This document shows, piece by piece, positions 1 through 64,000 of a stretch of 64,000 bases of DNA. This DNA comes from Maricaulis sp. Its GTDB lineage: Bacteria; Pseudomonadota; Alphaproteobacteria; Caulobacterales; Maricaulaceae. The translations under genes were made by a program, and so were the position numbers. The DNA is taken from NCBI RefSeq assembly GCF_017642925.1, contig NZ_JAEPOL010000004.1, forward strand, positions 1 through 64,000. The letters run 5' to 3'. Below the pieces are notes generated by a model, which was not told where the DNA came from, ran no database searches, and saw nothing but the letters and a program-made list of their open reading frames with translations. How positions within the stretch are numbered: position 1 is the stretch's first letter; every line of letters begins with the position of its first letter.

Positions 1-141
1 AATCGTCTCCTGCGCGGCCTTCGCCCGGTCTTCGGCATCCTTCTGGTCGCCCCGGGCCTTCTCCAGGTCCGTCTCAAGACCGCTAATCGTCTCCTGCGCG
101 GCCTTCGCCCGGTCTTCGGCATCCTTCTGGTCGCCCCGGGC
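1..141 (-). repeat. 84-bp tandem repeat encoding four coiled-coil heptads
   Basis: Positions 1-57 recur without a mismatch at 85-141, a period of 84 bp (28 codons), inside the coiled-coil part of the sulfotransferase gene. 28 residues is exactly four heptads, so adding or losing a copy would leave both frame and coil register intact. The array may continue past the left edge. Confidence 0.9.
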
Positions 142-1083
142 GGTTTCCAGATCCGCCATCGCGTCTGCGATCACGGCCTCTGCCCGTTCGGCCTCCGCGG
201 TCTTGATAGCCAGTTCGGTTTTCGCCTCTGCCAGCTGGCGCCGGAAACGCTTGTGGGTCGCCAGCAGAATGCTCGTTGCCGCAGCAATCTCTGCATCGAT
301 CCGGTCGAGCACCTCCGGCCCGGCCTGCCTGCCTCCACCCTCAAGCACCCGATCGACGGCGCCGACAATTCCCGCGACTGTCGCCGAGAAGCGCGCATCG
401 GCTCCCGAACGGGCCGGCTTGAGAAAGGCCTCCAGGTCGTCCTCGACCTCCTGCCGGTTCCGGGGCCAGGCAAACCCGGCGATGTCCGCCAGGCCGAAGA
501 TCCGGTCCGGCCAGTTCACAACATCCGCGCCATAATCCAGAACAAGGTTCGGGGCGTCGCCGAGAACCCGCAGCGTGCTGGTATTGGACTGGGCCCACAA
601 CAGACCGGCCTCGTCTGCGCTCATCCCGTCCCGCCGGTCGAGCGAGGCGGCGACGTCGGCGGCCGCACGACGGCAATGGATCAACACGGGCCGGTAGCCA
701 GCCTTCGTGACGGCCTCGATCCAGAAACCCGGGATCAGTGCACAGCGCGGGTCCTTGATGACGATGAGTGGCGCATCGCCATAGACCTCGCCGACGAGCG
801 CGGCAGCGTCCGCAATAGCGGACGTGCCGAAAGACGCCGTAATCCGGCTCTCGGGAACCGGGTCATCCCAGCCGAAATCCTGGGCCTCGAGCAGGCGTTC
901 GTTGAAGTCGACAATCGAGCGCGGCTCCCAATAGCCGGTCTCATTGCCCGCATTGGCCGGCAGCACATCCTCGGGCAGGGCTGCGCCGAACAGGTTGGCG
1001 ATCCGGGTGCAGGCCGACGTGCCGGACCGGTGCATGCCGAGAACCAGGATGGCCGTCTTCTGGGGGGCGGAGGATTTTGCCAT
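1..1083 (-). CDS. Sulfotransferase with C-terminal coiled coil (3' end beyond window)
   Basis: Minus-strand frame open from the ATG at 1083 to the left edge, 361 codons with no stop. The first 25 residues carry a PAPS-binding loop of the form GMHRSGTSA, followed by a sulfotransferase-like domain to about residue 220 (ETGYWEP, then a VIKDPR segment). From about residue 250 the protein is Ala/Glu/Lys/Arg-rich and heptad-like, ending in an exact 28-residue repeat. The family moves a sulfuryl group from PAPS to a glycan or other acceptor; the acceptor here is unknown. It lies 66 bp after the ABC exporter ATPase in the same direction, so it probably belongs to the same surface-glycan operon. The coiled coil may continue into another domain outside the window. 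Confidence 0.85.
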   Translation of the reverse strand, partial: MAKSSAPQKTAILVLGMHRSGTSACTRIANLFGAALPEDVLPANAGNETGYWEPRSIVDFNERLLEAQDFGWDDPVPESRITASFGTSAIADAAALVGEVYGDAPLIVIKDPRCALIPGFWIEAVTKAGYRPVLIHCRRAAADVAASLDRRDGMSADEAGLLWAQSNTSTLRVLGDAPNLVLDYGADVVNWPDRIFGLADIAGFAWPRNRQEVEDDLEAFLKPARSGADARFSATVAGIVGAVDRVLEGGGRQAGPEVLDRIDAEIAAATSILLATHKRFRRQLAEAKTELAIKTAEAERAEAVIADAMADLETARGDQKDAEDRAKAAQETISGLETDLEKARGDQKDAEDRAKAAQETI

Positions 1084-1149
1084 ATCGCGCCTGCATGCCT
1101 TTTCATTATCCTGCGGACTGTCCGGTCCGGTATCTGTGCGCCGGGTGGC

Positions 1150-1833
1150 CTACGCCTCGGCGTAGCGCCGGATCGCCTCGCCCATATCGCCGAAATACCG
1201 CACCTTGCCCTTCTCGAGGAAAAGCCCCTTGTTGCAGATCCGTTCCAGCAGGCGGTTATTATGCGATGCCAGCACCACGATGCCGGCGGCAGCGACGAGC
1301 TCCTCCATGCGCTGGGCGGCCTTTTCGCGGAAGGCCGCGTCGCCGGCGCCGATCCACTCGTCCATGATCAGGATGTCGGCATCCAGTGTGGTCGCGATCG
1401 AAAAGCTCAGCCGCAGCTGCATGCCGCGCGAATAGGTATCGACCGGCCGCTCCAGATATTCGTCCAGCTCGCTGTAGGCCGCGATCGGCTCGGACAGTTC
1501 ACGCGCCTGTTTCCAGTTGTATCCGGCTGCCAGCAGTCGCAACTGGATGTTCTCGTAGCCGGTCGCATCCCCATTGATGCCCAGGCCGGTCTCCATGAGC
1601 GATTGCACGACGCCCACAGAGTGGACCTTGCCAGCATCCGGAATGACGACACCGGAAAGCACCCGCAGCAAAGAGGTCTTGCCCGCACCGTTGGCACCGA
1701 CGACGCCCAGCTTGTCGCCCTCGGCGAGGTCGAACGAGACTCCGTCCAGCGCAAGCTGGTGGGTCGGTTGCCCGCGAACCGCGGTAAACAGCGGATATTT
1801 GAGCGTGATGTCTTGTGCAGAAAGTTTGGTCAC
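1150..1833 (-). CDS. ABC transporter ATP-binding protein, polysaccharide export type
   Basis: 227 residues. Walker A is GANGAGKTS near residue 47, the signature is YSRGMQLRL near residue 134, and Walker B is ILIMDEW near residue 152, followed by a switch His in LASHNN. This is the KpsT/Wzt/TagH branch of ABC ATPases, which power export of capsule, O-antigen or teichoic acid with an ABC-2 permease. It lacks the C-terminal carbohydrate-binding domain of long Wzt proteins, so it is closer to KpsT in size. The permease gene ends 12 bp upstream and a sulfotransferase follows, so the exported glycan may be sulfated (inference). Confidence 0.93.
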   Translation of the reverse strand: MTKLSAQDITLKYPLFTAVRGQPTHQLALDGVSFDLAEGDKLGVVGANGAGKTSLLRVLSGVVIPDAGKVHSVGVVQSLMETGLGINGDATGYENIQLRLLAAGYNWKQARELSEPIAAYSELDEYLERPVDTYSRGMQLRLSFSIATTLDADILIMDEWIGAGDAAFREKAAQRMEELVAAAGIVVLASHNNRLLERICNKGLFLEKGKVRYFGDMGEAIRRYAEA

Positions 1834-1845
1834 GTCGCGGCCCGG

Positions 1846-2640
1846 TCAAACCCAATAGAAAATGCGGTTCTTGTTAAGGCGGAAAACCAGCGCGCTGATG
1901 GCGCAGCCGGCAATGGTGATCGCCAGCACGATCATCCAGCTGACATACGGCACGGTGCCGTAGACCAGCGGATCGCGGAAAATCGCGATCACGTGCGTGA
2001 ACGGGTTGTAGTCGGCATACTTGCCGTACTCGCCGAAAGACGCAGGCACCCACAGGATGGGCGTCAGGAAGAAAAGCAGCCGGACGAGGGTCTGGGTCAG
2101 GTGGACCAGGTCGCGAACACGCGCACAGATCACGCCCAGAAGAAGCTGGGTCCAGATGCCGTTGATGATCAGTATGGGAATGGACAGCAGGGAGGTCAGC
2201 GCAATCCACGGGTCGGGTGCCGGGAAAATCGCCAGAACGATCAGGATGACCAGCCCCGTCAGCGCCAGCTGGATCACGCTCCGCGTCACGCTCTGCAGCA
2301 CGTAGATGCCATAGGGCAGATCCGTGCCGGTGATCCATCGCGAACTGGCGATGAAAACATTACAGCCTTCAACCAGATTGGCCTGGATGAAGGTCCATAT
2401 CAGGAAGCCGGTCGACAGCCAGACGGCGAAGAAGGACATTTCCTCGGCCGACAACACACCGAAGATCACGATCTTCACGCCCACGAACATGGCAAAGGAA
2501 ACAAACAGCCAGGCCGCGCCGAGCAGCGAACGGTGGAAACGGCGGCGCCAGTCGTGCCAGGCCAGCATCAGCCAGAAGCGCCAAAGGCGGATAACAGCAG
2601 GCAATTTGATTTCCGGCTGGGTCTGATGAGCGACGGTCAC
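1846..2640 (-). CDS. ABC-2 type polysaccharide export permease
   Basis: 264 residues from a GTG at 2640, chosen because AGGAAG lies about nine bases upstream and the size then matches KpsM/Wzm permeases. A longer frame from 2790 would add 50 residues of low-complexity sequence. About six hydrophobic segments follow a basic amphipathic N-terminus (WRFWLMLAWHDWRRRF), typical of ABC-2 exporters. It should form the membrane channel for the ATPase encoded 12 bp downstream and carry a lipid-linked or nascent glycan across the inner membrane. A gap of about 150 bp separates it from the glycosyltransferase upstream. Confidence 0.9.
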   Translation of the reverse strand: MTVAHQTQPEIKLPAVIRLWRFWLMLAWHDWRRRFHRSLLGAAWLFVSFAMFVGVKIVIFGVLSAEEMSFFAVWLSTGFLIWTFIQANLVEGCNVFIASSRWITGTDLPYGIYVLQSVTRSVIQLALTGLVILIVLAIFPAPDPWIALTSLLSIPILIINGIWTQLLLGVICARVRDLVHLTQTLVRLLFFLTPILWVPASFGEYGKYADYNPFTHVIAIFRDPLVYGTVPYVSWMIVLAITIAGCAISALVFRLNKNRIFYWV

Positions 2641-2793
2641 GCGCGTGGTCTTCCTGTTCTGGCCGCACACAAGGCAGCGGCCGTGGACCGGACTTCCTTG
2701 GCACAAGATCGGAGCTGTCGCCAACTGCCGAACGGCAGTCGCGGGTGCGAATCGGATGCTTCCAATAGCATCCCCAGTTGCCGCGGGCACGCA

Positions 2794-4335
2794 CTACAAG
2801 ACAAGCCAGTCCTCCGCCCATTCCAACCGGACACGGTCCATGCGCGGCGGCGCATAGGGGTCGGCAGTGCCCAGACGGGGATGACGTTCAAGAACACGCT
2901 GCCATTCGGCACGGTGCCGGTCGCTGACAGGTTCACGGCCACGGCTCGCGGACTCGTCATGAATGCCCGAGACGTCCGGCGTCCAGACGATCGACAATCC
3001 GCGGTCACGGACATCGAGACACAGAACAATATCGCTGAAATCCGTCGGCCAGCCTTCGTCCAGCCCGCCGATCTCGCGGTACAGCCCGGTCCGGATGCCC
3101 AGGCACGCGCCCGTCACCGCGAAGACGTCCCGCGGCACGGTATAGAGGCCCAAAGGACCGTCGGTGCGCCGCCCCGGTTCCAGATGCGCCGGCAGCCCTT
3201 CCCGCGACAGGGTCAGACCGACATGCTGACGCCGCCCGTCGGGATACCGCAGATCCACGCCGACAGCACCGATACCGGGCCGGGCGAGCCAGCCGGACAT
3301 TACCGTCGTCCATTCTGCACCGAGACCGCGCACATCATTGTTCAGCATCACCAGGTTGGGGCAGGTGGCCAGTGCCGCGCCGGCATTGACCAGCCGGGAG
3401 AAATTGAACACCCCCGCCTCCCGGCAGACGCGGGCGCCGCGATCCCGGGCCGCCTCGATCAGCGCAAGCGCTGCGGCATCGCGTGTCTCGTGATCGACCA
3501 GGATCAGCTCGTCCTGCGGCCGCAAACCGGCTTCCACGCTCTCCAGGCAGGCCGCCAGCAGGGCCGGCGCATCCCGCGTGGGAATGACAATCGAGACACC
3601 GGTATCGTCCACCGGCACGCCCCCCTGGCGGGTCCAGGGTTGGATGACCTGACTGCGTCCGAGGCACTCGCTGAGATGCACATGATTTTCCGACTGGGCG
3701 ATGTCCTGGGCGGCACCGGCGCGGAAGGCGATATGCCGCGTCATTGCGCTGGAATAGCGGTCGAGCGCCGCGGCGGCAGCCGGCCGCAGAACCTCGCGGC
3801 CTGCCACCAGAAAGTCCCAGGACACGCTGTCCGCGCCGGTCCGCCGGAACACGTTGGCGATACGCCGACGGGCGCCCGGCATCAGGCTGTCGCCGAGGCT
3901 GTGCATGCGCTCGAACTCGGCCTGCGACAGGCGCTTGCCGGACTCGTCGAGATGCACGATCCGCACCGGCACCGGCTTGAAGCCCGCCATGCCCGCCGAC
4001 CAGACAAGCGCCCGCCAGGTCGAACGCGGACGCCGGGCCAGCCGGCGGATCAGCCGGCCGGACGCTGCGGCCAGATGCCGGAGCCGCGCCGGTTCAAGCC
4101 GCGCCGCCTGCCGCTCGCCCGTTTCACGGTTTTCCAGCTCGGCCGTGACATCGCCGGCGGCAAGACCGACCAGCGCCGTACCCGGACGCAGCCGGCCCGA
4201 CGCCTGCCATTCGCCGCCGGCACGCTTCACGAACAGGTCGAATTCCTGATAACTGACCGGCGTGTCGGGCAAACTGACGATAACGGGGCGCAAGCGTCTC
4301 ACTCTCACTCTTCCCGGAAGGGCCGGATTGAACAC
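2794..4335 (-). CDS. Family 2 glycosyltransferase with extra N-terminal domain
   Basis: Up to 513 residues. The first 230 or so form a domain I do not recognise. From about residue 245 there is a GT-A fold: VSIVIPTRD, then NFSRLVNAGAALA, then LNNDV in the position of the metal-binding DxD motif, and a later GACLGIRTGLYREIGGLDE acceptor-side motif. This resembles O-antigen and rhamnan glycosyltransferases. It probably adds a sugar to the glycan exported by the downstream ABC pair. The most 5' start is a GTG at 4335 abutting the opposite gene's ATG at 4336; GTG at 4308 or 4302 would leave room for a promoter and is as likely. Confidence 0.85.
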   Translation of the reverse strand: MFNPALPGRVRVRRLRPVIVSLPDTPVSYQEFDLFVKRAGGEWQASGRLRPGTALVGLAAGDVTAELENRETGERQAARLEPARLRHLAAASGRLIRRLARRPRSTWRALVWSAGMAGFKPVPVRIVHLDESGKRLSQAEFERMHSLGDSLMPGARRRIANVFRRTGADSVSWDFLVAGREVLRPAAAAALDRYSSAMTRHIAFRAGAAQDIAQSENHVHLSECLGRSQVIQPWTRQGGVPVDDTGVSIVIPTRDAPALLAACLESVEAGLRPQDELILVDHETRDAAALALIEAARDRGARVCREAGVFNFSRLVNAGAALATCPNLVMLNNDVRGLGAEWTTVMSGWLARPGIGAVGVDLRYPDGRRQHVGLTLSREGLPAHLEPGRRTDGPLGLYTVPRDVFAVTGACLGIRTGLYREIGGLDEGWPTDFSDIVLCLDVRDRGLSIVWTPDVSGIHDESASRGREPVSDRHRAEWQRVLERHPRLGTADPYAPPRMDRVRLEWAEDWLVL

Positions 4336-5577
4336 ATGGCGGAAGACAGCTCGAATTCAGCCCTTCCGGCCGGGAAACCTCTTATGAGCCTGAAGTCGGC
4401 CGCCTACCGGGCGGCCCTAAAGACCTACACGCATATCGGCACACGCTTCACACCGCGCCGCCAGCCCTACATGCCCGGCATGCCCGTCCGGGTCGAGGGG
4501 TTTCATGGCGAAATTCTCGGCATCGGCGAAACCGCCCGGCAGTTCACCGGCGCATTGATGCAAGCCGGACACGATGCGCGGTCTTGGACTATCGACCCGC
4601 GGCTTCGCCCCGCTGGACCGGCCGCGGCCGACCGCACTGCAGCGGCCCTGCGGGTGAGCCATCTCAACCCGGATCAATTACTGGAATTTTCCATGCGCAT
4701 CGCCAGTCCCGGCGAGCGGCGCATGCCCCATGCCGGCTACTGGGTCTGGGAATTGGGATGCGCCCCGCAGCACTGGCGCCGGGCCGCCCGTCTTGTCGAT
4801 GCCGTGTGGACGCCGTCCCGCTTCTCCGCCGATGCCATAACGCGCATCCTGCCCGGCGACCGTGTCGCCGAAGTCCTGCCGCCACCGATCTTCGCTGCCG
4901 GACCAGTTGAAGCCCCGCCGGGGCTTCCTGGACGGGCAGAGGCCGTCCGGGTGCTGGCGCTGTGCGATCTGCGCTCCTCGGCGGCCCGCAAGAACCCGCT
5001 CGGCGCCCTGGCCACGTTCGAGGCTGCGTCGGCCTCGGCAGCCCGCCCGGCGCATCTTGTCCTGAAAGTGACCGGCTCGGCGCAATGCCCAAGCGAGATG
5101 GCTCGGCTTGCGGCGCGGGTCGGCGACCGGCCGGACGTCACCCTGCTGGTGAAGGACTTCACCGACGCGCAGATGCTGGGATTGATCGAGGCCTGCCCGA
5201 TCGCGCTGAGCCTGCATCGATCAGAAGGTTTCGGCCTGCTGGCCGCCCATGCGGCCTATCGCGGCAAGGCGGTAATCGCGACGAACTGGTCGGCCCCGAC
5301 CGAATTCCTGACCGCCGAAGGCGCCGGCCTGGTCAATTACCGCCTGGTCCCGGTCGAGGACGCACAGGGCATTTATCCCGATGGGCAAAGCTGGGCGGAG
5401 CCGGACATCGACCATGCCGCCGACTGGCTCGTCAGGCTGATCGATACGCCCGAGCTGCAACAGTCCATGGGAGAGACCGCGCGACAACACGCCGATGCAT
5501 GCCTCGGCCCGGCAGCCTGGCAGACCCGCCTGGCTAGCCTTCTCGACGGGCTGGACCCGTCGGTTCCGACTCGATGA
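4336..5577 (+). CDS. Family 4 (GT-B) glycosyltransferase
   Basis: 413 residues from the ATG at 4336, with GGAAGGG 13 bases upstream; an in-frame ATG at 4384 is the alternative. The C-terminal half carries the GT4 EX7E-like element SEGFGLLAAHAAYRGKAV followed by TNWSAPTEFL, and an earlier RVLALCDLRSSAARKNP segment fits the start of the second Rossmann domain. It should transfer a sugar from a nucleotide donor at the cytoplasmic face. It is divergent from the GT2 gene and convergent with gspI, overlapping the gspI 3' end by 44 bp. Confidence 0.85.
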   Translation: MAEDSSNSALPAGKPLMSLKSAAYRAALKTYTHIGTRFTPRRQPYMPGMPVRVEGFHGEILGIGETARQFTGALMQAGHDARSWTIDPRLRPAGPAAADRTAAALRVSHLNPDQLLEFSMRIASPGERRMPHAGYWVWELGCAPQHWRRAARLVDAVWTPSRFSADAITRILPGDRVAEVLPPPIFAAGPVEAPPGLPGRAEAVRVLALCDLRSSAARKNPLGALATFEAASASAARPAHLVLKVTGSAQCPSEMARLAARVGDRPDVTLLVKDFTDAQMLGLIEACPIALSLHRSEGFGLLAAHAAYRGKAVIATNWSAPTEFLTAEGAGLVNYRLVPVEDAQGIYPDGQSWAEPDIDHAADWLVRLIDTPELQQSMGETARQHADACLGPAAWQTRLASLLDGLDPSVPTR

Positions 5578-5995
5578 ACCCCAGTGGATCGCGAACCTGC
5601 TCCCAGCCAATCTTGCGCACCGTGAAACTGTCGCTGCGACCATTGCGCTCCATCCGGACCTCGACGTCGTAGAGGCCGACCGAGTGGATCGACTCCCCCA
5701 GATAACCGCGCGCGATCGGGACGGTCGCGACGGGACGCGCCTGCCAGCGCACAAGCCAGCCGCCGATCATGATCTCGCCGTCCGGCTGGAGCTGCGGATT
5801 GACGGTCTCCAGCCAGGCGAGCGCATTTTCTTTCGCTTCAAGCGCCGCGGCAGACTGCTCGAGGCGGAAGGCAGCGTCTGCCAGCGCTCGCTGCAGCTGG
5901 TAGAGCGGGATCATCGCCACGGCGATCAGTGCAATCGCCGCCAGAACCTCGACGACGGAAAAGCCGGCGCGCTTTTTGAGAACCCGGTGTTTCAC
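5534..5995 (-). CDS. gspI: T2SS minor pseudopilin GspI
   Basis: 153 residues from a GTG at 5995 that has GGGGAGG five bases upstream and shares a GTGA overlap with the gspO stop. The N-terminus is a class III signal, KKRAG|FSVVEVLAA, with Glu at +5 and a hydrophobic helix, the prepilin form processed by GspO. The rest has the size and KENALAWLETVN pattern of GspI, part of the pseudopilus tip (GspI-J-K). It is the last gene of the locus, not in the usual H-I-J order. Confidence 0.85.
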   Translation of the reverse strand: MKHRVLKKRAGFSVVEVLAAIALIAVAMIPLYQLQRALADAAFRLEQSAAALEAKENALAWLETVNPQLQPDGEIMIGGWLVRWQARPVATVPIARGYLGESIHSVGLYDVEVRMERNGRSDSFTVRKIGWEQVRDPLGFIESEPTGPARREG

Positions 5996-6609
5996 ACCAA
6001 CCTCCCCGCCACAACAGCCGCGGAGAACCCGGCGACAAGGCCAGGCCCGAACGCATAGCGCGCCGCTCCGGCCTGCCCGCGCAGCAGTGCAAGCAATACC
6101 GTAACGGCAACAGCGACAAGCAGCGCCGGACCGACCCAGCCCAGCCCGCACCACAATCCACCGGCCGCGGCGAGGCCGTAATCGCCGGTTCCCAGACCCT
6201 GTTTCCGGCTCCGAAGCCAGACCGCAAGACTGCCGCACAAGAGGACCGCCAGCGCAACGCCGGCACCGCCCAGCGCGATGGCCCATGTGGCGTAAGGATG
6301 CAGAACGGGCGCTGCCAGGAGCCCCGAGATAAGGAGCCCGGCCGATTGCAGGTCCGCAATGACACCCGACCGCCAGTCAAGCCATGCAGCGGCCAGGGCC
6401 AGCGGAACGGCAATAGCGATGGCAACCGCAAGCAGGGCATGCGTGCCGGCCACCAGGGCGGCTCCGCCAGCGACCGGGGCGGAGATGAAAAGCGCGATCC
6501 GTACGGGCCATCCGGCCGGGGAGGAGCCGAAGCCGGCGGTGTATCCGCCCAGCCCGCCCGCGAGGAGTACGGTCCCTGTTCCGGCAAGGATGAGCAGGGT
6601 GTCGGTCAC
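5992..6609 (-). CDS. gspO: Prepilin peptidase, A24 family (short GspO)
   Basis: 205 residues from the GTG at 6609, just after the gspD stop at 6617. The two catalytic aspartates of A24 proteases are visible: LDWRSG near residue 82 and the GxGD motif GTGDYGL near residue 147. There are six to seven hydrophobic helices. The protein cleaves the leaders of the GspG, H, I, J and K pseudopilins encoded here. It lacks the N-terminal cytoplasmic domain, with its zinc cysteines, that carries N-methylation in full-length PilD/GspO; short A24 enzymes exist in other bacteria. The gspI start overlaps its stop. Confidence 0.85.
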   Translation of the reverse strand: MTDTLLILAGTGTVLLAGGLGGYTAGFGSSPAGWPVRIALFISAPVAGGAALVAGTHALLAVAIAIAVPLALAAAWLDWRSGVIADLQSAGLLISGLLAAPVLHPYATWAIALGGAGVALAVLLCGSLAVWLRSRKQGLGTGDYGLAAAGGLWCGLGWVGPALLVAVAVTVLLALLRGQAGAARYAFGPGLVAGFSAAVVAGRLV

Positions 6610-6616
6610 ACCGGAT

Positions 6617-8815
6617 CTAGTTCCCGTCTTCGCCGTTGTCGGCACCGTGCCAGGCGCGGATCTGCATCGGCTCGGACGGTTCCCAAAGCGTCGATGCGGC
6701 CCGGGTCTGGTTCTGGAAACCCGTATTGATCGCACCGACGAGCGTATCGACGATACGCTGGCGATCGCTGCGGGTGTTGAGGATGTAGGGCGTTACGAGA
6801 ACAACCAGCATGGTGCGGCGGCTCGACAGGGTTTCATTGCCGAAGGCATTGCCGATGAAGGGCACGTCCTTCAACAGGGGGACGCCCCCATTGCCGCGCG
6901 TGAAACGGTTCTCGATCAATCCGCCCAGAACAGCGGTCTGGCCGTCCTGCAGCGACAGTTCGGAGGTCATGCTGCGGTTGGAAATGATCGGGCTGGCGAT
7001 CGCCTCGTTCTCATTGGTCTCGGCCGAGGAAACTTCCTGGCTGATTGCCAGGTCGATGCGGTTGCCGCTGTAAACCAGCGGCGCCACGGTCAGGATCACA
7101 CCAGTCGAACGGTACTGTACCGTCTGGAGAATGTCGGACGAGCCCTGGTTCTGGGTATCCGCAGCGCGCTGCGAGGTGATGATCGGCACGTCGGTGCCCA
7201 CCTGCACGAAGCCTTCGGAGCCGGATCGTGTGATAATGCGGGGCGTCGAGAGCACATTGATCTGGTTGCTGGACGAACCGGCCGTACCCGTCAGCGTCAC
7301 CTGGCCGGTATCAACGACAGCAGAGATTCCGCTTTCAGTGTTGATGTTGGCGGAGAATTGCGCGGCCGTATCGGTGTCGAAAACGGCGTCCAGACCAAAA
7401 TTGACATCATCGGTGAGGGTCACTTCGGCGATGGTCACCTCGATCATCACTTCCGGCAGCGGGGTATCGAGCTGGCGCAGCAGCGACTCGATCTCCGAAT
7501 ACTCCGCGCGGGTTCCAAAGAAGATGATCCGGTTGCCCATCGGGTCCACGGTCAGGCCGTCGCCGCCGCCGATCACGCGGGGCGAATTGTCCCGCTGGCT
7601 GCGCTGATTGCGCTGGCCGTCCTCGCTGGTCGGTGCGGTCTGCGACGTCTCGGACGCGCTGCCGGCCGTGCCCGGCGCGGCATGACCCATCGCAACATTG
7701 ACGACCTGGGCGAGAATCTCCGCGCTTGTATTCTGCACATTGTAGACATGCGCGATCCGCGCCTCGGCCTCATAGGCGTCCGCATCCAGACGGCGCGCCG
7801 TGGCGACGACATGGTTGGCCAGCGAGCGCTCCCGCGCAAATACCATCAGCTGATTGGTGTAGTTCAGCGGCAGAAGCGTGATCGCCCGCGGCTGACTGCT
7901 GCCCAGCGCAACGTAGTAGCCCTCGACCGTCAGGATGGATTGCAGGTCCCGCGCGAGATCCTGGACGGCCCAGTTGCGCGGCGTGAAGGTGATGACCTGT
8001 GTCCCTGCAAAGCGCAGCTCGTCCATCTGCTCGACAATCGCCAGCGCGGCATCGACCGTGTCGGACAGTCCGCTGAGCACCATCGAATTGCTGCCGCGGT
8101 TGGACCGGATGGTCAGCTGGTCGTCTTCCGGGAAAGCCTGTTCGAGGATGACTTCCATGTCCGCCGCATCGATTGCCGTCAGCTCCACGAACTGCACGAT
8201 AGGACGCAGGTCGCTGGGCACGCTGGGCCGGGCACGCGAGCGGACGAATTGCGGGATCTGGGCGCGCAGCTCGTCCATGCCGACGATCCGGAACAGCCCG
8301 TTCTCATAGGTGACGGCGAGCCCGTAATCCTTCAGCGCTTCTTCGACGAGGGCGAGGAAAGTGCTCGGCGGCATGTCGTGCACGCTGCGGAGAGAAATGA
8401 TGTCGGAGCGCTGCGCCACGTCCGGACCGATGGAGAAGGGCTGGTTCAGCACTTCGCCGAAGACCGTGTTGACGAAGCTCGGCAGCGGTTGGGGTGGCAG
8501 GGTGACATTGATCGCCGGACCGTCGAGCGTTTCGGTTACCGGGTCATAGCGTCCTGTTCCCGAGGTGCCGCGACCGAGAGAGGGCACGGTACGGGAATCG
8601 GTTTGCTCCACGCCCGGTTCGGCACCCGGCTCCTGCAGATCGACCGGGCCGTCGCCCGGAGCGCCGCGGCCTTCGCGTGCATCGCCGCCGGACAGTTCAA
8701 TCCCCAGCGGACCCGATCCGCTGAGCCAGTCGAACCGCTCTTCCCCGCCCGTGCTGGCACAGGCCGAAAGAACGCTCGCCAGCACCACCGGCATGCTCAA
8801 AAACCGCAACTTCAT
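6617..8815 (-). CDS. gspD: T2SS outer-membrane secretin GspD
   Basis: 732 residues from the ATG at 8815, preceded by AGGGAAGG. The N-terminus is a lipoprotein signal (VLASVLSAC) with the lipid-modified Cys about residue 17, so the secretin may be self-piloting. N0/N1-N3 repeats follow (VITFTPRNWAVQDLARDLQ and others), then the secretin core ending in SELSLQDGQTAVLGGLIEN and VPLLKDVPFIGNAF. It forms the outer-membrane channel through which folded proteins leave. The stop of the GspC-like gene lies one base upstream, so the two are tightly coupled. Confidence 0.97.
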   Translation of the reverse strand: MKLRFLSMPVVLASVLSACASTGGEERFDWLSGSGPLGIELSGGDAREGRGAPGDGPVDLQEPGAEPGVEQTDSRTVPSLGRGTSGTGRYDPVTETLDGPAINVTLPPQPLPSFVNTVFGEVLNQPFSIGPDVAQRSDIISLRSVHDMPPSTFLALVEEALKDYGLAVTYENGLFRIVGMDELRAQIPQFVRSRARPSVPSDLRPIVQFVELTAIDAADMEVILEQAFPEDDQLTIRSNRGSNSMVLSGLSDTVDAALAIVEQMDELRFAGTQVITFTPRNWAVQDLARDLQSILTVEGYYVALGSSQPRAITLLPLNYTNQLMVFARERSLANHVVATARRLDADAYEAEARIAHVYNVQNTSAEILAQVVNVAMGHAAPGTAGSASETSQTAPTSEDGQRNQRSQRDNSPRVIGGGDGLTVDPMGNRIIFFGTRAEYSEIESLLRQLDTPLPEVMIEVTIAEVTLTDDVNFGLDAVFDTDTAAQFSANINTESGISAVVDTGQVTLTGTAGSSSNQINVLSTPRIITRSGSEGFVQVGTDVPIITSQRAADTQNQGSSDILQTVQYRSTGVILTVAPLVYSGNRIDLAISQEVSSAETNENEAIASPIISNRSMTSELSLQDGQTAVLGGLIENRFTRGNGGVPLLKDVPFIGNAFGNETLSSRRTMLVVLVTPYILNTRSDRQRIVDTLVGAINTGFQNQTRAASTLWEPSEPMQIRAWHGADNGEDGN

Positions 8816-8816
8816 A

Positions 8817-9302
8817 CTAGCCTTCCCTGGAGGGGTACGCATCGAGCGTGCGTGTCCGTCCCTCTCGCTCGAACGTAACAGATGTTGCCGAAATCGCAGC
8901 CACTTGCCAATTGTCGGCCAGGACATCGCCGATCCGCAGCATCCGGCAGCTTCCGTCTTCGCGTGCAATGCAGATCGTCCAGCCATCACCGCGGTTGAGA
9001 AAAGCCGCAAGTGCCGGATCGGCAAACGCCGCTTCAACCGCGTCGATGCCCAGTGCTTCGGTGTCTGTATCAACAGCCACGGCGCTATCGCCCAGTGGCT
9101 CGGCATCCGGATAGAGACCGCTGGCGACGATTCGCCCCACAAGCGCGTCCACCTCATCTGCCGTCCACGGGTCGACCGGCTGGGCAATGCGCGCATCGCG
9201 GTCGACCGACGCGGTTTGACGGCGCTCGCTGCCCGTCAGTCCGAGCGCCAGTGCGCCGGCTGCCAGAAACAGCGCCAGGAGCAGGCGGAAGCCCGAGGTC
9301 AT
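8817..9302 (-). CDS. GspC-like inner-membrane HR-domain protein
   Basis: 161 residues. It starts with a single membrane helix (FRLLLALFLAAGALALGL), then a linker and a C-terminal segment, CRMLRIGDVLADNWQVAAIS, that fits the homology-region fold of GspC/PilP (gly-x-x-ile...trp-x-val), the part that contacts the secretin N0 domain. There is no PDZ or coiled-coil end, so it is much shorter than GspC of Enterobacteria. The position directly before gspD supports the role. The gspM stop overlaps its ATG by four bases (ATGA). It could instead be labelled GspN-like; the family is inferred from pattern and context. Confidence 0.6.
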   Translation of the reverse strand: MTSGFRLLLALFLAAGALALGLTGSERRQTASVDRDARIAQPVDPWTADEVDALVGRIVASGLYPDAEPLGDSAVAVDTDTEALGIDAVEAAFADPALAAFLNRGDGWTICIAREDGSCRMLRIGDVLADNWQVAAISATSVTFEREGRTRTLDAYPSREG

Positions 9303-9883
9303 GACGCCTCCCCGGTGGCCGTCTCGACAATGGCCGGCGCCCGCAGCGTGGCCTGGACGATCGTGTTGCCACGCACCCACTGGAAGTCCGATGGCACGAC
9401 GGCGCCGTCCAGGGTTTGCAGGCGCTGGAAGAAATTCAGGAACTGGCCGTCCCGGTCCCGGGCCGTCAGTGTGATCTCGAACTCCAGCCGCCCGTCCGCC
9501 GCGAGCGCGTCCGGCCGCGCCTGCACCTCGACCCGCACCCGGTCCAGACCGGCCTGGGTGGCGGCGCTCTCGATAGCGCTCTGCAGCCGCGCCGAGACGA
9601 TGCCCGTCGTCGCGCCGCGCCAGAAACTGGCCTCGACCCGTTCCTTCTGGGCGGCCAGTTCCCCCGCCGCATCGAGCCATTGCTGGCCATTCGCCAGGCT
9701 GCGCTGGATCGCAAGCGAGCGATCGAGTTCGCGCACATCCTGCTGCCGTGCCGCGACCGAGGTCGCCAGATTGCTCAGCCCGACCGCTGCCAGCAGGACA
9801 ACAAGTATCCCGACACCGGCCAGCGCCCGTGGTGTAGCCTGCTCGCGAAGGGTATCGATCAGCTTGCGAAGACTGTCCGGCAT
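9299..9883 (-). CDS. gspM: T2SS inner-membrane protein GspM
   Basis: 194 residues: a short cytoplasmic N-terminus, one membrane helix (ALAGVGILVVLLAAVGL, about residues 20-37), a predicted coiled coil, then a ferredoxin-like C-terminal domain with the LNFFQRLQTL segment typical of GspM. It partners GspL in the inner-membrane platform that links the GspE ATPase to the pseudopilus. Its first base is the last base of the gspL stop (TGATG), so translation is coupled. Confidence 0.85.
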   Translation of the reverse strand: MPDSLRKLIDTLREQATPRALAGVGILVVLLAAVGLSNLATSVAARQQDVRELDRSLAIQRSLANGQQWLDAAGELAAQKERVEASFWRGATTGIVSARLQSAIESAATQAGLDRVRVEVQARPDALAADGRLEFEITLTARDRDGQFLNFFQRLQTLDGAVVPSDFQWVRGNTIVQATLRAPAIVETATGEAS

Positions 9884-10926
9884 CAGCTGCGCCCCCCGTT
9901 TTCGAAGGTCGCGAAAATCCGCCAGCGATCGGCCCGGCCGCCGGGCTCGAGGCGCACATCGCGCAGCACGGGCGTATCTTCAAGCGCTTCGACCAGACTG
10001 GCCAGCGGCAGGTCGGAATTGCCGGCGAGTTCGATTTCCATCCTGCCATCACGGACCGCGAAGGTTTCCAGTGTGGCATCAAACCCGGCGGCAGCTTCTG
10101 CGAACACGGCCAGCGCCGCAGCAGGATGCGGTGCTTCAAGCAGTTCCGCATAGGTCTGGAGCGTCCCTGCCAGCGCCATGGACTCGGCGCGGGCCGCAAC
10201 CACTTCCGACGAGCTTTCGGCAAGCGTCGCCAGCTCGCGCTCAAGCGCGTCCGCCGTCATCGTGGCGCGCAGCCACTGTCCGCCCAGATACAACGCCGGA
10301 ACCAGGAGCAACAGAATGGCCAGCGCGAGATAATCGCGTGCCCGAATTCGGGACACGGCGTCGCCGGCCCGGTTCACCAGTGCGGCGATATCGACATCGC
10401 CCTTGACGTCCGTGCGCTCGGATGTGTCGCCAAAGGCGGGAACGGCCCGCACGAACCGGCGCCACTGCGCCTCGTCCGGCTCATGATCCCACCAGCGGCT
10501 GGCGGCGAGCTGGCCGCCCTGCCAGACCTGCCCCTCGAAACCGCCGTCACGACGCCGCAGGACTTCACCCTCGGCGACAGGGTCCAGCAGCGATTCCGGA
10601 ACGATATCGACTTCGGCTCCAGCGAGCGGTTCCAGGATGTTTTTCGGCCAGCTCCAGATTCCCACTCGTCCACCGGACCAGACCAGCCGGATATCGGGAT
10701 CCTTGAACGGGGACCGTGCCCGCGCCGCCAGTTTCGCCGCCTGTATGGCACGCATGTCGCGCTGGCCGGCCGGCGCGGGAATGGACTCGAAGTGACAGTG
10801 GCGCCGGCTCAGGACCACACGCTCGCCGACGACAAGACGGCGCAGGGGCGTACCGCGCCGGTCGATCGAACCGGCGGCAGTCACCCGGCTATCGACCGGC
10901 TTCAGGAAGCGGCTGGATTGGCTCAT
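9883..10926 (-). CDS. gspL: T2SS inner-membrane protein GspL
   Basis: 347 residues. The N-terminal ~190 residues correspond to the cytoplasmic actin-like domain that binds GspE (degenerate in sequence); a single membrane helix YLALAILLLLVPALYLGG lies near residues 203-220, then a coiled coil and a ferredoxin-like C-terminus ending just before gspM. The order K-L-M is the standard one. The ATG at 10926 overlaps the gspK end by 38 bp; a GTG at 10884, just past the gspK stop, is an alternative start. Confidence 0.8.
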   Translation of the reverse strand: MSQSSRFLKPVDSRVTAAGSIDRRGTPLRRLVVGERVVLSRRHCHFESIPAPAGQRDMRAIQAAKLAARARSPFKDPDIRLVWSGGRVGIWSWPKNILEPLAGAEVDIVPESLLDPVAEGEVLRRRDGGFEGQVWQGGQLAASRWWDHEPDEAQWRRFVRAVPAFGDTSERTDVKGDVDIAALVNRAGDAVSRIRARDYLALAILLLLVPALYLGGQWLRATMTADALERELATLAESSSEVVAARAESMALAGTLQTYAELLEAPHPAAALAVFAEAAAGFDATLETFAVRDGRMEIELAGNSDLPLASLVEALEDTPVLRDVRLEPGGRADRWRIFATFENGGRS

Positions 10927-11932
10927 CCGCGCTCATCCCCAACACGTCACTCACATACTCGCCTCCAATACGGTATCTGTAGGCAAGCGAAAAGGGCGCC
11001 CGAACACTTTCCGGTGTCAGCGTATAGACCGAAATCCAGGCGTGCCGCGCCGACCGGTCATGGACAATCACGGCGAACTGGCCTGTTGCCGAGGTCGGGG
11101 CCGACAGAATGTCCGCCGCCGGATCGAGTTGCGGCCAGTCAATTCCCGCGAAATCGACCAGATATCCGTCCTGATAGTCTTCATAGGCCTCCTGCGCATC
11201 GTCCACCGAGTCGGTGAGCAGCCGGAGCATGGGCATGCCGGCGAGCCGCGCATTGATCTGGCGCGTGCCGCGATCCATGGTCAAAAGCAGGAGCCGGTCG
11301 CGGTCCGCGCAGATGTCCTCGCGCGCCCAGCCGGCGACCTGGCAGATTTCCAGCGGACTGACGATCGGCCGGTTCGGCGGCATACCGCTCTCGGAATAGG
11401 CTGCCTGTTCGGCGCCGCCCGGACGCCTCAGATCGTCCTCGTCCTGGTAGTCGGCCAGCGCTGCGGCCAGTCCGGCCTGACGCAGGTCCGGAACGCCCAG
11501 CGCCGTCATCCGCGCATCCCGTCCATCGACGCCCAGCAGTCCGGCGTTGAAGAAGGCCTGCTGGTCGAGATAGCGCACGACGAATTCGTCGGCGTAGAGA
11601 CGCGGTTCGCCGTTGGCACGCAGCAGGGTCACCTGGCTCGGGTCCTCGATTGTCCGGCCGACAAAGCGGTCGGTCGCACTGAGACCGCCGATTTCGATAC
11701 CGTTTACCGACATCGGACTGGTCAGAGCGTGATAGAGAAAGGTCTGGTCGGCTGACAGCGCCCCGATCTCACGCTCGAAGTCCGCTTCCTGCCGCGCATA
11801 GCTTTCGATGCCCCGCTGGACCTGGGATGCCGCAACACCGACGATCAGGGTTATGACCACGATCGCAGCCAGCGCCATGGGGAAGGCGTAACCCTCGCGC
11901 AAACCGGCGTGTTCCGCGGACCGCTCCCTCAT
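10889..11932 (-). CDS. gspK: T2SS minor pseudopilin GspK
   Basis: 347 residues. A hydrophobic helix (MALAAIVVITLIVGVAAS) follows a short basic/acidic leader, EGYAFP; the Glu at +5 found in other pseudopilins is absent, which is normal for GspK. The large periplasmic domain has the ALADYQDEDDLRRPGGAE segment, matching the DWIDxDxxxRxxGAE-type motif of GspK, the tip protein of the pseudopilus. The start overlaps the gspJ stop (ATGA). Confidence 0.85.
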   Translation of the reverse strand: MRERSAEHAGLREGYAFPMALAAIVVITLIVGVAASQVQRGIESYARQEADFEREIGALSADQTFLYHALTSPMSVNGIEIGGLSATDRFVGRTIEDPSQVTLLRANGEPRLYADEFVVRYLDQQAFFNAGLLGVDGRDARMTALGVPDLRQAGLAAALADYQDEDDLRRPGGAEQAAYSESGMPPNRPIVSPLEICQVAGWAREDICADRDRLLLLTMDRGTRQINARLAGMPMLRLLTDSVDDAQEAYEDYQDGYLVDFAGIDWPQLDPAADILSAPTSATGQFAVIVHDRSARHAWISVYTLTPESVRAPFSLAYRYRIGGEYVSDVLGMSADEPIQPLPEAGR

Positions 11933-12606
11933 TGCACCATCTCGATATAGTCGGAGACGCGGGGACGCGGCGGCTGCGTCTGCGGCAAACCTAGAAACAG
12001 GTCCACCGTCGGCTCGGTACCGGGACCGGAAACGCGCAGGACACGGGGGATGGGCCGGTAGTAAGGCGCCTGGCTATGGCCGAGCGCCACGAACCCGCCG
12101 GCCGGTGGCCAGTCGGCGCTCCATCCGTCGCCCGACCGCCTGCCCGCGAAATAGCTCAGCTGCAGCCGCCCTTCCGGCAAGCGCACCACTTCGAACCGCT
12201 CGCCACCCTCTTCATAATAGAGAGCAGAGCCCCGGCCCTCATCTTCCACCGTCAGCCTGTAGGGCTGCACGCCCTGGCCATCGAGCCCGATTGTCCGGGC
12301 TGTCAGGCCACTGGCCTGACGGTCATCGCCGGCAAATCCGCCATTCGTGTCGGAGTAGGTGACAAGCGTTCCGGCCACGGCATGGCGCAGCGCGTTGACG
12401 TCCAGACGGTCATGCAGGGTCGAGCGGACATGGCGCTCGATGCGCAGTCCCGTCGCAGAGGCCGACCGGACGGTCTGAAGAACGAGGGCGGACACGATCG
12501 CTGTGATGGCCAGCATGACCAGGACTTCCATCAGGCTGTAGCCTGCGTCCTGGTTATTGCCACGCCCCCCTGTCAGCCGACTAACCCCCGATAAGCGTCC
12601 GATCAT
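11929..12606 (-). CDS. gspJ: T2SS minor pseudopilin GspJ
   Basis: 225 residues with a 22-residue leader and the prepilin site DAG|YSLMEVLVMLAITAIVSAL, Glu at +5. The C-terminal domain has the length of GspJ and the LxYF-type segment RLQLSYFAGR. It forms the tip complex with GspI and GspK. The only usable start, ATG at 12606, lies 26 bp inside the end of the upstream sulfotransferase gene, so ribosomes finishing the sulfotransferase can restart on gspJ. Confidence 0.85.
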   Translation of the reverse strand: MIGRLSGVSRLTGGRGNNQDAGYSLMEVLVMLAITAIVSALVLQTVRSASATGLRIERHVRSTLHDRLDVNALRHAVAGTLVTYSDTNGGFAGDDRQASGLTARTIGLDGQGVQPYRLTVEDEGRGSALYYEEGGERFEVVRLPEGRLQLSYFAGRRSGDGWSADWPPAGGFVALGHSQAPYYRPIPRVLRVSGPGTEPTVDLFLGLPQTQPPRPRVSDYIEMVQ

Positions 12607-13525
12607 CCGCGAGACTCATGAACATGCTGTGCAGCTCTTCCCAGGCGGCCTCATCACCTCCCGGAAGCGGCCGCTGTGCAGCCTGGATCTCATCATAGAG
12701 TGCCCGCGCCTCCGCATAAAGCGGCTCGCCTTCAAGCTCGGGCAGGATCGTGTCGGCCTCGGCATGGGTGCGTGACGAATTCAGCCGGTCGGCCAGCGGC
12801 GCCATGCAATCGGCGCAGTGCGGCTCTCCGAGGAAATCGGCGATATCGTCGAGAAGCGTCTGCGGTTCAGCTTCCAGGCGGGCGAAATCGACCAGTTTCA
12901 CACGTGCAGAACCCAGAGCCCGCTCGGCCGCCCAGGCTGTACGCGTATGGTGCAGCCACACAGTCAGCGCTTCGGCGGCCGCTTCAACCGGCTCGGCCCC
13001 GACGCGATCGAACTTGGCCAGCGAGGCCACGACGGCGTGCGGCGCGCGCAGATGGTGCAGGAAACGGGCGCCGGGAAACATCGGCGCGAGGGCCCAGATG
13101 TAGAAGGTGTTCAGCGGCGTACCGTCGACCCAGTGCTGCTTGGTGTCCGTCTTCCGGCGTTTGATGAACAGCGCGTGCTTGTCGAGCTGGCTCGCCCTGG
13201 GGACACCCGACTGGCCATAAAGGTCAAGACAACGGCGGCGGAAGGCATCCTGCACGACGGTATCGATGAACCGGCCATGATGCGCGAAGAAGTCCTCGAC
13301 CGGGTAGTCGACATTGGACAAGTGCGAGCGCTTGCCGCGGTCCGACCCGGATTTGAAGGCCTGATAGGCCCCGACGCACGACGCCGCAATCCAGGCCGTT
13401 TCCGGCATGGGCTGGATGTTGGGATGCTGCCCCAGGGCCCACGTCATGACCGACGTGCCGGACCGGGGCGCACCGATGATGAAGATTGGCCGGACGGCGT
13501 CGGACGGTGAACCCTCGGAACCCAT
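12581..13525 (-). CDS. Sulfotransferase inside the gsp locus
   Basis: 314 residues from the ATG at 13525, which has GAGGA about ten bases upstream; a longer frame to 13594 adds 23 residues and lacks a better signal. IFIIGAPRSGTSVMTWALGQH near the N-terminus is the 5'-PSB loop binding PAPS, and FLHHLRAPHAVVASLAKF in the middle matches the 3'-phosphate-binding region. No signal peptide or membrane helix is seen, so it is cytoplasmic. It sits between gspH and gspJ, and its stop lies within gspJ, meaning one message and probably coupled translation. Substrate unknown. Confidence 0.85.
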   Translation of the reverse strand: MGSEGSPSDAVRPIFIIGAPRSGTSVMTWALGQHPNIQPMPETAWIAASCVGAYQAFKSGSDRGKRSHLSNVDYPVEDFFAHHGRFIDTVVQDAFRRRCLDLYGQSGVPRASQLDKHALFIKRRKTDTKQHWVDGTPLNTFYIWALAPMFPGARFLHHLRAPHAVVASLAKFDRVGAEPVEAAAEALTVWLHHTRTAWAAERALGSARVKLVDFARLEAEPQTLLDDIADFLGEPHCADCMAPLADRLNSSRTHAEADTILPELEGEPLYAEARALYDEIQAAQRPLPGGDEAAWEELHSMFMSLADDRTLIGG

Positions 13526-13658
13526 GGGCGGTATATCCTCATAAATGCAGACCGGCTTTCTAGGGGGATCGCCGGGCGCGCGCAATTGCAGCAATGAGAA
13601 AAGGACGCAACAGGTTCCGGGCGTCGCGCAGCAGCCGCAGACTTGCCTCTGGCACGTC

Positions 13659-14051
13659 TCAGGCGATCCGCTGATCGAGCGAGCAAGTGCGCCGGGCCAG
13701 CGAGAACACGTATTCGCGGCCGCGCGGTGTGGTCACCTGCAGCCGTCCGCCATTGCAGACGCCCGCGGGAGAGAATGTCACCGCCTCGTCGACGAGAATA
13801 TACCAGCCGACCGGGAGTTCGGCGGCCAGCGCCGCCTCGGCCTCGCCGGCATCGATGATGCGTGCATCGATCTGGCTGGCGGCCCGCAGATCGGTGAGAC
13901 CGATATCGATACTGCGCAGCACGCTTTGCACGCGCTGCTGCTCGATCATGCGGATAAGAGCCGGGGTGGAAACGGTCAGCGCAACCGCGACGATCGCCAC
14001 CACCACCACGACTTCGAGCATGGTATAGCCTGCGCGGAGATATCCGGGCAT
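13659..14051 (-). CDS. gspH: T2SS minor pseudopilin GspH
   Basis: 130 residues with a six-residue leader and prepilin site RAG|YTMLEVVVVVAIVAVAL (Glu +5). The C-terminal part is short with two cysteines (VCNGG and RRTCS), possibly a disulfide. It follows gspG by 12 bp. Length and position fit GspH, which joins the pseudopilus shaft to the tip. A 133-bp gap separates it from the sulfotransferase that follows. Confidence 0.8.
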   Translation of the reverse strand: MPGYLRAGYTMLEVVVVVAIVAVALTVSTPALIRMIEQQRVQSVLRSIDIGLTDLRAASQIDARIIDAGEAEAALAAELPVGWYILVDEAVTFSPAGVCNGGRLQVTTPRGREYVFSLARRTCSLDQRIA

Positions 14052-14063
14052 GGCCAGGCCCCG

Positions 14064-14519
14064 CTAGATGCCGATATCGGCGTCGAGACCGCTGCCGCCT
14101 TCGGCATTGTCGGCGCCCAGGCTGTATACTTGGCCACGGTCGGACTGCCCCTCGGCGGCACGATAGCGATAGGGGTTGCCCCAGGGGTCGGTCGGAAGAT
14201 CCTCGTCCAGATACGGGCCCTGCCACATCGCCGAGACCGAGGGGTTCGGCGTGCTCAGAAGGGCGAGGCCTTCTTCATTGGTCGGATACCGGCCGATATC
14301 GAGCCGCATGGAATCCAGCGCCGTCTCCAGCATGTCGATCTGGGTCTCCGCGGAGGTCACGCGAGCACGGTCGAGCTGGCCGAACAGGCGCGGCGCCACC
14401 AGGGTGGCGAGCACTGCAATGATCGCCACGGCGACCAGGATTTCCATCAGGGAGTAGCCAGGCCGGGCAACCGAAAACCGCTCGCCGGCCGTTTTGAAGA
14501 CAGCTTTAAGTCTGGACAT
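14064..14519 (-). CDS. gspG: T2SS major pseudopilin GspG
   Basis: 151 residues from the ATG at 14519; an upstream in-frame TTG at 14540 would add seven. The leader is about 21 residues, then RPG|YSLMEILVAVAIIAVLA with Glu +5. The C-terminal domain carries the GspG signatures RYPTNEEGLALL and DPWGNPYRY, which form the calcium-site loop, ending near SLGADNAEGGSGLDADIGI. GspG polymerises into the pseudopilus piston. Its start faces the methyltransferase at 14588 across a short divergent gap, so a promoter for G-H-J-K-L-M-D-O-I may lie there. Confidence 0.95.
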   Translation of the reverse strand: MSRLKAVFKTAGERFSVARPGYSLMEILVAVAIIAVLATLVAPRLFGQLDRARVTSAETQIDMLETALDSMRLDIGRYPTNEEGLALLSTPNPSVSAMWQGPYLDEDLPTDPWGNPYRYRAAEGQSDRGQVYSLGADNAEGGSGLDADIGI

Positions 14520-14587
14520 CAACGCACATTCCGTTTTCAAACTCGGCCTTCAAGTCTAGCACGCCCGTTTTTGACAAGCGAGATTCC

Positions 14588-15301
14588 ATGCCACGTCACC
14601 TGTCGCCGGAAGAAGCCGAGGAGCTCAAGCCGGGCTCGGACAATTACCGCGCCTATGTCGGCCCGCCCCGCCGCTTCGGCCTGCTCACCCTGTCGCAGAT
14701 GTCGCTGCTCGCAGCTCTGGGCCTGGAAGAAACCGATTATGTGCTCGACTTCGGCTGCGGCTCGCTGCGCCTGGGCCGATCGCTCATCCCCTTCCTGCGC
14801 GAAGGCCGCTATTTCGGCGTCGACCCCAATCTCTGGCTGATCGATGACGGGTTCAAATACGAGACGGGCGAGGATCTCAAGGCGCTCAAATCGCCGCAAT
14901 TCTCCGGTTCCGACGCCTTCGACTGCACCGTGTTCGACCGCGAATTCGACTTCATCATGGCCCAGTCGATCATCACCCATGCCGGCGCCGACAATACCCG
15001 CAAGCTGATCGAGAGTGCTGGCCGTGCCATGAAGCAGGACGGCATACTCATGCTGTCCTATCTCAAGGGCGAAGCGGGTACGCCACTGCCGGAGGAGCCC
15101 TGGACCTATCCGTTCAACGTGCCCTATCCGGAAAGCTGGCTGCAACAGACGTGCGCGGATGCCGGCCTGGTCTGGCGCGAGCTGGACTGGCACCATGCCG
15201 GTGCGACCTGGGCTGCTGTCGTGCGTGACGAACGCCGGCTGCCGCTGAACGATCACAAGCTGGGCTATCGCGGTGTCGCCGCACCGCGCTGGCGGGCCTG
15301 A
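14588..15301 (+). CDS. Class I SAM-dependent methyltransferase
   Basis: 237 residues. Motif I is VLDFGCGSLRLGRSL near residue 52, followed by the acidic YFGVDPN that binds the SAM ribose, and AQSIITHA around motif IV. It is the only gene in the opposite direction within the gsp locus, sitting between gspF and gspG. It resembles the other methyltransferase at 16535 in the GCGSLR motif, so both could act on glycan or lipid acceptors. The true substrate cannot be told from sequence. Confidence 0.85.
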   Translation: MPRHLSPEEAEELKPGSDNYRAYVGPPRRFGLLTLSQMSLLAALGLEETDYVLDFGCGSLRLGRSLIPFLREGRYFGVDPNLWLIDDGFKYETGEDLKALKSPQFSGSDAFDCTVFDREFDFIMAQSIITHAGADNTRKLIESAGRAMKQDGILMLSYLKGEAGTPLPEEPWTYPFNVPYPESWLQQTCADAGLVWRELDWHHAGATWAAVVRDERRLPLNDHKLGYRGVAAPRWRA

Positions 15302-15313
15302 TAGGCACCACCG

Positions 15314-16513
15314 CTAGAGCGCGATGTCGTAGAGGCTGGTCATTGCCATCACCAGGCTGACAACGATCGCGCCGACCACCGCGGCAATGAACAGGACGGC
15401 CAGCGGCTCGGCCAGCGAGGTCAGCCGCTTGGCCCGGTCCTTGGTCTCGGTCTCGTACATCTCGGCGACAAAGAGCAGCATTTCGTCCAGCGAGGCGGCC
15501 GCCCGGCCGGTCTTCACCAGATTGATCGTCATCGAATCGAAATCGGTATAGGCGCGCAGCGCATCCTCGATCGGCTCGCCCGAGCGGATCGCCCGGCGCA
15601 CTTCCGCGAGGGCCTGCTGCCAGCGCACCGACGTCAGCGAAGCCTCCGCCAGCGCAAGCGCTTCCAGCAAGGGCGCACCGCCTGACAGCGCCGTCCCGGA
15701 AATCCGCGCCCAGCGCGCAATCTCGCTGGCCTTCAGGAAAGAGCCGATCACCGGCATGCGGAACAGGAATTCGCGCAGCCCGGTACGGAAGCCGGCATTC
15801 TGCGAGAGCATGTAACCGCCGCCGATCAGCCCGGCCAGGCCGATCCCGGCCTCGACCATATGGGCGCGCAGCCAGACGCCGGTCTCGATCACCACGCGCG
15901 AGAAGCCGGGCAGTTGCGACCGGTCATCACCCAGCAGCGTGGCGAAGCGCGGCACCACGAAGAGGAAGATGAACAGCACGGCGACAACGCCCATCACCGC
16001 GAGGAAGGACGGGTAGGCCAGCGCATTGCGCACCTCGGCGGCCGCGCGCAGATCCTGTTCCATCTGGCCGGCAATATCGTTCAGCGCGCGCGGCAGATCG
16101 CCGGTCGCCTCGCCCAGCTCGACCAGGCGCGGCACATAGTCGGGAAAGCCGCGCAGTGACTGCTTCATCGCCACTGAAAGCCGCGTCCCCGAGCGCAGGG
16201 CGCGGCGGATCTCGTCCGCCGTCTCGGCCAGTTCGCGGCAGGGCTCGTCGCCGCCGATCGTCTCGAAGGCCGACAGGAGCGGACTGCCCGCGCGCAGCAG
16301 CATGGCGAGCTGGCGCATGAAACGGAAGCGGTCCTGCGGCCTTGCCTTGTTGCGGTCGTAACGCCGGTCGGCCAGCCGTGCCTCGCGGATCTGGAAGGCG
16401 GAGATCGACTGGGCTTCGAGCTGGCGCAGCGCATCAACCTCATCGGCCGCCGAGATGCGGCCCTCGACTTCACCGCTGCCGGCTTTCAGTCCCTTGTAGA
16501 TGAAGGTTGCCAT
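15314..16513 (-). CDS. gspF: T2SS inner-membrane platform protein GspF
   Basis: 399 residues, a normal length. Two GspF domains (about residues 70-190 and 270-395), each a helical bundle, and three long membrane helices, one near 165-190, one near 215-230 and one near the C-terminus. The N-terminus FIYKGLKAGSGEVEGRISA is the usual GspF/PilC start. It anchors GspE at the membrane. It lies 21 bp after a methyltransferase gene rather than beside gspE. Confidence 0.95.
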   Translation of the reverse strand: MATFIYKGLKAGSGEVEGRISAADEVDALRQLEAQSISAFQIREARLADRRYDRNKARPQDRFRFMRQLAMLLRAGSPLLSAFETIGGDEPCRELAETADEIRRALRSGTRLSVAMKQSLRGFPDYVPRLVELGEATGDLPRALNDIAGQMEQDLRAAAEVRNALAYPSFLAVMGVVAVLFIFLFVVPRFATLLGDDRSQLPGFSRVVIETGVWLRAHMVEAGIGLAGLIGGGYMLSQNAGFRTGLREFLFRMPVIGSFLKASEIARWARISGTALSGGAPLLEALALAEASLTSVRWQQALAEVRRAIRSGEPIEDALRAYTDFDSMTINLVKTGRAAASLDEMLLFVAEMYETETKDRAKRLTSLAEPLAVLFIAAVVGAIVVSLVMAMTSLYDIAL

Positions 16514-16534
16514 GGACCGCCGCTCCTTGAGGAC

Positions 16535-17227
16535 CTAGCGCCGCGTGAACAGGGCCATGCGCTGGTCGCGCGGATGGCCCCATTCGCCGATGATGGTGAG
16601 GTCCCAGCCCTCCGGTGTCGCTGCAGACAGCGCATCGTGGCGGATATCGAACGGGTCACGGTCGTGCCAGGTCGCGATACCGCCCGGCTCGTGAATCACC
16701 GGATCGCCGTCCGGGCAGTCGTCGGGCCGGTGGAAATAGGTGATGTAGACCCGCCCGCCCGGCACGAAGTGCGGCGCGATGGCGGAAAGACAATCGGTCA
16801 GCTGGCCCAGCGGCAAATGGGTAAAGACCGATTGGGCCAGGCCGAAATCGAAATGCACGCCGAAGGGCGAGACGTCCCAGTCCGCCGTCGCGTGCAGATG
16901 ATTGGGCGGCAGTTTCGAGCCAAGGCCCGCGGGCAGGATCTCGCGTTCATAGCCGGCATCGAGAAGATCGCGGCTGATATCGATGCCGTAATAGCGATCC
17001 GCATCGAGATAACGGGTCAGCGGCACGCCGGCGCGCAGCGATCCGCAGCCGATATCGACCAGCCGGTGATGCGGCTTCAGCCCCTGCCCCACCAGGAAGT
17101 CATGCTGCAGCGAACCCAGCTCGTCCCACATGCCGCCGATCACATCGCGGTGCTCGCCGACCTCGACGCGCCGGCGCACGAGATCGAGATTGTGGTATTT
17201 GGTGATGAAGTCGGTCTCGCGGGTCAT
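16535..17227 (-). CDS. Class I SAM-dependent methyltransferase in gsp operon
   Basis: 230 residues. SAM-binding motif LVDIGCGSLRAGVPL near residue 56, then YYGIDIS, then FGLAQSVFTHLP. Similar enzymes in surface-glycan loci methylate sugars, but no substrate is provable here. Its ATG overlaps the stop of the glycosyltransferase gene by four bases and gspF follows 21 bp later, so it is part of the gspE-to-gspF transcript. Confidence 0.85.
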   Translation of the reverse strand: MTRETDFITKYHNLDLVRRRVEVGEHRDVIGGMWDELGSLQHDFLVGQGLKPHHRLVDIGCGSLRAGVPLTRYLDADRYYGIDISRDLLDAGYEREILPAGLGSKLPPNHLHATADWDVSPFGVHFDFGLAQSVFTHLPLGQLTDCLSAIAPHFVPGGRVYITYFHRPDDCPDGDPVIHEPGGIATWHDRDPFDIRHDALSAATPEGWDLTIIGEWGHPRDQRMALFTRR

Positions 17228-18153
17228 TCCGGCCGCTCTCCCCCGGCGAAAGTCTGCACGTCGGCCACGGCGGACGGGCCCAGATCCCCGAACAGCAATG
17301 GTGCACGCTGGGGCACAGCATAGTCCATTTGCCGGATCTGTCGGTACTGGTCCGCATAGATGTCCCAGGTGGTGCGCCCGTCCGGCGCGGCGGGTTTCCC
17401 GACACCCTTCGCAGTCGTCACGCCGCCATGATGCTGGTGGAAGGTCCCCTCGCCGACCAGCAGGACATAGAGCGCGTCGGGATGCTCGACGGCGCGGCGG
17501 AAGAAGTCGTGGTTCACGATACCGCCGCCGGGAATGTCGAATCGCTCGTCATAGCCCCCGATCGCCTTGTAGAAGGCTTTCGAGACGATGATCGCATTGC
17601 TCTCGGCGATCGGAGCCAGCCAGCCCTTGCGCGCCGACAGGCCCAGACAACCGATCTCGAACAGGCGATGCCCGTCCTGCGGCCAGCCGATCGAGTCGAG
17701 CAGCGCGTCTTCGGTGGCCGCGTCATAGCCCTGCTTCACCGCCTCCTGCTGCACGATATGGCCAAGGTGATAGCCCATCGTCGCGATCACCGGGCAGTCC
17801 GACAGGCGCGCCGCCAGCATCGCCTTGCGCAGGATGCCGGGCGTCGCGATACGGGCACCGTCGATCACCGGGCAGACCCATTTGCCGCGCGCCTTGGCCA
17901 CCCCGAGATTGAGGGCGTAGGCTGGCGAGCCCGGCGCATTCTCGATGTTGAAATAGCGCACATTGGCCGGCCATCCGGCGCGCACCGCTTCGGGAACAGG
18001 CCGGCTCGACCCGTTCTCCATCACCAGGATCTCGATATCGCCCGGCGCCATCTCCTGCTGATAGGGCGCGAGGAAGGACTGCACCGTGCGCGGCACTTCG
18101 CGCGGCATGTCGTAGGCGACAATGATGACGGAGATGCGCGGCCTAGACAGCAT
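17224..18153 (-). CDS. Family 2 glycosyltransferase in gsp operon
   Basis: 309 residues. The N-terminus ISVIIVAYDMPREVPRTVQS is a GT-A nucleotide-sugar fold; CPVIDGARI sits where the DxD motif is expected, and a GGYDERFDIPGGGIVNHDF segment is the acceptor-side loop. No membrane helices, so it is cytoplasmic. The start overlaps the preceding sulfotransferase by 11 bp and the end overlaps the methyltransferase by 4 bp. The trio sulfotransferase-glycosyltransferase-methyltransferase looks like a glycan-building cassette set into the secretion operon. Confidence 0.85.
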   Translation of the reverse strand: MLSRPRISVIIVAYDMPREVPRTVQSFLAPYQQEMAPGDIEILVMENGSSRPVPEAVRAGWPANVRYFNIENAPGSPAYALNLGVAKARGKWVCPVIDGARIATPGILRKAMLAARLSDCPVIATMGYHLGHIVQQEAVKQGYDAATEDALLDSIGWPQDGHRLFEIGCLGLSARKGWLAPIAESNAIIVSKAFYKAIGGYDERFDIPGGGIVNHDFFRRAVEHPDALYVLLVGEGTFHQHHGGVTTAKGVGKPAAPDGRTTWDIYADQYRQIRQMDYAVPQRAPLLFGDLGPSAVADVQTFAGGERPE

Positions 18154-18871
18154 GGCGTTCGAGCTCCTGCCAGATGTCCTCCACCCCGGCCGGCACCGGG
18201 CGCGATGCCGCCTGGTGCTTCAGTGCCCGGTCGAAGAACCGACCGGCGGCCTCGGGACGGGGCAATCCCAGATCGCGGGCAATCGCCGTGACCTTCTCCA
18301 CATAGAGGCCGCCATCGATGTCATAGCGCACGATCGGGAAATCATGCCGCCGCCGCAGGTCGCAGAGCGCGCGGTTATAGGCCGCCCAGAGATCCAGCGC
18401 GGCATCGGGATCCATCGGCTGGCCCCAGGCCTTGGCCCGGGTGCACAGCGAGGCGATCACGGCTTCGGGATGCCGGTAGGTGCCGACAAAGCGGGGGCTG
18501 AAGCGTGAGAGCCAGCCCTCGATCAGCATGAGGGAGCGCGGATCCTTGCCGCCCCAGGGTGTGTGCGCAGCCGCCGTGGCCGTTGCATCCGTCAGGGCCG
18601 CCAGATCGGCCTCGGTCCAGGCGACGGGCGAGGCGGGCGGCCGGTCCCAGGCGGCGTCGTGGCGTTCCAGCAGGGCATCGTGCAGCTGCATGACGGCGAG
18701 ATTCTCGCGATTGCCGCGCTGATTGTGCGGCGCCTGCGTATTCACCTCGCCCAGATGGAGGCCGGCCGCTTCCAGACAGCCCGCGAGGCAGGAGGTGCCG
18801 GAGCGGTGCATGCCGACGACCAGCACGGGGCGATCGTCGCGGATGCCGTGCTTGCCGGCGGTCTCAGGCAT
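18143..18871 (-). CDS. Sulfotransferase coupled to gspE
   Basis: 242 residues from the ATG at 18871; a longer frame would start inside gspE. PVLVVGMHRSGTSCLAGCLEAA carries the PAPS 5'-phosphosulfate loop, and YRHPEAVIASLCTRA matches the 3'-phosphate site. The NQRGNRENLAVMQLHD stretch resembles the sulfotransferase at the left edge of the window, suggesting the same subfamily. The start overlaps the gspE stop by eight bases and its end overlaps the glycosyltransferase by eleven, so translation is probably coupled both ways. Confidence 0.85.
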   Translation of the reverse strand: MPETAGKHGIRDDRPVLVVGMHRSGTSCLAGCLEAAGLHLGEVNTQAPHNQRGNRENLAVMQLHDALLERHDAAWDRPPASPVAWTEADLAALTDATATAAAHTPWGGKDPRSLMLIEGWLSRFSPRFVGTYRHPEAVIASLCTRAKAWGQPMDPDAALDLWAAYNRALCDLRRRHDFPIVRYDIDGGLYVEKVTAIARDLGLPRPEAAGRFFDRALKHQAASRPVPAGVEDIWQELERHAV

Positions 18872-20798
18872 GGGCAGCCGAGGCCTGGCCGAGCACACGC
18901 AGGATCTCCTCGGTCGAGGTATAGCCCTGCGCCGCCTTGACCAGCCCGTCCTCATACATGGTCAGGAAACCGTCCTTGCGCGCCGCGGCGATGAGGTCGC
19001 TCTCGGGCCTGGCTTCATTGATCGCCTGTCGTACGGCATTGGTGAAGCGGGCGACCTCGAACACGGCGACCCGGCCGGAATAGCCGGTGCCGGAACAGTG
19101 CGCGCAACCGCGCGCTTCGCGCCAGTGCGGCTGGTTGACGCTGTCGGGCAGGTCGGCCCCGGCACGGCGCACCTCGTCCAGCCGCGCTTCGCCCTGGGCG
19201 ATTGCGGCCGGGCCGGCCGGTACGCTGCAATGGCCGCACAGGCGGCGCACCAGGCGCTGGCCCATCAGGCCGCGCAGCGAGGCGGAAACCAGAAACGGTT
19301 CGACGCCCAGATCGACAAGGCGTTCCACCGCCGACAGGGCGGTATTGGTGTGCAGGGTGGAGAAGACCAGGTGGCCGGTCAGCGCGGCCTGCACGGCGAT
19401 ACCGGCGGTCTCGCCGTCGCGGATCTCGCCGATCATGATCACGTCCGGGTCCTGGCGCAGGATGGCGCGCAGGCCGCGGGCGAAGGTGTAGCCGATATCG
19501 GCGCGCGCCTGGACCTGGGTGATCCCGTCCATGTCGTATTCGACCGGGTCCTCGATCGTGATGATCTTGCGCTGGCCGTCATTGACGCCTTCCAGCCCCC
19601 GGTAGAGCGTGGTCGACTTGCCCGAGCCGGTCGGGCCCGTCACCAGGATGACGCCATTGCGTTCTTCCAGCAGCGCCTGGAAGGCTTCCATCGACCGGCC
19701 TTCCAGCCCCAGCCCCTCAAGGCTGGGCAGGCTCTGCTGCTTGCGCAGGAGACGCAGCACGATGCTCTCGCCCCAGGCGCCCGGCAGGCTGGACACCCGC
19801 AGATCGATATCCTGGCCGGCAAAGCGCACCGACTGGCGGCCGTCCTGCGGCAGCCGCCGCTCGGCGATATCCATGCCGGACAGGAGCTTCACCCGCGAGG
19901 CGACCGCGTCGAACCGGCTGCGCGGCAATGTGTTCACCGTGCGCAGCACACCGTCGATCCGGAAGCGGATCTGCACATGGCTCTCGAAAGGCTCGATATG
20001 AATGTCCGAGGCACCCTGGCGCAGCGCGTCCTCGAACATGCCGTTGACCAGGTCGATGACCGGCGCTTCCTCGGCCATCTCGCGCAGACGGTGAAGATCG
20101 TCGGCATCGTCGGCGCTGGCGACGCGTCCGGACGAGCGCAGCGAGGCGAGCGCACCATCGAGCAGGCGGGTCGGCCCTAGCCACATAACGGCCGGTCCGC
20201 GCCAGGCGCGTTCCAGCGCCTCGAGCACCGGCGGATGCAAGGGTGCGCGGGCGAAGACGTTCAGCTGCGGCGGCTCGGCTTCAGGCGAAAATTGCTCGGC
20301 GGCATAGGGATCGGCGCTTTCCGACAGCATATTGTCAGCACCCGCTTCCCCCTTCTCCCCGGGGAGACCGTGTCCCGAAGGGACGGATGAGGGGGTATGC
20401 CGGCTCTCCCGGCCCGTTGAACGCAGAGAGGTGTCTCCCCCCTCTCCCCGGCCCTCTCCCAAGAGAGAGGGAGCGCTTTCAGCTGCTTGCTCATCCTTGG
20501 CTTCGAACCACAGCACGGTGTCGTGTTGCAGGAGCCAATCCGGCGCGAGGCCGAGACGGTCGGCTGCGGCACGGTAGGCGGACGGTTCTTCCGGCAGCAC
20601 CGCCATGTCCAGGACAGGAAAATCGAGCTGGCGCGACAGGGCCGCGAGAAGCACGTCTTCGGAGAGTGCACCCACGCGCAGCAGGGCCTGGCCGAACAGG
20701 CCACCGACCTTTGCCTGGAAGCGCGCCGCGGCCTCGACATCCTCTGCCGTGACATGGCTGTCCTCAAGCAGGATCTCGCCGATACGCCGATTGTCCAT
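18864..20798 (-). CDS. gspE: T2SS ATPase GspE with repeat-derived insertion
   Basis: 644 residues, longer than the usual 500-580. Domain order: N1E (1-100), an insertion (about 109-152) of palindromic-repeat origin, N2E and linker (from about 240), then the ATPase. Walker A is GPTGSGKST at 388-396, the Asp box is near ITIEDPVEY, Walker B IMIGEIRD is at 454-461 and the His box is HTNTA. Two CxxC pairs at 521-524 and 565-568 form the zinc module. It powers pseudopilus assembly from the cytoplasmic side. The catalytic parts are complete, so it should be active despite the insertion. Confidence 0.96.
   Translation of the reverse strand: MDNRRIGEILLEDSHVTAEDVEAAARFQAKVGGLFGQALLRVGALSEDVLLAALSRQLDFPVLDMAVLPEEPSAYRAAADRLGLAPDWLLQHDTVLWFEAKDEQAAESAPSLLGEGRGEGGDTSLRSTGRESRHTPSSVPSGHGLPGEKGEAGADNMLSESADPYAAEQFSPEAEPPQLNVFARAPLHPPVLEALERAWRGPAVMWLGPTRLLDGALASLRSSGRVASADDADDLHRLREMAEEAPVIDLVNGMFEDALRQGASDIHIEPFESHVQIRFRIDGVLRTVNTLPRSRFDAVASRVKLLSGMDIAERRLPQDGRQSVRFAGQDIDLRVSSLPGAWGESIVLRLLRKQQSLPSLEGLGLEGRSMEAFQALLEERNGVILVTGPTGSGKSTTLYRGLEGVNDGQRKIITIEDPVEYDMDGITQVQARADIGYTFARGLRAILRQDPDVIMIGEIRDGETAGIAVQAALTGHLVFSTLHTNTALSAVERLVDLGVEPFLVSASLRGLMGQRLVRRLCGHCSVPAGPAAIAQGEARLDEVRRAGADLPDSVNQPHWREARGCAHCSGTGYSGRVAVFEVARFTNAVRQAINEARPESDLIAAARKDGFLTMYEDGLVKAAQGYTSTEEILRVLGQASAAHA
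20343..20474 (-). repeat. Palindromic repeat element inserted in frame in gspE
   Basis: About 130 bp of C/T-rich strand made of two blocks. The first, about 20346-20398, has imperfect inverted ends (CCCCCTTCTCC against CCCCCTCATCC in reverse) and a small hairpin, GTCCCgaaGGGAC. The second, about 20404-20474, has CCCTCTCCCCGGCCCTCTCCC followed by AAGAGAGAGGG. Such sequences are normally intergenic repeats in many proteobacteria. Here the block is a multiple of three with no stop and encodes about residues 109-152 of GspE. Confidence 0.75.
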
Positions 20799-20941
20799 GA
20801 ACGCCCTGCCCTTGCTGCCGGCTACGCCCTCGCCTCAGGGCGGCGAGACTAGACGAGAACGTTGCAAAGAAACAGTGTTCCGCTTCAGCAGGGTCGGCAG
20901 GTCTGTCCGGGCAACAGCCGCAGCAGCCGCCGGCGTCCGGA

Positions 20942-20972
20942 CAAAAAGAAAGGGCGGCCGAAGCCGCCCTTT
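20942..20972 (-). terminator. Rho-independent terminator of the secreted-protein gene
   Basis: On the minus strand a GC-rich stem (AAGGGCGGC with loop TTCG) closes and runs into CTTTTTGT. It begins 25 bases after the stop at 20997 and separates this gene from gspE, which therefore needs its own promoter in 20799-20941. Confidence 0.85.
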
Positions 20973-20996
20973 CCCGATTCTCGAAACCGAGACGGA

Positions 20997-22424
20997 TTAG
21001 CCGTCCAGGTCCTGGTCGACCGTACCGACCGTCATTTCGGTCAGCGAGCCGTCCGGAGCCGTCACGAAGCGGCGGAAGGTCAGGTTGTCTTCCGTCTGCT
21101 CGATCGTGATGCGCAGGTCGGCGCGGCCCGGATCATCAGCCAGCAGGGTGGTGATGGTGCCGGAGGTCATGACCATTTCGCCGCTGGCGGAGAGCGGCGA
21201 ACCGGTTTCCACGATGCCCGGATCGACGAAGGTGCCGTCCGAAGCCGTCAGCACTTCAACGAAGACGCGAGCGTCGGCGTTGGAGATGTTGCTGATGCGG
21301 AACACGTTGTTCGAACCGTTGGCCGCAGCGACGGCCGAGGACGCGAACCACGGAACCACAACGGTGGTGCCTTCGCGAACGACCGAAGCGAGCGTGCCCG
21401 TGACGTCGGCTTCGTCGATGAAGGCAGCGCCCAGATCGACAGACACGGCCAGCGAGTAGTCGGACGGGTTGATCACGTCGTCGGCGAGGTTGTCGTCCAG
21501 GACGATGTTGGACGGACCAAAGCCACCAGCACCGACTGCCGGACCCAGGTCGGCGGTCGACTCGTCTTCAGCGACGTTGTTGGTGCCTGCTTGACCAGCG
21601 ATCAGGACATCACCTGCGCCGGGATAGGCCGACACATCGCCAGACAGGGTGGCCGTGATGCCATCAACGTCGGTGGTGCAATTGACGGCAGTGCCGTTGA
21701 GGTTGATATCGACACCGACATTACAGTCGAGTTCGACCGTACCGATGAGACCATTGCCGCCTGCACCGTCGAACTGGGTGTAGATCGGGTTGGCGTCCAG
21801 ATCGGCAATGGTGTCGGTCGGGTTCGCAACGATGGAAACGCTGTAAGCGTCGACCAGGGTGACGAAGCCGAGCGTGGCCGTACCGCCGTCAACCGGCGTG
21901 GAACCGGAGTCGGTGACCATGTTGGTGGAGATGCCCAGATCGCCCGCACCGGTCAGATCGATCGGCAGGGAGAAGCCGATGTCATCGCCGGACGCGAAAG
22001 AGCCAGCCGACGGACCGGTACCAGGGCCGTCGCAGCCGTCGATGCCGGAAACCAGGAAGGTCACCGACGACGAACCAGCAGCGCCGCCCGTCGAAACGGA
22101 CGCGCCGGAGGCGCAGGTGGCGTCGATATTGGCCAGTGTAACGGCCTGATCGAACGTACCGTTGGTCAGCGTGACCGTCAGCAGAACGTCGTCGGTCGTG
22201 AAGACGCCGGCGGTGTCTTGTTCGATATAGAACTCGAAGTCGCCGTTGTGGGCGCCAGCTGCAAAGTCGAGCTCGGCAGCGAGCGCGACAGTGGCTTCAA
22301 CTTCGAAGCCCGAGGTGGACGTCGAAGCAAGGCCGGTGTTCGCGGCGACCAGGTCGTAGGCGCTCGCCGAGCCGGCGAGCAGAGCAGCCGAAGCGGCACC
22401 TACAAGAAGCTTAGTCATTTTCAT
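20997..22424 (-). CDS. Secreted acidic surface-type protein, unknown family
   Basis: 475 residues with a clear Sec signal peptide (KLLVGAASAALLAGSASA, cleavage before YDL). The mature protein is acidic and rich in Gly, Ala, Ser, Thr, Asp and Val, with few aromatic or basic residues, like extracellular or S-layer-type beta proteins. Four cysteines (TCAS, GCDG, DCNV, NCTT) may pair. No catalytic motif is seen. It has its own terminator and lies just upstream of gspE, so it is a reasonable candidate cargo for the T2SS or an exported surface-layer protein. Function unknown. Confidence 0.8.
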   Translation of the reverse strand: MKMTKLLVGAASAALLAGSASAYDLVAANTGLASTSTSGFEVEATVALAAELDFAAGAHNGDFEFYIEQDTAGVFTTDDVLLTVTLTNGTFDQAVTLANIDATCASGASVSTGGAAGSSSVTFLVSGIDGCDGPGTGPSAGSFASGDDIGFSLPIDLTGAGDLGISTNMVTDSGSTPVDGGTATLGFVTLVDAYSVSIVANPTDTIADLDANPIYTQFDGAGGNGLIGTVELDCNVGVDINLNGTAVNCTTDVDGITATLSGDVSAYPGAGDVLIAGQAGTNNVAEDESTADLGPAVGAGGFGPSNIVLDDNLADDVINPSDYSLAVSVDLGAAFIDEADVTGTLASVVREGTTVVVPWFASSAVAAANGSNNVFRISNISNADARVFVEVLTASDGTFVDPGIVETGSPLSASGEMVMTSGTITTLLADDPGRADLRITIEQTEDNLTFRRFVTAPDGSLTEMTVGTVDQDLDG

Positions 22425-22858
22425 TTCTGGGTTCCCCCATCTACAAATTTCTAGCCATGGCTGTTCAGCGCCTATGGCTGCCAGGAATTGCGGACACGAA
22501 TGAGGCTAGAAACGCAGTCCCAAACGCACCCGCGGAGACGCCCCCTCAGTCACTAGAGCGCCGAACAGGGTGGAGTTAAGTCAGTCGGCGAGCGCAGGTC
22601 AAGCCAAAAAGTGGGGCTCGGCACGCCGCCTGCACGGGGATGACGCCCCAAAAGCGCCACATTGTCACCTTCCTGCAACGGTTTGACCGATAATGGTGAA
22701 ATGCAGCTGTTAAACATGCCGCGTGGTTAATTGCCGCAGAGCCGTGGCGCACGGCCACATCCGGCAGGAGAGGCCCGAAACGCTTTCCGGCAGCCGGGCA
22801 TGTTTGACGCCTTCCCGGGGGATGGGTATCGAACCTGTGTTCCAGCGGAGTCTACGCA
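22425..22858. other. Divergent intergenic region, 434 bp
   Basis: Lies between the start of the secreted-protein gene (minus) and the TPR-sulfotransferase gene (plus), so it should hold both promoters. I see no open frame with a good ribosome site, no strong hairpin and no clear -35/-10 pair. A GTTAAAC...GGTTAATT stretch near 22710-22732 is AT-rich against the background and could be a regulator site, but the TTAA spacing (13) does not fit the CtrA consensus of 7. Confidence 0.4.
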
Positions 22859-25087
22859 ATGGTGTTCGAAATCCCCGGCAAAGCCCAAAAAGCGTCTCAG
22901 GCTGCCTTCCTCAAGCAAACCTCGCCAGAGGAGGAGGCTGTCGGCCACATCAAGGCCGGACTTCAACATCTCAGCGGCAACAATCTGAAAGGCGCCATCT
23001 CGTCCTTCCGCACCGCGCTCGCCCTCTCACCGCGCAACGCGTTTGCGCTGCACAATCTCGGCGTCGCATTGCTGCACACCAACAATCCGCAAGCCGTCAC
23101 GGCCTCAGCGACGCTGTTCCAGACGGCCATCCTGTTCCAGCCGAAGAATGAGCAGTTCCGGATCAGCCGCATTACCGCGCTTCACCGGCTGGGCCGAAAG
23201 GGCGAGGCTCATCGGGCCGTTCTGGACAGCATTCAGCTGCTGGGGGCAACACCCAAGCTGAATGACGCGCTGGCCCGTTTCAAGCGCGAGAAAATCGAAC
23301 CGGCCCGTGCGATTGCGCCACTTAAATCCGTACCCAGAGACCGGATGCAACAGCTCGATACGCTGGCCGCCGCGCACAATTTGCAGGAACTTGAGCAGCG
23401 CGCGAACCTGCTGACACAGCAGGCCCCCGCCGTCCCTCGCCCCTGGCTGCATCTCTACAACGTCATGATGTCACGGTCGCGTCTGCACGAAGCCGAAGCG
23501 TGCATGCATCATATCATGGCGCTGGAGCCCGGTTCGGTCGACATGGTGACAACCCAGGCCAACACCTATCGTGCAATGGGCGAGACCGACGCTGCGCTCT
23601 ATGCGGTGCGTGCCGGGTTGCGCCGCCTCGGGCCCGATACCCGCCTCTACCGTCGCGGTGCCGAGATGGCGGTTCTTGGCGGAGCATATGCGGACGCCAT
23701 CCAGTTCGGCCGGGACGGCGTCAAGGCCTTCCCAGAAGACCCCGGTGTCTACACCGGTCTGGGCGGCGCCCTGTCGGCCAGCCGGCGTGACGACGAGGCT
23801 CGCGAGGCCTTCATGAAGGCGATCGAACTGGCGCCCGACAGCGAGCATCCCTATCAGGCCGCCCTGTCATTCTTCGACACGCTCAACGATTCCGACGCGA
23901 TGGAGAGCCTCGTTGCCGAAGCAGAAGCACGCGGCGTGTCCTTGGCCGAGCGGCGCAGCGCCCACGTGATTGCGCGACTGGAAACGCGCCGGAACCGGCA
24001 CCAGGACGCCTATGACCGTCTTATCCCGCATTATGATCCGAAGGCCTCGGACAACATCAACCGTCACATCGCCATGACCCTCGGCCGGGTCTGCGACAAA
24101 CTCGGCCGCCATGACGAGGCCTTCCACGCCTTTACACACGGCAACCGCCTGGCAGCCGATTTCGAGCGCGGCCGCGGCGTTGTTCGCGCCGAAGACTATA
24201 CCCACCGCCTCGATATCTGCAGCGAGTGGCTGGACAGGGTCTCCGAGGACGATTCCATCCATGCCCGTCCCTGGGACGAACCCGCCGATGCACCGGTGAT
24301 GGGCTTTATCGTCGGCTTCCCGCGATCCGGTACAACACTGCTCGACACCATCCTGCGCTCGCATCCCGATGTCGAAGTGTTCGAGGAAAAACCGCTTCTG
24401 GCCCACGTATTCCCCGAGCAGGCCCGCCGCAACGGCCTGCCCTCACAGACCAACCGCCGAGACATGGCTGCAAGTTTTTTTGGCTCCGAGCGAACCATGT
24501 TGCGAGACATCTACTTCCAGCAGATGGAATCCCTGTCCGAGTACACGCCCGGCGAAAAGCGGGTGAATATCGACAAGCTGCCGCTCAATCTCGCCTATGC
24601 CAACCACCTGAAATACATGTTCCCGAACGGCAAATTCATCTTCGCCCAGCGCGATCCGCTGGATTCGGTCCTGTCATGCTTCATGCAGGACTTCGATCTG
24701 AACCCGCCCATGATGCATTTCACGGATATCGTCATGGCGGCGCGGCTCTATGACCGTGTCATGAAGCTCTGGTTCAGGGCCGTGGACATTCTGGGCCTCG
24801 ACCCGGTCGTCGTTCAGTATGAACGCCTGATCGAGGATCATGAAAGCCAGGTCCGCCCGGTGCTCGATCGTTTGGGCATTCCGTGGGACGAGCGGGTCAC
24901 GAACTATATCGAAACCGCCCGCAGCCGGGGCCGGATCAACACGCCGAGTGCGACACAGGTCATCCAGCCGCTCTATACTACGTCCCGGGCGCGCTGGCGC
25001 CGGTATCGCGAGCATCTCGAGCCTGTCATCCCGATCCTGCAGCCCTGGCGCGAAAAGCTGGGCTATGGACCGATCGATGCCGACTGA
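22859..25087 (+). CDS. TPR-repeat sulfotransferase
   Basis: 742 residues. Residues 25-430 are tetratricopeptide-like helix pairs (for example GAISSFRTALALSPRNAFALHNLG and the DDEAREAFMKAIELAPDSEHP stretch). Residues 480-735 are a sulfotransferase domain with GFIVGFPRSGTTLLDTIL as the PAPS loop and FIFAQRDPLDSVLSCFMQ as the 3'-phosphate site. This domain pairing is known in alphaproteobacteria; the TPRs probably hold the acceptor or a partner. The rfbC start is 23 bp downstream, so sulfation and dTDP-rhamnose synthesis are likely one transcript. The start was taken at the first ATG before the conserved TPR sequence. Confidence 0.9.
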   Translation: MVFEIPGKAQKASQAAFLKQTSPEEEAVGHIKAGLQHLSGNNLKGAISSFRTALALSPRNAFALHNLGVALLHTNNPQAVTASATLFQTAILFQPKNEQFRISRITALHRLGRKGEAHRAVLDSIQLLGATPKLNDALARFKREKIEPARAIAPLKSVPRDRMQQLDTLAAAHNLQELEQRANLLTQQAPAVPRPWLHLYNVMMSRSRLHEAEACMHHIMALEPGSVDMVTTQANTYRAMGETDAALYAVRAGLRRLGPDTRLYRRGAEMAVLGGAYADAIQFGRDGVKAFPEDPGVYTGLGGALSASRRDDEAREAFMKAIELAPDSEHPYQAALSFFDTLNDSDAMESLVAEAEARGVSLAERRSAHVIARLETRRNRHQDAYDRLIPHYDPKASDNINRHIAMTLGRVCDKLGRHDEAFHAFTHGNRLAADFERGRGVVRAEDYTHRLDICSEWLDRVSEDDSIHARPWDEPADAPVMGFIVGFPRSGTTLLDTILRSHPDVEVFEEKPLLAHVFPEQARRNGLPSQTNRRDMAASFFGSERTMLRDIYFQQMESLSEYTPGEKRVNIDKLPLNLAYANHLKYMFPNGKFIFAQRDPLDSVLSCFMQDFDLNPPMMHFTDIVMAARLYDRVMKLWFRAVDILGLDPVVVQYERLIEDHESQVRPVLDRLGIPWDERVTNYIETARSRGRINTPSATQVIQPLYTTSRARWRRYREHLEPVIPILQPWREKLGYGPIDAD

Positions 25088-25110
25088 CACCCTCCAATCA
25101 CCGGAACACC

Positions 25111-25692
25111 ATGCAGATCGAACGCTTCGACATTGACGGCCCGCTCCTGCTCACCCCGCCCCGCTTCGGCGACGGCCGGGGCTGGTTCTGCGAGCACTGG
25201 AATGCCCGGCGGCTGGCCGACAAGGCCGGGCTGGACGTGCGCTTCGTGCAGGACAATCTCTCTTTCACCGCGCGGCCCGGTACGCTGCGGGGCCTGCATT
25301 ACCAGGCCCCGCCCATGGCACAGGGCAAGCTGGTGTCGGTGGTCACCGGTGCCGTGACCGATATCATTGTCGACATCCGCGAAGGCTCGGCCACATACGG
25401 ACAGCATCTCGCCGTGGAACTCTCCCGCGAGACGGGGGTTCAGCTGTGGGTACCGCCGGGCTTCCTGCACGGCTTCGTCACCCGCACGCCGGATGTGCAC
25501 ATGCTCTACAAGGTGACCGAATACTATTCGGCCGAACACGACGGTTCGATCGCCTGGGACGACCCGGATCTGGGCATCGACTGGGGCGTGCAAGACCCGG
25601 TGCTGTCTGGTAAGGACGCGCAAGCGCCGCGCCTGGCCGAGCATCAGGCCCGCAATGGCCGTATTTTCCCGCAGGGATGGGAGCAGACATGA
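25111..25692 (+). CDS. rfbC: dTDP-4-dehydrorhamnose 3,5-epimerase
   Basis: 193 residues. The cupin-fold motifs are clear: [16 protein letters not shown] (catalytic His), [12 protein letters not shown]-like VDIREGS, and [10 protein letters not shown]. It makes dTDP-4-dehydro-L-rhamnose, the third step of the dTDP-L-rhamnose pathway. The stop overlaps the rfbB ATG by four bases. The first enzyme of the pathway (rfbA, glucose-1-phosphate thymidylyltransferase) is not in this window. Confidence 0.96.
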
Positions 25693-26741
25693 GCAAACGC
25701 GTACTCGTCACCGGCGGCGCCGGTTTCATCGGATCGGCCCTGTGCCTGCGCCTGGTGGACCAGGGCTGGACGGTCACCAATCTGGACGCGCTGACCTATG
25801 CCGCCGCGCCGGCCTCGCTGGCCGCGCTGGACGGGCACGACCGCTATACGCTGGTGAAGGCCGATATCCGCGATGCCGAGGCCGTAAAGGCCGCCTTCGA
25901 GACGGCGCGCCCGGATGCCGTGATGCACCTGGCCGCGGAAAGCCATGTCGACCGTTCGATCACCGGCGCCGGTATTTTCGTCGACACCAATGTGATGGGC
26001 ACGTTCACTCTTCTGGAAGCCGCCCGCGCCTGGCGCGACAGCCTGCCGGCCGACAAGGCCGGCGCCTTCCGCTTCCTGCATGTCTCGACCGACGAGGTGT
26101 TCGGCTCGCTCGGCGCCGAAGGCCTGTTCTCCGAGACAACCGCCTATGATCCGTCCTCGCCCTATTCGGCGTCCAAGGCCGCGTCCGACCACCTCGCCCG
26201 CGCCTGGGGCCGCACCTACGGGCTGAACATCCTGGTGTCGAACTGCTCGAACAATTACGGGCCGCGGCAATTCCCGGAGAAGCTGATCCCGCTGATGATC
26301 CTCAACGCGCTCGCCGGCAAGGACCTGCCGGTCTATGGCGACGGATCGAATGTGCGCGACTGGCTGTTCGTCGACGATCACGCCCGCGCCCTCATCGACA
26401 TTGTCGAGCGTGGCCGCGCCGGCGAGACCTATTGCATCGGCGGCAATGCCGAGCGTACCAATCTGGATGTGGTGCAGGCGATCTGCGACATTGTCGACGA
26501 CCGCCGCCCCGGCGGTGCGGCGCGCCGCGAGCTGATCCGCTTCGTCACCGACCGCCCGGGCCATGACGCCCGCTACGCCATCGACAGCACCAAGCTGCAG
26601 GACGAGCTGGGCTGGTCGCCTTCGCTCGATTTCGAGACCGGGCTGGCGCAGACTGTCGACTGGTATCTGGACCATGAAGCCTGGTGGCGGCAGATCCAGG
26701 ACGGCGTCTACCGCCAGGAACGCCTCGGCCTGCCGGCATGA
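25689..26741 (+). CDS. rfbB: dTDP-glucose 4,6-dehydratase
   Basis: 350 residues from the ATG at 25689 that overlaps the rfbC stop; an in-frame ATG at 25677 would add four residues. NAD-binding [10 protein letters not shown] at the N-terminus, the catalytic [10 protein letters not shown] region, and the YSASKA (YxxxK) motif near residue 160. It converts dTDP-glucose to dTDP-4-dehydro-6-deoxyglucose. The ATGA junction with rfbD means translation is coupled through the operon. Confidence 0.97.
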
Positions 26742-27616
26742 CGCAGACGCCGCGCCCTGTCCTGGTGATCGGTGCCAGCGGCCAGCTGGCGCGCGCACTG
26801 GCCGGGGCTGGCGGCGGCGATGTCGTGACAGCGGGGCGCGACCGGTTCGATGCGCTGACCGGCGATGCCGGCGCCCTGTTCGACGAGATCGCGCCGCGGG
26901 CCGTGATCAATGCCTCGGCCTGGACCGATGTGAACGGTGCGGAGACCGCGCGCGACGGCGCCATGGCGCTGAACTGCGAGGCTGTCGCCCGCCTGGGCGC
27001 CGCCGCAGCCGAACGCGAACTGCCCTTCTTCCACATCTCCACCGACTATGTCTTCGACGGCAAGGCGCCCGCCCCGCTCGACGAGACGGCGACCACCCGG
27101 CCGCTCAACGTCTATGGCGAAAGCAAGCTGGCCGGCGAACGTGCGCTGGCCGAAGCCCATCCGGACGCGGTGACGCTGCGTGTGGCCTGGCTGTTCGACG
27201 CAGAGGGCGGGTCTTTCCTGAAGGCGATTCTCGGCCGCCTCGAACAGGGTCAGCCGGTGAAGATCGTCGCCGACCAGTATTCCGCTCCCACCTGGGCCGG
27301 CGATCTGGCGCGCGATCTTCTGAAACTGTCGCACGAGCACCCGTCAGCGCATGAAGGTACGGCCGGCGTGTTCCATTATTGCGGCGGACGGCACGTCAAC
27401 TGGGCCGACTTCGCCCGCGCCGCAGCCGCCCTGGCCGGCGACCGCCTGCCCGCACCTGCGGATATCACTGAGATTGCCTCGACCGACTGGCCGCAACCGG
27501 CCGAACGCCCGCTCGATACGCGGCTCGACGCCTCGCGTCTCCAGCGCGTCTGGCACATCGAGCCGGGTGACTGGCAAGCCGGCCTGCGCGCCGTGATCGA
27601 CGCACGCTACAGCTAG
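26738..27616 (+). CDS. rfbD: dTDP-4-dehydrorhamnose reductase
   Basis: 292 residues. N-terminal [10 protein letters not shown] binds [13 protein letters not shown] and the [11 protein letters not shown] (YxxxK) motif near residue 130 are the catalytic residues of RmlD. It gives dTDP-L-rhamnose, the donor for rhamnosyltransferases. It is the last gene of the rightward operon and overlaps the oppositely oriented mutase by four bases (CTAG), the two stop codons being shared. Confidence 0.96.
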
Positions 27617-29133
27617 AGCTTCTGGTCGAAGGCACCGACTTCCGGGAAATTCGCCAGCACGCCTTCGATCTCGGTGAAGATCGCCGCTACATCCTCTTTT
27701 GAGTTCGGGCTTTCGATCACCACAACCAGGTTCGGCGTGTTCGACGAGGCGCGCACCAGGCCCCAGGCCCCATCGGCCAGCGAGAAACGCACGCCGTTGA
27801 CGGTGTTGATGTCGGCGATCGCACGCCCGGCCACCTGCTCGCCGGCCGCCTTCTTGTCCTCGAAGACTTTCACGATGCGTTCGACGACATCGTATTTCTT
27901 CTCGTCATCGCAGGCCGGCGACATGGTCGGCGAGCCATAGCTGACCGGCAGTGCGCGGCGCAGGTCGGCCATCGACTTGTCCGGATTGCGGTCGAGCATC
28001 TGCAGCACGGCGCGCGCTGCCACCAGACCATCATCGTAACCGCGGCCGATCGGCGGCTGCAGGAAGAAGTGTCCGGACTTCTCGAACCCGGCCAGCGCGC
28101 CCAGCTCCTTCGAGCGGCGCTTGATGTAGGAGTGGCCGGTCTTGAAATAGTCGGTCTTGCAGCCGTGTTCCTTGAGCACCGGATCGATGGTGAACAGGCC
28201 GGTCGACTTCACATCCACCACAAAGGTCGAGCCGGGATGCAGCGGCGCCAGATCGCGGGCCAGCATCAGACCGATCTTGTCGGCGAAAATCTCCTCGCCC
28301 TCATTGTCGATCACGCCGCAGCGGTCGCCATCGCCGTCAAACCCCAGACCGACATCGGCGCCATGCTCGAGCACCGCATCGCGCATGGCGTGCAGCATCT
28401 TCATGTCTTCCGGATTGGGATTGTAGCGCGGGAAAGTGTGATCGAGCTCGCAATCCATCTCGATCACCTCGGCGCCCATCGCGCGCAGGGCCTGCGGCGC
28501 GAAGGCCCCGGCCGTACCATTGCCGCAGGCGGCAACCACCTTGATCGGACGGCTCAGCGAGACACCCTCGGCAACATCGGCCAGATAGCGCTCGGCGATA
28601 CCGGCCTGGCGGACATAGCCGCCGCCATCGCGCGTCTTCGTATCCCCGTTGAGCACGATTTCCTTGAGCCGGCTCATCTCGTCCGGCCCGAAGGTCAGCG
28701 GACGCTGGGCGCCCATCTTCACACCGGTCCAGCCGTTGGAATTATGGCTCGCCGTGACCATCGCCACGCAGGGAATATCCAGATCGAACTGGGCGAAATA
28801 GGCCACCGGCGACAGCGCCAGACCAATATCGTTCACCTCGACCCCGGCCGCCATCAGGCCGACTTCCAGCGCCTGCTTCACGCTCAATGAATAGGAGCGG
28901 AAATCATGGCCGACAACGATCTTCGGCTCCACGCCCAGCTCGTGGATCAGCGTGCCCAGCCCCATCCCCAGCGCCTGAACGCCGTAGAGATTGAGGTCGG
29001 GTGCCTGGTCGGACCCGGGATGGCCAAACCACCAGCGCGCATCGTATTCGCGAAAGCCCGTCGGCTTGATCAGGGCTTCATTCTCGAAAGCCCAGCTATT
29101 GGGCGTCAGCGCGGCGTGCGGCTTGGCGGTCAT
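27613..29133 (-). CDS. Phosphomannomutase/phosphoglucomutase
   Basis: 506 residues with all four alpha-D-phosphohexomutase motifs: active-site serine loop TASHNSNGW near residue 133, metal loop GFDGDGDRCG near residue 258, sugar-binding loop GFEKSGHFF and phosphate loop RASSNTPN near the C-terminus. It interconverts mannose or glucose 6-phosphate and 1-phosphate, feeding GDP-mannose and, through galU, UDP-glucose. The longer size fits the AlgC/ManB-like group rather than GlmM, which is encoded separately at 30565. The ugd gene ends about 30 bp upstream, so they may share a transcript. Confidence 0.92.
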   Translation of the reverse strand: MTAKPHAALTPNSWAFENEALIKPTGFREYDARWWFGHPGSDQAPDLNLYGVQALGMGLGTLIHELGVEPKIVVGHDFRSYSLSVKQALEVGLMAAGVEVNDIGLALSPVAYFAQFDLDIPCVAMVTASHNSNGWTGVKMGAQRPLTFGPDEMSRLKEIVLNGDTKTRDGGGYVRQAGIAERYLADVAEGVSLSRPIKVVAACGNGTAGAFAPQALRAMGAEVIEMDCELDHTFPRYNPNPEDMKMLHAMRDAVLEHGADVGLGFDGDGDRCGVIDNEGEEIFADKIGLMLARDLAPLHPGSTFVVDVKSTGLFTIDPVLKEHGCKTDYFKTGHSYIKRRSKELGALAGFEKSGHFFLQPPIGRGYDDGLVAARAVLQMLDRNPDKSMADLRRALPVSYGSPTMSPACDDEKKYDVVERIVKVFEDKKAAGEQVAGRAIADINTVNGVRFSLADGAWGLVRASSNTPNLVVVIESPNSKEDVAAIFTEIEGVLANFPEVGAFDQKL

Positions 29134-29162
29134 GATATCTCCCCGGAACAGGTTCGGCGCGG

Positions 29163-30473
29163 CTAGCCGTGCGGCCGCCCCACGCTGGTGTATTCAAAGC
29201 CGGCGTTATGGGCCTGGTCATGCGTGTAGATATTGCGCAGGTCGACTAGGACCGGCGCCTTCATCGTGGACTTCAGGCGGTTCAGGTCCAGCGCGCGGAA
29301 CTCGTTCCACTCGGTGATGATCACCAGCGCATCCGCCCCCTCAGCACAGAAATACGGCCCGGAGACGAACTCGACGTTCGACAGGAGCTTCTCGGCCTCG
29401 ACCGTACCGGCCGGATCGAAAGCCCGGATCGTGGCGCCGGCCTTCTGCAGGGCCGGGATGATCTCCAGGCTCGGCGCTTCGCGCATGTCGTCGGTGTTCG
29501 GCTTGAAGGTCACGCCCAGCACGGCGATCGTCTTGCCCTTCACATCGCCGCCGCAAGCCGCAACCACCTTGTCGGCCATCGCCCGCTTGCGCGCATCATT
29601 GACCTCGACCACGGTCTCGATAAGGCGCAGCGGCGAGCCTGCATCCTGGGCTGTGCGTGTCAGGGCCAGCGTATCCTTCGGGAAGCAGGACCCGCCATAG
29701 CCGGGGCCTGCATGCAGAAATTTGCCGCCGATCCGGTTGTCCAGACCCACGCCCTTGGCGACTTCCTGGACATTGGCTCCGACATGCTCGCACAGATCCG
29801 CGATCTCGTTGATGAAGGTGATCTTCATCGCCAGGAAGGCGTTGGCGGCATACTTGATCAGTTCCGAGGTCCGCCGCGCGGTGAACACGATCGGCGTCTC
29901 GTTCAGGAAGAGCGGGCGGTACAGCTCGCGCATCAGCGTGCGGGCGCGGTCGTCATCCGTGCCGACGACAACGCGGTCCGGCCGTTTGAAATCGTCGATC
30001 GCCGCGCCTTCACGCAGGAATTCCGGATTGGAGACGACAGCGAAGTCGGCATCGGGACGCGTCTCGCGGATGATCCGCTCGACCTCGTCACCGGTGCCCA
30101 CCGGCACCGTCGACTTGGTGACCACGACCGTATAGCCGTCCATCACCTCGGCCACTTCCTTGGCAGCCGCATAGACATAGCTGAGATCGGCATATCCGTC
30201 GCCGCGGCGCGACGGCGTGCCGACAGCGATGAAAACCGCATCGGCCGTGCGCACGGCGTCGGTGAGATCCTGGGTGAAGCTCAGACGGCCTTCGCGCACA
30301 TTGCGCTCGACCAGAAGGTCCAGACCCGGCTCGTAGATCGGGATCCCGCCGGACTTGAGCATCTCGACCTTGGACGCATCCTTGTCGACACACACGACCT
30401 CATGTCCGAAGTCGGCGAAACAGGCCCCCGACACCAGTCCGACATAGCCCGTTCCGATCATCGCCACGCGCAT
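29163..30473 (-). CDS. ugd: UDP-glucose 6-dehydrogenase
   Basis: 436 residues. The N-terminal Rossmann motif is MIGTGYVGLVSGACFADFG, the catalytic cysteine is in GGSCFPKDT near residue 260, and the C-terminal UDP-binding domain has GVTFKPNTDDMREAPS. It oxidises UDP-glucose to UDP-glucuronate. With galU (32051) and the UDP-glucuronate 4-epimerase (32919) nearby, the cell can make UDP-GlcA and UDP-GalA for acidic surface glycans. Confidence 0.96.
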   Translation of the reverse strand: MRVAMIGTGYVGLVSGACFADFGHEVVCVDKDASKVEMLKSGGIPIYEPGLDLLVERNVREGRLSFTQDLTDAVRTADAVFIAVGTPSRRGDGYADLSYVYAAAKEVAEVMDGYTVVVTKSTVPVGTGDEVERIIRETRPDADFAVVSNPEFLREGAAIDDFKRPDRVVVGTDDDRARTLMRELYRPLFLNETPIVFTARRTSELIKYAANAFLAMKITFINEIADLCEHVGANVQEVAKGVGLDNRIGGKFLHAGPGYGGSCFPKDTLALTRTAQDAGSPLRLIETVVEVNDARKRAMADKVVAACGGDVKGKTIAVLGVTFKPNTDDMREAPSLEIIPALQKAGATIRAFDPAGTVEAEKLLSNVEFVSGPYFCAEGADALVIITEWNEFRALDLNRLKSTMKAPVLVDLRNIYTHDQAHNAGFEYTSVGRPHG

Positions 30474-30564
30474 GCGCCACTCCTATTCCGATCGGCCCCG
30501 GTATCGCCGAGCCTACCCGGCAGCGCAAGGCCCAAGGCCGACGAGGTACAGCATTTTCCGGTCG

Positions 30565-31911
30565 TCAGCTCACGGCATCCTCGATCGCGGCGCGAATATC
30601 GCCAACGACCTGCTGGATCTTCGCTTCATCGCCCTCGGCCATCACCCGGATCACCGGCTCGGTACCGGAGGCGCGCACAAGCACGCGACCATCCTTGCCC
30701 AGACGCTTTTCGCCCGCCTCGATTGCCTTTTTGACCGCCTCTGTCTCCAGCGGAGCGATGCCCTTCTTGACGCGGACATTCTCAAGCAGTTGCGGCGCGG
30801 GATCGAACACCTTGAGAAGCTCGCTCGCGCGCTTCTTGCTCTCGTTGACGACACGCAGGACTTGCAGCGCCGCAATCAGGCCGTCACCGGTCGGCGCGTG
30901 GTCCGGCATCACGATGTGACCGGACGCCTCGCCGCCCAGATTGATGCCGGTTTGCTTCATGCGCTCGGTGACATAGCGGTCACCGACCTTGGTGCGTTCC
31001 AGCGAAAGCCCGATCCCGGAGAGATATTGTTCCAGGCCGAGATTGGACATGACCGTGGCGACGATCGCGTCCTGGCTGAGCTCGCCCTGCTCTTTCCAGT
31101 GACGAGCCAGCAGACCGAGGATCTGGTCGCCGTCGATCACGCGGCCCTTCTCGTCACACAGGATCAGCCGGTCGCCATCGCCATCCAGTGCGATACCCAG
31201 ATCGGCGCGGTATTTCACCACTTCCTTGGACAGCCGCGCCGGCGCGGTGGAGCCGCATTCCTCGTTCACATTGAAGCCGTTCGGCTCGACCCCGATCGGA
31301 ATGATGTCGGCACCCAGCTCCCACAACACATCCGGCGCCACCTTGTAGGCGGCACCATTGGCGCAATCGAGCACCAGGCGGAGACCGGAGAGGCGCTGGG
31401 CGCGCGGGAAGGTCGATTTGACGATCTCGATATAGCGCGCCTGTGCGTCGTCGATCCGCTTGGCCCGGCCCAGATCGGCCGGCTTGGCCAGATCGTCGGT
31501 CAGGCTGCCATCCATGCGCTTTTCGATCTTCAGCTCGGCCTTGTCGTCCAGCTTGTTGCCGTCCGGGCCGAACAGCTTGATGCCATTGTCATGATAGGGG
31601 TTGTGCGAGGCCGTGATCATCACGCCGAGATCGGCCCGCAGCGAGCGGGTCATCAGCGCCACGGCCGGCGTCGGCAGCGGGCCGAACAGGAAGACATCCA
31701 TGCCGACCGAGGTGAAGCCGGCGACCAGCGCCGACTCGATCATGTAGCCGGACAGGCGGGTATCCTTGCCGATCACCACCGAATGGCGCCCGGAGTGGCG
31801 CACGAAATGCTTGCCCGCCGCCATGCCCAGGCGCAGGGCCGTTTCCGCCGTCATCGGGAATGTGTTCGTCAGGCCGCGAACGCCGTCAGTGCCGAAATAC
31901 TTCTTGCCCAT
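30565..31911 (-). CDS. glmM: Phosphoglucosamine mutase
   Basis: 448 residues, the exact GlmM length. [10 protein letters not shown] at the start, active serine loop [11 protein letters not shown] near residue 102, metal loop [10 protein letters not shown] near residue 240, and C-terminal [12 protein letters not shown]. It makes glucosamine 1-phosphate for UDP-GlcNAc, needed for peptidoglycan and lipopolysaccharide. It is divergent from galU, with a perfect 16-bp palindrome in the gap. Confidence 0.97.
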
Positions 31912-31934
31912 GAGGCCGCCCTCTCTCTGACCCG

Positions 31935-31950
31935 CCTCCTATATAGGAGG
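31935..31950. promoter_or_regulatory. 16-bp perfect palindrome in glmM/galU divergent promoter region
   Basis: CCTCCTATATAGGAGG is perfectly self-complementary and lies 24 bases upstream of the glmM start and about 100 bases upstream of galU. Its central TATATA could also serve as a -10 element. The role as an operator is a guess from symmetry and position. Confidence 0.4.
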
Positions 31951-32050
31951 TTATGCCTTACGCGAAGTGAATCGGTGCGCTGGACGGTCCAGCCTCCATG
32001 GGCTAGGCGTTGGAACTCGCTCAGGGTTCTGACAGCGTTCGGGGGAAGAC

Positions 32051-32911
32051 ATGTCGCCAATTCGCAAAGCCGTTCTGCCGGTCGCAGGCCTGGGAACGCG
32101 CGTCCTGCCGGCGACCAAGTCCATCCCCAAGGAAATGCTGCCCGTCTTCGACCGGCCGGCGATCCAGTATGTGGTCGACGAGGCCCGGGCCGCCGGCATC
32201 GAGCATTTTGTCTTCGTGACAGGCCGGAACAAGTCGGCCATCGAGGATTATTTCGACAGCGCCTACGAGCTCGAGGACACGCTGCGCGAAAAGAACAAGA
32301 CCGCCATCCTCCAGGAACTTGAACGCATCCGGCCGGCGCCGGGCTCGATGAGCTTCGTGCGCCAGCAGGCCCCGCTGGGCCTGGGCCACGCCATCGCCTG
32401 TGCTCGCGACATTATCGGCCAGGAGCCCTTTGCGATCCTGCTGCCCGACATGCTGGTCAAATCCGCCAAGAGCTGTCTGGCGCAGATGGTCGAGGCCTAT
32501 GACAGGGTCGGCGGCAATGTCATCGCCGTCGAGCCCTGCGAAGACCCGTCATCCTATGGCGTTATCGATCCGGTCGACCGGTCCGGTCCGCTGATGAAGA
32601 TGAAGGGCATGGTCGAGAAACCGCCGCGCGAAAGCGCGCCGTCGAACCTCTTCATCACGGGGCGCTATATCCTGCAGCCGGAGATTTTCCCGCTGCTGGA
32701 AGACCAGGGTGCCGGCGCCGGCGGCGAGATCCAGCTGACCGACGCCATGGTGCGCCTGATGGACAGCCAGGATTTCCACGCCCTGGAATATGACGGCACG
32801 TCCTACGACTGCGGCAGCAAGCTGGGCTATTTCCGCGCCAATCTCGCCTACGCCACATCCGATCCGGAGCATGGCGAAGCCGCCCGCGCCATGCTGAAGG
32901 ATTTCGGCTAG
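32051..32911 (+). CDS. galU: UTP-glucose-1-phosphate uridylyltransferase
   Basis: 286 residues. The nucleotidyltransferase start is AVLPVAGLGTRVLPATKSIPKEMLP-like (residues 8-32), with further motifs IQYVVDEA, GLGHAI and VEKPP. It makes UDP-glucose, the substrate of the nearby ugd. The gene end carries TAG followed by AGCGTGATCAGG, a 12-base match to the arm of the repeat at 40.6 kb. Confidence 0.96.
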   Translation: MSPIRKAVLPVAGLGTRVLPATKSIPKEMLPVFDRPAIQYVVDEARAAGIEHFVFVTGRNKSAIEDYFDSAYELEDTLREKNKTAILQELERIRPAPGSMSFVRQQAPLGLGHAIACARDIIGQEPFAILLPDMLVKSAKSCLAQMVEAYDRVGGNVIAVEPCEDPSSYGVIDPVDRSGPLMKMKGMVEKPPRESAPSNLFITGRYILQPEIFPLLEDQGAGAGGEIQLTDAMVRLMDSQDFHALEYDGTSYDCGSKLGYFRANLAYATSDPEHGEAARAMLKDFG

Positions 32912-32918
32912 AGCGTGA

Positions 32919-33893
32919 TCAGGCTGTCCCCTCGCGCCAGTTCCGGTACCAGTCGGCAAAGCGTGGCAGACCGTCTTCCAGACGGGTCGTCGCCTTGTAA
33001 CCGTAGTCGGCTTCCAGCTTTGCCGTGTCGGCAAAGGTGCGCGTGACGTCGCCGGGCTGCATGGGCAGCATGATCTTTTCGGCCGTCAGCCCGAGCGCGC
33101 CCTCCAGCGTCTCGATCATGTCCATCAGCCGCACCGGCGACGAACCGCCGATATTGTAGACGGCATGGCGGCCGCGCGCAGGCGCGTCGGCCAGGATGCG
33201 ACCGAGCGGTTCGACGATATCGTCGATATAGGTGAAGTCCCGCTCCATATCGCCATTGTTGAAGACCTTGATCGGACGGCCTGACAACATGGCATCGGCG
33301 AACAGCCAGTAGGCCATGTCCGGCCGGCCCCAGGGCCCGTAGACCGTGAAAAAGCGCAGCCCCGTCGCCGGAATGCCGTAGAGCGAGCAGTAGGATGCGC
33401 TCATCAGCTCGTCGGCGCGCTTGGTGGCGGCGTAGAGCGAGGCCGGCGTTTCCGACGCGTCGGTCTCGGCAAAGGGAACGGCCGAGCGCTCGCCATAGAC
33501 CGAGCTGGACGAGGCATAGACGAGATGGCTCAGATCGTCGCCCAGCCGCCGCGCCGCCTCCAGGATGGCCAGATGGCCGAGCAGGTTGGAGCGGGCATAG
33601 GCGAAGGGATTTTCCAGCGAGTAGCGAACGCCGGCCTGCGCCGCGAGATGCAGGATGCGGTCAGGCTGTTCGCGCTCGACCAGCGCCATCACGGCCGCGT
33701 CGTCGGCAAGATCGAGCCGTTCGAAGCGGAATCCCTCATGCCGTTCAAGGCGTGCAAGACGCGCCTGTTTCAGGGCCGGGTCGTAATAGGCGTTCAGATT
33801 GTCGAGACCGACCACCCGCTCGCCGGCGGCCAGCAAGGCCTCGCTGGCATGATATCCAATGAAGCCGGCCGCGCCGGTCACCAGGATTGTCAA
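32919..33893 (-). CDS. UDP-glucuronate 4-epimerase family protein
   Basis: 324 residues, extended SDR fold. VTGAAGFIGYH binds NAD, the catalytic Tyr-Lys pair is in SLYAATKRADE near residue 152, and HLAAQAGVRYSLENP plus FFTVYGPWGRPDMA are typical of UDP-glucuronate 4-epimerases. It should supply UDP-galacturonate from the ugd product. It is convergent with galU, seven bases from its stop. Confidence 0.88.
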   Translation of the reverse strand: MTILVTGAAGFIGYHASEALLAAGERVVGLDNLNAYYDPALKQARLARLERHEGFRFERLDLADDAAVMALVEREQPDRILHLAAQAGVRYSLENPFAYARSNLLGHLAILEAARRLGDDLSHLVYASSSSVYGERSAVPFAETDASETPASLYAATKRADELMSASYCSLYGIPATGLRFFTVYGPWGRPDMAYWLFADAMLSGRPIKVFNNGDMERDFTYIDDIVEPLGRILADAPARGRHAVYNIGGSSPVRLMDMIETLEGALGLTAEKIMLPMQPGDVTRTFADTAKLEADYGYKATTRLEDGLPRFADWYRNWREGTA

Positions 33894-33981
33894 TGAACCT
33901 CTCCCCTGCCTGTCCGGCGACAGTGCTAGCGCAATTCGCGAACAGAAACAGTCTTCTTGGAACTTGCAGCCCGGTGCCGTG

Positions 33982-34950
33982 TCAGCTCAGGCCGACACGC
34001 AGCAGGTCGTGCAGGTGCAGGATGCCGACCGGCTTGTGGGCGTCGTCGACAATGAAGAGCTGGGTGATTTTCAGCGAACCGGCCGTCATCTCCCGCAGCG
34101 CGTCGGCGGCCAGCGCCTCGCTGCGTCCGGTTTTTGGATTGCGCGTCATGACTTCATGTGCCGGGCGGTCGACCAGGTCATTGCCCATGTGACGGCGCAG
34201 ATCGCCATCGGTGATGATACCGGCCAGGCGGCCCGTATCGTCCAGCAGGCCGACACAGCCGAAACTCTTGGCCGTCATCTCGATCAGCACTTCGCTCATC
34301 GGTGCCACCTGCGGGGCCAGCGGCACGGCATCGCCGGCATGCATGACGTCGGCGACCGATGCGAGCGCCGCGCCCAGCGCACCGCCCGGGTGGAAGGTGC
34401 GAAAGTCGGCTGCGGTAAAGCCGCGCGCCTCGAGCAGCGCGACGGCCAGGGCATCGCCCAGCGCCATCATCAACGTCGTCGAGGTGGTCGGCGCCCGCGT
34501 CTCGCCACAGGCTTCCGGCGCGTCGGGAACCGCCAGCAGATAGTCCGCCGCCCGGCCCAGCGTGCTGTCGGCCTTCGTGGTCATGGCGACCAGCGGCACA
34601 CCGAAACGGCGGCAATAGGCGATCAGATCGCCCAGCTCTTTCGTCTCGCCCGATTTCGACAGGGCCAGGACCGCATCCTGCTCGCCGATCATGCCGAGAT
34701 CGCCATGGCTCGCCTCGGTGGGGTGGACGTAATAGGCAGGCGTGCCGGTCGAGGCCATCGTTGCCGCGATCTTGCGCGCCACATGGCCGGACTTGCCCAC
34801 GCCGGCGCAGATCACCCGTCCCTTCATCTCCGCGATGCGGTTTACCGTTGCGACGAAGGCCTCGCCGATCGATCCGGCCAGCAGATCCAGCCCGTCCCGT
34901 TCGGTTTCAATGACACGGCGGGCCGATGCGGCGGGGTCGAACTCGGGCAT
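33982..34950 (-). CDS. kdsD: D-arabinose 5-phosphate isomerase
   Basis: 322 residues. A SIS domain (about 30-190; VICAGVGKSGHVARKIAATMASTGTP, SKSGETKE) is followed by two CBS domains (about 200-320; DVMHAGDAVP, EVMTRNP), the KpsF/GutQ/KdsD layout. It makes arabinose 5-phosphate, the first step to Kdo, a core sugar of lipopolysaccharide and of some capsules. It reads the same way as the UDP-glucuronate epimerase gene, 88 bp downstream of it. Confidence 0.93.
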   Translation of the reverse strand: MPEFDPAASARRVIETERDGLDLLAGSIGEAFVATVNRIAEMKGRVICAGVGKSGHVARKIAATMASTGTPAYYVHPTEASHGDLGMIGEQDAVLALSKSGETKELGDLIAYCRRFGVPLVAMTTKADSTLGRAADYLLAVPDAPEACGETRAPTTSTTLMMALGDALAVALLEARGFTAADFRTFHPGGALGAALASVADVMHAGDAVPLAPQVAPMSEVLIEMTAKSFGCVGLLDDTGRLAGIITDGDLRRHMGNDLVDRPAHEVMTRNPKTGRSEALAADALREMTAGSLKITQLFIVDDAHKPVGILHLHDLLRVGLS

Positions 34951-35353
34951 GGGATTTCCTCGGGCGAGCGCTGGGCGGACAGGTCAGGTGCGCTCCCATA
35001 CCAGAACCGCGCACGTCCGGGGAAGAGACGTGCGCGGCCAGAGCGGCGTGGTCGCGTGGTCCATAAGGGGGACGGAGAGGGACCAGGCATTCGTGACGCC
35101 GCGATTGTCTACCGGATCAGCAGGCCTTCGCACACGGCTCTGCTGGACTGCAATGACAGGAAACGGCCCGGCAGGGACGACCCCTGAAACGCAAACCCGG
35201 AACTACCGGGAGCTTTATACCACAAGGCGCAGGACTTGCCCATGCCCGACTTTGTCCATGACGCCTGCCGCGGGCGCCGCGCCTTGCCCGGGCGCGGCTG
35301 GCGGGCTATCGCTGCGCCGGCGCCGCCCGCAGACGCTGCAAGAGGAGACTGAC
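34951..35353. other. Divergent intergenic region with 11-bp hairpin, 403 bp
   Basis: Between kdsD (minus) and gpmA (plus). An 11-bp perfect inverted repeat, CCGCGCACGTC at 35007-35017 and its reverse complement at 35027-35037, has a nine-base loop and no T-run on either side. It may be a regulator site or an mRNA leader structure of kdsD. A second GC-rich stretch near 35270-35320 can fold but is not distinctive. No open frame with support is seen. Confidence 0.4.
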
Positions 35354-36079
35354 ATGCCGCAACTCGCCCTCATCCGGCACGGCCAGAGCGAATGGAATCT
35401 GCAGAACCGCTTCACCGGCTGGGTTGATGTCGATCTGACCGATGAAGGCGTCGCCCAGGCCCGCCGCTCCGGCGAGCTTCTGGCGAAGGCGGGCTTCAAA
35501 CCGCAACGCGCCTATGTCTCGGTGCTGAAACGGGCGATCAGGACGCTGAACTTCACCCTGGAAGGCCTGGACCGGCTGTGGATCCCGGTCGAGAAATCCT
35601 GGCGTCTCAACGAGCGGCACTATGGCGCCCTGGCCGGTCTCGACAAGGATGAGACGCGCGAGAAACACGGCGCCGAGCAGGTGAAGATCTGGCGCCGCTC
35701 CTTCGACACACCGCCGCCGCCGGTCGCCGAGGATCACGAATTCCACCCGGCCAATGACGAACGCTATGCCGATGTGCCGCGTGAACTCCTGCCGGCCGCA
35801 GAGAGCCTCAAGCTGACCCTCGACCGCGTCGAACCCTACTGGACGTCGGAAATCCTGCCGCACCTGAAAAAGGGCGAGACCATCGCCGTCGCCGCCCACG
35901 GCAACAGCCTGCGCGCCCTGGTGAAACTGCTGTTCCAGGTCGGCGATGCGGAAATCATGGAGGTCGAGATCCCGACCGGCAATCCGCTGCTGATCGATCT
36001 CGACGAGGACGGCACCACCATTCTCGGCGCGCGCTATCTCGACGAGAGCCGCGCCCAGCCCCTGCCGCCCCTTCCCTGA
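35354..36079 (+). CDS. gpmA: 2,3-bisphosphoglycerate-dependent phosphoglycerate mutase
   Basis: 241 residues starting after AGAGGAG. The phosphohistidine motif is LIRHGQSEWN at residues 5-14, followed by NRFTGWVDVDLT, LNERHYGALAGLDKDET, and the second catalytic His in AAHGNSLRALVK. It interconverts 3- and 2-phosphoglycerate in glycolysis. The ribD-like gene starts two bases after its stop. Confidence 0.96.
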   Translation: MPQLALIRHGQSEWNLQNRFTGWVDVDLTDEGVAQARRSGELLAKAGFKPQRAYVSVLKRAIRTLNFTLEGLDRLWIPVEKSWRLNERHYGALAGLDKDETREKHGAEQVKIWRRSFDTPPPPVAEDHEFHPANDERYADVPRELLPAAESLKLTLDRVEPYWTSEILPHLKKGETIAVAAHGNSLRALVKLLFQVGDAEIMEVEIPTGNPLLIDLDEDGTTILGARYLDESRAQPLPPLP

Positions 36080-36081
36080 TC

Positions 36082-36735
36082 ATGAGCACCGTCGCCGACC
36101 GCCGCTTCATGGGCCTCGCCCTGGCACTGGCCCGCGGTCAGCTGGGGCGCACGGCGCCGAACCCGGCCGTCGGCTGTGTCCTGGTGAAGGACGGCCAGAT
36201 CGTCGCGACCGGCGCCACGGCCGACGACGGACGTCCCCATGCGGAGCGCGTCGCGCTAACCCATGCGGCTGCCATGGCGCACGGATGCACCGCCTATGTC
36301 ACGCTTGAGCCCTGCGCGCACTACGGCCGCACGCCCCCTTGCGCCCTCGGCCTGATCGAAGCCGGTGTCGCCCGCGTCGTCATCGCCTGCCTCGACCGCT
36401 ATCACGAAGTCGCCGGACGCGGTGTCGCCATGCTGGAAGCCGCCGGCATCGAGGTTGTCACCGGCCTGGGCGAAGCTGACGCGCAAGCGCTCTACGAGGC
36501 TTTCTTCCACCGCCTGGAAGCCGGCCGCCCCCTGCTCTTCGCCGACAGCCGGACTGCCGGTTATGAAACCGGGCTGGACCCGGTCCCGGCCTCCGGACTG
36601 GATGCCGCGCTCAAACAGCTGGGAGAGCAGGGCTTTTCCCGCGTCCGCATCGCGCCGGGTACCGAGTTTGCCCGTGACCTGGTCGCCCGCGGCCTTGCAC
36701 GCGAGGTCGAATACAGCCGCGACACCGTGTATTAA
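36082..36735 (+). CDS. Riboflavin-type deaminase (RibD) with shortened reductase domain
   Basis: 217 residues against about 370 for full RibD. The deaminase domain (1-145) is intact: NPAVGCVLV, zinc site HAERVAL near residue 53, and LEPCAHYGRTPPC near residue 77, which is specific to RibD. After ALYEAFFHRLEAGRPL only about 70 residues remain in place of the reductase domain (about 220 residues), so that step must be done elsewhere, or the gene is a diverged relative. It is coupled to gpmA by a two-base gap. The reading frame is clean, so this is a settled short form rather than a fresh frameshift. Confidence 0.8.
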   Translation: MSTVADRRFMGLALALARGQLGRTAPNPAVGCVLVKDGQIVATGATADDGRPHAERVALTHAAAMAHGCTAYVTLEPCAHYGRTPPCALGLIEAGVARVVIACLDRYHEVAGRGVAMLEAAGIEVVTGLGEADAQALYEAFFHRLEAGRPLLFADSRTAGYETGLDPVPASGLDAALKQLGEQGFSRVRIAPGTEFARDLVARGLAREVEYSRDTVY

Positions 36736-36786
36736 CTCTCCCGCGCTAGCGTGGTTCTCTGGTGTCTCCACCGACAGGACTTGCCG

Positions 36787-38088
36787 ATGCAAGGGCGGAA
36801 AATCGAATTCAAGATGCTGAACCAGGCGCAGGTCGACATGATCTGCGAACGGCATGAGCGTCTGTGGTCCGGCAAGGCCGGCGGCGCCCGGGCGAGCTTT
36901 GCCTACAGCATCGTCGAAAATCTCGACCTGTCGAACCGTGACCTGTCCGACGCCGATTTCTCCGGCGCGGTCCTGCGGGGGGCCAATCTCTCCGGCGCCA
37001 CGCTGAACAGCGCGATCTTCTTTGCCGCAGACCTGCGGCGCGCCAGCCTGGAAGGCGCCTGCCTGCGCCGGGCCGATCTGCGCGGCGCAATCATGCGCGG
37101 TGCGAACCTGACCGGTGCCGACCTCACCGAAGCCGACCTGCGCGAAGGTGCGATCGCCCAGATCGACAAGGAAAAGGGTCTCGCCGTTCTCACCCACAAG
37201 ACCCAGGGCAATGACTCAGACAAGGCCAATTTCACGGGCGCCAACCTGTCCCGCTCGAAAATGGCCGGCATCACGGCACAGAAGTTCGACTTCACCGACG
37301 CGATGCTGCTGGGCACGCGGATGATCCGCGCCAATCTGCGCGGTTCGTCCTTCCAGGGCGCGAACCTGGAGGGCGCCGACCTGTCCGGTGCAGACCTGAC
37401 CGATACCGATTTCACCAATGCCGTCCTGATCGGCACCAAGACCGTCATGGCCAAGAAGGACCGGATGCGCACGGATGGCGCGCTGACCGAGGCACCGGTC
37501 GGGATCGATGCGAACACGCTCGACAACCCGGTCGCCAACCAGATCGCCGAGCACATGAAGTGGTGCGAGACGAACGGCCGTGAAGGCAAGCCCTCCCTGT
37601 TCGACGGCACCGATCTGCGCGGACTGACCTCGCTGGCCGGCAAGACACTGACCGCCTTCCACGCCCGCGGCGCGACGCTTTACGGGCTCGACCTGGAAGG
37701 TGCGCAGCTGCAGGGCGCCCGGCTGGAGAAGGCGGACCTGCGCATGGTCTCGCTGCGCGGCGCCGACCTGCGCGGCGCCGACCTGACCGGCGCAAACCTC
37801 TCCAACGCCGATCTGCGCGACTGCCAGCTGGGACCGCTGCTGCTGGAAGGCAACCGCATCCTGCCGGCTTCCCTGGCCGGCACCCGCGCACGCTATACCG
37901 ATTTTCGCGGCGCCGACCTGCGCCAGGTGAAAGCCACCGGCGCGGATTTCTCCTACGCGCATCTGGACGGATCCGACGCGCGCCGCGCCCTGTTCGGCGG
38001 ATCCTGTTTCACCGGAACATCCTTCGACGAACGCTTCCTGGAGCAGGTGGCCTCGATCGAGGGCGCGGTGGATCTCAACGCGGCCTGA
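36787..38088 (+). CDS. Pentapeptide-repeat protein
   Basis: 433 residues with at least three blocks of A(D/N)LxX pentapeptides (about 50-125, 150-215 and 290-410), as in LRGADLRGADLTGANLSNADL. Such arrays fold as right-handed square beta-helices. The blocks are split by two non-repeat linkers, one with KDRMRTDGALTEAPVG. No signal peptide or membrane segment. Known members mimic DNA or act as scaffolds; no specific role can be assigned. The start has AGGAC seven bases upstream. Confidence 0.85.
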   Translation: MQGRKIEFKMLNQAQVDMICERHERLWSGKAGGARASFAYSIVENLDLSNRDLSDADFSGAVLRGANLSGATLNSAIFFAADLRRASLEGACLRRADLRGAIMRGANLTGADLTEADLREGAIAQIDKEKGLAVLTHKTQGNDSDKANFTGANLSRSKMAGITAQKFDFTDAMLLGTRMIRANLRGSSFQGANLEGADLSGADLTDTDFTNAVLIGTKTVMAKKDRMRTDGALTEAPVGIDANTLDNPVANQIAEHMKWCETNGREGKPSLFDGTDLRGLTSLAGKTLTAFHARGATLYGLDLEGAQLQGARLEKADLRMVSLRGADLRGADLTGANLSNADLRDCQLGPLLLEGNRILPASLAGTRARYTDFRGADLRQVKATGADFSYAHLDGSDARRALFGGSCFTGTSFDERFLEQVASIEGAVDLNAA

Positions 38089-38114
38089 CCTGCCGCCTTC
38101 ATCCCGATCCCGGC

Positions 38115-38150
38115 AATAAAAATGGGCGGCGGACACCTGTCCGCCGCCCA
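38115..38150 (-). terminator. Terminator of the hsp20 gene (possibly bidirectional)
   Basis: A 12-bp perfect stem, TGGGCGGCGGAC with an ACCT loop, lies between two convergent genes. On the minus strand it is followed by a T-run (CATTTTTATTGCC), so it ends the hsp20 message. On the plus strand no T-run follows, so use by the pentapeptide gene is uncertain. Confidence 0.85.
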
Positions 38151-38184
38151 GTCATTCGGGGGATAATCGTGAGTGCAGAAGCGA

Positions 38185-38661
38185 TCAGGCAGCCTTCGTC
38201 TTGCCGCCCTCGATCAGCTTCGCCTTGGTCTTGCCGGACCCGGCCTTGATCTCGATCCGCTTCGGCTTTGCGGCCTCGGGGATTTCGCGGACCAGACGGA
38301 TCGTCAGCAGGCCGTTCCTGAGACCGGCCTCGGTCACTTCGACATGGTCAGCCAGATGGAAGCGGCGCTCGAAGGCGCGCTCGGCGATACCACGATGCAC
38401 GAAGCGGCGTTCGTCGGCGTCGGTCTTCTCGGCAATCCGGCCGGACACGGTCAGCACGTTTTCCTGGACTTCCACAGTGAGGTCTTCCTCACCGAAACCG
38501 GCGACGGCGAGCTCGATCAGGTACTCGTCATCGGCAACGTGCTGGATGTTGTAGGGGGGGTAGCCCTGGGATTCGATCTTGGTGGCCGAGTCCATCATGT
38601 CGGCCAAGCGGTCGAAACCGACGATCGAACGGTAGAGCGGGGTAAAATCGACAGTACGCAT
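38185..38661 (-). CDS. Small heat shock protein Hsp20/IbpA family
   Basis: 158 residues from the ATG at 38661, which has AAGGAGGA ten bases upstream; the longer frame from 38733 lacks such a site. The alpha-crystallin domain runs about 35-130 (YNIQHVADDEYLIELAVAGF at its start, GLLTIRLVREIP at its end), with a RTVDFTPLYRSIVGFDRL N-terminus usual for proteobacterial IbpA and a basic C-terminal tail. It is an ATP-independent holdase for misfolded proteins. A possible ROSE-type thermometer covers the ribosome site. Confidence 0.93.
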   Translation of the reverse strand: MRTVDFTPLYRSIVGFDRLADMMDSATKIESQGYPPYNIQHVADDEYLIELAVAGFGEEDLTVEVQENVLTVSGRIAEKTDADERRFVHRGIAERAFERRFHLADHVEVTEAGLRNGLLTIRLVREIPEAAKPKRIEIKAGSGKTKAKLIEGGKTKAA

Positions 38662-38670
38662 AACAGTCCA

Positions 38671-38686
38671 TCCTCCTTCAGAGCGA
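38671..38686 (-). promoter_or_regulatory. Possible ROSE-like RNA thermometer at hsp20 start
   Basis: On the minus strand UCGCU is followed after three bases by AAGGAGGA. UYGCU just before the Shine-Dalgarno sequence, pairing with AGGA around a bulged G, is the hallmark of ROSE elements in alphaproteobacterial small heat shock genes. Only this short core is visible by eye; the upstream hairpins were not folded. Confidence 0.4.
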
Positions 38687-38883
38687 TAAACAGGTCCGGA
38701 CGGGCCGGACGGTTGACGGGGACCGCCACGCACACTGGCCGTGGCCGGTCCGCAGGTCCCGTTGCGGCAACCTGCGCGAATTAGTTGGGGAGGCGATCAC
38801 GATTTCGCAAGCCCCGCGCGAAGCAATTGCGCCGCTGCGCGGGCTTGGCTAGGACAGGACAACGGAGACAGGGAGAATTCCAT

Positions 38884-39828
38884 ATGCGCACCAAGGCCCT
38901 TGCTGCCCTTCTTGGCGGTTCGATGTTGCTGGCATCCTGCGGAAATTCGCAGACCGATACGGACGCGGATACCGAAGCGGCTGCACCGGAGACCGCCGCC
39001 GAAACGGCTGCCGCGCCGGAAGCCGAAACAGCACCCGCCCCGGATTATTCCGACATCGAGACCGTCCTGGCCGGCGACTGGCGGGGCGAGGCGGCCGCAC
39101 GCGACGAATGGCGCCACCCGCGCGAAACGCTGGAATTCTTCCAGATCGACCCCAGCTCCACCGTCGTGGAGATCTGGCCGGGCGGCGGCTGGTACAGCGA
39201 TGTGCTGGGCCCGTGGATCGCTGCCAATGGCGGGACCTATGTCGCCGCACACTTCCCGGCAGACGCTGCCAGCAACTACCAGCAGCGTTCGCGCGCCGCG
39301 TTCGAAACCCGTATCGAGAACAACGCCCTGTATGGCGAGCCGCAGCTGGTGAGCTTCAGTGGCGAAGGCGGTCTGGACATGGAAGACGGCAGCGCGGACG
39401 CCGTGCTGACCTTCCGCAACGTCCACAACTGGATGAATAACGGCTTTGCCGAACGCGCTTTCGCGGAATTCTACGACGCCCTTCGCCCGGGCGGCGTGCT
39501 GGGTGTCGTCGAACACCGCCTGCCTTCGTCGCGCGAACAGGATCCGATGTCGGCCAATGGCTATGTGCAGCAGGCCTATGTCATCGCCATGGCCGAGGAA
39601 GCCGGGTTCGAACTGGTCGACACTTCGGAAATCAACGCCAACCCCGCCGATACGGCCGATCACCCGCTGGGTGTCTGGACCCTGCCGCCGGTGCGCCGTT
39701 CACCGCAGGAAGGCGATGAAGGCTACGAGGGTTTCGATCGCGAACATTTTGACGCGATCGGCGAAAGCGATCGTATGACCCTTCTGTTCCGCAAGCCGGC
39801 TTCAGCGTCCGGGGCCGCCGAAGAATGA
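38884..39828 (+). CDS. Lipoprotein with methyltransferase-like domain
   Basis: 314 residues. The N-terminus MRTKALAALLGGSMLLASC is a lipoprotein signal with the lipid-modified Cys at residue 19, followed by a low-complexity Ala/Glu/Thr linker to about residue 55. The rest is a class I methyltransferase-like fold (VEIWPGGGWYSDVLGPW, then DAVLTFRNVHNWM, then LRPGGVLGVVEH). This resembles COG4798 predicted methyltransferases, which are exported proteins; a SAM-dependent role outside the cytoplasm would be odd, so binding may serve another purpose. The downstream gene overlaps its stop by four bases. Confidence 0.8.
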   Translation: MRTKALAALLGGSMLLASCGNSQTDTDADTEAAAPETAAETAAAPEAETAPAPDYSDIETVLAGDWRGEAAARDEWRHPRETLEFFQIDPSSTVVEIWPGGGWYSDVLGPWIAANGGTYVAAHFPADAASNYQQRSRAAFETRIENNALYGEPQLVSFSGEGGLDMEDGSADAVLTFRNVHNWMNNGFAERAFAEFYDALRPGGVLGVVEHRLPSSREQDPMSANGYVQQAYVIAMAEEAGFELVDTSEINANPADTADHPLGVWTLPPVRRSPQEGDEGYEGFDREHFDAIGESDRMTLLFRKPASASGAAEE

Positions 39829-40505
39829 TGCGCAGCATCCTTGCCATGGTTGGCGCCGCGCTCGTGAGCGTGGCGCCCGCCGTCGCGGACGATACCGCCA
39901 GCGAGGTTGAACGCGTCGCTGGCCCCTTGCCGCGTTTCTTCCCGCATCTGGAAAGCTATCTCGACATTCCGGACGCCGAACGCAGCCATTTCCGGATGGC
40001 CTACGTGGTGAGCTCGGCCGAAGGCATCCCGCCCGAGGATATCCGGATGTGGTACGATCATGACGGCGAGACGCATCAGTTCGCGCTGGATGCCACGGGC
40101 CGCATCACCCGGCTACCCGGACTGCCCGCACTGGATGCCGAACCGGATGTGTGGATCAACCAGCCGGCCGGCGGCGGGTTTTCCCTATCGATGCAGTTCG
40201 AGTATTCCGGCCCCGGCGCAACTGAGTTTTCCCGCGACGCGCTCGCCATGAGTGTCGAGCAGGCCAACCGGGCGATCCGGTCAGCTGCGGGCGTCGCCGC
40301 ACTGTTTGCCCCGCGGATGGAATCCGTTGTCTTTGTTTTCGATGGCGCCGCCCCCGAGGCCTGGGCCGTCGACCGCGACGGTGAACGCGCACCACTGACG
40401 GTTCAGGAGAACCGGGCCTTTTTCAGACCGGCCGACCGGAGCAACCGGTCGATCGAGCGCATCGAGTTCGGCCGCGAACCGGTGAGGATCCTTCTGGACA
40501 GCTAG
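39825..40505 (+). CDS. Exported protein of unknown function
   Basis: 226 residues with a Sec signal peptide (SILAMVGAALVSVAPAVAD). The mature part is acidic, with no motif I recognise; ISLSMQFEYSGPGATEFS-like beta segments suggest a periplasmic beta-rich fold. The ATGA overlap with the lipoprotein methyltransferase means the two are translated together and may work together at the envelope. Confidence 0.7.
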   Translation: MMRSILAMVGAALVSVAPAVADDTASEVERVAGPLPRFFPHLESYLDIPDAERSHFRMAYVVSSAEGIPPEDIRMWYDHDGETHQFALDATGRITRLPGLPALDAEPDVWINQPAGGGFSLSMQFEYSGPGATEFSRDALAMSVEQANRAIRSAAGVAALFAPRMESVVFVFDGAAPEAWAVDRDGERAPLTVQENRAFFRPADRSNRSIERIEFGREPVRILLDS

Positions 40506-40539
40506 ATCAGGATCGTTTCCTGCGGAATCGACCCTGCTC

Positions 40540-40667
40540 CAGAATCCTGAGCGGTCGCGTGATCGAACCGGTGAACCGGTTCCCACTTCACCTGATCACG
40601 CTTCAGAATCCTGAGCGGTCGCGTGACCGAACCGGTGAACCGGTTCCCACTTCACCTGATCACGCTC
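40540..40667. repeat. Tandem pair of 64-bp palindromic repeats (form A)
   Basis: Two near-identical 64-bp units (one G/A-type difference). Each holds GCGTGATC at 40557-40564 or GCGTGACC at 40621-40628, an inner GGTGAA, an 11-base loop CCGGTTCCCAC, TTCACC and closing GATCACGC (to 40601 and 40665). On the minus strand the unit aligns without gaps to the repeats at 49.1 kb. The single difference turns one A-T pair into a G-T pair. The second copy runs into the 3' end of the hisN-like gene. Confidence 0.9.
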
Positions 40668-41464
40668 TGGCGTGCCGCGGCGGCGAGCAGGGGCAGAACG
40701 CTTTCAAGCAGAGCCTCTGAAGCCGCCGCCACCACCTGGCCGCCGAGGCTCGGATCGCCGCCGCGCCAGTCGGTCACGACCCCGCCCGCGCCCTGGACGA
40801 CCGGCATGAAAGCCTGGACGTCATAGATCTGAAGCCCGCTCTCGATCACCAGATCGACGCCGCCAGCGGCGAGCATGGCATAGGCATAGGCGTCATATCC
40901 GAAGCGGCACAGCCGGGCTGTCCGGCGGACCCGCTCGAACGCTGCCGCTTCATCGCCGCTGAACAGATAGGCATCGGTTGTCGCAAGGATCGCCTCGTCG
41001 AGGCTCGTCCGCCCGCTGGTGCGCAATTCCCGCTTCGCACCGCCATGCCACAGGGCCGCCCCGCCCGGCCAGCCCGCAAACCGTTCACCGATATGAGGCT
41101 GGTCGATGACACCGACTTCGGGTCGCCCCGCCTGCTCGAGCGAGATCAGCACGGTCCAGGTCGGAAGCCCGGCGATAAAGGCCCGTGTCCCGTCAATCGG
41201 ATCGAGGATCCAGCGCCGCGCGTTGTCGCGCACCGTTTCGCCGAATTCCTCCCCGAGGATGCCGTCATCGGGCGCACGCTCCGCGAGAACATCGCGCATG
41301 GCCTGTTCAGAGGCCCGGTCTGCTGCCGTCACCGGGTCGAAACCCGCCGTCAGCTTGTTTTCCACGGCCAGCCCGGAGCGGAAATAGGGCCGGATCGCCG
41401 CACCGGCGGCGTCGGCCATCCGATGCGCGGTTTCCAGGTCGTAGGACGGGTCGTAGCCAGACAT
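40652..41464 (-). CDS. Inositol monophosphatase family, probable histidinol-phosphatase
   Basis: 270 residues. Metal-binding motifs are GEEFGE near residue 71, WILDPIDGTRAF near residue 85, and a C-terminal YDVQAFMPVVQGAGG near residue 216, as in HisN-type histidinol phosphatases. FIG superfamily members share this fold, so inositol or another phosphate is possible. The last residues and the stop codon come from the repeat element at 40604-40667, so the gene 3' end was made or altered by repeat insertion. Confidence 0.85.
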   Translation of the reverse strand: MSGYDPSYDLETAHRMADAAGAAIRPYFRSGLAVENKLTAGFDPVTAADRASEQAMRDVLAERAPDDGILGEEFGETVRDNARRWILDPIDGTRAFIAGLPTWTVLISLEQAGRPEVGVIDQPHIGERFAGWPGGAALWHGGAKRELRTSGRTSLDEAILATTDAYLFSGDEAAAFERVRRTARLCRFGYDAYAYAMLAAGGVDLVIESGLQIYDVQAFMPVVQGAGGVVTDWRGGDPSLGGQVVAAASEALLESVLPLLAAAARQSVIR

Positions 41465-41532
41465 GAAAAGGCGCCTAGCATGGCCCTCGCCGCCACGCCA
41501 GACGCCTTGTCGTTGTCCCCCCGGACCTCGTA

Positions 41533-41919
41533 TCAGGCGGCGTCGTTCGCCGGTTCATCCGGCTCGAGCGACTTGGCCAGTTCCAGCAGGCGTTTGCGCG
41601 GACGCTCGCCCAGCCGGTAGTAGGCGCGGATCAGGTCCATCGTCTCTTTCTGCGAGAGGATGTCCGCCGAAAGGCGCGAGTCATTGTCTGCCTGATCACG
41701 CTGCGACAGGCCTTCATAGAAATACTGCACCGGCACATCGAGCGACTCGGCCAGTTCGAACAACCGGCTGGCGCTCACCCGGTTCGCGCCGCACTCATAC
41801 TTCTGGATCTGCTGGAAGCGGATGCCGACGGACTCGGCCAGCTGCTGCTGCGTCAGTCCCAGAAGCCGGCGCCGGCGGCGCAGGCGCTTGCCCACATGAA
41901 GATCGATATCGTTGGTCAT
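41533..41919 (-). CDS. XRE-family helix-turn-helix regulator
   Basis: 128 residues from the ATG at 41919. The HTH (LLGLTQQQLAESVGIRFQQIQKYECGANRVSASRLF) spans about residues 19-55, then DVPVQYFYEG and a C-terminal helical tail (RAYYRLGERPRKRLLELAKSLE). This is a common short alphaproteobacterial regulator type. Its targets are unknown; nothing nearby is an obvious toxin partner. Confidence 0.9.
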   Translation of the reverse strand: MTNDIDLHVGKRLRRRRRLLGLTQQQLAESVGIRFQQIQKYECGANRVSASRLFELAESLDVPVQYFYEGLSQRDQADNDSRLSADILSQKETMDLIRAYYRLGERPRKRLLELAKSLEPDEPANDAA

Positions 41920-42039
41920 ACTACTCGCCGCCTGTGCTTCGCGTCTCGAAATGCGCCGCATTGGGACGCACACCTCACAGGGGAGCAAAGCGCGTGCCGC
42001 GCGAGGCCGTGCCGCAAATTTCGCTCAGGATGGGTATTG

Positions 42040-42933
42040 TCAGGCCGGCACGCAGCGCGCCCAGTCAGTTTCAGCCAATTGCCTGACAATCTTGCGCATT
42101 TCTGCTTCGAAACCGGCGAAGCCTGGCGCCATCACGACCCTTGCCTCGTCGAGATAGAGGCTGCGATTGATCTCGATCTGGATCAGATGCACCCCGTCGG
42201 CGGGCCGTCCGTAGTGCTCCGTCGTATAGCCGCCGGCATAGGGAATGTTCCGAACTGTGACGTAGCCCCGGTCCCGAAGCACGGCCTCGACCCGGTCTGT
42301 TATGCGCGGGTCGCAGGAAGAGCCGAACCGGTCGCCCAGGACAAAATCGACACCGCGGGCGGACTGGTCCGGCATGGAGTGCATGTCGATCGCCACCACA
42401 AAACCGTGCCCGGTCCGCAGCTCTGCAAGCAGGGCCTCGAGCGTCGCGTGATAGGGTTCGTAGAAGCGCTCGATCCGGCTGCGTGCTTCGGCATACCGCA
42501 GGCGGCGGCGATAGAGCGAGCGCCCCTCGACACCGATTCGCGGAACGACACCGAGCCCGGATGCGGCGCGCCGGGAAACCGGCGCCGTCTGATCCGGCAG
42601 GCGATCGGAAAACATTCCCGGATCGAGTTCCCACGGTCCACGATTGGGATCGACAAACACACGCGGGAACTGGGCCGTGACCAGATGGGCGCCGAAATCG
42701 GGTGCCGACGCGATCAGCGTGTCGACATAGGCGTCTTCGGACCGGCGCAGCTGGTCGAGCGTCAGGCAGGTCATCGACTGCATTTCCGACGTGTAGTGCC
42801 GGCCGGAATGCGGCGAGGCGAACACGATCGGCCGGGCCGGGCCGGACGGCCGCGCGACCCGGACCGCATCGGCCGACGCATTTGGATTTGCCGAAACATC
42901 CAAGGCGAGCGATGATGGGTTTGCAGCGTCCAT
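42040..42933 (-). CDS. N-formylglutamate amidohydrolase family protein
   Basis: 297 residues. The fold markers are IVFASPHSGRHY near residue 37, a VFVDPNRGPWELDPGMF segment, and VAIDMHSMPD and HLIQIEINRSLYLDE, the zinc-binding region. Family members remove the formyl group from N-formylglutamate in histidine breakdown or from peptides. It is divergent from cpdR, as seen in other alphaproteobacteria. Confidence 0.92.
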   Translation of the reverse strand: MDAANPSSLALDVSANPNASADAVRVARPSGPARPIVFASPHSGRHYTSEMQSMTCLTLDQLRRSEDAYVDTLIASAPDFGAHLVTAQFPRVFVDPNRGPWELDPGMFSDRLPDQTAPVSRRAASGLGVVPRIGVEGRSLYRRRLRYAEARSRIERFYEPYHATLEALLAELRTGHGFVVAIDMHSMPDQSARGVDFVLGDRFGSSCDPRITDRVEAVLRDRGYVTVRNIPYAGGYTTEHYGRPADGVHLIQIEINRSLYLDEARVVMAPGFAGFEAEMRKIVRQLAETDWARCVPA

Positions 42934-43051
42934 GGGTCAAAGAGTGGGCAGCTGCACTCCGCCGGTCAAGCGCTACAGCGCGTTCAGCGGGTTTTTACCA
43001 AGCGCGTGTAGGTTGCCGTCAATTCGAGTTTTCGCAAGGGTGGGACCTGAG

Positions 43052-43417
43052 ATGGCAAAGATTCTTCTGGCAGAAGACGACGATTCGATGCGGGACTTCC
43101 TCGCCAAGGCCCTGAAACGGGCCGGGCACGAGGTTCTCGTGTGTTCCGACGGGGAAGAAGGACTGGACGCGATCGGCGAACAGCCGGCGCAGTTCGACCT
43201 TCTCCTGACCGACATCGTGATGCCCGGTGTCGACGGGATCGAGCTGGCACGCCGTGCCGCAGAGATCGATCCGGCACTCAAGATCATGTTCATTACCGGC
43301 TTCGCCGCCGTGGCCCTGAACCCCGGCTCCGGCGCCCCGACCAACGCCAAGGTGCTCTCCAAGCCCTTCCATCTGCGCGAACTGGTCGACGAAGTGGCCC
43401 GGGTGATGGCGGCCTGA
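43052..43417 (+). CDS. cpdR: Single-domain response regulator CpdR
   Basis: 121 residues, receiver domain only. Acidic pocket EDDDS near residue 8, phosphoacceptor Asp in LLLTDIVMPG near residue 53, the switch Thr in MFITGFA near residue 81 and Lys in SKPFHLREL near residue 103. CpdR controls when ClpXP degrades CtrA and other substrates in the Caulobacter cell cycle; the protein pattern and neighbour support that. The most likely start is the ATG at 43052; a longer upstream frame has no support. A terminator follows. Confidence 0.93.
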   Translation: MAKILLAEDDDSMRDFLAKALKRAGHEVLVCSDGEEGLDAIGEQPAQFDLLLTDIVMPGVDGIELARRAAEIDPALKIMFITGFAAVALNPGSGAPTNAKVLSKPFHLRELVDEVARVMAA

Positions 43418-43448
43418 CAGCAGGCTGCACCGGAACGGACCAGCAGGA

Positions 43449-43475
43449 CGCCGCCCTTCGGGGCGGCGTTTTTTT
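43449..43475 (+). terminator. Rho-independent terminator of cpdR
   Basis: CGCCGCCC, loop TTCG, GGGCGGCG, then TTTTTTT on the plus strand, 31 bases after the cpdR stop. Confidence 0.9.
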
Positions 43476-43520
43476 CGCCCCGGAGAGCGGTGCCGACCTT
43501 CAGCTCCGGTCGGAGACAGC

Positions 43521-43555
43521 GCAAAAGAAAAGGGCCCGCTCTTGCGAGCGGGCCC
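43521..43555 (-). terminator. Rho-independent terminator of the TonB receptor gene
   Basis: On the minus strand GGGCCCGCTC, loop GCAA, GAGCGGGCCC, then TTTTCTTTTGC. It starts 28 bases after the receptor stop at 43584. Confidence 0.9.
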
Positions 43556-43583
43556 AATCCCTGAAGTCGGTCAGACCGAAGTC

Positions 43584-46500
43584 TTACCAGGCCTTGCTGA
43601 CGCGAGCGAAGAAGCGACGGCCCAGGAGGTCGTAACCCGAACCCAGCACTTCGTTGCCGGAGCCGAGCGTGGCACCCGATGCATCCTGATCGATGATCGC
43701 CGGCTCTTCGTTGAACAGGTTGTTCACACCGAAGGTAACAGCCCAGGTGTCCTGATCGTAGCTGATCGACAGGTCGTGGTACCAGACCGCGTCCCAGCTA
43801 TCGACGGCGTCGCCGCCAAGTTCGGACGCCGCTTCGATACGCTCGCCGTAGTCGACGCCGACCACGTTGCGGATCGAGGCCTGCTCGCCGAGGTAACGGG
43901 CACGCCACAGCATCGACCAGTCACCGCGTTCGAAGCGGTTGGAGATCGCGCCGCGCCATTCCGGGCTACCCCAGTCGCCGACGAAGTTGTTCAGGTCCGA
44001 TTCCGCAGTGTTACGGGACAGGATCTCATCGGACTTCGTGAAGGTGGCGTTCATGTCGTAGTTGAAGCCGCCGAGGAAGTTGAAGTCCATGTTGAACCGG
44101 CCGTTGAAGTCCCAACCCGTGGTTTCCTGGGTCGCAACGTTGAACGGCGTATTGTCGACGAAGGTCAGAAGACCGGTGTTCGGGTCACGCTGGCGGCGCG
44201 CACAGAACGGGTCGTTCGGGAAGTTCGTCGAGTTGTAGCACTGGCCCAGCGAGAAGGCCGTGCCCGGGATCGCGATGGAGTCTTCGACTTCGATGGAGAA
44301 GTAGGAGACACGCAGCGACGCGTCGAACCGGTCGGTGAACGGCTGGTCGAACACGAAGCCGAGGCTGTAGGCATCCGAGGTTTCCGGCTCCAGCGAGGGG
44401 TTACCCGCCCGGAAGCTCTCGATCGAGGGCGTACCGGTCAGACCCAGCGAGGTCGGATCCACACCTTCGGCGACACAGTTCGCCAGGACCACGGCATCAC
44501 GATTGTCGTTGGTCGGGTCGTAGGTGTTGCCCGGACCGCGAGCATCGTTCGGAACCACGCACGGATCGGCAAAGCCCGAGGTGAAGCCCGTCTGGCCGCC
44601 CAGGAACAGTTCACGCAGGTTCGGCGCCCGGAAGGACGTGCCCATCGTGGCGTTCAGGGTCAGGAAGTCGGTCATCACCCACGACGCACGCGCCGAGTAG
44701 GTGGAGTTCTGGCCGTAGTACTCGTGGTCGGTCAGACGACCGGCCAGTTCCAGCGAGATGTCCTCGGCGAACCGGGCGCCGGAGACGAGCGGGATCGCCA
44801 GCTCGGCGTAGTATTCGGTCAGCTGAGCGGAACCTTCCGAACGACGGTCGGCGAAGTAGCCGGCCGCAAGGCCGTCGGCGGCCACGGTATCCGTGCCGGA
44901 GTCGAGCGTGTCGCGGCGCCATTCGATACCGAACACACCGGAAACCTCACCCGCCGGCAGTTCGAACAGCGGCCCCGTGGTGAAGCCACCGAAGATCAGC
45001 TGGTCGACGACCGTCGTCGCGGTGCGGTCGATGCGCAGGAAGTCGTACTCTTCCTGGGTACCGAAGGACGGCGCCGTGGAGCCGTCGTTGGGATAGAGGT
45101 TCGGGTGGAACAGGTTCACCGGAACACAGTTGTTCGGAGACAGGAAGCCGAACAGTTCGATCGTGCTGTTGTCGTCGGAACCGCAGACGATTTCGCCATT
45201 CTCGACGCGCGTCGTTGCGACGACGGCGGTCAGGAGACCTTCGTCAACAGCCGGACGGCGCGAGTAGCCCATCGACCGGGTGTAGCCGCCGAACACTTCG
45301 TACGACCAGGACGGAGCGAAGCTCCAGTCACCCTGCAGACCCGACATGAACCGGGTGTACTGCGTTTCCACTTCGATGTTCGAACGCTCGATCGGCGAGG
45401 CGAAGATCGGCACCACGTCGAAGCCAAACGGGTTGTACGGGTTGTCCGCACGGACCGTCGGGAAGAGCTGGCCATGATAACCGGACTTGTAGGTCGTCTG
45501 CGAGTTGGTGTGCAGCAGTTCCGTGAACACCGTCACGTTTTCCTGACCCAGGAACCGGTCGATCGTGTAGTCGCCGGTGAACAGGAAGGAGTAACGCTGG
45601 GAGTCCGGAATGATGTCCGTGGTCTGGTCGAGATAGGACGAGCGATAGGCTTCGTTCGTGCTGTCGCCGAAGGACCAGCCCGGGATGCCCGTGTCGGACG
45701 AGCCCGGCGTGGAATAGACGTCGGTGCCGTACAGGCCCGGATTGGCGTAATAGGACGCCAGGTCCGGCTGACCGTTGACGAAGTAGTTGTAGGTACGAAC
45801 GCGGTTGATGATCGCGCCTTCGCACTCGGACAGCAGCGAGCCGTCATCGGCGATTTCGATGTCGCGCGAGCAGTACAGGCCGTCGGTCGGGTCGTAGTTC
45901 CAGTCGCGGTCGTTAACCTGCAGGCTGTCCTGGTGGAAGTATTCCATCGAGAACATGAACCGGCCGTTCTCGGAAGAGTCGCCAACCATCATGTTCCAGC
46001 GGTGCGAACCGCCACCGGACTCTTCCGGCGAGTTCGTGTATGCGCCGACCTGGAAGCCTTCGAAGTTGTCGCGCAGGATCACGTTCACAACGCCGGCAAC
46101 GGCGTCCGAACCGTAGACCGAGGACGCACCGTCGAGCAGGATATCGATCCGCTGGATGGCGTCGGTCGGAATAATGTCGACGTTCGGCAGCGACGGAGCA
46201 CCTTCCACACCGGACGGTGCAACGCGGCGGCCGTTGATCAGCAGCAGCGTCTGGTCAGGATTCAGGCCGCGCAGCGTAATCGTGTTGGAGCCGGGACCGG
46301 CGTCCGTCACGAAGGCGCCGCCGATCGTGTTGTCGAGCTGGACGCCCTGGGCGACCGACGACGTCTGCAGAATTTGTGCGGTGTCGATCAGGCCCGCATC
46401 GCGGATTTCCTGAGAGTCGATCACCTGCAGCGGCGCCACGGAGGCGAACGCATCACGACGGATGCGCGAACCGGTAACGACGATGGTGTCTTCGCTCGCA

Positions 46501-46637
46501 GCGGTGTCCTCGGACTGCTCGTCCTCGTCCTGCTGCTGGTCTTGAGCGTAAGCCGGAGAAATGGCCAGGCCAGCGGCTGCAAAGCCTGCAAGGATAGTCG
46601 AGCGCAGAAGGCGCTCGCGGTCCCAATAAGTGCTCAC
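43584..46637 (-). CDS. Large TonB-dependent outer-membrane receptor
   Basis: 1017 residues. A signal peptide (STILAGFAAAGLAISPAYAQ) is followed by an acidic linker, a TonB box-like DTIVVTGSRI, a plug domain (LLINGRRVA, IDILLDGASSVYGSDAVAGVVNVI), and a long beta-barrel ending in RRFFARVSKAW, with an aromatic final residue. It takes up a substrate across the outer membrane using the proton motive force. It has no neighbouring uptake genes; substrates could be carbohydrates or peptides, as is common in this lineage. Substrate unknown. Confidence 0.95.
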   Translation of the reverse strand: MSTYWDRERLLRSTILAGFAAAGLAISPAYAQDQQQDEDEQSEDTAASEDTIVVTGSRIRRDAFASVAPLQVIDSQEIRDAGLIDTAQILQTSSVAQGVQLDNTIGGAFVTDAGPGSNTITLRGLNPDQTLLLINGRRVAPSGVEGAPSLPNVDIIPTDAIQRIDILLDGASSVYGSDAVAGVVNVILRDNFEGFQVGAYTNSPEESGGGSHRWNMMVGDSSENGRFMFSMEYFHQDSLQVNDRDWNYDPTDGLYCSRDIEIADDGSLLSECEGAIINRVRTYNYFVNGQPDLASYYANPGLYGTDVYSTPGSSDTGIPGWSFGDSTNEAYRSSYLDQTTDIIPDSQRYSFLFTGDYTIDRFLGQENVTVFTELLHTNSQTTYKSGYHGQLFPTVRADNPYNPFGFDVVPIFASPIERSNIEVETQYTRFMSGLQGDWSFAPSWSYEVFGGYTRSMGYSRRPAVDEGLLTAVVATTRVENGEIVCGSDDNSTIELFGFLSPNNCVPVNLFHPNLYPNDGSTAPSFGTQEEYDFLRIDRTATTVVDQLIFGGFTTGPLFELPAGEVSGVFGIEWRRDTLDSGTDTVAADGLAAGYFADRRSEGSAQLTEYYAELAIPLVSGARFAEDISLELAGRLTDHEYYGQNSTYSARASWVMTDFLTLNATMGTSFRAPNLRELFLGGQTGFTSGFADPCVVPNDARGPGNTYDPTNDNRDAVVLANCVAEGVDPTSLGLTGTPSIESFRAGNPSLEPETSDAYSLGFVFDQPFTDRFDASLRVSYFSIEVEDSIAIPGTAFSLGQCYNSTNFPNDPFCARRQRDPNTGLLTFVDNTPFNVATQETTGWDFNGRFNMDFNFLGGFNYDMNATFTKSDEILSRNTAESDLNNFVGDWGSPEWRGAISNRFERGDWSMLWRARYLGEQASIRNVVGVDYGERIEAASELGGDAVDSWDAVWYHDLSISYDQDTWAVTFGVNNLFNEEPAIIDQDASGATLGSGNEVLGSGYDLLGRRFFARVSKAW

Positions 46638-46866
46638 GATTGTACCCCTTTGTGTATCTGGACGCCCACTCCGGCTTTTGTTCTATCCGTGAGCAGACGC
46701 GGTTGGGTCACCCCAACTCAGCGCGCACTATGTCCAACATCGAAACGGATACAAAGCACTCGTGCCGGCGCCGCCGCATTTCCGTCATTTATGTTGCAAA
46801 AAAGTCATAGACTGGCAGGGTTCCCGAAAGCACTGCAATCAGGCAGCAGGACTGCACATGCGGCAC

Positions 46867-46895
46867 TTGCACTCCGCTCATCCGGAGGCTAAGAA
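46867..46895 (+). promoter_or_regulatory. Possible promoter of tRNA-Val
   Basis: TTGCAC at 46867-46872 and TAAGAA at 46890-46895, 17 bases apart, 20 bases before the tRNA. Spacing is ideal but each element matches the consensus at only half of its bases. Confidence 0.35.
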
Positions 46896-46915
46896 CCGGC
46901 TCCCTTGTGACGGAT

Positions 46916-46990
46916 GGGCGATTAGCTCAGCGGGAGAGCACTTCGTTGACATCGAAGGGGTCACTGGTTCAATCCCAGTATCGCCCACCA
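46916..46990 (+). tRNA. tRNA-Val (anticodon GAC)
   Basis: A full cloverleaf of 75 nt with encoded CCA. Acceptor GGGCGAT pairs with ATCGCCC; D stem GCTC/GAGC; anticodon stem CTTCG/CGAAG around TTGACAT (anticodon GAC, reading GUC/GUU valine codons); T stem ACTGG/CCAGT around TTCAATC. All key conserved bases fit. A sulfotransferase gene starts 20 bases after it. Confidence 0.97.
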
Positions 46991-47009
46991 TCCAACTTCC
47001 CCCAGGCTC

Positions 47010-47945
47010 ATGACCAAGTCGCCCACGCCAGATGGCGCGCACCCGCGCCGTAACGTTATTTCCAACCAGGTTTCGCCGGACCGGGCCTTCATCCCCGACA
47101 CCTCGGGAACGCCCTATCGCACCATGAGCGAGATGTTCGAGTATATCTGGCGCGACGGCACTCCCGATCCTGCCAAGTTTGCCGGACTCGACGAAATCGA
47201 CGTCTCGCACCGCTATGCGATCTGCATGGTACCGCGTTCGGGGAGCACCTTCCTTGCGCACTTGCTGAAGCAGACGGGCTGTTTCGGATATCCCAGCGAA
47301 TGGCTCGCCATAGCCCTCGCCGAGGACCAGGCACGGGAGACCGGGTCGACCGATTGGGACATGCTGTTCAGGCGCGTCCTCGCCCGCCACGCTTCGCCTA
47401 ACGGGGTGTCCGGCATCGAACTGGCCCTTGCCCATCTTCTGTGGGGCCGCCAGGCAACCGGCCGCAAGCAGATTCTCGGCCGCGACATGCGCTATTTCTA
47501 CCTCAGGCGCCGCAATATCGTCCGCCAGGGCATTTCCATGCATGTGGCCCACCAGTCGGGCGTATTGCACTCCTTCCAGATGACTGATGATGCGCGCATC
47601 GTCCAGGACGCCGTGCTCTACGACACCAAGGCCATCCGCAACTGGACCAAATTCCTGCACGATGAGGAAATGCGCTGGGAACGCGAGTTCGGCGCGATCG
47701 GAATCGAGCCCGTACGGCTCTATTACGAAGATATCGTGCGTCGGCCCGAACGGGTGGTGCGCCTGTTCGCCAATATCCTCGGCCTGCCGGAAACGCCGCT
47801 GCCACCGGAAAATGTCGAAATCGCAAGCGTCGGTCATCAACGCGCCGACGAATGGGAAGCCCGCTATCGCGAGGAAGACGCCGACTATCTCGGCGCAATG
47901 GCGCGGCACCGCCCCTTCGTCCACCCCCCGGTCCAGATGACATAG
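47010..47945 (+). CDS. Stf0-type sulfotransferase
   Basis: 311 residues. ICMVPRSGSTFLAHLL near residue 70 is the PAPS loop in the form found in Stf0 trehalose 2-sulfotransferases, and FYLRRRNIVRQGISMHVA plus the VRLYYEDIVRRPERVV stretch fit the 3'-phosphate site and the rest of the domain. It differs in type from the other four sulfotransferases here. The ribosome site at the ATG is weak (AGG four bases upstream), so the start could be a later Met. It lies between tRNA-Val and mrp; mrp follows 66 bp later with its own ribosome site. Confidence 0.85.
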   Translation: MTKSPTPDGAHPRRNVISNQVSPDRAFIPDTSGTPYRTMSEMFEYIWRDGTPDPAKFAGLDEIDVSHRYAICMVPRSGSTFLAHLLKQTGCFGYPSEWLAIALAEDQARETGSTDWDMLFRRVLARHASPNGVSGIELALAHLLWGRQATGRKQILGRDMRYFYLRRRNIVRQGISMHVAHQSGVLHSFQMTDDARIVQDAVLYDTKAIRNWTKFLHDEEMRWEREFGAIGIEPVRLYYEDIVRRPERVVRLFANILGLPETPLPPENVEIASVGHQRADEWEARYREEDADYLGAMARHRPFVHPPVQMT

Positions 47946-48011
47946 CGCTGCACCGGGCGCTTTGCGAACGGCGGCCGACACCCTAGCTGTTGTGCAAAAG
48001 GAGGCTGACCC

Positions 48012-49091
48012 ATGGACGACCGCCTGCGTACTGCGCTATCCGGAATCCACGAACGCCAGTCCGGCCGAAATCTGGTCGATGCCGGCCGCATCGAGGCCGC
48101 TTCGGTGATGGGAGACACGGCGACCATCATTCTTTCGCCACCCGTCGCCGGCCAGCCCGACCTCGACCGCCTGCAGCCGGAAATCGAGACCGCCGTGACC
48201 GCCCTCGACGGCATCGCCCGGACGCGCATCGTGATGACCGCGCATCGCGAAAATCCGGGCAAACAGAAACAGCCGGAAAAACAGCCCCGCAGCGGCGCCA
48301 CACCCAAGCCCGCAAAGCGCATCATTGCCGTTGCCTCCGGCAAGGGCGGCGTCGGGAAGTCGACCATCGCCGCCAATCTCGCCGTGGCCCTGGCCCGTGA
48401 AGGGCTGAAGGTCGGTCTGCTGGACGCCGACATCTATGGCCCGTCCGCGCCGCGCCTCTTCGGCCTCACGGATGTGCCTGGGCTTCAGAAGACGGATGCC
48501 GGTGTGCAACCCGTCATGGCGCATGGCGTGAAGATCGTGTCGATGGGCTTTGTGGTGAAACCCGGGGCCGCCGTCGTCTGGCGGGGACCGATGGTGCAGG
48601 GCGCCATCCGGCAATTTCTCGCCGACACCGATTGGGGCCAGCCCGATGTGCTGATCCTCGACATGCCGCCGGGTACCGGCGATGCCCAGCTGGCCATCGC
48701 CCAGGACATTCCGGTCGACGGGGCCGTGATCGTCTCGACACCCCAGGATCTCGCCCTGGACGATGCCCGCAAGGCGATGAATCTCTTCGACCAGACCCAT
48801 GTGCCCATTCTCGGCATGGTCGAGAACATGTCTGTCTTCATCTGCCCGCATTGCGGTGAGGGCAGTCACATTTTCGGTCATGGCGGCGTAAAGGCGGAAA
48901 GCGAGGCCCTGGGGGTCGACTATCTGGGCGACATCCCGCTGCACCCCGATTTGCGCACCCGTTCCGACGCCGGCGAACCGATGGCACTGGACGACGGCCC
49001 GGTCGGCAAGGCCTTTGCCCGCGTCGGCCGCGCCGTCATGTCTGCAGCTGAAACGGCGTCCAAGCCGGCACCGGAAATCGTCTTCGAGTAG
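48012..49091 (+). CDS. mrp: Mrp/ApbC-type iron-sulfur carrier ATPase
   Basis: 359 residues, start preceded by AAAAGGAGG. N-terminal DUF59-like domain (about 1-85), basic Pro-rich linker, then the deviant Walker A ASGKGGVGKST near residue 110, LLDADIYGPSAPR, LILDMPPGTGD, and the CxxC (ICPHCG) near residue 277 that binds an Fe-S cluster. It loads Fe-S clusters into apo-proteins in the cytoplasm. The 3' side holds a repeat pair. Confidence 0.95.
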   Translation: MDDRLRTALSGIHERQSGRNLVDAGRIEAASVMGDTATIILSPPVAGQPDLDRLQPEIETAVTALDGIARTRIVMTAHRENPGKQKQPEKQPRSGATPKPAKRIIAVASGKGGVGKSTIAANLAVALAREGLKVGLLDADIYGPSAPRLFGLTDVPGLQKTDAGVQPVMAHGVKIVSMGFVVKPGAAVVWRGPMVQGAIRQFLADTDWGQPDVLILDMPPGTGDAQLAIAQDIPVDGAVIVSTPQDLALDDARKAMNLFDQTHVPILGMVENMSVFICPHCGEGSHIFGHGGVKAESEALGVDYLGDIPLHPDLRTRSDAGEPMALDDGPVGKAFARVGRAVMSAAETASKPAPEIVFE

Positions 49092-49101
49092 GCGCCGCAG
49101 A

Positions 49102-49207
49102 GCATTTTCAGCAAAAATGGGAACCGGTTTTGCGGTTCGAAAATGCGATCACCAAGGACGGGGCATTTTCAGCAAAAGTGGGAACCGGTTTTGCGGTTCG
49201 AAAATGC
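49102..49207. repeat. Tandem pair of palindromic repeats (form B)
   Basis: Two units 61 bp apart. Each has GCATTTTC (49102-49109; 49163-49170), A, GCAAAA, loop (A/G)TGGGAACCGG, TTTTGC, GGTTC, GAAAATGC (to 49146; to 49207). The outer 8-bp and inner 6-bp arms pair perfectly. The loop is the same as in the repeats at 40.6 kb, but both stems are different and still fully paired. Confidence 0.92.
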
Positions 49208-49220
49208 GACCACTAGAACG

Positions 49221-49264
49221 CTAGAGCAATTGCACGGGCCTCAATCGCGACGAAATTGCTCTAG
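49221..49264. repeat. 11-bp inverted repeat covering the btuD stop codon
   Basis: CTAGAGCAATT at 49221-49231 and its exact reverse complement at 49254-49264 with a 22-base loop. The right arm contains the TAG stop of the btuD gene (49261-49263, minus strand). It may act as the 3' end structure of the btu message. No T-run follows on the minus strand. Confidence 0.7.
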
Positions 49265-50031
49265 CGCGAGGACGCAAGCGGTGCCAGGCGGGTCGGAACG
49301 ATGCCGCCCGGTGCGCGCACGTCAAAGGCTTCGCTGACAACCGCTTCGGACAGGGCGGCATCGGCCGGACCGTCGGCCAGGATGGCGCCCCGCTTCATCA
49401 CCAGGACTCGGTCGGCAAAGCGGGCAGCGAGATCGAGGGCGTGCACGGCGACAATCACCTGCGTTCCCGCCTTCGCCGCGTCCTGCAGTATCTCCATCAC
49501 ACCCAGCTGATGCCGGATATCGAGGGCGGCGGTCGGTTCGTCGAGCACCAGCAAGGGCGCATGGCCGGCAAGCGTCCGGGCGATCAAGGCACGCGCGCGC
49601 TCGCCGGACGACAGCGTGTCGAACCGCCGGCCGGCCAGATCGGCAATACCGGTCTGCTCCATGGCCTGATCGATCGCGGCGCGATCATCTGTACCCAGGG
49701 CCCGCAGGGGCTGGCGCCAGGGCGCACGCCCCAGCGCGACGAGATTGCGCACGGTCATCGGCCAGGCAGAACGTCCGTCAGGCGCCAGGTAACCGATCAT
49801 CCGCGCCCGCTCGCGCAGCGGCAGATCCGCAAGCGGGCGTCCGTTCAGCGCCACGCTGCCGTCGGCCGGCTGCAACAGGCCGGCGGCCAGCTTCAGCAGG
49901 GTCGACTTGCCCGCCCCGTTCGGACCGACGAGGGCCGCAATGCCGCCGCCCTCGAAGGACAGGCTGGTCCGGCGCAGCAGAAGCCGGTCGCCATAGCCGA
50001 AATCGACATGATGGAAATCCAGCCGGCTCAT
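49261..50031 (-). CDS. btuD: Vitamin B12 ABC transporter ATP-binding protein
   Basis: 256 residues. Walker A GPNGAGKST near residue 38, signature LSSGERAR near residue 140, Walker B LLVLDEPTAALD near residue 160, switch His in VAVHALDLA. This is the FecE/BtuD type. Its ATG overlaps the permease stop by four bases. Specificity for B12 comes from the upstream riboswitch and BtuB-like receptor. Confidence 0.9.
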   Translation of the reverse strand: MSRLDFHHVDFGYGDRLLLRRTSLSFEGGGIAALVGPNGAGKSTLLKLAAGLLQPADGSVALNGRPLADLPLRERARMIGYLAPDGRSAWPMTVRNLVALGRAPWRQPLRALGTDDRAAIDQAMEQTGIADLAGRRFDTLSSGERARALIARTLAGHAPLLVLDEPTAALDIRHQLGVMEILQDAAKAGTQVIVAVHALDLAARFADRVLVMKRGAILADGPADAALSEAVVSEAFDVRAPGGIVPTRLAPLASSR

Positions 50032-51014
50032 GGCGCCACCCGTTGCGATGTGCGCACCAGCCAGAGGAAGAAGGGTGCGCCGATCAGTGCCGTGACCACA
50101 CCGAGATAAAGCGGCATGCCGGGCCCGGACACGAGCCGCACGAACAGGTCGGCCAGTGTCACCAGAAGGGCGCCTCCCAGCATGGAGGGCAGGATCAGGG
50201 CTCCGGGGCGGTGCGCCACCAGCGGACGCAGAAGATGCGGCAACACGAGCCCGACGAAACCGATCGCACCGGCCACCGCTACACCGCCGCCGACAGCCAG
50301 CGCGGTTCCGGCGACCACGGTCAGGCGTTGCCGCCGCAAATTCACGCCCAGACTGACCGCCGTCTCTTCGCCCAGGCTCAGCGCATCCAGACTGCGTCCC
50401 GTCGTCGACAGGATCGCAAGACCGGCGAGGATCAGCGGGGCGGCGAAGGCGATCTCCGTCCAGCTGGCATCTTTCAGCGACCCCATCAGCCAGTAGGCGA
50501 TCTCGGCCAGCGCCCACGGGTTGGGGGCGAGATTCATCAGCAATGCCGTCAGGGCGCCCGCCATCGCATTCACGGCCACACCCGACAGGATCAGCGTGGT
50601 TGCAGACGCGCCGCGCCCCGCGATCAGGAAGAGCAGGGTCACGCCGGCGGTTGCGCCGAATACGCCGGCGAGCGGCAGCGCCAGCGCAAACAGGGAAGCC
50701 AGTCCGAAGTACAGCGCCGTAACGGCACCAAGGCCGGCACTCGCCGATACGCCCACGACGCCGGGATCGGCCAGCGGATTGCGGAAGAAGCCCTGCATGA
50801 CGGCGCCAGCCCCGCCAAGCCCGGCACCGATCAGAACACCCAGCAGGACACGCGGCAGCCTGAGTTCGCGCAGGATCAGGGTGTCGAGTGTCGGCGTGGC
50901 GGAAAACAGTCCGTCAATTGCTGCGAGCCCCGTACCGCCGCAAAACAGCGACAGGCCGACAGCCACCGCGAGACCGGCCGTCAGCCCTGCCACCAGAAAG
51001 CCCCGCCCGCTCAT
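50028..51014 (-). CDS. btuC: Vitamin B12 ABC transporter permease
   Basis: 328 residues, FecCD family, about ten membrane helices. Characteristic stretches are LRELRLPRVLLGVLIGAGLGGAGAVMQGFFRNPLADPGVVGV and the C-terminal AGAIGFVGLVLPHLLR-like segment (each a known FecCD hallmark). It forms the cobalamin channel with BtuD. It overlaps btuF and btuD by four bases on each side (TCATGA). Confidence 0.92.
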   Translation of the reverse strand: MSGRGFLVAGLTAGLAVAVGLSLFCGGTGLAAIDGLFSATPTLDTLILRELRLPRVLLGVLIGAGLGGAGAVMQGFFRNPLADPGVVGVSASAGLGAVTALYFGLASLFALALPLAGVFGATAGVTLLFLIAGRGASATTLILSGVAVNAMAGALTALLMNLAPNPWALAEIAYWLMGSLKDASWTEIAFAAPLILAGLAILSTTGRSLDALSLGEETAVSLGVNLRRQRLTVVAGTALAVGGGVAVAGAIGFVGLVLPHLLRPLVAHRPGALILPSMLGGALLVTLADLFVRLVSGPGMPLYLGVVTALIGAPFFLWLVRTSQRVAP

Positions 51015-51895
51015 GACGGCACCTGCCGCGACCAGTCGTCGATGATATCGGCGATGCGCTCGGCCGCGTCGATCAGGCGCGGGCCGGCACAGGGCCAGTC
51101 GCTGGCCGGGATGGTTTCGCTTGCCCCCTGCGTCAGCACGCGCCGGTAAGCCGAATGGCGCGCCGCACGGTTCGACAGGCCGGTATAGCCATCGGTGAAA
51201 AAACTGGTGAGCACGATATCGGCCTCCACGGCGAGCACAGTCTCGGGGTCGCCGGCCGGCCAGCCGGTTACACCCTCCTCCGCCATGACGTTGACGCCAC
51301 CGGCCGCCGCGATCGCCGCGTCGATATAGGTCCCGTCACCGGCCGTTCCGCCGGACGCGCTCAGATAAAGCACGCGGGGCCGCACACCCCGTTCCGCGCT
51401 GCGCGCAGACAGCGCTGCCAGACGGCGGTCAAGCGACGCGACCGCCTCACCGGCTTCCGCGTCGCGATGCAGATGACGGCCTAGCGCAACAAGATTGGCG
51501 CGCACGCCATCGAAATCGCTCGCCCAGCTCAGCTCGAAGGTTTCAAACCCGGTCCGTTCCAGCATGCGGCGCGTCCGCGCACCCTCGCCCGCCCCGAACA
51601 CCGTCAGGCCCGGCGCCAGCGCATAGAGCCTTTCTGCATCATTCCAGGCCCTGGGAAGGCTGCGTGCCCAGTCCGGCGCCGCCGAAACCGGATGGTCGGC
51701 CTGCCAGGACAGGGCCGCAATGCGACCCGGTCCCGCCAGTTCCAGGACATAGGCGTCGGCGCACAAGGATGTGGACACGACCCCGTCCCGGGCATGCAGA
51801 ACGCGCACGCCGCCGCCGGCGAAAGCCGGACTAGCCGTTGCGCAGACGCAGGCCAAGATACAGGCCGCGGCCCGGCGTATGATAGCCGAACACAT
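51011..51895 (-). CDS. btuF: Vitamin B12 periplasmic binding protein
   Basis: 294 residues from the ATG at 51895, which gives a good signal peptide (IIRRAAACILACVCATASPAFA). The mature protein is of the BtuF/FhuD type: VVSTSLCADAYVLEL, GTFETFELSWASDFDGVRANL-like middle helix, and DWPCAGPRLIDAAERIADII at the C-terminus. It hands B12 to BtuC. The start lies 65 bp inside btuB, an unusually long overlap, so ribosomes would have to reinitiate upstream of the btuB stop. Confidence 0.8.
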   Translation of the reverse strand: MCSAIIRRAAACILACVCATASPAFAGGGVRVLHARDGVVSTSLCADAYVLELAGPGRIAALSWQADHPVSAAPDWARSLPRAWNDAERLYALAPGLTVFGAGEGARTRRMLERTGFETFELSWASDFDGVRANLVALGRHLHRDAEAGEAVASLDRRLAALSARSAERGVRPRVLYLSASGGTAGDGTYIDAAIAAAGGVNVMAEEGVTGWPAGDPETVLAVEADIVLTSFFTDGYTGLSNRAARHSAYRRVLTQGASETIPASDWPCAGPRLIDAAERIADIIDDWSRQVPS

Positions 51896-53729
51896 CCTGA
51901 TACTCCTCATCGAGCAGGTTCTCACCGCGCACATAGAGCTCCAGCGCATCGGTCGCTTTCCAGCGCACCTGACCGCCCACCAGCGTGTAGGCATCCAGTG
52001 TCACCGTCTGGAAAGACCCGAAATCCGTATCCAGCTGATCGCCGGTATGGTCGATGGTCAGTGCGCCGGACCAGTCGAGATTCGCCGGATGCCAGTCGAG
52101 CGTCAGCGATGCCAGCTGTTCCGGCCGGCGGATCTCCGCGACGCCGTTCTCCTCGCTCTCCAGCAGCGAGAGCGATCCGAATGCCGACCAGCTGCCGGAA
52201 ATATCCCAGCTGCCGGACAGTTCGACGCCCGAACGGTTGGAGAGCGATGCGGCGTTCAGCGCGGTCGAGGGGAAGGACGCGTAGTCGGTGTAGATCTCGT
52301 CCTCGAGCTCGGACTCGAAATAGACGGCGGAAAGGGTCGCACGCCCGTCCAGCAGGGTCTGGTCCCAGCCGATCTCCCAGCCCGACGAGCGCTCGGGGTC
52401 CAGGTTCGGATTGCCGACAAAACTGCCCGGGAAATAGCCGAACAGTTCGTAGATTCCCGGATTCTTGACGCCTTCGCCAAAGCTCACCCGGGCCCGGCCA
52501 TCCACAGAATCAAACGCCCAGCCGGCGCCGACGCGCCAGGTCGTGGCATCGTCGAACCGGTCGTGAATATCGCGCCGGACGGACGCGGTCAGCGTGAGCG
52601 CGCCATGGTCCAGACCGTAGTCGGCCGCGAAAGCGCTCGCCTCGATCGAGGGCGACTGGTTGGACCCTGCCCCCGGCGCCGTGAAGGATTTCAAACGATC
52701 CCGGTCGTGTTCGACGAGCCCCGTCAGACGGTGCTGCGTCTCGCCCGTCGACCAGCGGCCGGTGACTTCATAGTGAGACTGAAGCCGCTGTCCCAGCGAA
52801 CGGCCGGTCGATGCCCCGTCCGCATAGTTCTCGACCTCGTCATCGGTCAGCTGCACCGCCAGTTCGTGCTCGATCCGGAAACCGCCGGCCGAATGTTCAG
52901 CCAGCAGCGCCGCGCGGGCAAAAACGGTCCGGCCGTCCGTGTTCCGGTCGACATCGTTCAACAGGCCGTCGAAATCGGTGTCGCTGTCGAACGCGCTTTC
53001 GTAGGACAGCCACCGGGCCGAGCCTTCAAACCGGACAATATCGTTGAGCGCGTAGCCGCCGGCGAGATTGACGGTCTCGTTCTCATAGCCGTCTTCCTCG
53101 CCGCCCGTGCCCGACACATCGATCCCGTCGCTGCGATAGGCACTGCCGGACAGGGTCAGCCAGCCTTTTTCGAAGGTCGAGGCGATCCGGCCATTGCCAT
53201 GGAAGGTCCCGAATTCACCGCCCTCCAGTCCCAGCGAGGTTGTCATACCCGTCGTGGGCCGAGCCGTGGTCAGACGCACGACACCGCCAATCGCGTCGGC
53301 ACCCCACAAGGCCGACTGTTCGCCGCGAGACACCTCGATCGAACCGAGATCGCTGAAGGCGAAATGCGCGAAATCCGCTTCACCGGTGAAGGGATTGTTG
53401 GCTTCCACGCCATCGATCAGCACAAGAACGTGATTGGCCTCGGCGCCGCGCGCCCGGATCTGGGTCAGCGCGCCGGGCGCCCCGGAATGCGAGACTGCCA
53501 GGCCCGGAACGGCCCGCAGGATATCGGCTGCAAAGACCGAGCCCCTGGCCTCGATATCATCGGCATCGAGCCGGGAAATACTGGCCGTCGCATCATCGGC
53601 CGGAATCGGCACGCGGGCGGCAGTGATCAGGATGACATCATCGTCCTGCGCGTCCTGGGCCAGGACAGCGGGTGAAATCAGGAATGAACTGGCCGCCAGC
53701 GCCAGCGGCAGCGATTTGTGTATGCGCAT
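51831..53729 (-). CDS. btuB: BtuB-like TonB-dependent cobalamin receptor
   Basis: 632 residues from the ATG at 53729 (TGGAG about ten bases upstream; the ATG at 53744 would add five residues). Signal peptide KSLPLALAASSFLISPAVLAQ, TonB-box-like DVILITAARVP, plug domain with LVLIDGVEANNP and SRGEQSALWGADAIGGVVRL, then a beta-barrel ending in GLYLGLRLRNG. The size matches BtuB (about 600). First gene of the btu operon, under the riboswitch. Confidence 0.92.
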   Translation of the reverse strand: MRIHKSLPLALAASSFLISPAVLAQDAQDDDVILITAARVPIPADDATASISRLDADDIEARGSVFAADILRAVPGLAVSHSGAPGALTQIRARGAEANHVLVLIDGVEANNPFTGEADFAHFAFSDLGSIEVSRGEQSALWGADAIGGVVRLTTARPTTGMTTSLGLEGGEFGTFHGNGRIASTFEKGWLTLSGSAYRSDGIDVSGTGGEEDGYENETVNLAGGYALNDIVRFEGSARWLSYESAFDSDTDFDGLLNDVDRNTDGRTVFARAALLAEHSAGGFRIEHELAVQLTDDEVENYADGASTGRSLGQRLQSHYEVTGRWSTGETQHRLTGLVEHDRDRLKSFTAPGAGSNQSPSIEASAFAADYGLDHGALTLTASVRRDIHDRFDDATTWRVGAGWAFDSVDGRARVSFGEGVKNPGIYELFGYFPGSFVGNPNLDPERSSGWEIGWDQTLLDGRATLSAVYFESELEDEIYTDYASFPSTALNAASLSNRSGVELSGSWDISGSWSAFGSLSLLESEENGVAEIRRPEQLASLTLDWHPANLDWSGALTIDHTGDQLDTDFGSFQTVTLDAYTLVGGQVRWKATDALELYVRGENLLDEEYQDVFGYHTPGRGLYLGLRLRNG

Positions 53730-53854
53730 GTACCACGTCTCCACAGCATGGTGACCGGCCGCACGCGCGACCGGCGGGTTGCAAGGAGTCGTCGAAAACG
53801 GAAAATCCGCGCCAGCCTCGTGTTTTCCCGCACGAGCGGACAGACGACGGCGAT

Positions 53855-54030
53855 GGCAGGTCTTCCGGCTTGCGGGTCAATGCGGACGATGCCCCTTCCC
53901 GGAGCTTCGAGCTCCAGTGGTTACATGCATCGCCGCTCGCCGCTTACGGCTGCGGGCACAGCGCCGGACTTGGACATCACCAAAAAAGTGGTGACCGCAC
54001 CGGCTTCCCGATTAATCCCGTGAGGGAACC
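53855..54030 (-). promoter_or_regulatory. Cobalamin (AdoCbl) riboswitch
   Basis: Read on the minus strand, the segment begins GGTTCCC, has GATTAATCGGGAA, GCCGGTGCGGTCACC, GCTGTGCCCGCAGCCGTAAG, a GATGCATGTAACCACTGG box (the B12-box region), GGGAAGG, and ends CAAGCCGGAAGACCTGCC, the closing pair of the first stem. This is the standard order of cobalamin aptamer elements. It lies about 125 bp before the btuB start; binding of cobalamin should lower btu expression. A CTCGTG...CACGAG hairpin between it and the gene may be the expression platform. Confidence 0.93.
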
Positions 54031-54100
54031 ATCGCGGCGCGGACGCTAGGGCCGGCCGCGGCAAAAGGCAATGCCAGTGCCCCGAATGTAACAGTGTGTA

Positions 54101-54985
54101 TCACTCACGTGACGCCAATTGGGCTTCCAGGTTGCGGATACGTTGGTGAAGTGCACGCTCTTTGACACGGTCCGGCTGCGACAGCGCACGTTCGAGCGCA
54201 CGCAGCTCGCGCTGGGTTTTCCGCCAGCGCTGCCACAGCAGAAACACCTTCGGTCCCTCGACCAGATAGCGGCGCCACATCCGGCCCGGCTCCTGCACGA
54301 GACGGTGCAACCACTCCAGCCGTGCCCGCTGGATCCAGACCGGTGCCCGGCGGGCCTTGCCACCCAGGAAGTCCAGAGACGCACCCACGCACAGTCCGAC
54401 ACCCGTGCAATCGCCGCGGTCAAGACAGGCTTCCGCGATCATTTCCTGCTGCGGAGACCCCACGCAGATCAGGACAAAGCGCGACGGATTCTCGGCGACA
54501 AAGCGGGCACATTCCGCAACCGCTTCCGGATTGTTGCGCAGCCCCATCGGCGGTTCGTGCCAGCGCACATCTTTCAAGCCATAGCGTGCCGTCACGGCAT
54601 CGATGACGGCGCGATTGCCGCCAATGATCGTCAGCGGTTCGGCCGGGTCGATTGCGGTGTCGAACAGGCGTGCCGTCAGGTCCGAACCCGGCGCGATATC
54701 GATGCGCTCGCCCGACATGCGGCCGATCAGTTCCAGGATGCGGCTATCGCAGACCGTCAGCCAGGCCTGGGCATAGAGCGTGGCGAGCACGGTGTCGTGC
54801 TCGAGCCGGACCAGATGGTCGACATTGGGGGTGACGACAAAGGCGAAGGGGCTGGCCGGATCGCGTTCGGTGATGCGGCGCAGGGCCGTATCCAGACCGA
54901 TCTTGTCGAAGGCCGAGTTCAGAAACCAGATATGACGCGAACCATTACGCCGTTCGACGAAGCTGCCGCTGGCTGCTGCCTGCAT
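54101..54985 (-). CDS. WecG/TagA/CpsF family glycosyltransferase
   Basis: 294 residues. The family motif TPNVDHLVRLEHD lies near residue 52, then the nucleotide-sugar segment LTIIGGNRAVIDAV, the VLICVGSPQQEMIAE motif near residue 172, and VGASLDFLGGKARRAPVWIQRA with the strongly conserved LDFLxGxxxRAP. Known members add N-acetylmannosamine(uronate) to lipid-linked GlcNAc in ECA or teichoic acid synthesis. The C-terminus is a coiled coil of about 50 residues. It stands alone, 70 bp from the riboswitch. Confidence 0.9.
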   Translation of the reverse strand: MQAAASGSFVERRNGSRHIWFLNSAFDKIGLDTALRRITERDPASPFAFVVTPNVDHLVRLEHDTVLATLYAQAWLTVCDSRILELIGRMSGERIDIAPGSDLTARLFDTAIDPAEPLTIIGGNRAVIDAVTARYGLKDVRWHEPPMGLRNNPEAVAECARFVAENPSRFVLICVGSPQQEMIAEACLDRGDCTGVGLCVGASLDFLGGKARRAPVWIQRARLEWLHRLVQEPGRMWRRYLVEGPKVFLLWQRWRKTQRELRALERALSQPDRVKERALHQRIRNLEAQLASRE

Positions 54986-55130
54986 GATCTGACACCCTTT
55001 GTCCCGTTACGCGCCACGCGTGACCGTCTCACCCTCACCGATGCAAACCGCGCGCCGTTTTCCCCGGTGGCGTGCATCCAATCGGACCTCCTGCGGCATC
55101 CAGAGGAGCAAAGGTCGAGGAGGGCCCGGC

Positions 55131-55376
55131 ATGCTTGTGAAAACGGAAGTTCTGGCAGCCATGGCGACACTGCCCGCCGTCTCGCTGGCGCTGCCGCCGG
55201 TGACCGGTCTGAATGTCACCTTGTCGATGGGCGCGTATTCCGTCGTTCTGGAAGGAGACGGGGCACCGGATTTCCGGATCGATACGACCTGTTTCGCAAC
55301 ACCCTGCCCGCTCGCCGAACTGAGCTTCGAAAAGTCAAACGAGACGCCGGACGATCTGCTGCCGGAAGCGGTGTAG
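55131..55376 (+). CDS. Small protein of unknown function
   Basis: 81 residues. GAGGAGG lies eight bases before the ATG, a strong ribosome site. The start (VLAAMATLPAVSLALPP) is hydrophobic but short, and two cysteines (TTCFATPCPL) sit in the C-terminal half. No recognisable domain. It lies between the divergent glycosyltransferase gene and the convergent mnmC, four bases before the mnmC stop. Confidence 0.55.
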   Translation: MLVKTEVLAAMATLPAVSLALPPVTGLNVTLSMGAYSVVLEGDGAPDFRIDTTCFATPCPLAELSFEKSNETPDDLLPEAV

Positions 55377-55380
55377 CGTC

Positions 55381-57117
55381 CTAACCGCCGCGTCTCTGGC
55401 GGCGTATCTCGAAACGTGCCGGCCCGAACGCTTCGGCCGCGGATCGCGGCAAGGCAGACACATGCCCATGCGCAAGCGCCGCGACATGCTCGGCCAGCAG
55501 CGGCGCGTGCGCGAAGCCGCGCGACCCCAGACCGGAGAGAATGAAACTTCGCGGCCCCAGCGCCCCGGCAACGGGGAGCCGGTCCGGCGTCGAGGCTCGT
55601 ACACCATGCCAGGTCCGCACGACCTCGCCGATCTTCAGTGAAGGGAAATGCCGGCCGAACGCCGCGCGGAAACCGGCAATGGCAGGCTCTTCCGGTCCGG
55701 CATCCTCGCCGGCCACATGGGTGGCACCGACCAGCACACCGCCCGGCGCCGCACAGGCATAGCCGCCCCAGGTCACAGGCTGTACGGGGGCTTCCCCCGC
55801 AAAGACTGCGACCTGCCCGGCGCTCGGCGAAATATCCGGATACCAGGCCGTCATGCCAGCGCCGCAGGCGTAGACGACGCAATCCGCGCGGTACAGCGTC
55901 TCGCCATCTGCATCCGCCAGCAGGACGTCGCTGTCCGTCTCGAAGACTGATGCGATCCGCGCCTTGTGCACCAGCACGTCGCCCAGCATCTGCGCGACGA
56001 TGCGCGCGGGTTCGATCCGGGCCGCGGCGCGCATCTGCAGCACCGACCCGTCCCACTCGACCCGCTCGTCCATCAGGGCTGCGATACCGGCGAAACGTTG
56101 CGCTTCGCGCTCATCCTTCGCCAGCCGGACAACACCGCCGGGATAGAAACCATCGAAGCCTTCATAACATCTGCGCGCATAATCAAACGCCGCCAGGGTT
56201 GCGCGGACATGGGGCCGGTCGGCGCGTTCCAGGCGCGGTGTCAGCAATCCGGCCGGTGCGCCCGATGCACCACCTGCCGGTCCGGCGGCGTCGAACACGA
56301 CAACCTCGCTGCCGCGCCGTGCAAAGGCGCGCGCCAGGCTGGCGCCGACAATGCCGGCACCGATGATCGCAACCTTCCGCGGCTGCGGTATTGTTGCGGC
56401 GGACGTTCCGGGAAACACGGCCTCCAGACGCTCGCGCTTGCGCCCGAAGCCGGGGCGTTTGGCGACTTCGAAGCCAGCGGCCTGAAGACCCCGCCGGACG
56501 TGGCCGGCCACGGTGAACGTACCGATCCGCGCGCCCGGCGCTGACAGCCGGCCAACCTGGTCGAGCACGTCCTGGGACCACATGGCGTCATTCTTCGCCG
56601 GCGCAAAGCCGTCGAGGAACCAGGCATCCGCCCGGAAGTCCATGTCTGCCAGTGCGGCCTCGACCGCGTCGTGAACGACGGTGATCGCGAACCCGTCCTC
56701 GGGAAACACAAGGCGATGAACACCCTTCTGCCGCGAGGGCCATTGTTTCAGCAGACGCGTCGTGAGCAGCTCAAGACCCGGCCAGGCAGCAAACGCCCGG
56801 CCGGCTTCATCGCGGCTTAGCGGGTGTTTCTCGACGGAGACGAAATCCAGCCAGGCGCCAGCCGGGCGGGTCTCCCGCCAGAGCTGCCAGAGCGCCAGCG
56901 CATTCAGCCCGGTACCAAAGCCCAGTTCGCCGACAACAAAGTGCCGCCGCCCCTGCCAGGCCTCGGGCAGGCCGCACCCGGTCAGGAAAACCGCCCGTGT
57001 CTCCTCCAGACCGTCCTCGGCGGAAAAATAGACATCGCCATAATCGGCCGCGCGCGGACCGGACGGCTCGCTCCAGTCGAGCCGGGCCGGTTCGCAAACC
57101 AGGCTCTCCTCGGTCAT
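55381..57117 (-). CDS. mnmC: Bifunctional tRNA modification enzyme MnmC
   Basis: 578 residues with both halves. The N-terminal methyltransferase (about 1-240) has ELGFGTGLNALAL for SAM and the DUF752-type DAWFLDGFAPAKNDAMW motif. The C-terminal oxidoreductase (about 250-570) has the FAD motif VAIIGAGIVGASLARAF and GLGSRGFAHAPLLAEHVA. It makes mnm5s2U at the wobble base of tRNAs after MnmEG. It is near the short limit of full MnmC (about 600). The hydrolase gene begins just past its start, in the same direction. Confidence 0.93.
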   Translation of the reverse strand: MTEESLVCEPARLDWSEPSGPRAADYGDVYFSAEDGLEETRAVFLTGCGLPEAWQGRRHFVVGELGFGTGLNALALWQLWRETRPAGAWLDFVSVEKHPLSRDEAGRAFAAWPGLELLTTRLLKQWPSRQKGVHRLVFPEDGFAITVVHDAVEAALADMDFRADAWFLDGFAPAKNDAMWSQDVLDQVGRLSAPGARIGTFTVAGHVRRGLQAAGFEVAKRPGFGRKRERLEAVFPGTSAATIPQPRKVAIIGAGIVGASLARAFARRGSEVVVFDAAGPAGGASGAPAGLLTPRLERADRPHVRATLAAFDYARRCYEGFDGFYPGGVVRLAKDEREAQRFAGIAALMDERVEWDGSVLQMRAAARIEPARIVAQMLGDVLVHKARIASVFETDSDVLLADADGETLYRADCVVYACGAGMTAWYPDISPSAGQVAVFAGEAPVQPVTWGGYACAAPGGVLVGATHVAGEDAGPEEPAIAGFRAAFGRHFPSLKIGEVVRTWHGVRASTPDRLPVAGALGPRSFILSGLGSRGFAHAPLLAEHVAALAHGHVSALPRSAAEAFGPARFEIRRQRRGG

Positions 57118-57124
57118 GACCGGC

Positions 57125-57676
57125 CTAGAGCGTCTGGGTGAAGCGGGCGAAGGCCATCAGACCCTCCGGCCAGGGGCCGTGTCCGCTTTCCGGCTCGAAA
57201 TGCCCGGCCTCGCCGGCATTGCCGAAATGAATGCCCCAGTCGCGCGCCCAAGCTTCCGCCTTGGTGATATTGCAGGTGGGATCGTTGGAGCTGGCCAGCA
57301 GCAGGCCGGCAAAGCCGAGCGGCTGGCGCGGCACCGGATCGAAGCCGTGATCGCCATAGGTCGTCTTCAGCTCGGGGCGCTCCCAGTCCGATGCACCGAC
57401 CAGAAAAGCACCCGCGATCTTGCCGGTAAGTGCCGGGGCGGCATGCGCCACGGTGAGGACACCCAGCGCATGGGCGACCAGGATCACCGGCTTTTCCGTC
57501 TCGCCGACCGCATCGACCAGCCGGTTCACCCAGGTCTCGCGCTGCGGCTGGTTCCAGTCATCCTGATCCACGCGGCGCGCCGTGGACATATTGTCCTGCC
57601 AGCGCGTCAGCCAGTGGAAGGGAGACGGATTGCCCGCACCGGGCACGATGAGAATATCGCTGTCCTTGATCTTCAT
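57125..57676 (-). CDS. RBBP9/YdeN-type alpha/beta hydrolase lacking the nucleophile Ser
   Basis: 183 residues, the size of RBBP9/YdeN serine hydrolases. ILIVPGAGNPSPFHWLTRWQ, the DWNQPQRETWVNRL segment and the C-terminal AGHFEPESGHGPWPEG with its catalytic His are typical. Where the elbow is normally (V/G)HSLG, here it reads VAHALGV: codon GCG at 57468-57470 (read on the minus strand) gives Ala. The Asp and His of the triad appear present. It may be inactive or use another chemistry. The mnmC start lies seven bases from its stop. Confidence 0.85.
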   Translation of the reverse strand: MKIKDSDILIVPGAGNPSPFHWLTRWQDNMSTARRVDQDDWNQPQRETWVNRLVDAVGETEKPVILVAHALGVLTVAHAAPALTGKIAGAFLVGASDWERPELKTTYGDHGFDPVPRQPLGFAGLLLASSNDPTCNITKAEAWARDWGIHFGNAGEAGHFEPESGHGPWPEGLMAFARFTQTL

Positions 57677-57722
57677 GACGCCGTTCTAGCGCCGATCAGG
57701 GCAAACGCCATCCCCCCAAATG

Positions 57723-57756
57723 AACTGGCGCGGAACCGGTGGGTTCCGCGCCAGTT
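57723..57756 (-). terminator. 15-bp perfect hairpin after motA
   Basis: AACTGGCGCGGAACC at 57723-57737 and its reverse complement at 57742-57756, loop GGTG. On the minus strand it lies 22 bases after the motA stop but only CATTTGG follows, not a full T-run. It could be a weak terminator or an mRNA-stabilising end. Confidence 0.55.
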
Positions 57757-57777
57757 GTCCTCGTGCGGCCTTGTCGA

Positions 57778-58650
57778 TCAGCCGACTTCGGAGGGTATCT
57801 GGTCCAGGGCTGTTTCCAGCTCGGCAAAGCTGGGCTGCATCTTGGAGGGAACGCCACCGCGGCCGATCTCGACCGAAATCTGGGCAGCATTGCCGTGCAG
57901 GTGCGCCACGAGAACGTCCTGGATGATCTTGTAGAAGCTGTGTTCCTCGTCATAGACGGCCTGCATGTAGGCCGCGAAGGGGCCGACAAAGCCGTAGGCG
58001 ATGAACACGCCAAGGAAGGTCCCGACGAGGGCGCCGCCGATATAACCGCCCAGAATGGCCGGCGGGCTTTCGATCGCGCCCATCGTCTTGATGACGCCGA
58101 GCACGGCAGCCACGATGCCCAGGGCCGGCAGACCGTCGGCCATGGTCTGCATGGCGTGGGCCGGATCGGCAGCTTCGTGATGGTGCTTTTCCAGCTGCTT
58201 TTCCATCGCGTCCTCGACCTGGTGCGGGTCTTCCAGGTTCATCGTCATCATGCGCAGCGTGTCGCAGATGAAGTCGACGGCGAAATGGTCCTTCATGATC
58301 CGGGGATAGCGCGTGAAGATCGCGCTGTCCTTGGGGTTCTCGATATGGCTTTCGAGCGCAATAACCCCTTTTGTCTTCATTGTTTTTGTTAGCAGGAACA
58401 ACAATGAGAGCAGGTCGGTATAGTCCTGCGCCTTCCATTTGGGGCCGGTGAAGATCTTGGCGAAATCGCCGAGGGTCTTCGTCACCGTTTTCGGCTTGTT
58501 GCCGATCAGGAAGGCGCCGACAGCCGCGCCGCCGATCATCATCATCTCGAAGGGCATGGCTTTGAGGATGACGTCGAAATGGCCGCCGGCCAGCGAGAAG
58601 CCGCCGAACACCATCACGAACACGACAATGATGCCGATAATTTGGAACAT
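57778..58650 (-). CDS. motA: Flagellar motor stator protein MotA
   Basis: 290 residues from the ATG at 58650; a longer frame to 58716 is unlikely. Four membrane helices, of which the last two flank VAAVLGVIKTMGAIESP and LVGTFLGVFIAYGFVGPFA, the proton-channel helices. The cytoplasmic loop includes RYPRIMKDHFAVDFICDTLRMM. MotA with MotB forms the stator; no motB is in the window, and separate motA and motB loci are known in Caulobacter relatives. Confidence 0.96.
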   Translation of the reverse strand: MFQIIGIIVVFVMVFGGFSLAGGHFDVILKAMPFEMMMIGGAAVGAFLIGNKPKTVTKTLGDFAKIFTGPKWKAQDYTDLLSLLFLLTKTMKTKGVIALESHIENPKDSAIFTRYPRIMKDHFAVDFICDTLRMMTMNLEDPHQVEDAMEKQLEKHHHEAADPAHAMQTMADGLPALGIVAAVLGVIKTMGAIESPPAILGGYIGGALVGTFLGVFIAYGFVGPFAAYMQAVYDEEHSFYKIIQDVLVAHLHGNAAQISVEIGRGGVPSKMQPSFAELETALDQIPSEVG

Positions 58651-58857
58651 TTTGTACCGTCCACCGCTCTGGAAGGCCGTTTCTCGACCCGTTTGACCGG
58701 CACTATGACGGGACAAGCTTAATGTCCGGTTGAACGCGCGTTATGCGGGTGTTTACGGATCAGCGGCGCGGCGCCCCGGCCACAGACGTTCATTCCGGCA
58801 TACCCGCTCTTTAAAAACTCATTGGACGGTCGGGAATCCGCGGTCTAGATCAGCATC

Positions 58858-60132
58858 ATGACCCCGCCCCAGACTGCGTCCACACCCACCAGTCCCGCCG
58901 AACGGCGCCAGGCCTTCCGCCTGCTTTTCCTGTGCCTGATGGCAACCGGCATCGGCAATAACATGCTGTTCGCGATCCTGCCGCCGCTGGCGCGCGGGCT
59001 GGCCGTGCCGGAATACTGGGTCGGCGCGATCTACACGGTTTCAGCCGTCCTCTTCATGACCATGACACCGGTTTGGGGTGCGTTGTCAGACCGCCGCGGA
59101 CGCAAGCCCTTCATCGTGTTCGGCCTGTGCGCCTTTGCCTGTTCGACCCTGATTTTTGCGGCCGCAGCCTGGGCCGGGGAAAGCGGCTGGATCCCGCCCT
59201 TGGGCGCAATCTTTGCCATGGCGCTGGCCCGCACCCTGTTCGGCGGGCTCGGCTCGGCAACCAATCCATCGGCACAGGCCTATGTCGCCGACCGGACCAG
59301 CCCCGGCGAGCGGACCGAGGCGCTGGCCGGACTGACAGCCGCCTTCGGCCTGGGTGCGGTCATCGGTCCCACCCTCGCGGCCACATTGGTCGAACTGGTC
59401 GGCGTGCCGATTTTCATGGTGATCATTTCGGCGATGGTGGCCTCGGGCGCTTTCGCGGTCTGGTACCGGCTGCCCGAACAGTCACCGCCCAAGCTGCAGA
59501 GCCGGCCGATCAATCCCTTTGCGCAATTTGCCTTCGGTGCCGATCCCCGCATCTTTCCGTTCGTGGCCTACGGGTGCGTCGCCTGGATCGTACAGTCGCT
59601 CAGCCTGTCCACGCTTGCCTTCTTCGTGATGGACTCGCTGCAGCTCGATGAGGCCGCGGGGTTGCAGATGTCGTCCATCGCACTGGCCGCAGGCGCGGGT
59701 GCACTGATCGTCGCCCAGCTGGTGGTGATCCCGGCCCTGCACGCCAGCCCGCGCATCCTCATGTCGCTGGGCGCAGGGATCACGATGGCCGGCTTCGCCC
59801 TGATGATCGTGGCGCCGAACTATGCCGGCATCGTCACCGCCTATATCCTCATCTCGTTCGCATTCGGACTGGCCCGCTCGGGCTTTGTCGGCGGGGCCTC
59901 GATCGCCGTTGAGCCTGAAGAACAGGGCCGGGTCGCGGGCCTGACCACAGCCACTGCCGGGCTGGGCTTCATCCTCGGCCCGGTCGGCGGCCTGTTCATG
60001 TACAACCAGCTGGGCCACCTCGTGCCCTACTATGTCGCCTTCGTGCTGGCCGCGATCACACTGGCGCTGGCCTGGTTCCATCCCGGCATCCGCCGGGTCG
60101 CCAACATCGTCGAGGTGAAGCCGGAGCCCTGA
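58858..60132 (+). CDS. MFS transporter, TetA-like
   Basis: 424 residues with about twelve membrane helices. MFS motif A is GALSDRRGRKPFIVF near residue 78, and a motif C-like GAVIGPTLAATL lies near residue 165. This is the drug:H+ antiporter type 1 group, possibly an exporter of a drug or metabolite; the substrate is unknown. The stop lies in a 9-bp hairpin (GGAGCCCTG/CAGGGCTCC, 60123-60143) with no T-run. It is convergent with the lytic transglycosylase. Confidence 0.9.
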   Translation: MTPPQTASTPTSPAERRQAFRLLFLCLMATGIGNNMLFAILPPLARGLAVPEYWVGAIYTVSAVLFMTMTPVWGALSDRRGRKPFIVFGLCAFACSTLIFAAAAWAGESGWIPPLGAIFAMALARTLFGGLGSATNPSAQAYVADRTSPGERTEALAGLTAAFGLGAVIGPTLAATLVELVGVPIFMVIISAMVASGAFAVWYRLPEQSPPKLQSRPINPFAQFAFGADPRIFPFVAYGCVAWIVQSLSLSTLAFFVMDSLQLDEAAGLQMSSIALAAGAGALIVAQLVVIPALHASPRILMSLGAGITMAGFALMIVAPNYAGIVTAYILISFAFGLARSGFVGGASIAVEPEEQGRVAGLTTATAGLGFILGPVGGLFMYNQLGHLVPYYVAFVLAAITLALAWFHPGIRRVANIVEVKPEP

Positions 60133-60168
60133 GCCAGGGCTCCGATACCAGATCGTCAAGCACGCGGA

Positions 60169-61380
60169 CTATTGGGCCGCCGCAGCAGCGATCACTGCAT
60201 CATACATGGCCTGGCCGACATAGCCGTCAGCAAGATGGCCATTGGACCGCTGGAAAGCGCGCAGCGCCGCGCGCGTATTCGGTCCGGCAAGCCCGTCCGG
60301 CGTTCCGCTGTCGAAACCCAGCGCGTTGAGCGCCGCCTGCAGTTCGCGGGTCTGGCTGCGGGTGATCGGCGGATTGTTTTCCGGCCACGGCCCTTCGAAT
60401 GGCTCGCCACCGGCGATCCGGTCTGCCAGATGCGCGACACCGATCGCATAGCTGGTGGAGTTGTTGTAGCGCAGGATCACGCGGAAATTCGGGAAGGTCA
60501 GGAAGCCCGGCCCCGAACCGCCGGCCGGCAAGTCCAGCCGTGCGGCCTGCATCAGCTGGTCGGCCGACCATTCGCCGCGGGCCGGCTCGATGCCAAGCAC
60601 CGCCCATTGTGACACCAGGCGCGACTGGCCGGGGTCCCAGGCGGCGAAATCAAAGCTTTCCGGCACATCCACTTCGACCACTGCAGGCTGACCCGCCCGC
60701 CATCCGGCCCGGCCGAGCAGATTGGCGGCAGACGCCAGCGCATCCGCCTCATTCGTCCAGATATTGCGGCGACCGTCGCCATCCCAGTCATGGGCGCGTT
60801 CCAGATAGGTAGACGGGATGAACTGCATCTGGCCCATCGCACCGGCCCACGAACCGGTGAGCTGGTCGCGCGTGGCATAACCATTGTCCAGCATGTGCCC
60901 GACGGCAATCAGCTCACCCTCGGCCCAGTTGCGGCGGCGGCCTTCCCAGGCCAGCGTCGCCAGCGACCGGACAATGTCGTTATTGCCGGGGATCTCGCCA
61001 TAGGAACTTTCCAGCCCCCAGATCGCAATCAGGATTTCCGGACGCACCTCGAAATGCGCCGCGATGGCGTCCACAGTCTCGCGATTTTCCGCATAGGCAG
61101 CCCGGCCGTTGCGGATACGCAGGTCGGACGCCGCGATATCGAGATAGGACCAGAGCGGCCGCACGAATTCCGGCTGGCTGCGATCGCGTTCGATGATGCG
61201 CATGTCCGGCTCCAGCCCGTCCAGCATGGATGCGACGGTGTCCGGCGTCGCGCCGGACGCTTCCAGGCGGCCGCGGAAACCGGCAAGCCAGTCGGCGAAG
61301 CTTTCGCCGTCGGGCTGGGCAAAAGTGGCGGCGGTGAGGGTGGTAACAAGGGCCAGGCTGGCCAGTAGCGTGCGGATCAT
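60169..61380 (-). CDS. Lytic murein transglycosylase (MltB family) with peptidoglycan-binding domain
   Basis: 403 residues. Signal peptide TLLASLALVTTLTAATFAQ, then the SLT_2 domain with the catalytic Glu in WGLESSYGEIPGN near residue 124, GAMGQMQFIPSTYLERAHDWDGDGR, and GRAGWR, and a C-terminal peptidoglycan-binding domain (LQAALNALGFDSGTPDGLAGPNTRAALRAFQ). It cuts glycan strands in the periplasm. Its ATG overlaps the stop of a DUF1194 gene. Confidence 0.95.
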   Translation of the reverse strand: MIRTLLASLALVTTLTAATFAQPDGESFADWLAGFRGRLEASGATPDTVASMLDGLEPDMRIIERDRSQPEFVRPLWSYLDIAASDLRIRNGRAAYAENRETVDAIAAHFEVRPEILIAIWGLESSYGEIPGNNDIVRSLATLAWEGRRRNWAEGELIAVGHMLDNGYATRDQLTGSWAGAMGQMQFIPSTYLERAHDWDGDGRRNIWTNEADALASAANLLGRAGWRAGQPAVVEVDVPESFDFAAWDPGQSRLVSQWAVLGIEPARGEWSADQLMQAARLDLPAGGSGPGFLTFPNFRVILRYNNSTSYAIGVAHLADRIAGGEPFEGPWPENNPPITRSQTRELQAALNALGFDSGTPDGLAGPNTRAALRAFQRSNGHLADGYVGQAMYDAVIAAAAAQ

Positions 61381-62156
61381 CCATTCCTCGTGAAGCGCAG
61401 CGGATCGAGATTGGCGATCTCGATGATAAGCTTCCGTTTCAATGCGTCCACGAAATCATGATGTTCGTTTGTTGGCGAAATGAAGGCGCCGGGGCCGGCG
61501 ATCACTTCATTCTCGAAATAGGCGGCCACATCGATCGAGACGGACGGCCGGAAGGGATGCTGGCGCGCATTGTCGATCGGCAGGCCGTTGATGGTGATCA
61601 TTTCGGCCTCGGCCCGGTTGCGCGCGGCCGAAAGACTGGGCCCGGCATTCTGGGGGCCATCACCCGACAGGTCGATCACCCGGCGTACGCCGTCATAGCG
61701 ATTGTCCGCGATCAGGCTGACCGAATTGTCGATCGCACCACCGATTGCTGTACGCCGGCCGGAAATGAAAGGCGCTGTCGCCAGTGTGGCGGCGAAGGCC
61801 CTGGCGTCGTCCTCGGTCTCGATGACCGTCCAGGGCGCCACGACGCGCTGGAAGTCGGCATCGGCCCATTCCAGATACATCACCGCGATGCGGCCATAGC
61901 CGCCGGACTGGATCGCGGAGATCACTTCCGGATCGGCGAGCGCCGCGACATGGCCCTCACGCTGACGCCGCGCCTCGACCTCGTCGATCGAGGACGACAC
62001 ATCGACCGCCAGTACGAGTTCGAGATCGACCATCTCGCGGCCATCCTCGGCGTACTGGATCTCGCGGGTATACCAGTCGGGTGTCGCGGCAAGATTGCCG
62101 CCGGTCAGACAAAGGACGGCCAGGATCGAAAGGCCCGTCCGGACGGCAAGTCTCAT
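61377..62156 (-). CDS. DUF1194 (von Willebrand A-like) exported protein
   Basis: 259 residues with a signal peptide (VRTGLSILAVLCLTGGNLA). The VWA metal site DVSSSIDE (DxSxS) is near residue 49, with matching WADADFQRVVAPWTVI and IDLSGDGPQN. DUF1194 proteins are found in alphaproteobacteria and their function is not established. It is joined by ATGA overlaps to the upstream paralogue and the downstream lytic transglycosylase. Confidence 0.9.
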   Translation of the reverse strand: MRLAVRTGLSILAVLCLTGGNLAATPDWYTREIQYAEDGREMVDLELVLAVDVSSSIDEVEARRQREGHVAALADPEVISAIQSGGYGRIAVMYLEWADADFQRVVAPWTVIETEDDARAFAATLATAPFISGRRTAIGGAIDNSVSLIADNRYDGVRRVIDLSGDGPQNAGPSLSAARNRAEAEMITINGLPIDNARQHPFRPSVSIDVAAYFENEVIAGPGAFISPTNEHHDFVDALKRKLIIEIANLDPLRFTRNG

Positions 62157-62947
62157 GGCGCCAGACCCGTTTCCGACACGTTCGCGGGACGGGCCGGATC
62201 ACGGCCCAGCTCTTCCGGCGACGGCAGCGCCCCCGCGATCTCGATCACCAGCTTGCGCAGGATCGCCTCGCGGAATTCGGCTTCGGTGCGGGCGGGCAGG
62301 ACGAAAGCACCGGGTCCGGTGATGACGTTTTCCTCGAAATAGCCGTCGAGATTCATCTCGACGGGCCGCACCCAGCGGCCATTGCCGGTGGAGATCACCG
62401 GCAGACCGTTGACCACCACGCCGGCCGCATCAGCACGGGCCCGCGCCTGCTCCAGCGGCAGGCCCTGGTTTTGCGGCCCGTCGCCGGAGATATCGATGAT
62501 GCGGCGGGGAGCCGAGTGCGCATTGCTCTCGATACGCTGCACACTGTCAGCGATCGCTGCACCGATGGCGGTGTAGTGGCCGCGTTCCAGCGGGGCAGCC
62601 GCCACGCGGGCAGCAAACTCCAGCGCGTCTTCCTCGCTGGCGATCACGGTCCAGTCGGCCGCGGCTCGCTGGAAACCGCTGTCGGCCCATTCCACATAGG
62701 TCACGGCGATCCGGCCCAGAGGCCCGCCCTGGATCGAGCGGATCACATCCTCCGAGGCCAGGGCTGCAACATAGCCTTCGCGCTGGCGGCGTGCCTCCTC
62801 CTCGTCAACGGAATAGGAGATGTCGACGGCGAGCACGAGCTCGACATCCACGTCGTAATCATAGGTGAAATCGTCGTACTGCGCGCTGGCGCCAGCCGCG
62901 AAAAGGGCCGCTGCCGCGACCCCGAAGCATACCCCGAACCCTGTCAT
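62153..62947 (-). CDS. DUF1194 (von Willebrand A-like) exported protein, paralogue
   Basis: 264 residues from the ATG at 62947; the frame to 63136 lacks a signal for a start and the 62947 start yields a signal peptide (GVCFGVAAAALFAAGASAQ). VWA metal site AVDISYSVDE, WADSGFQRAAADWTVI and IDISGDGPQNQG. It is a clear tandem paralogue of the next gene (61377), the two sharing several motifs word for word. First gene of the three-gene unit. Confidence 0.9.
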   Translation of the reverse strand: MTGFGVCFGVAAAALFAAGASAQYDDFTYDYDVDVELVLAVDISYSVDEEEARRQREGYVAALASEDVIRSIQGGPLGRIAVTYVEWADSGFQRAAADWTVIASEEDALEFAARVAAAPLERGHYTAIGAAIADSVQRIESNAHSAPRRIIDISGDGPQNQGLPLEQARARADAAGVVVNGLPVISTGNGRWVRPVEMNLDGYFEENVITGPGAFVLPARTEAEFREAILRKLVIEIAGALPSPEELGRDPARPANVSETGLAP

Positions 62948-63005
62948 GGCGCGCACACTATGAAGGCTTTGCGGCGCGAACAACTGACGATGTGGTAAGC
63001 TTCGC

Positions 63006-63635
63006 TCACGCTGTGCGCCGCAAGCCCGCCAGCAAGCCACCGACAGCGATCTGGCACACGCCGCACACGCGCTCGCGCCAGACAAGACCCGCCGGTCCGC
63101 GCACAAAGGCCCCGCCCGTCGCCCCCAACGCGGCATAGCCGGCCAGAATCGGCAGTTCAGTGCCGTGCATGATGGCCAGCATCAGAAGATAGTCGGAGCC
63201 GCCAGTCTGCCCCGGAATGATGAATTGCGGCAGCAGAGCGCCAAAGAACAGCACCGATTTGGGATTGCCCAGCTGCTTGACCAGGCCCTGGGTAAAGGCC
63301 GGTCCGGCCAGCTCCGCCACCGTTGCCGGCTGCGGCCGGGCTGCCACCTTGCGGGCATTGCGCAGGGTCGAGACCCCCAGCCAGACGAGGTAGGCCGCCC
63401 CCGCCCACTTGATCACCGTAAACAGCAGGGCCGAGCTGACGAGGACCGCCCCCAATCCGAAAACCGACAGCGCGAAATAGATCGTATTGCCCGCAAGCAC
63501 GCCGGCCGCCGTCGCCACGCCCGCCCAGAAACCGCGTGCCATGCCCTGGGTGGAAACCAGCAGCACGGCCGGCCCCGGGCTCAGCGACATGGCGATGTGC
63601 ATGCCCGTGAAGGCAAGGATGAGTTCGGGTGTCAT
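63006..63635 (-). CDS. LysE/RhtB family exporter
   Basis: 209 residues from the ATG at 63635, with GGAG seven bases upstream. Five or six membrane helices; the family start is SLSPGPAVLLVSTQGMARGF near residue 18, followed by WAGAAYLVWLGVSTLR and LGNPKSVLFFGALLPQFI. Members export amino acids such as lysine, homoserine or threonine; the substrate is not predictable. It starts opposite the next gene across about 245 bp. Confidence 0.9.
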   Translation of the reverse strand: MTPELILAFTGMHIAMSLSPGPAVLLVSTQGMARGFWAGVATAAGVLAGNTIYFALSVFGLGAVLVSSALLFTVIKWAGAAYLVWLGVSTLRNARKVAARPQPATVAELAGPAFTQGLVKQLGNPKSVLFFGALLPQFIIPGQTGGSDYLLMLAIMHGTELPILAGYAALGATGGAFVRGPAGLVWRERVCGVCQIAVGGLLAGLRRTA

Positions 63636-63880
63636 GCGGCGCTCCGGCACGGTGGAGCGTTTCACCTAGGGCAGGTGTCAGCGCCAGTACACGTCCCGAC
63701 CGGACCGGATGCCACAAACACGCCCGTCTGCATGCTACGGCAGCAGACCTGCCTCACCAGGAGGCAAGCCCGCTCGCCGGTTCGATTCGCCCCGGCGCGC
63801 GCACTGATATAGATTGGTTAACGAGAGTGGAAACGGGTGCATCGCCAGTGCTGCGGGGCATGGGGAAACCGGGGGAGTTC

Positions 63881-64000
63881 ATGTTCGATATTATTACCGG
63901 ACTCGGTGTGACCGGCTGGACCGGCATTGCCCTGATCTGCGCCTTGCTGGTCAGCCTGGCAGCCTGGCAGAACAGCCGTCATGCCGAGCGGGAAGACGAG
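63881..64000 (+). CDS. Start of a membrane protein (cut by right edge)
   Basis: 40 codons to the right edge from an ATG with GGGGGAG three bases upstream. The N-terminus has one helix (GIALICALLVSLAAWQ) and then a charged segment, NSRHAEREDE. This could be the anchor of a sensor kinase or a similar envelope protein, but nothing more can be said. A palindromic GGTTAACG lies near 63817, about 60 bases upstream. Confidence 0.65.
   Translation, partial: MFDIITGLGVTGWTGIALICALLVSLAAWQNSRHAEREDE

Follow-up and report, generated by a model that had tools for sequence, protein, structure and literature searches.

Sulfotransferase, glycosyltransferase and methyltransferase genes interleaved with a second type II secretion system in Maricaulis: a possible S-layer-type display system

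A sulfotransferase encoded alongside a secretion system is known from RaxST-RaxX-RaxAB of Xanthomonas, in which RaxX, a small peptide, undergoes tyrosine sulfation and leaves by type I secretion; the Rax system is not known to include a GT2 glycosyltransferase or a methyltransferase. Shared modules that bind exported proteins to a modified surface glycan are represented by SLH domains with CsaB pyruvylation and by the type IX C-terminal domains. The S-layer type II secretion system (T2SS) of Aeromonas (sps genes and vapA) lies within the wbsalmo and wbO11 O-antigen clusters (PMC4483657, PMC4413209). As described in PMC4483657, the cluster with this S-layer-specific T2SS also contains rml, wzm/wzt and GT2 genes and one sulfotransferase-domain gene, which in A. 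salmonicida is ORF19, of unknown role. In marine Gammaproteobacteria, the gene of the Sec-signal S-layer protein Slr4 adjoins a conserved T2SS operon (PMC7821379). The rsaADEF genes are reported in Caulobacteraceae only and as missing from the other Caulobacterales families (PMC12700997).

The window analysed here is a stretch of 64,000 nucleotides from Maricaulis sp. (contig NZ_JAEPOL010000004.1, positions 1 to 64,000; Table 1). Judged by GspF phylogeny, its T2SS is a second T2SS, T2SS-b, distinct from any further T2SS encoded in the genomes that carry it. It shares the pairing of sulfotransferase and secretion with the Rax system, which is of type I and not type II, and the C-terminal domain of its putative cargo is likened to the SLH/CsaB and type IX modules by analogy alone. 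The nearest likeness is to Aeromonas as reported: in both, an apparently dedicated T2SS adjoins the gene of an exported surface protein of ~470 aa among rml and GT2 genes. The remark in the sequence-only reading that it knew of no described system of this kind was too strong in view of that T2SS within an O-antigen cluster (PMC4483657). However, the reported Aeromonas T2SS genes form a single inserted block, whereas sulfotransferase (ST), GT2 and methyltransferase (MT) genes in the window are interleaved with gsp genes and overlap them. Also unlike the published Aeromonas clusters, several sulfotransferases recur at T2SS-b loci, PAPS genes are present at some, and neither the cargo family nor its C-terminal domain belongs to a named family; a surface layer is here a prediction from the genes. 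Slr4 resembles the window in gene context, with a Sec-signal surface protein gene by a T2SS operon in marine hosts, but a sulfotransferase goes unmentioned in the main text of PMC7821379. Caulobacter, of the same order, coats its envelope with a protein, RsaA, that has dedicated secretion genes (RsaDEF), although RsaA leaves by type I secretion (PMC7821379) and not by a type II system such as T2SS-b.

Table 1. Features of the T2SS-b locus and its surroundings, with the evidence for each.
Feature	Position	Strand	Evidence
Candidate ABC permease	1846-2790	-	sequence, place, 56% homolog in L039
ABC ATPase	1150-1833	-	PF00005 3.6e-17
GT2	2794-4335	-	PF00535
gspI-like pseudopilin, displaced behind gspD	5534..5995	-	N_methyl 3.8e-5, longer frame to 6286 scanned
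Prepilin peptidase	5992..6609	-	PF01478 3.5e-9, longer frame to 6735 scanned
gspD secretin	6617..8815	-	PF00263 2.7e-40, longer frame to 9196 scanned; Secretin_N
161-aa protein, candidate GspC/N	8817..9302	-	between gspM and gspD, conserved there in L038-L041
gspM	9299..9883	-	NF040576 1.5e-8, below its cut-off
gspL-like	9883..10926	-	position and 36-40% homologs in L038-L041
gspK	10889..11932	-	PF21687 4.8e-7
gspJ-like minor pseudopilin	11929..12606	-	N_methyl below cut-off; position between ST2 and gspK
ST2, sulfotransferase in gspI slot	12581..13525	-	PF13469 9.5e-29, longer frame to 13594 scanned
gspH-like minor pseudopilin	13659..14051	-	N_methyl motif slightly below cut-off; position
gspG, major pseudopilin	14064..14519	-	TIGR01710 145 bits (over cut-off), PF08334; longer frame to 14540 scanned
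MT2, methyltransferase, convergent with gspF	14588..15301	+	PF13489 1.5e-7
gspF	15314..16513	-	PF00482 1.3e-51; T2SS-b clade
MT, SAM methyltransferase	16535..17227	-	PF08242 3.7e-7
GT2 glycosyltransferase	17224..18153	-	PF00535 5.3e-7
ST1, sulfotransferase	18143..18871	-	PF13469 2.3e-8, scanned from longer frame 18143-18955
gspE, secretion ATPase	18864..20798	-	PF00437 E 2.2e-131
orf475 C-terminal domain, beta-sandwich	20997..21407	-	alignment A4, AF2 model
orf475, exported acidic beta-rich protein	20997..22424	-	Sec-type N-terminus, homologs beside gspE
TPR-sulfotransferase	22859-25087	+	
rmlC	25111-25692	+	
rmlB-like	25689-26741	+	
rmlD	to 27616	+	

Profile searches found the T2SS core (GspE ATPase, GspF, GspG and secretin GspD) in the window, together with GspK (PF21687) and minor pseudopilins, of which gspI matched N_methyl over the curated cut-off and gspJ and gspH below it. 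GspM was recovered only below cut-off (NF040576), the GspL-like protein had no family match, and the 161-aa candidate GspC/N had no GspC family match. Residues 5-57 of gspE resemble an MshE-type c-di-GMP-binding domain (NF053729, 38.1 bits; cut-off 38). Both sulfotransferases exceed the PF13469 cut-off of 27 bits, ST1 with 35 and ST2 with 101.6 bits. ST1 carries the motifs GMHRSGTS and RHPEAVIAS; we take the former, and GAPRSGTS of ST2, to be the PAPS-binding 5'-PSB motif. At the left window edge, a further sulfotransferase-like frame is matched by a custom HMM and has no Pfam match.

On the minus strand the order is gspE, ST1, GT2, MT, gspF, gspG, gspH, ST2, gspJ, and the overlaps claimed from the sequence alone are borne out: 8 bp are common to gspE and ST1, 11 bp to ST1 and GT2, 4 bp to GT2 and MT, and ST2 runs 26 bp into gspJ. 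A gap of 21 bp separates MT from gspF, and the families across the series are T2SSE, Sulfotransfer_3, GT2, Methyltransf_12 and T2SSF. For ST1, relatives favour a start at 18871 over one at 18955: in those whose sulfotransferase motif could be located, it begins only 10-20 residues into the protein. MT2, between gspF and gspG, is on the plus strand, so that a single, simple co-directional operon from gspE to gspJ is excluded. The idea that the overlaps need shared messages may be right for the stretch gspE-ST1-GT2-MT-gspF; past MT2 it does not simply apply. The gspI-like gene lies with the prepilin peptidase gene at the far end of the locus, and hence away from the usual H-J slot, which ST2 occupies.

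In the GspF tree, the sequences of 50 T2SS-b loci group in a single clade (SH-aLRT 100), to which none of the 21 control sequences, taken from genomes of the same family, belongs. ST, GT2 or MT genes occur within 8 kb of gspF at 25/26 loci of the family, 14/21 other loci of the order and all 8 hand-picked extra T2SS-b loci, but at none of the 21 control T2SS loci. A PF13469 match within 8 kb is present in 17 of 26 genomes (curated model; 3.4% expected for each), these counts being drawn from related genomes and so from non-independent samples. The combination of ST, GT2 and MT varies from locus to locus, and no such gene was found within 8 kb at seven order loci (L068, L071, L072, L080, L081, L082 and L085), of which L068 and L071 are contigs of <5 kb. 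The order gspE-ST-GT2-gspF recurs with near-zero gaps in a second family; the gaps are -4, -4 and -4 in L075 and +26, -4 and -1 in L077/L078. MT homologs (59-64% identical) lie between gspE and gspF in L038-L040, MT2 is kept at the same place in L038-L041 (56-66%), ST2 homologs lie near gspJ in L038/L039 (54-60%), and GT2 homologs adjoin T2SS-b gspE/gspF. The modifier genes keep their place beside gspE/gspF though the other gsp genes are wholly reshuffled among relatives. By these sequence comparisons, the association of modifier genes with T2SS-b exceeds chance. The synteny comparison proposed earlier thus favours an association, and chance insertion, which had been called a hard explanation to accept, is not the answer: interleaving is a conserved property of the T2SS-b clade that the controls lack.

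A non-random association need not be functional. T2SS-b might insert into polysaccharide-cluster hot spots, leaving ST, GT2 and MT as remnants unlinked to secretion. Compact genomes often have near-zero gaps; the ST lineages differ between loci, and ST1 and GT2 homologs also exist without T2SS-b nearby (L156-L167). The published interpretation of the Aeromonas sps genes as an O-antigen cluster insertion (PMC4483657, PMC4413209) points the same way. Against this stand the modifiers that, in two families, are flanked by gspE and gspF and so lie inside the series of gsp genes, their persistence beside gspE/gspF despite the reshuffling, their absence from the controls and the PAPS genes that join some loci, and we regard hitch-hiking as unlikely, if a serious contender. 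Proximity could also reflect modification of the machine itself (pseudopilins, secretin) to tune it. This we consider very improbable: the control machines have no such genes, and secretin and pseudopilins exit the cytoplasm before assembly.

The exported surface-protein-type gene orf475, which adjoins gspE in the window, is co-inherited with its own T2SS. Its family is full-length in 22/26 T2SS-b genomes and in 0/93 other genomes of the family. Homologs lie within 8 kb of gspF at 12/26 family, 10/21 order and 5/8 extra loci, that is, 27 of the 55 T2SS-b loci examined, compared with 0/21 controls. In G053, G063, G045 and G109 the orf475 family gene and gspF are on different contigs, with no gsp gene found around the former. 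The mature part has no lysine, 11.5% Thr, 10.4% Asp and a pI of 4.1; orf475 has 8.4% Ser and 1.1% Tyr. Its ENC is low relative to its GC3; rmlB, pgm and ugd have equally low ENC but higher GC3. Composition and codon bias are, as far as sequence can tell, S-layer-like. Pfam and NCBIfam gave no family for orf475, and sequence comparison with the PDB gave no match; structural comparison yielded middling matches with no clear leader, most of them Ig-like adhesins. Gene context and co-inheritance suggest that orf475 is quite probably cargo of the window's T2SS-b, likely the main one. Its last ~130 residues form a C-terminal domain (AF2 pLDDT 85.2, pTM 0.77) that is also present in exported subtilases and Ig-like proteins. 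This domain was found in 36/46 T2SS-b genomes, being absent from the search results in 10/46, and in 0/34 genomes without T2SS-b.

PAPS- and SAM-dependent enzymes of the ST and MT families and GT2 enzymes are active in the cytoplasm, and T2SS substrates pass through Sec before they fold, which happens in the periplasm. For this reason surface glycan is a likelier substrate than cargo for ST, GT2 and MT. The same topology weighs against modification of the exported protein itself, into a sulfated, methylated glycoprotein, or of a lipid-linked glycan transferred onto it, as does the scarcity of Tyr in orf475. Such modification would fit the tight interleaving with gspE/gspF, the abundant Thr and Ser of orf475 and the precedent of RaxST, whose substrate is a secreted peptide; on balance it seems improbable.

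The surroundings of T2SS-b bear on the glycan. An APS kinase gene lies within ~30 kb of gspF in 8/26 genomes (0.58 expected), and L052 has the order ST-GT2-gspF-cysD-cysNC; control L099 has one cysD-like match. The rml/SDR genes occur in the fetched stretch at 10/26 family and 6/21 order loci versus 1/21 controls. That control, L113, adjoins a T2SS-b. The window itself contains rmlC/B/D, GT2 and ABC genes, and the ABC genes and GT2 at 1150..4335 possibly serve surface-polysaccharide export, whether of O-antigen or of another glycan; the candidate permease has no Pfam match. ABC-transporter matches are unenriched (5/26 family and 3/21 order versus 10/21 control loci), so support for the proposed export route comes from the order of genes within the window. 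This lowers our confidence that the enzymes act on surface glycan, to where the case for and against is about even, and slightly lowers that in the reading as a whole.

We suggest that the T2SS-b locus encodes a dedicated system operating in the manner of the Aeromonas S-layer T2SS, with a cargo that attaches to a surface glycan tailored by ST, GT2 and MT, a reading we hold at somewhat under even probability. Under this proposal, orf475 would be produced in quantity, cross the inner membrane by Sec and fold, and T2SS-b would export it with a few proteins sharing its C-terminal domain (subtilases, Ig-like). Cytoplasmic ST1, GT2 and MT (and ST2 and MT2) would complete or cap a surface polysaccharide that may contain rhamnose, adding sulfate and methyl groups with the use of PAPS, and the finished polysaccharide would be exported afterwards, possibly via the ABC genes behind gspI. 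The C-terminal domain would then tether the exported proteins to the glycan, as S-layers are held to O-antigen. That it does so is a tentative idea, less likely than not, and the fold matches behind glycan binding are weak and leave a carbohydrate-binding-module fold tentative. Tailoring enzymes in the gsp operon would keep anchor and anchored protein co-inherited and co-expressed. Because T2SS-b, the sulfate, sugar and methyl genes and the acidic exported protein tend to be inherited jointly in marine alphaproteobacteria, the data suggest one package that builds and coats the cell surface.

These findings touch on two questions: by what means T2SS select substrates, and what retains exported proteins at the surface of Gram-negative cells. 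The set can be named: a secretion machine, the protein that is probably its chief cargo, a C-terminal domain common to several exported proteins and found, among the tested genomes, only alongside T2SS-b, and candidate anchor-making enzymes. The group includes cultured marine members, so that substrate choice and anchoring are directly testable. T2SS-b is a candidate S-layer route for the Caulobacterales families reported without rsaADEF, and links secretion with surface glycans that may be sulfated. More speculatively, and we rate this as rather unlikely, marine Caulobacterales could possess a self-contained, horizontally mobile display system in which enzymes encoded within the operon place a sulfate/methyl mark on the surface glycan, and this mark is recognised by the C-terminal domain common to a lysine-free layer protein, proteases and Ig-like proteins. 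If true, the T2SS-b display system would be a Gram-negative, type II-based counterpart of SLH/CsaB or type IX sorting.

On the minus strand, the window carries, in order of transcription, orf475 (an exported protein gene), gspE, genes for a sulfotransferase (ST1), a glycosyltransferase (GT2) and a methyltransferase (MT), gspF, gspG, gspH, a second sulfotransferase gene (ST2), gspJ, gspK, gspL, gspM, the gene of a 161-aa protein, gspD and genes for a prepilin peptidase and a GspI-like pseudopilin, followed by a further GT2 gene, a candidate ABC permease and an ABC ATPase. A TPR-sulfotransferase gene, rmlC, an rmlB-like gene and rmlD lie divergently, upstream of the orf475/gspE run. The overlaps of 8, 11, 4 and 26 bp from which the sequence-only reading argued for shared messages are exact on coordinate check. 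The stretch gspE-ST1-GT2-MT-gspF could be one message; one simple transcript running from gspE to gspJ is nevertheless unlikely because MT2 lies on the opposite strand between gspF and gspG. This position of MT2 is kept in five loci (the window and L038-L041 from relatives). Three open reading frames were rejected as genes, the longest of them an example of the long spurious frames found at about 66% GC. A promoter and terminator scan of positions 5000-23000 gave fewer sites than shuffled sequences and was uninformative.

Features with coordinates in the window and in related loci
Feature	Source	Position	Strand	Remarks
orf475	window	20997-22424	-	exported protein gene
gspE	window	18864-20798	-	
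MT2	window	14588-15301	+	second methyltransferase, between gspF and gspG, convergent with gspF
rejected ORF	window	253-5577	+	1774 aa; antisense to GT2/ABC genes, poor codon score
rejected ORF	window	14537-15256	-	no family match
rejected ORF	window	13444-14226	-	no family match
sulfotransferase	G000 (own genome), contig C1	260733-261293		a further sulfotransferase of this genome; in-frame TAA in the searched frame
subtilase	L168 (own genome, contig C17)	9200-12814		exported; tandem orf475 C-terminal domains
orf475 homolog	L038 (genome G096)	15902-17323		broken by one in-frame stop; decaying copy or sequencing error
T2SS-b locus	G292, contig C1	7660 and 2956580		one locus at both contig ends

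The type II secretion system (T2SS) of the window belongs to a distinct GspF clade, here called T2SS-b. Among 119 genomes of the host family, the gspF search placed 26, including the window, at or below E 3.5e-85. A clean gap follows: the next value, 2e-76, comes from a second fragment in one of these 26, and after it stands 7e-41. In the host order, 39 of 398 genomes match at 1e-55. The duplicate of G292 is probably an assembly overlap, giving two loci from one genome. In a tree of 71 GspF sequences, SH-aLRT gives full support to a single group made up of the 50 T2SS-b sequences; the 21 from other T2SS of the same family's genomes, among them the window genome's own second system (contig C12), lie outside it. 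Named relatives of this GspF occur in Marinicauda, Oceanicaulis, Maricaulis, Robiginitomaculum, Hellea, Parvularculaceae, Hyphomonas polymorpha, Henriciella and Ponticaulis, with more distant ones in Iodidimonas and Rhodothalassium. The GspF of the window lies outside the fully supported group of its congeners (L043, L045, L065) and, with support 89, closer to L038/L039 from another genus, a placement suggestive of horizontal transfer of its T2SS-b.

The sequence-only reading had weighed chance accretion of the modifier genes as an alternative to a functional link. An ST, GT2 or MT gene lies within 8 kb of gspF in 25/26 family loci, 14/21 further loci of the order (13/20 genomes, L077 and L078 being one genome twice) and 8/8 extra loci of our choice out of 39 (L120, L131, L132, L137, L147, L148, L150, L154), and in 0/21 control loci. 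The HMMs for ST, GT2, MT and orf475 were iterated on the fetched loci, with the control loci in the same search set. The controls comprise one other gspF locus per genome, picked by us, for 20 T2SS-b genomes, plus the own genome; known other gspF loci of G113, G020, G033 and G089 were left out, as were second loci. L060, the one family locus without a modifier match, was lost by ORF picking, and an ST1 homolog does adjoin its gspF (tblastn, 43%; G005). The ST match of L072 was weak in the first pass (52 bits). No modifier was found within 8 kb of gspF in seven order loci, two of them on contigs shorter than 5 kb. The curated model PF13469 alone has a match within 8 kb of gspF in 17/26 genomes, where 3.4% per genome is expected. 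A simple chance insertion in one genome is rejected by the homologs in relatives' loci and by the 0/21 controls; the association of the modifiers with T2SS-b is not due to chance. The Poisson, binomial and Fisher values behind these comparisons take related genomes as independent and so overstate certainty.

Gene order is strongly reshuffled between loci, and the modifiers are nonetheless kept next to gspE and gspF. The order gspE-ST-GT2-gspF recurs in L075 (gaps -4/-4/-4) and L077/L078 (+26/-4/-1), ST-GT2-gspF in L052, L054, L061 and L062, and gspE-MT-gspF in L038-L040; two sulfotransferases, an aminotransferase and a GT2 precede gspF in L049, L050, L053, L056 and L058, and ST genes stand immediately behind it in L042-L046 and L065. 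Downstream of gspF-ST in this last group is a conserved gene pair, c22 (~317 aa) and c27 (~485 aa), whose L045 copies have no Pfam family and which in most of these loci adjoins a third sulfotransferase-like gene. Counting overlaps, 19/48 co-directional junctions between gsp and modifier genes measure 30 bp or less. The PAPS-making genes cysD and cysNC come directly after gspF in L052, and an APS kinase gene is no more than about 30 kb away from gspF in 8/26 genomes against 0.58 expected (of 36 rows, the 27 with a full or almost full match were used and the 9 partial ones dropped; G092, at 30.1 kb, is included). ST1 and GT2 are not exclusive to T2SS-b, as homologs without a T2SS-b gspF occur in twelve further regions (L156-L167). 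In trees made by a quick method, with long branches flagged, GT2 requires 4 label changes (37/500 shuffles as low) and ST 5 (64/500), consistent with no clean single origin of either at T2SS-b loci. More than one sulfotransferase lineage is found there, which points to repeated recruitment or replacement.

Immediately upstream of gspE, orf475 encodes a protein with a Sec-type leader and no match in Pfam or NCBIfam. The mature part is free of lysine, has a pI of 4.1 and contains much Gly, Ala, Thr and Asp. With a GC3 of 0.77, the gene has an effective codon number of 33.7, below that of neighbours of similar GC3 (TPR-sulfotransferase, gspG, ST2 and gspK; 41.0 to 42.5), which hints at high expression. 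Homologs are found at most 8 kb from gspF in 12/26 family, 10/21 order, 5/8 extra and 0/21 control loci, adjoin gspE even where it stands apart from gspF (L177, L180), and extend to Iodidimonas muriae (L131) and Rhodothalassium salexigens (L137, with an MT gene in between). A profile search of the 26 T2SS-b genomes found the family full-length in 22, partial in 2 and absent from 2; one Fisher value counts the partial matches, hence 24/26. It is full-length in 0/93 family genomes without T2SS-b, where partial matches occur in G041 (76 aa, E 7.6e-6), G050 (55 aa, 1.2e-6) and G064 (190 aa, 3.5e-26, at a contig edge of a genome 88% complete), and was found in 0/36 other genomes of the class. The 34 genomes with neither the C-terminal domain nor T2SS-b come mostly from genomes named in earlier searches. 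Seven of the nine T2SS-b genera (g1, g5, g7, g8, g11, g14, g15) include both presence and absence of the system. In G053, G063, G045 and G109 the homolog and gspF are on different contigs, and the stretch fetched around the homolog shows no gsp gene, so the co-occurrence is not just linkage. The product of orf475 is a probable cargo of T2SS-b.

The last ~130 residues of orf475 form a C-terminal domain that recurs in other exported proteins; the subtilases carrying it in tandem (L168, L170, L171) are candidates for further T2SS-b substrates. Searching PDB sequences for relatives of the orf475 family, this domain and ST1 gave nothing convincing, a titin match at E 0.0025 having no single stretch that passes alone. 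The fold matches listed for orf475 include no known S-layer fold, which excludes nothing. In L049, L050, L053, L056 and L057 gspE adjoins the gene of a ~700-aa protein whose L053 copy resembles a TonB receptor, and in this clade the orf475 homolog is elsewhere or was not found.

By title and abstract, the literature matches listed (in one case 10 of 87), which reach little into subscription papers and preprints, include no T2SS with interleaved sulfotransferase genes. The closest described case among them is the S-layer system of Aeromonas, in which a dedicated T2SS and vapA stand between wzm and wzt, inside an O-antigen cluster that also holds rml genes, GT2 and a single gene with a sulfotransferase domain, for which the authors left the role open (PMC4483657, PMC4413209). 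The S-layer gene slr4 of marine Gammaproteobacteria is likewise described as adjoining a T2SS operon (PMC7821379); in Caulobacter, the S-layer is exported by type I secretion, and rsaADEF are reported as absent from other Caulobacterales families (PMC12700997). T2SS-b is therefore a variant of described systems: by analogy with Aeromonas it would be an S-layer-type dedicated T2SS, with a lattice of orf475 only putative. New within the literature searched are the host group, the interleaved sulfation and methylation genes, the cargo family and the shared C-terminal domain.

Enzymes of the ST, MT and GT2 families, dependent on PAPS, SAM and nucleotide sugars, act in the cytoplasm, and T2SS substrates fold in the periplasm; of the two targets proposed by the sequence-only reading, cargo or cell surface, a polysaccharide would for this reason be the likelier. 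The rml/SDR genes are commoner at T2SS-b loci (10/26 family, 6/21 order) than at control loci (1/21), whereas ABC-transporter matches are not (5/26 and 3/21 versus 10/21), which supports a polysaccharide context and leaves an ABC-exported O-antigen only putative, and ABC transporters are rejected as a hallmark of T2SS-b loci. The ABC-transporter genes of the window have matches in 20-kb stretches of the other T2SS of these genomes (L063, L102, L104, L107-L110, L112, L113, L116). Judged from gene content, ST, GT2 and MT most likely tailor a polysaccharide completed in the cytoplasm, rather than the cargo. On the model of S-layers that are anchored on O-antigen, the tailored glycan would then serve as a tether for the exported proteins, perhaps via the C-terminal domain. 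Residues 5-57 of GspE match an MshE-type c-di-GMP-binding domain at the N-terminus barely above cut-off (NF053729), and secretion through T2SS-b may respond to c-di-GMP, in keeping with a function in surface life.
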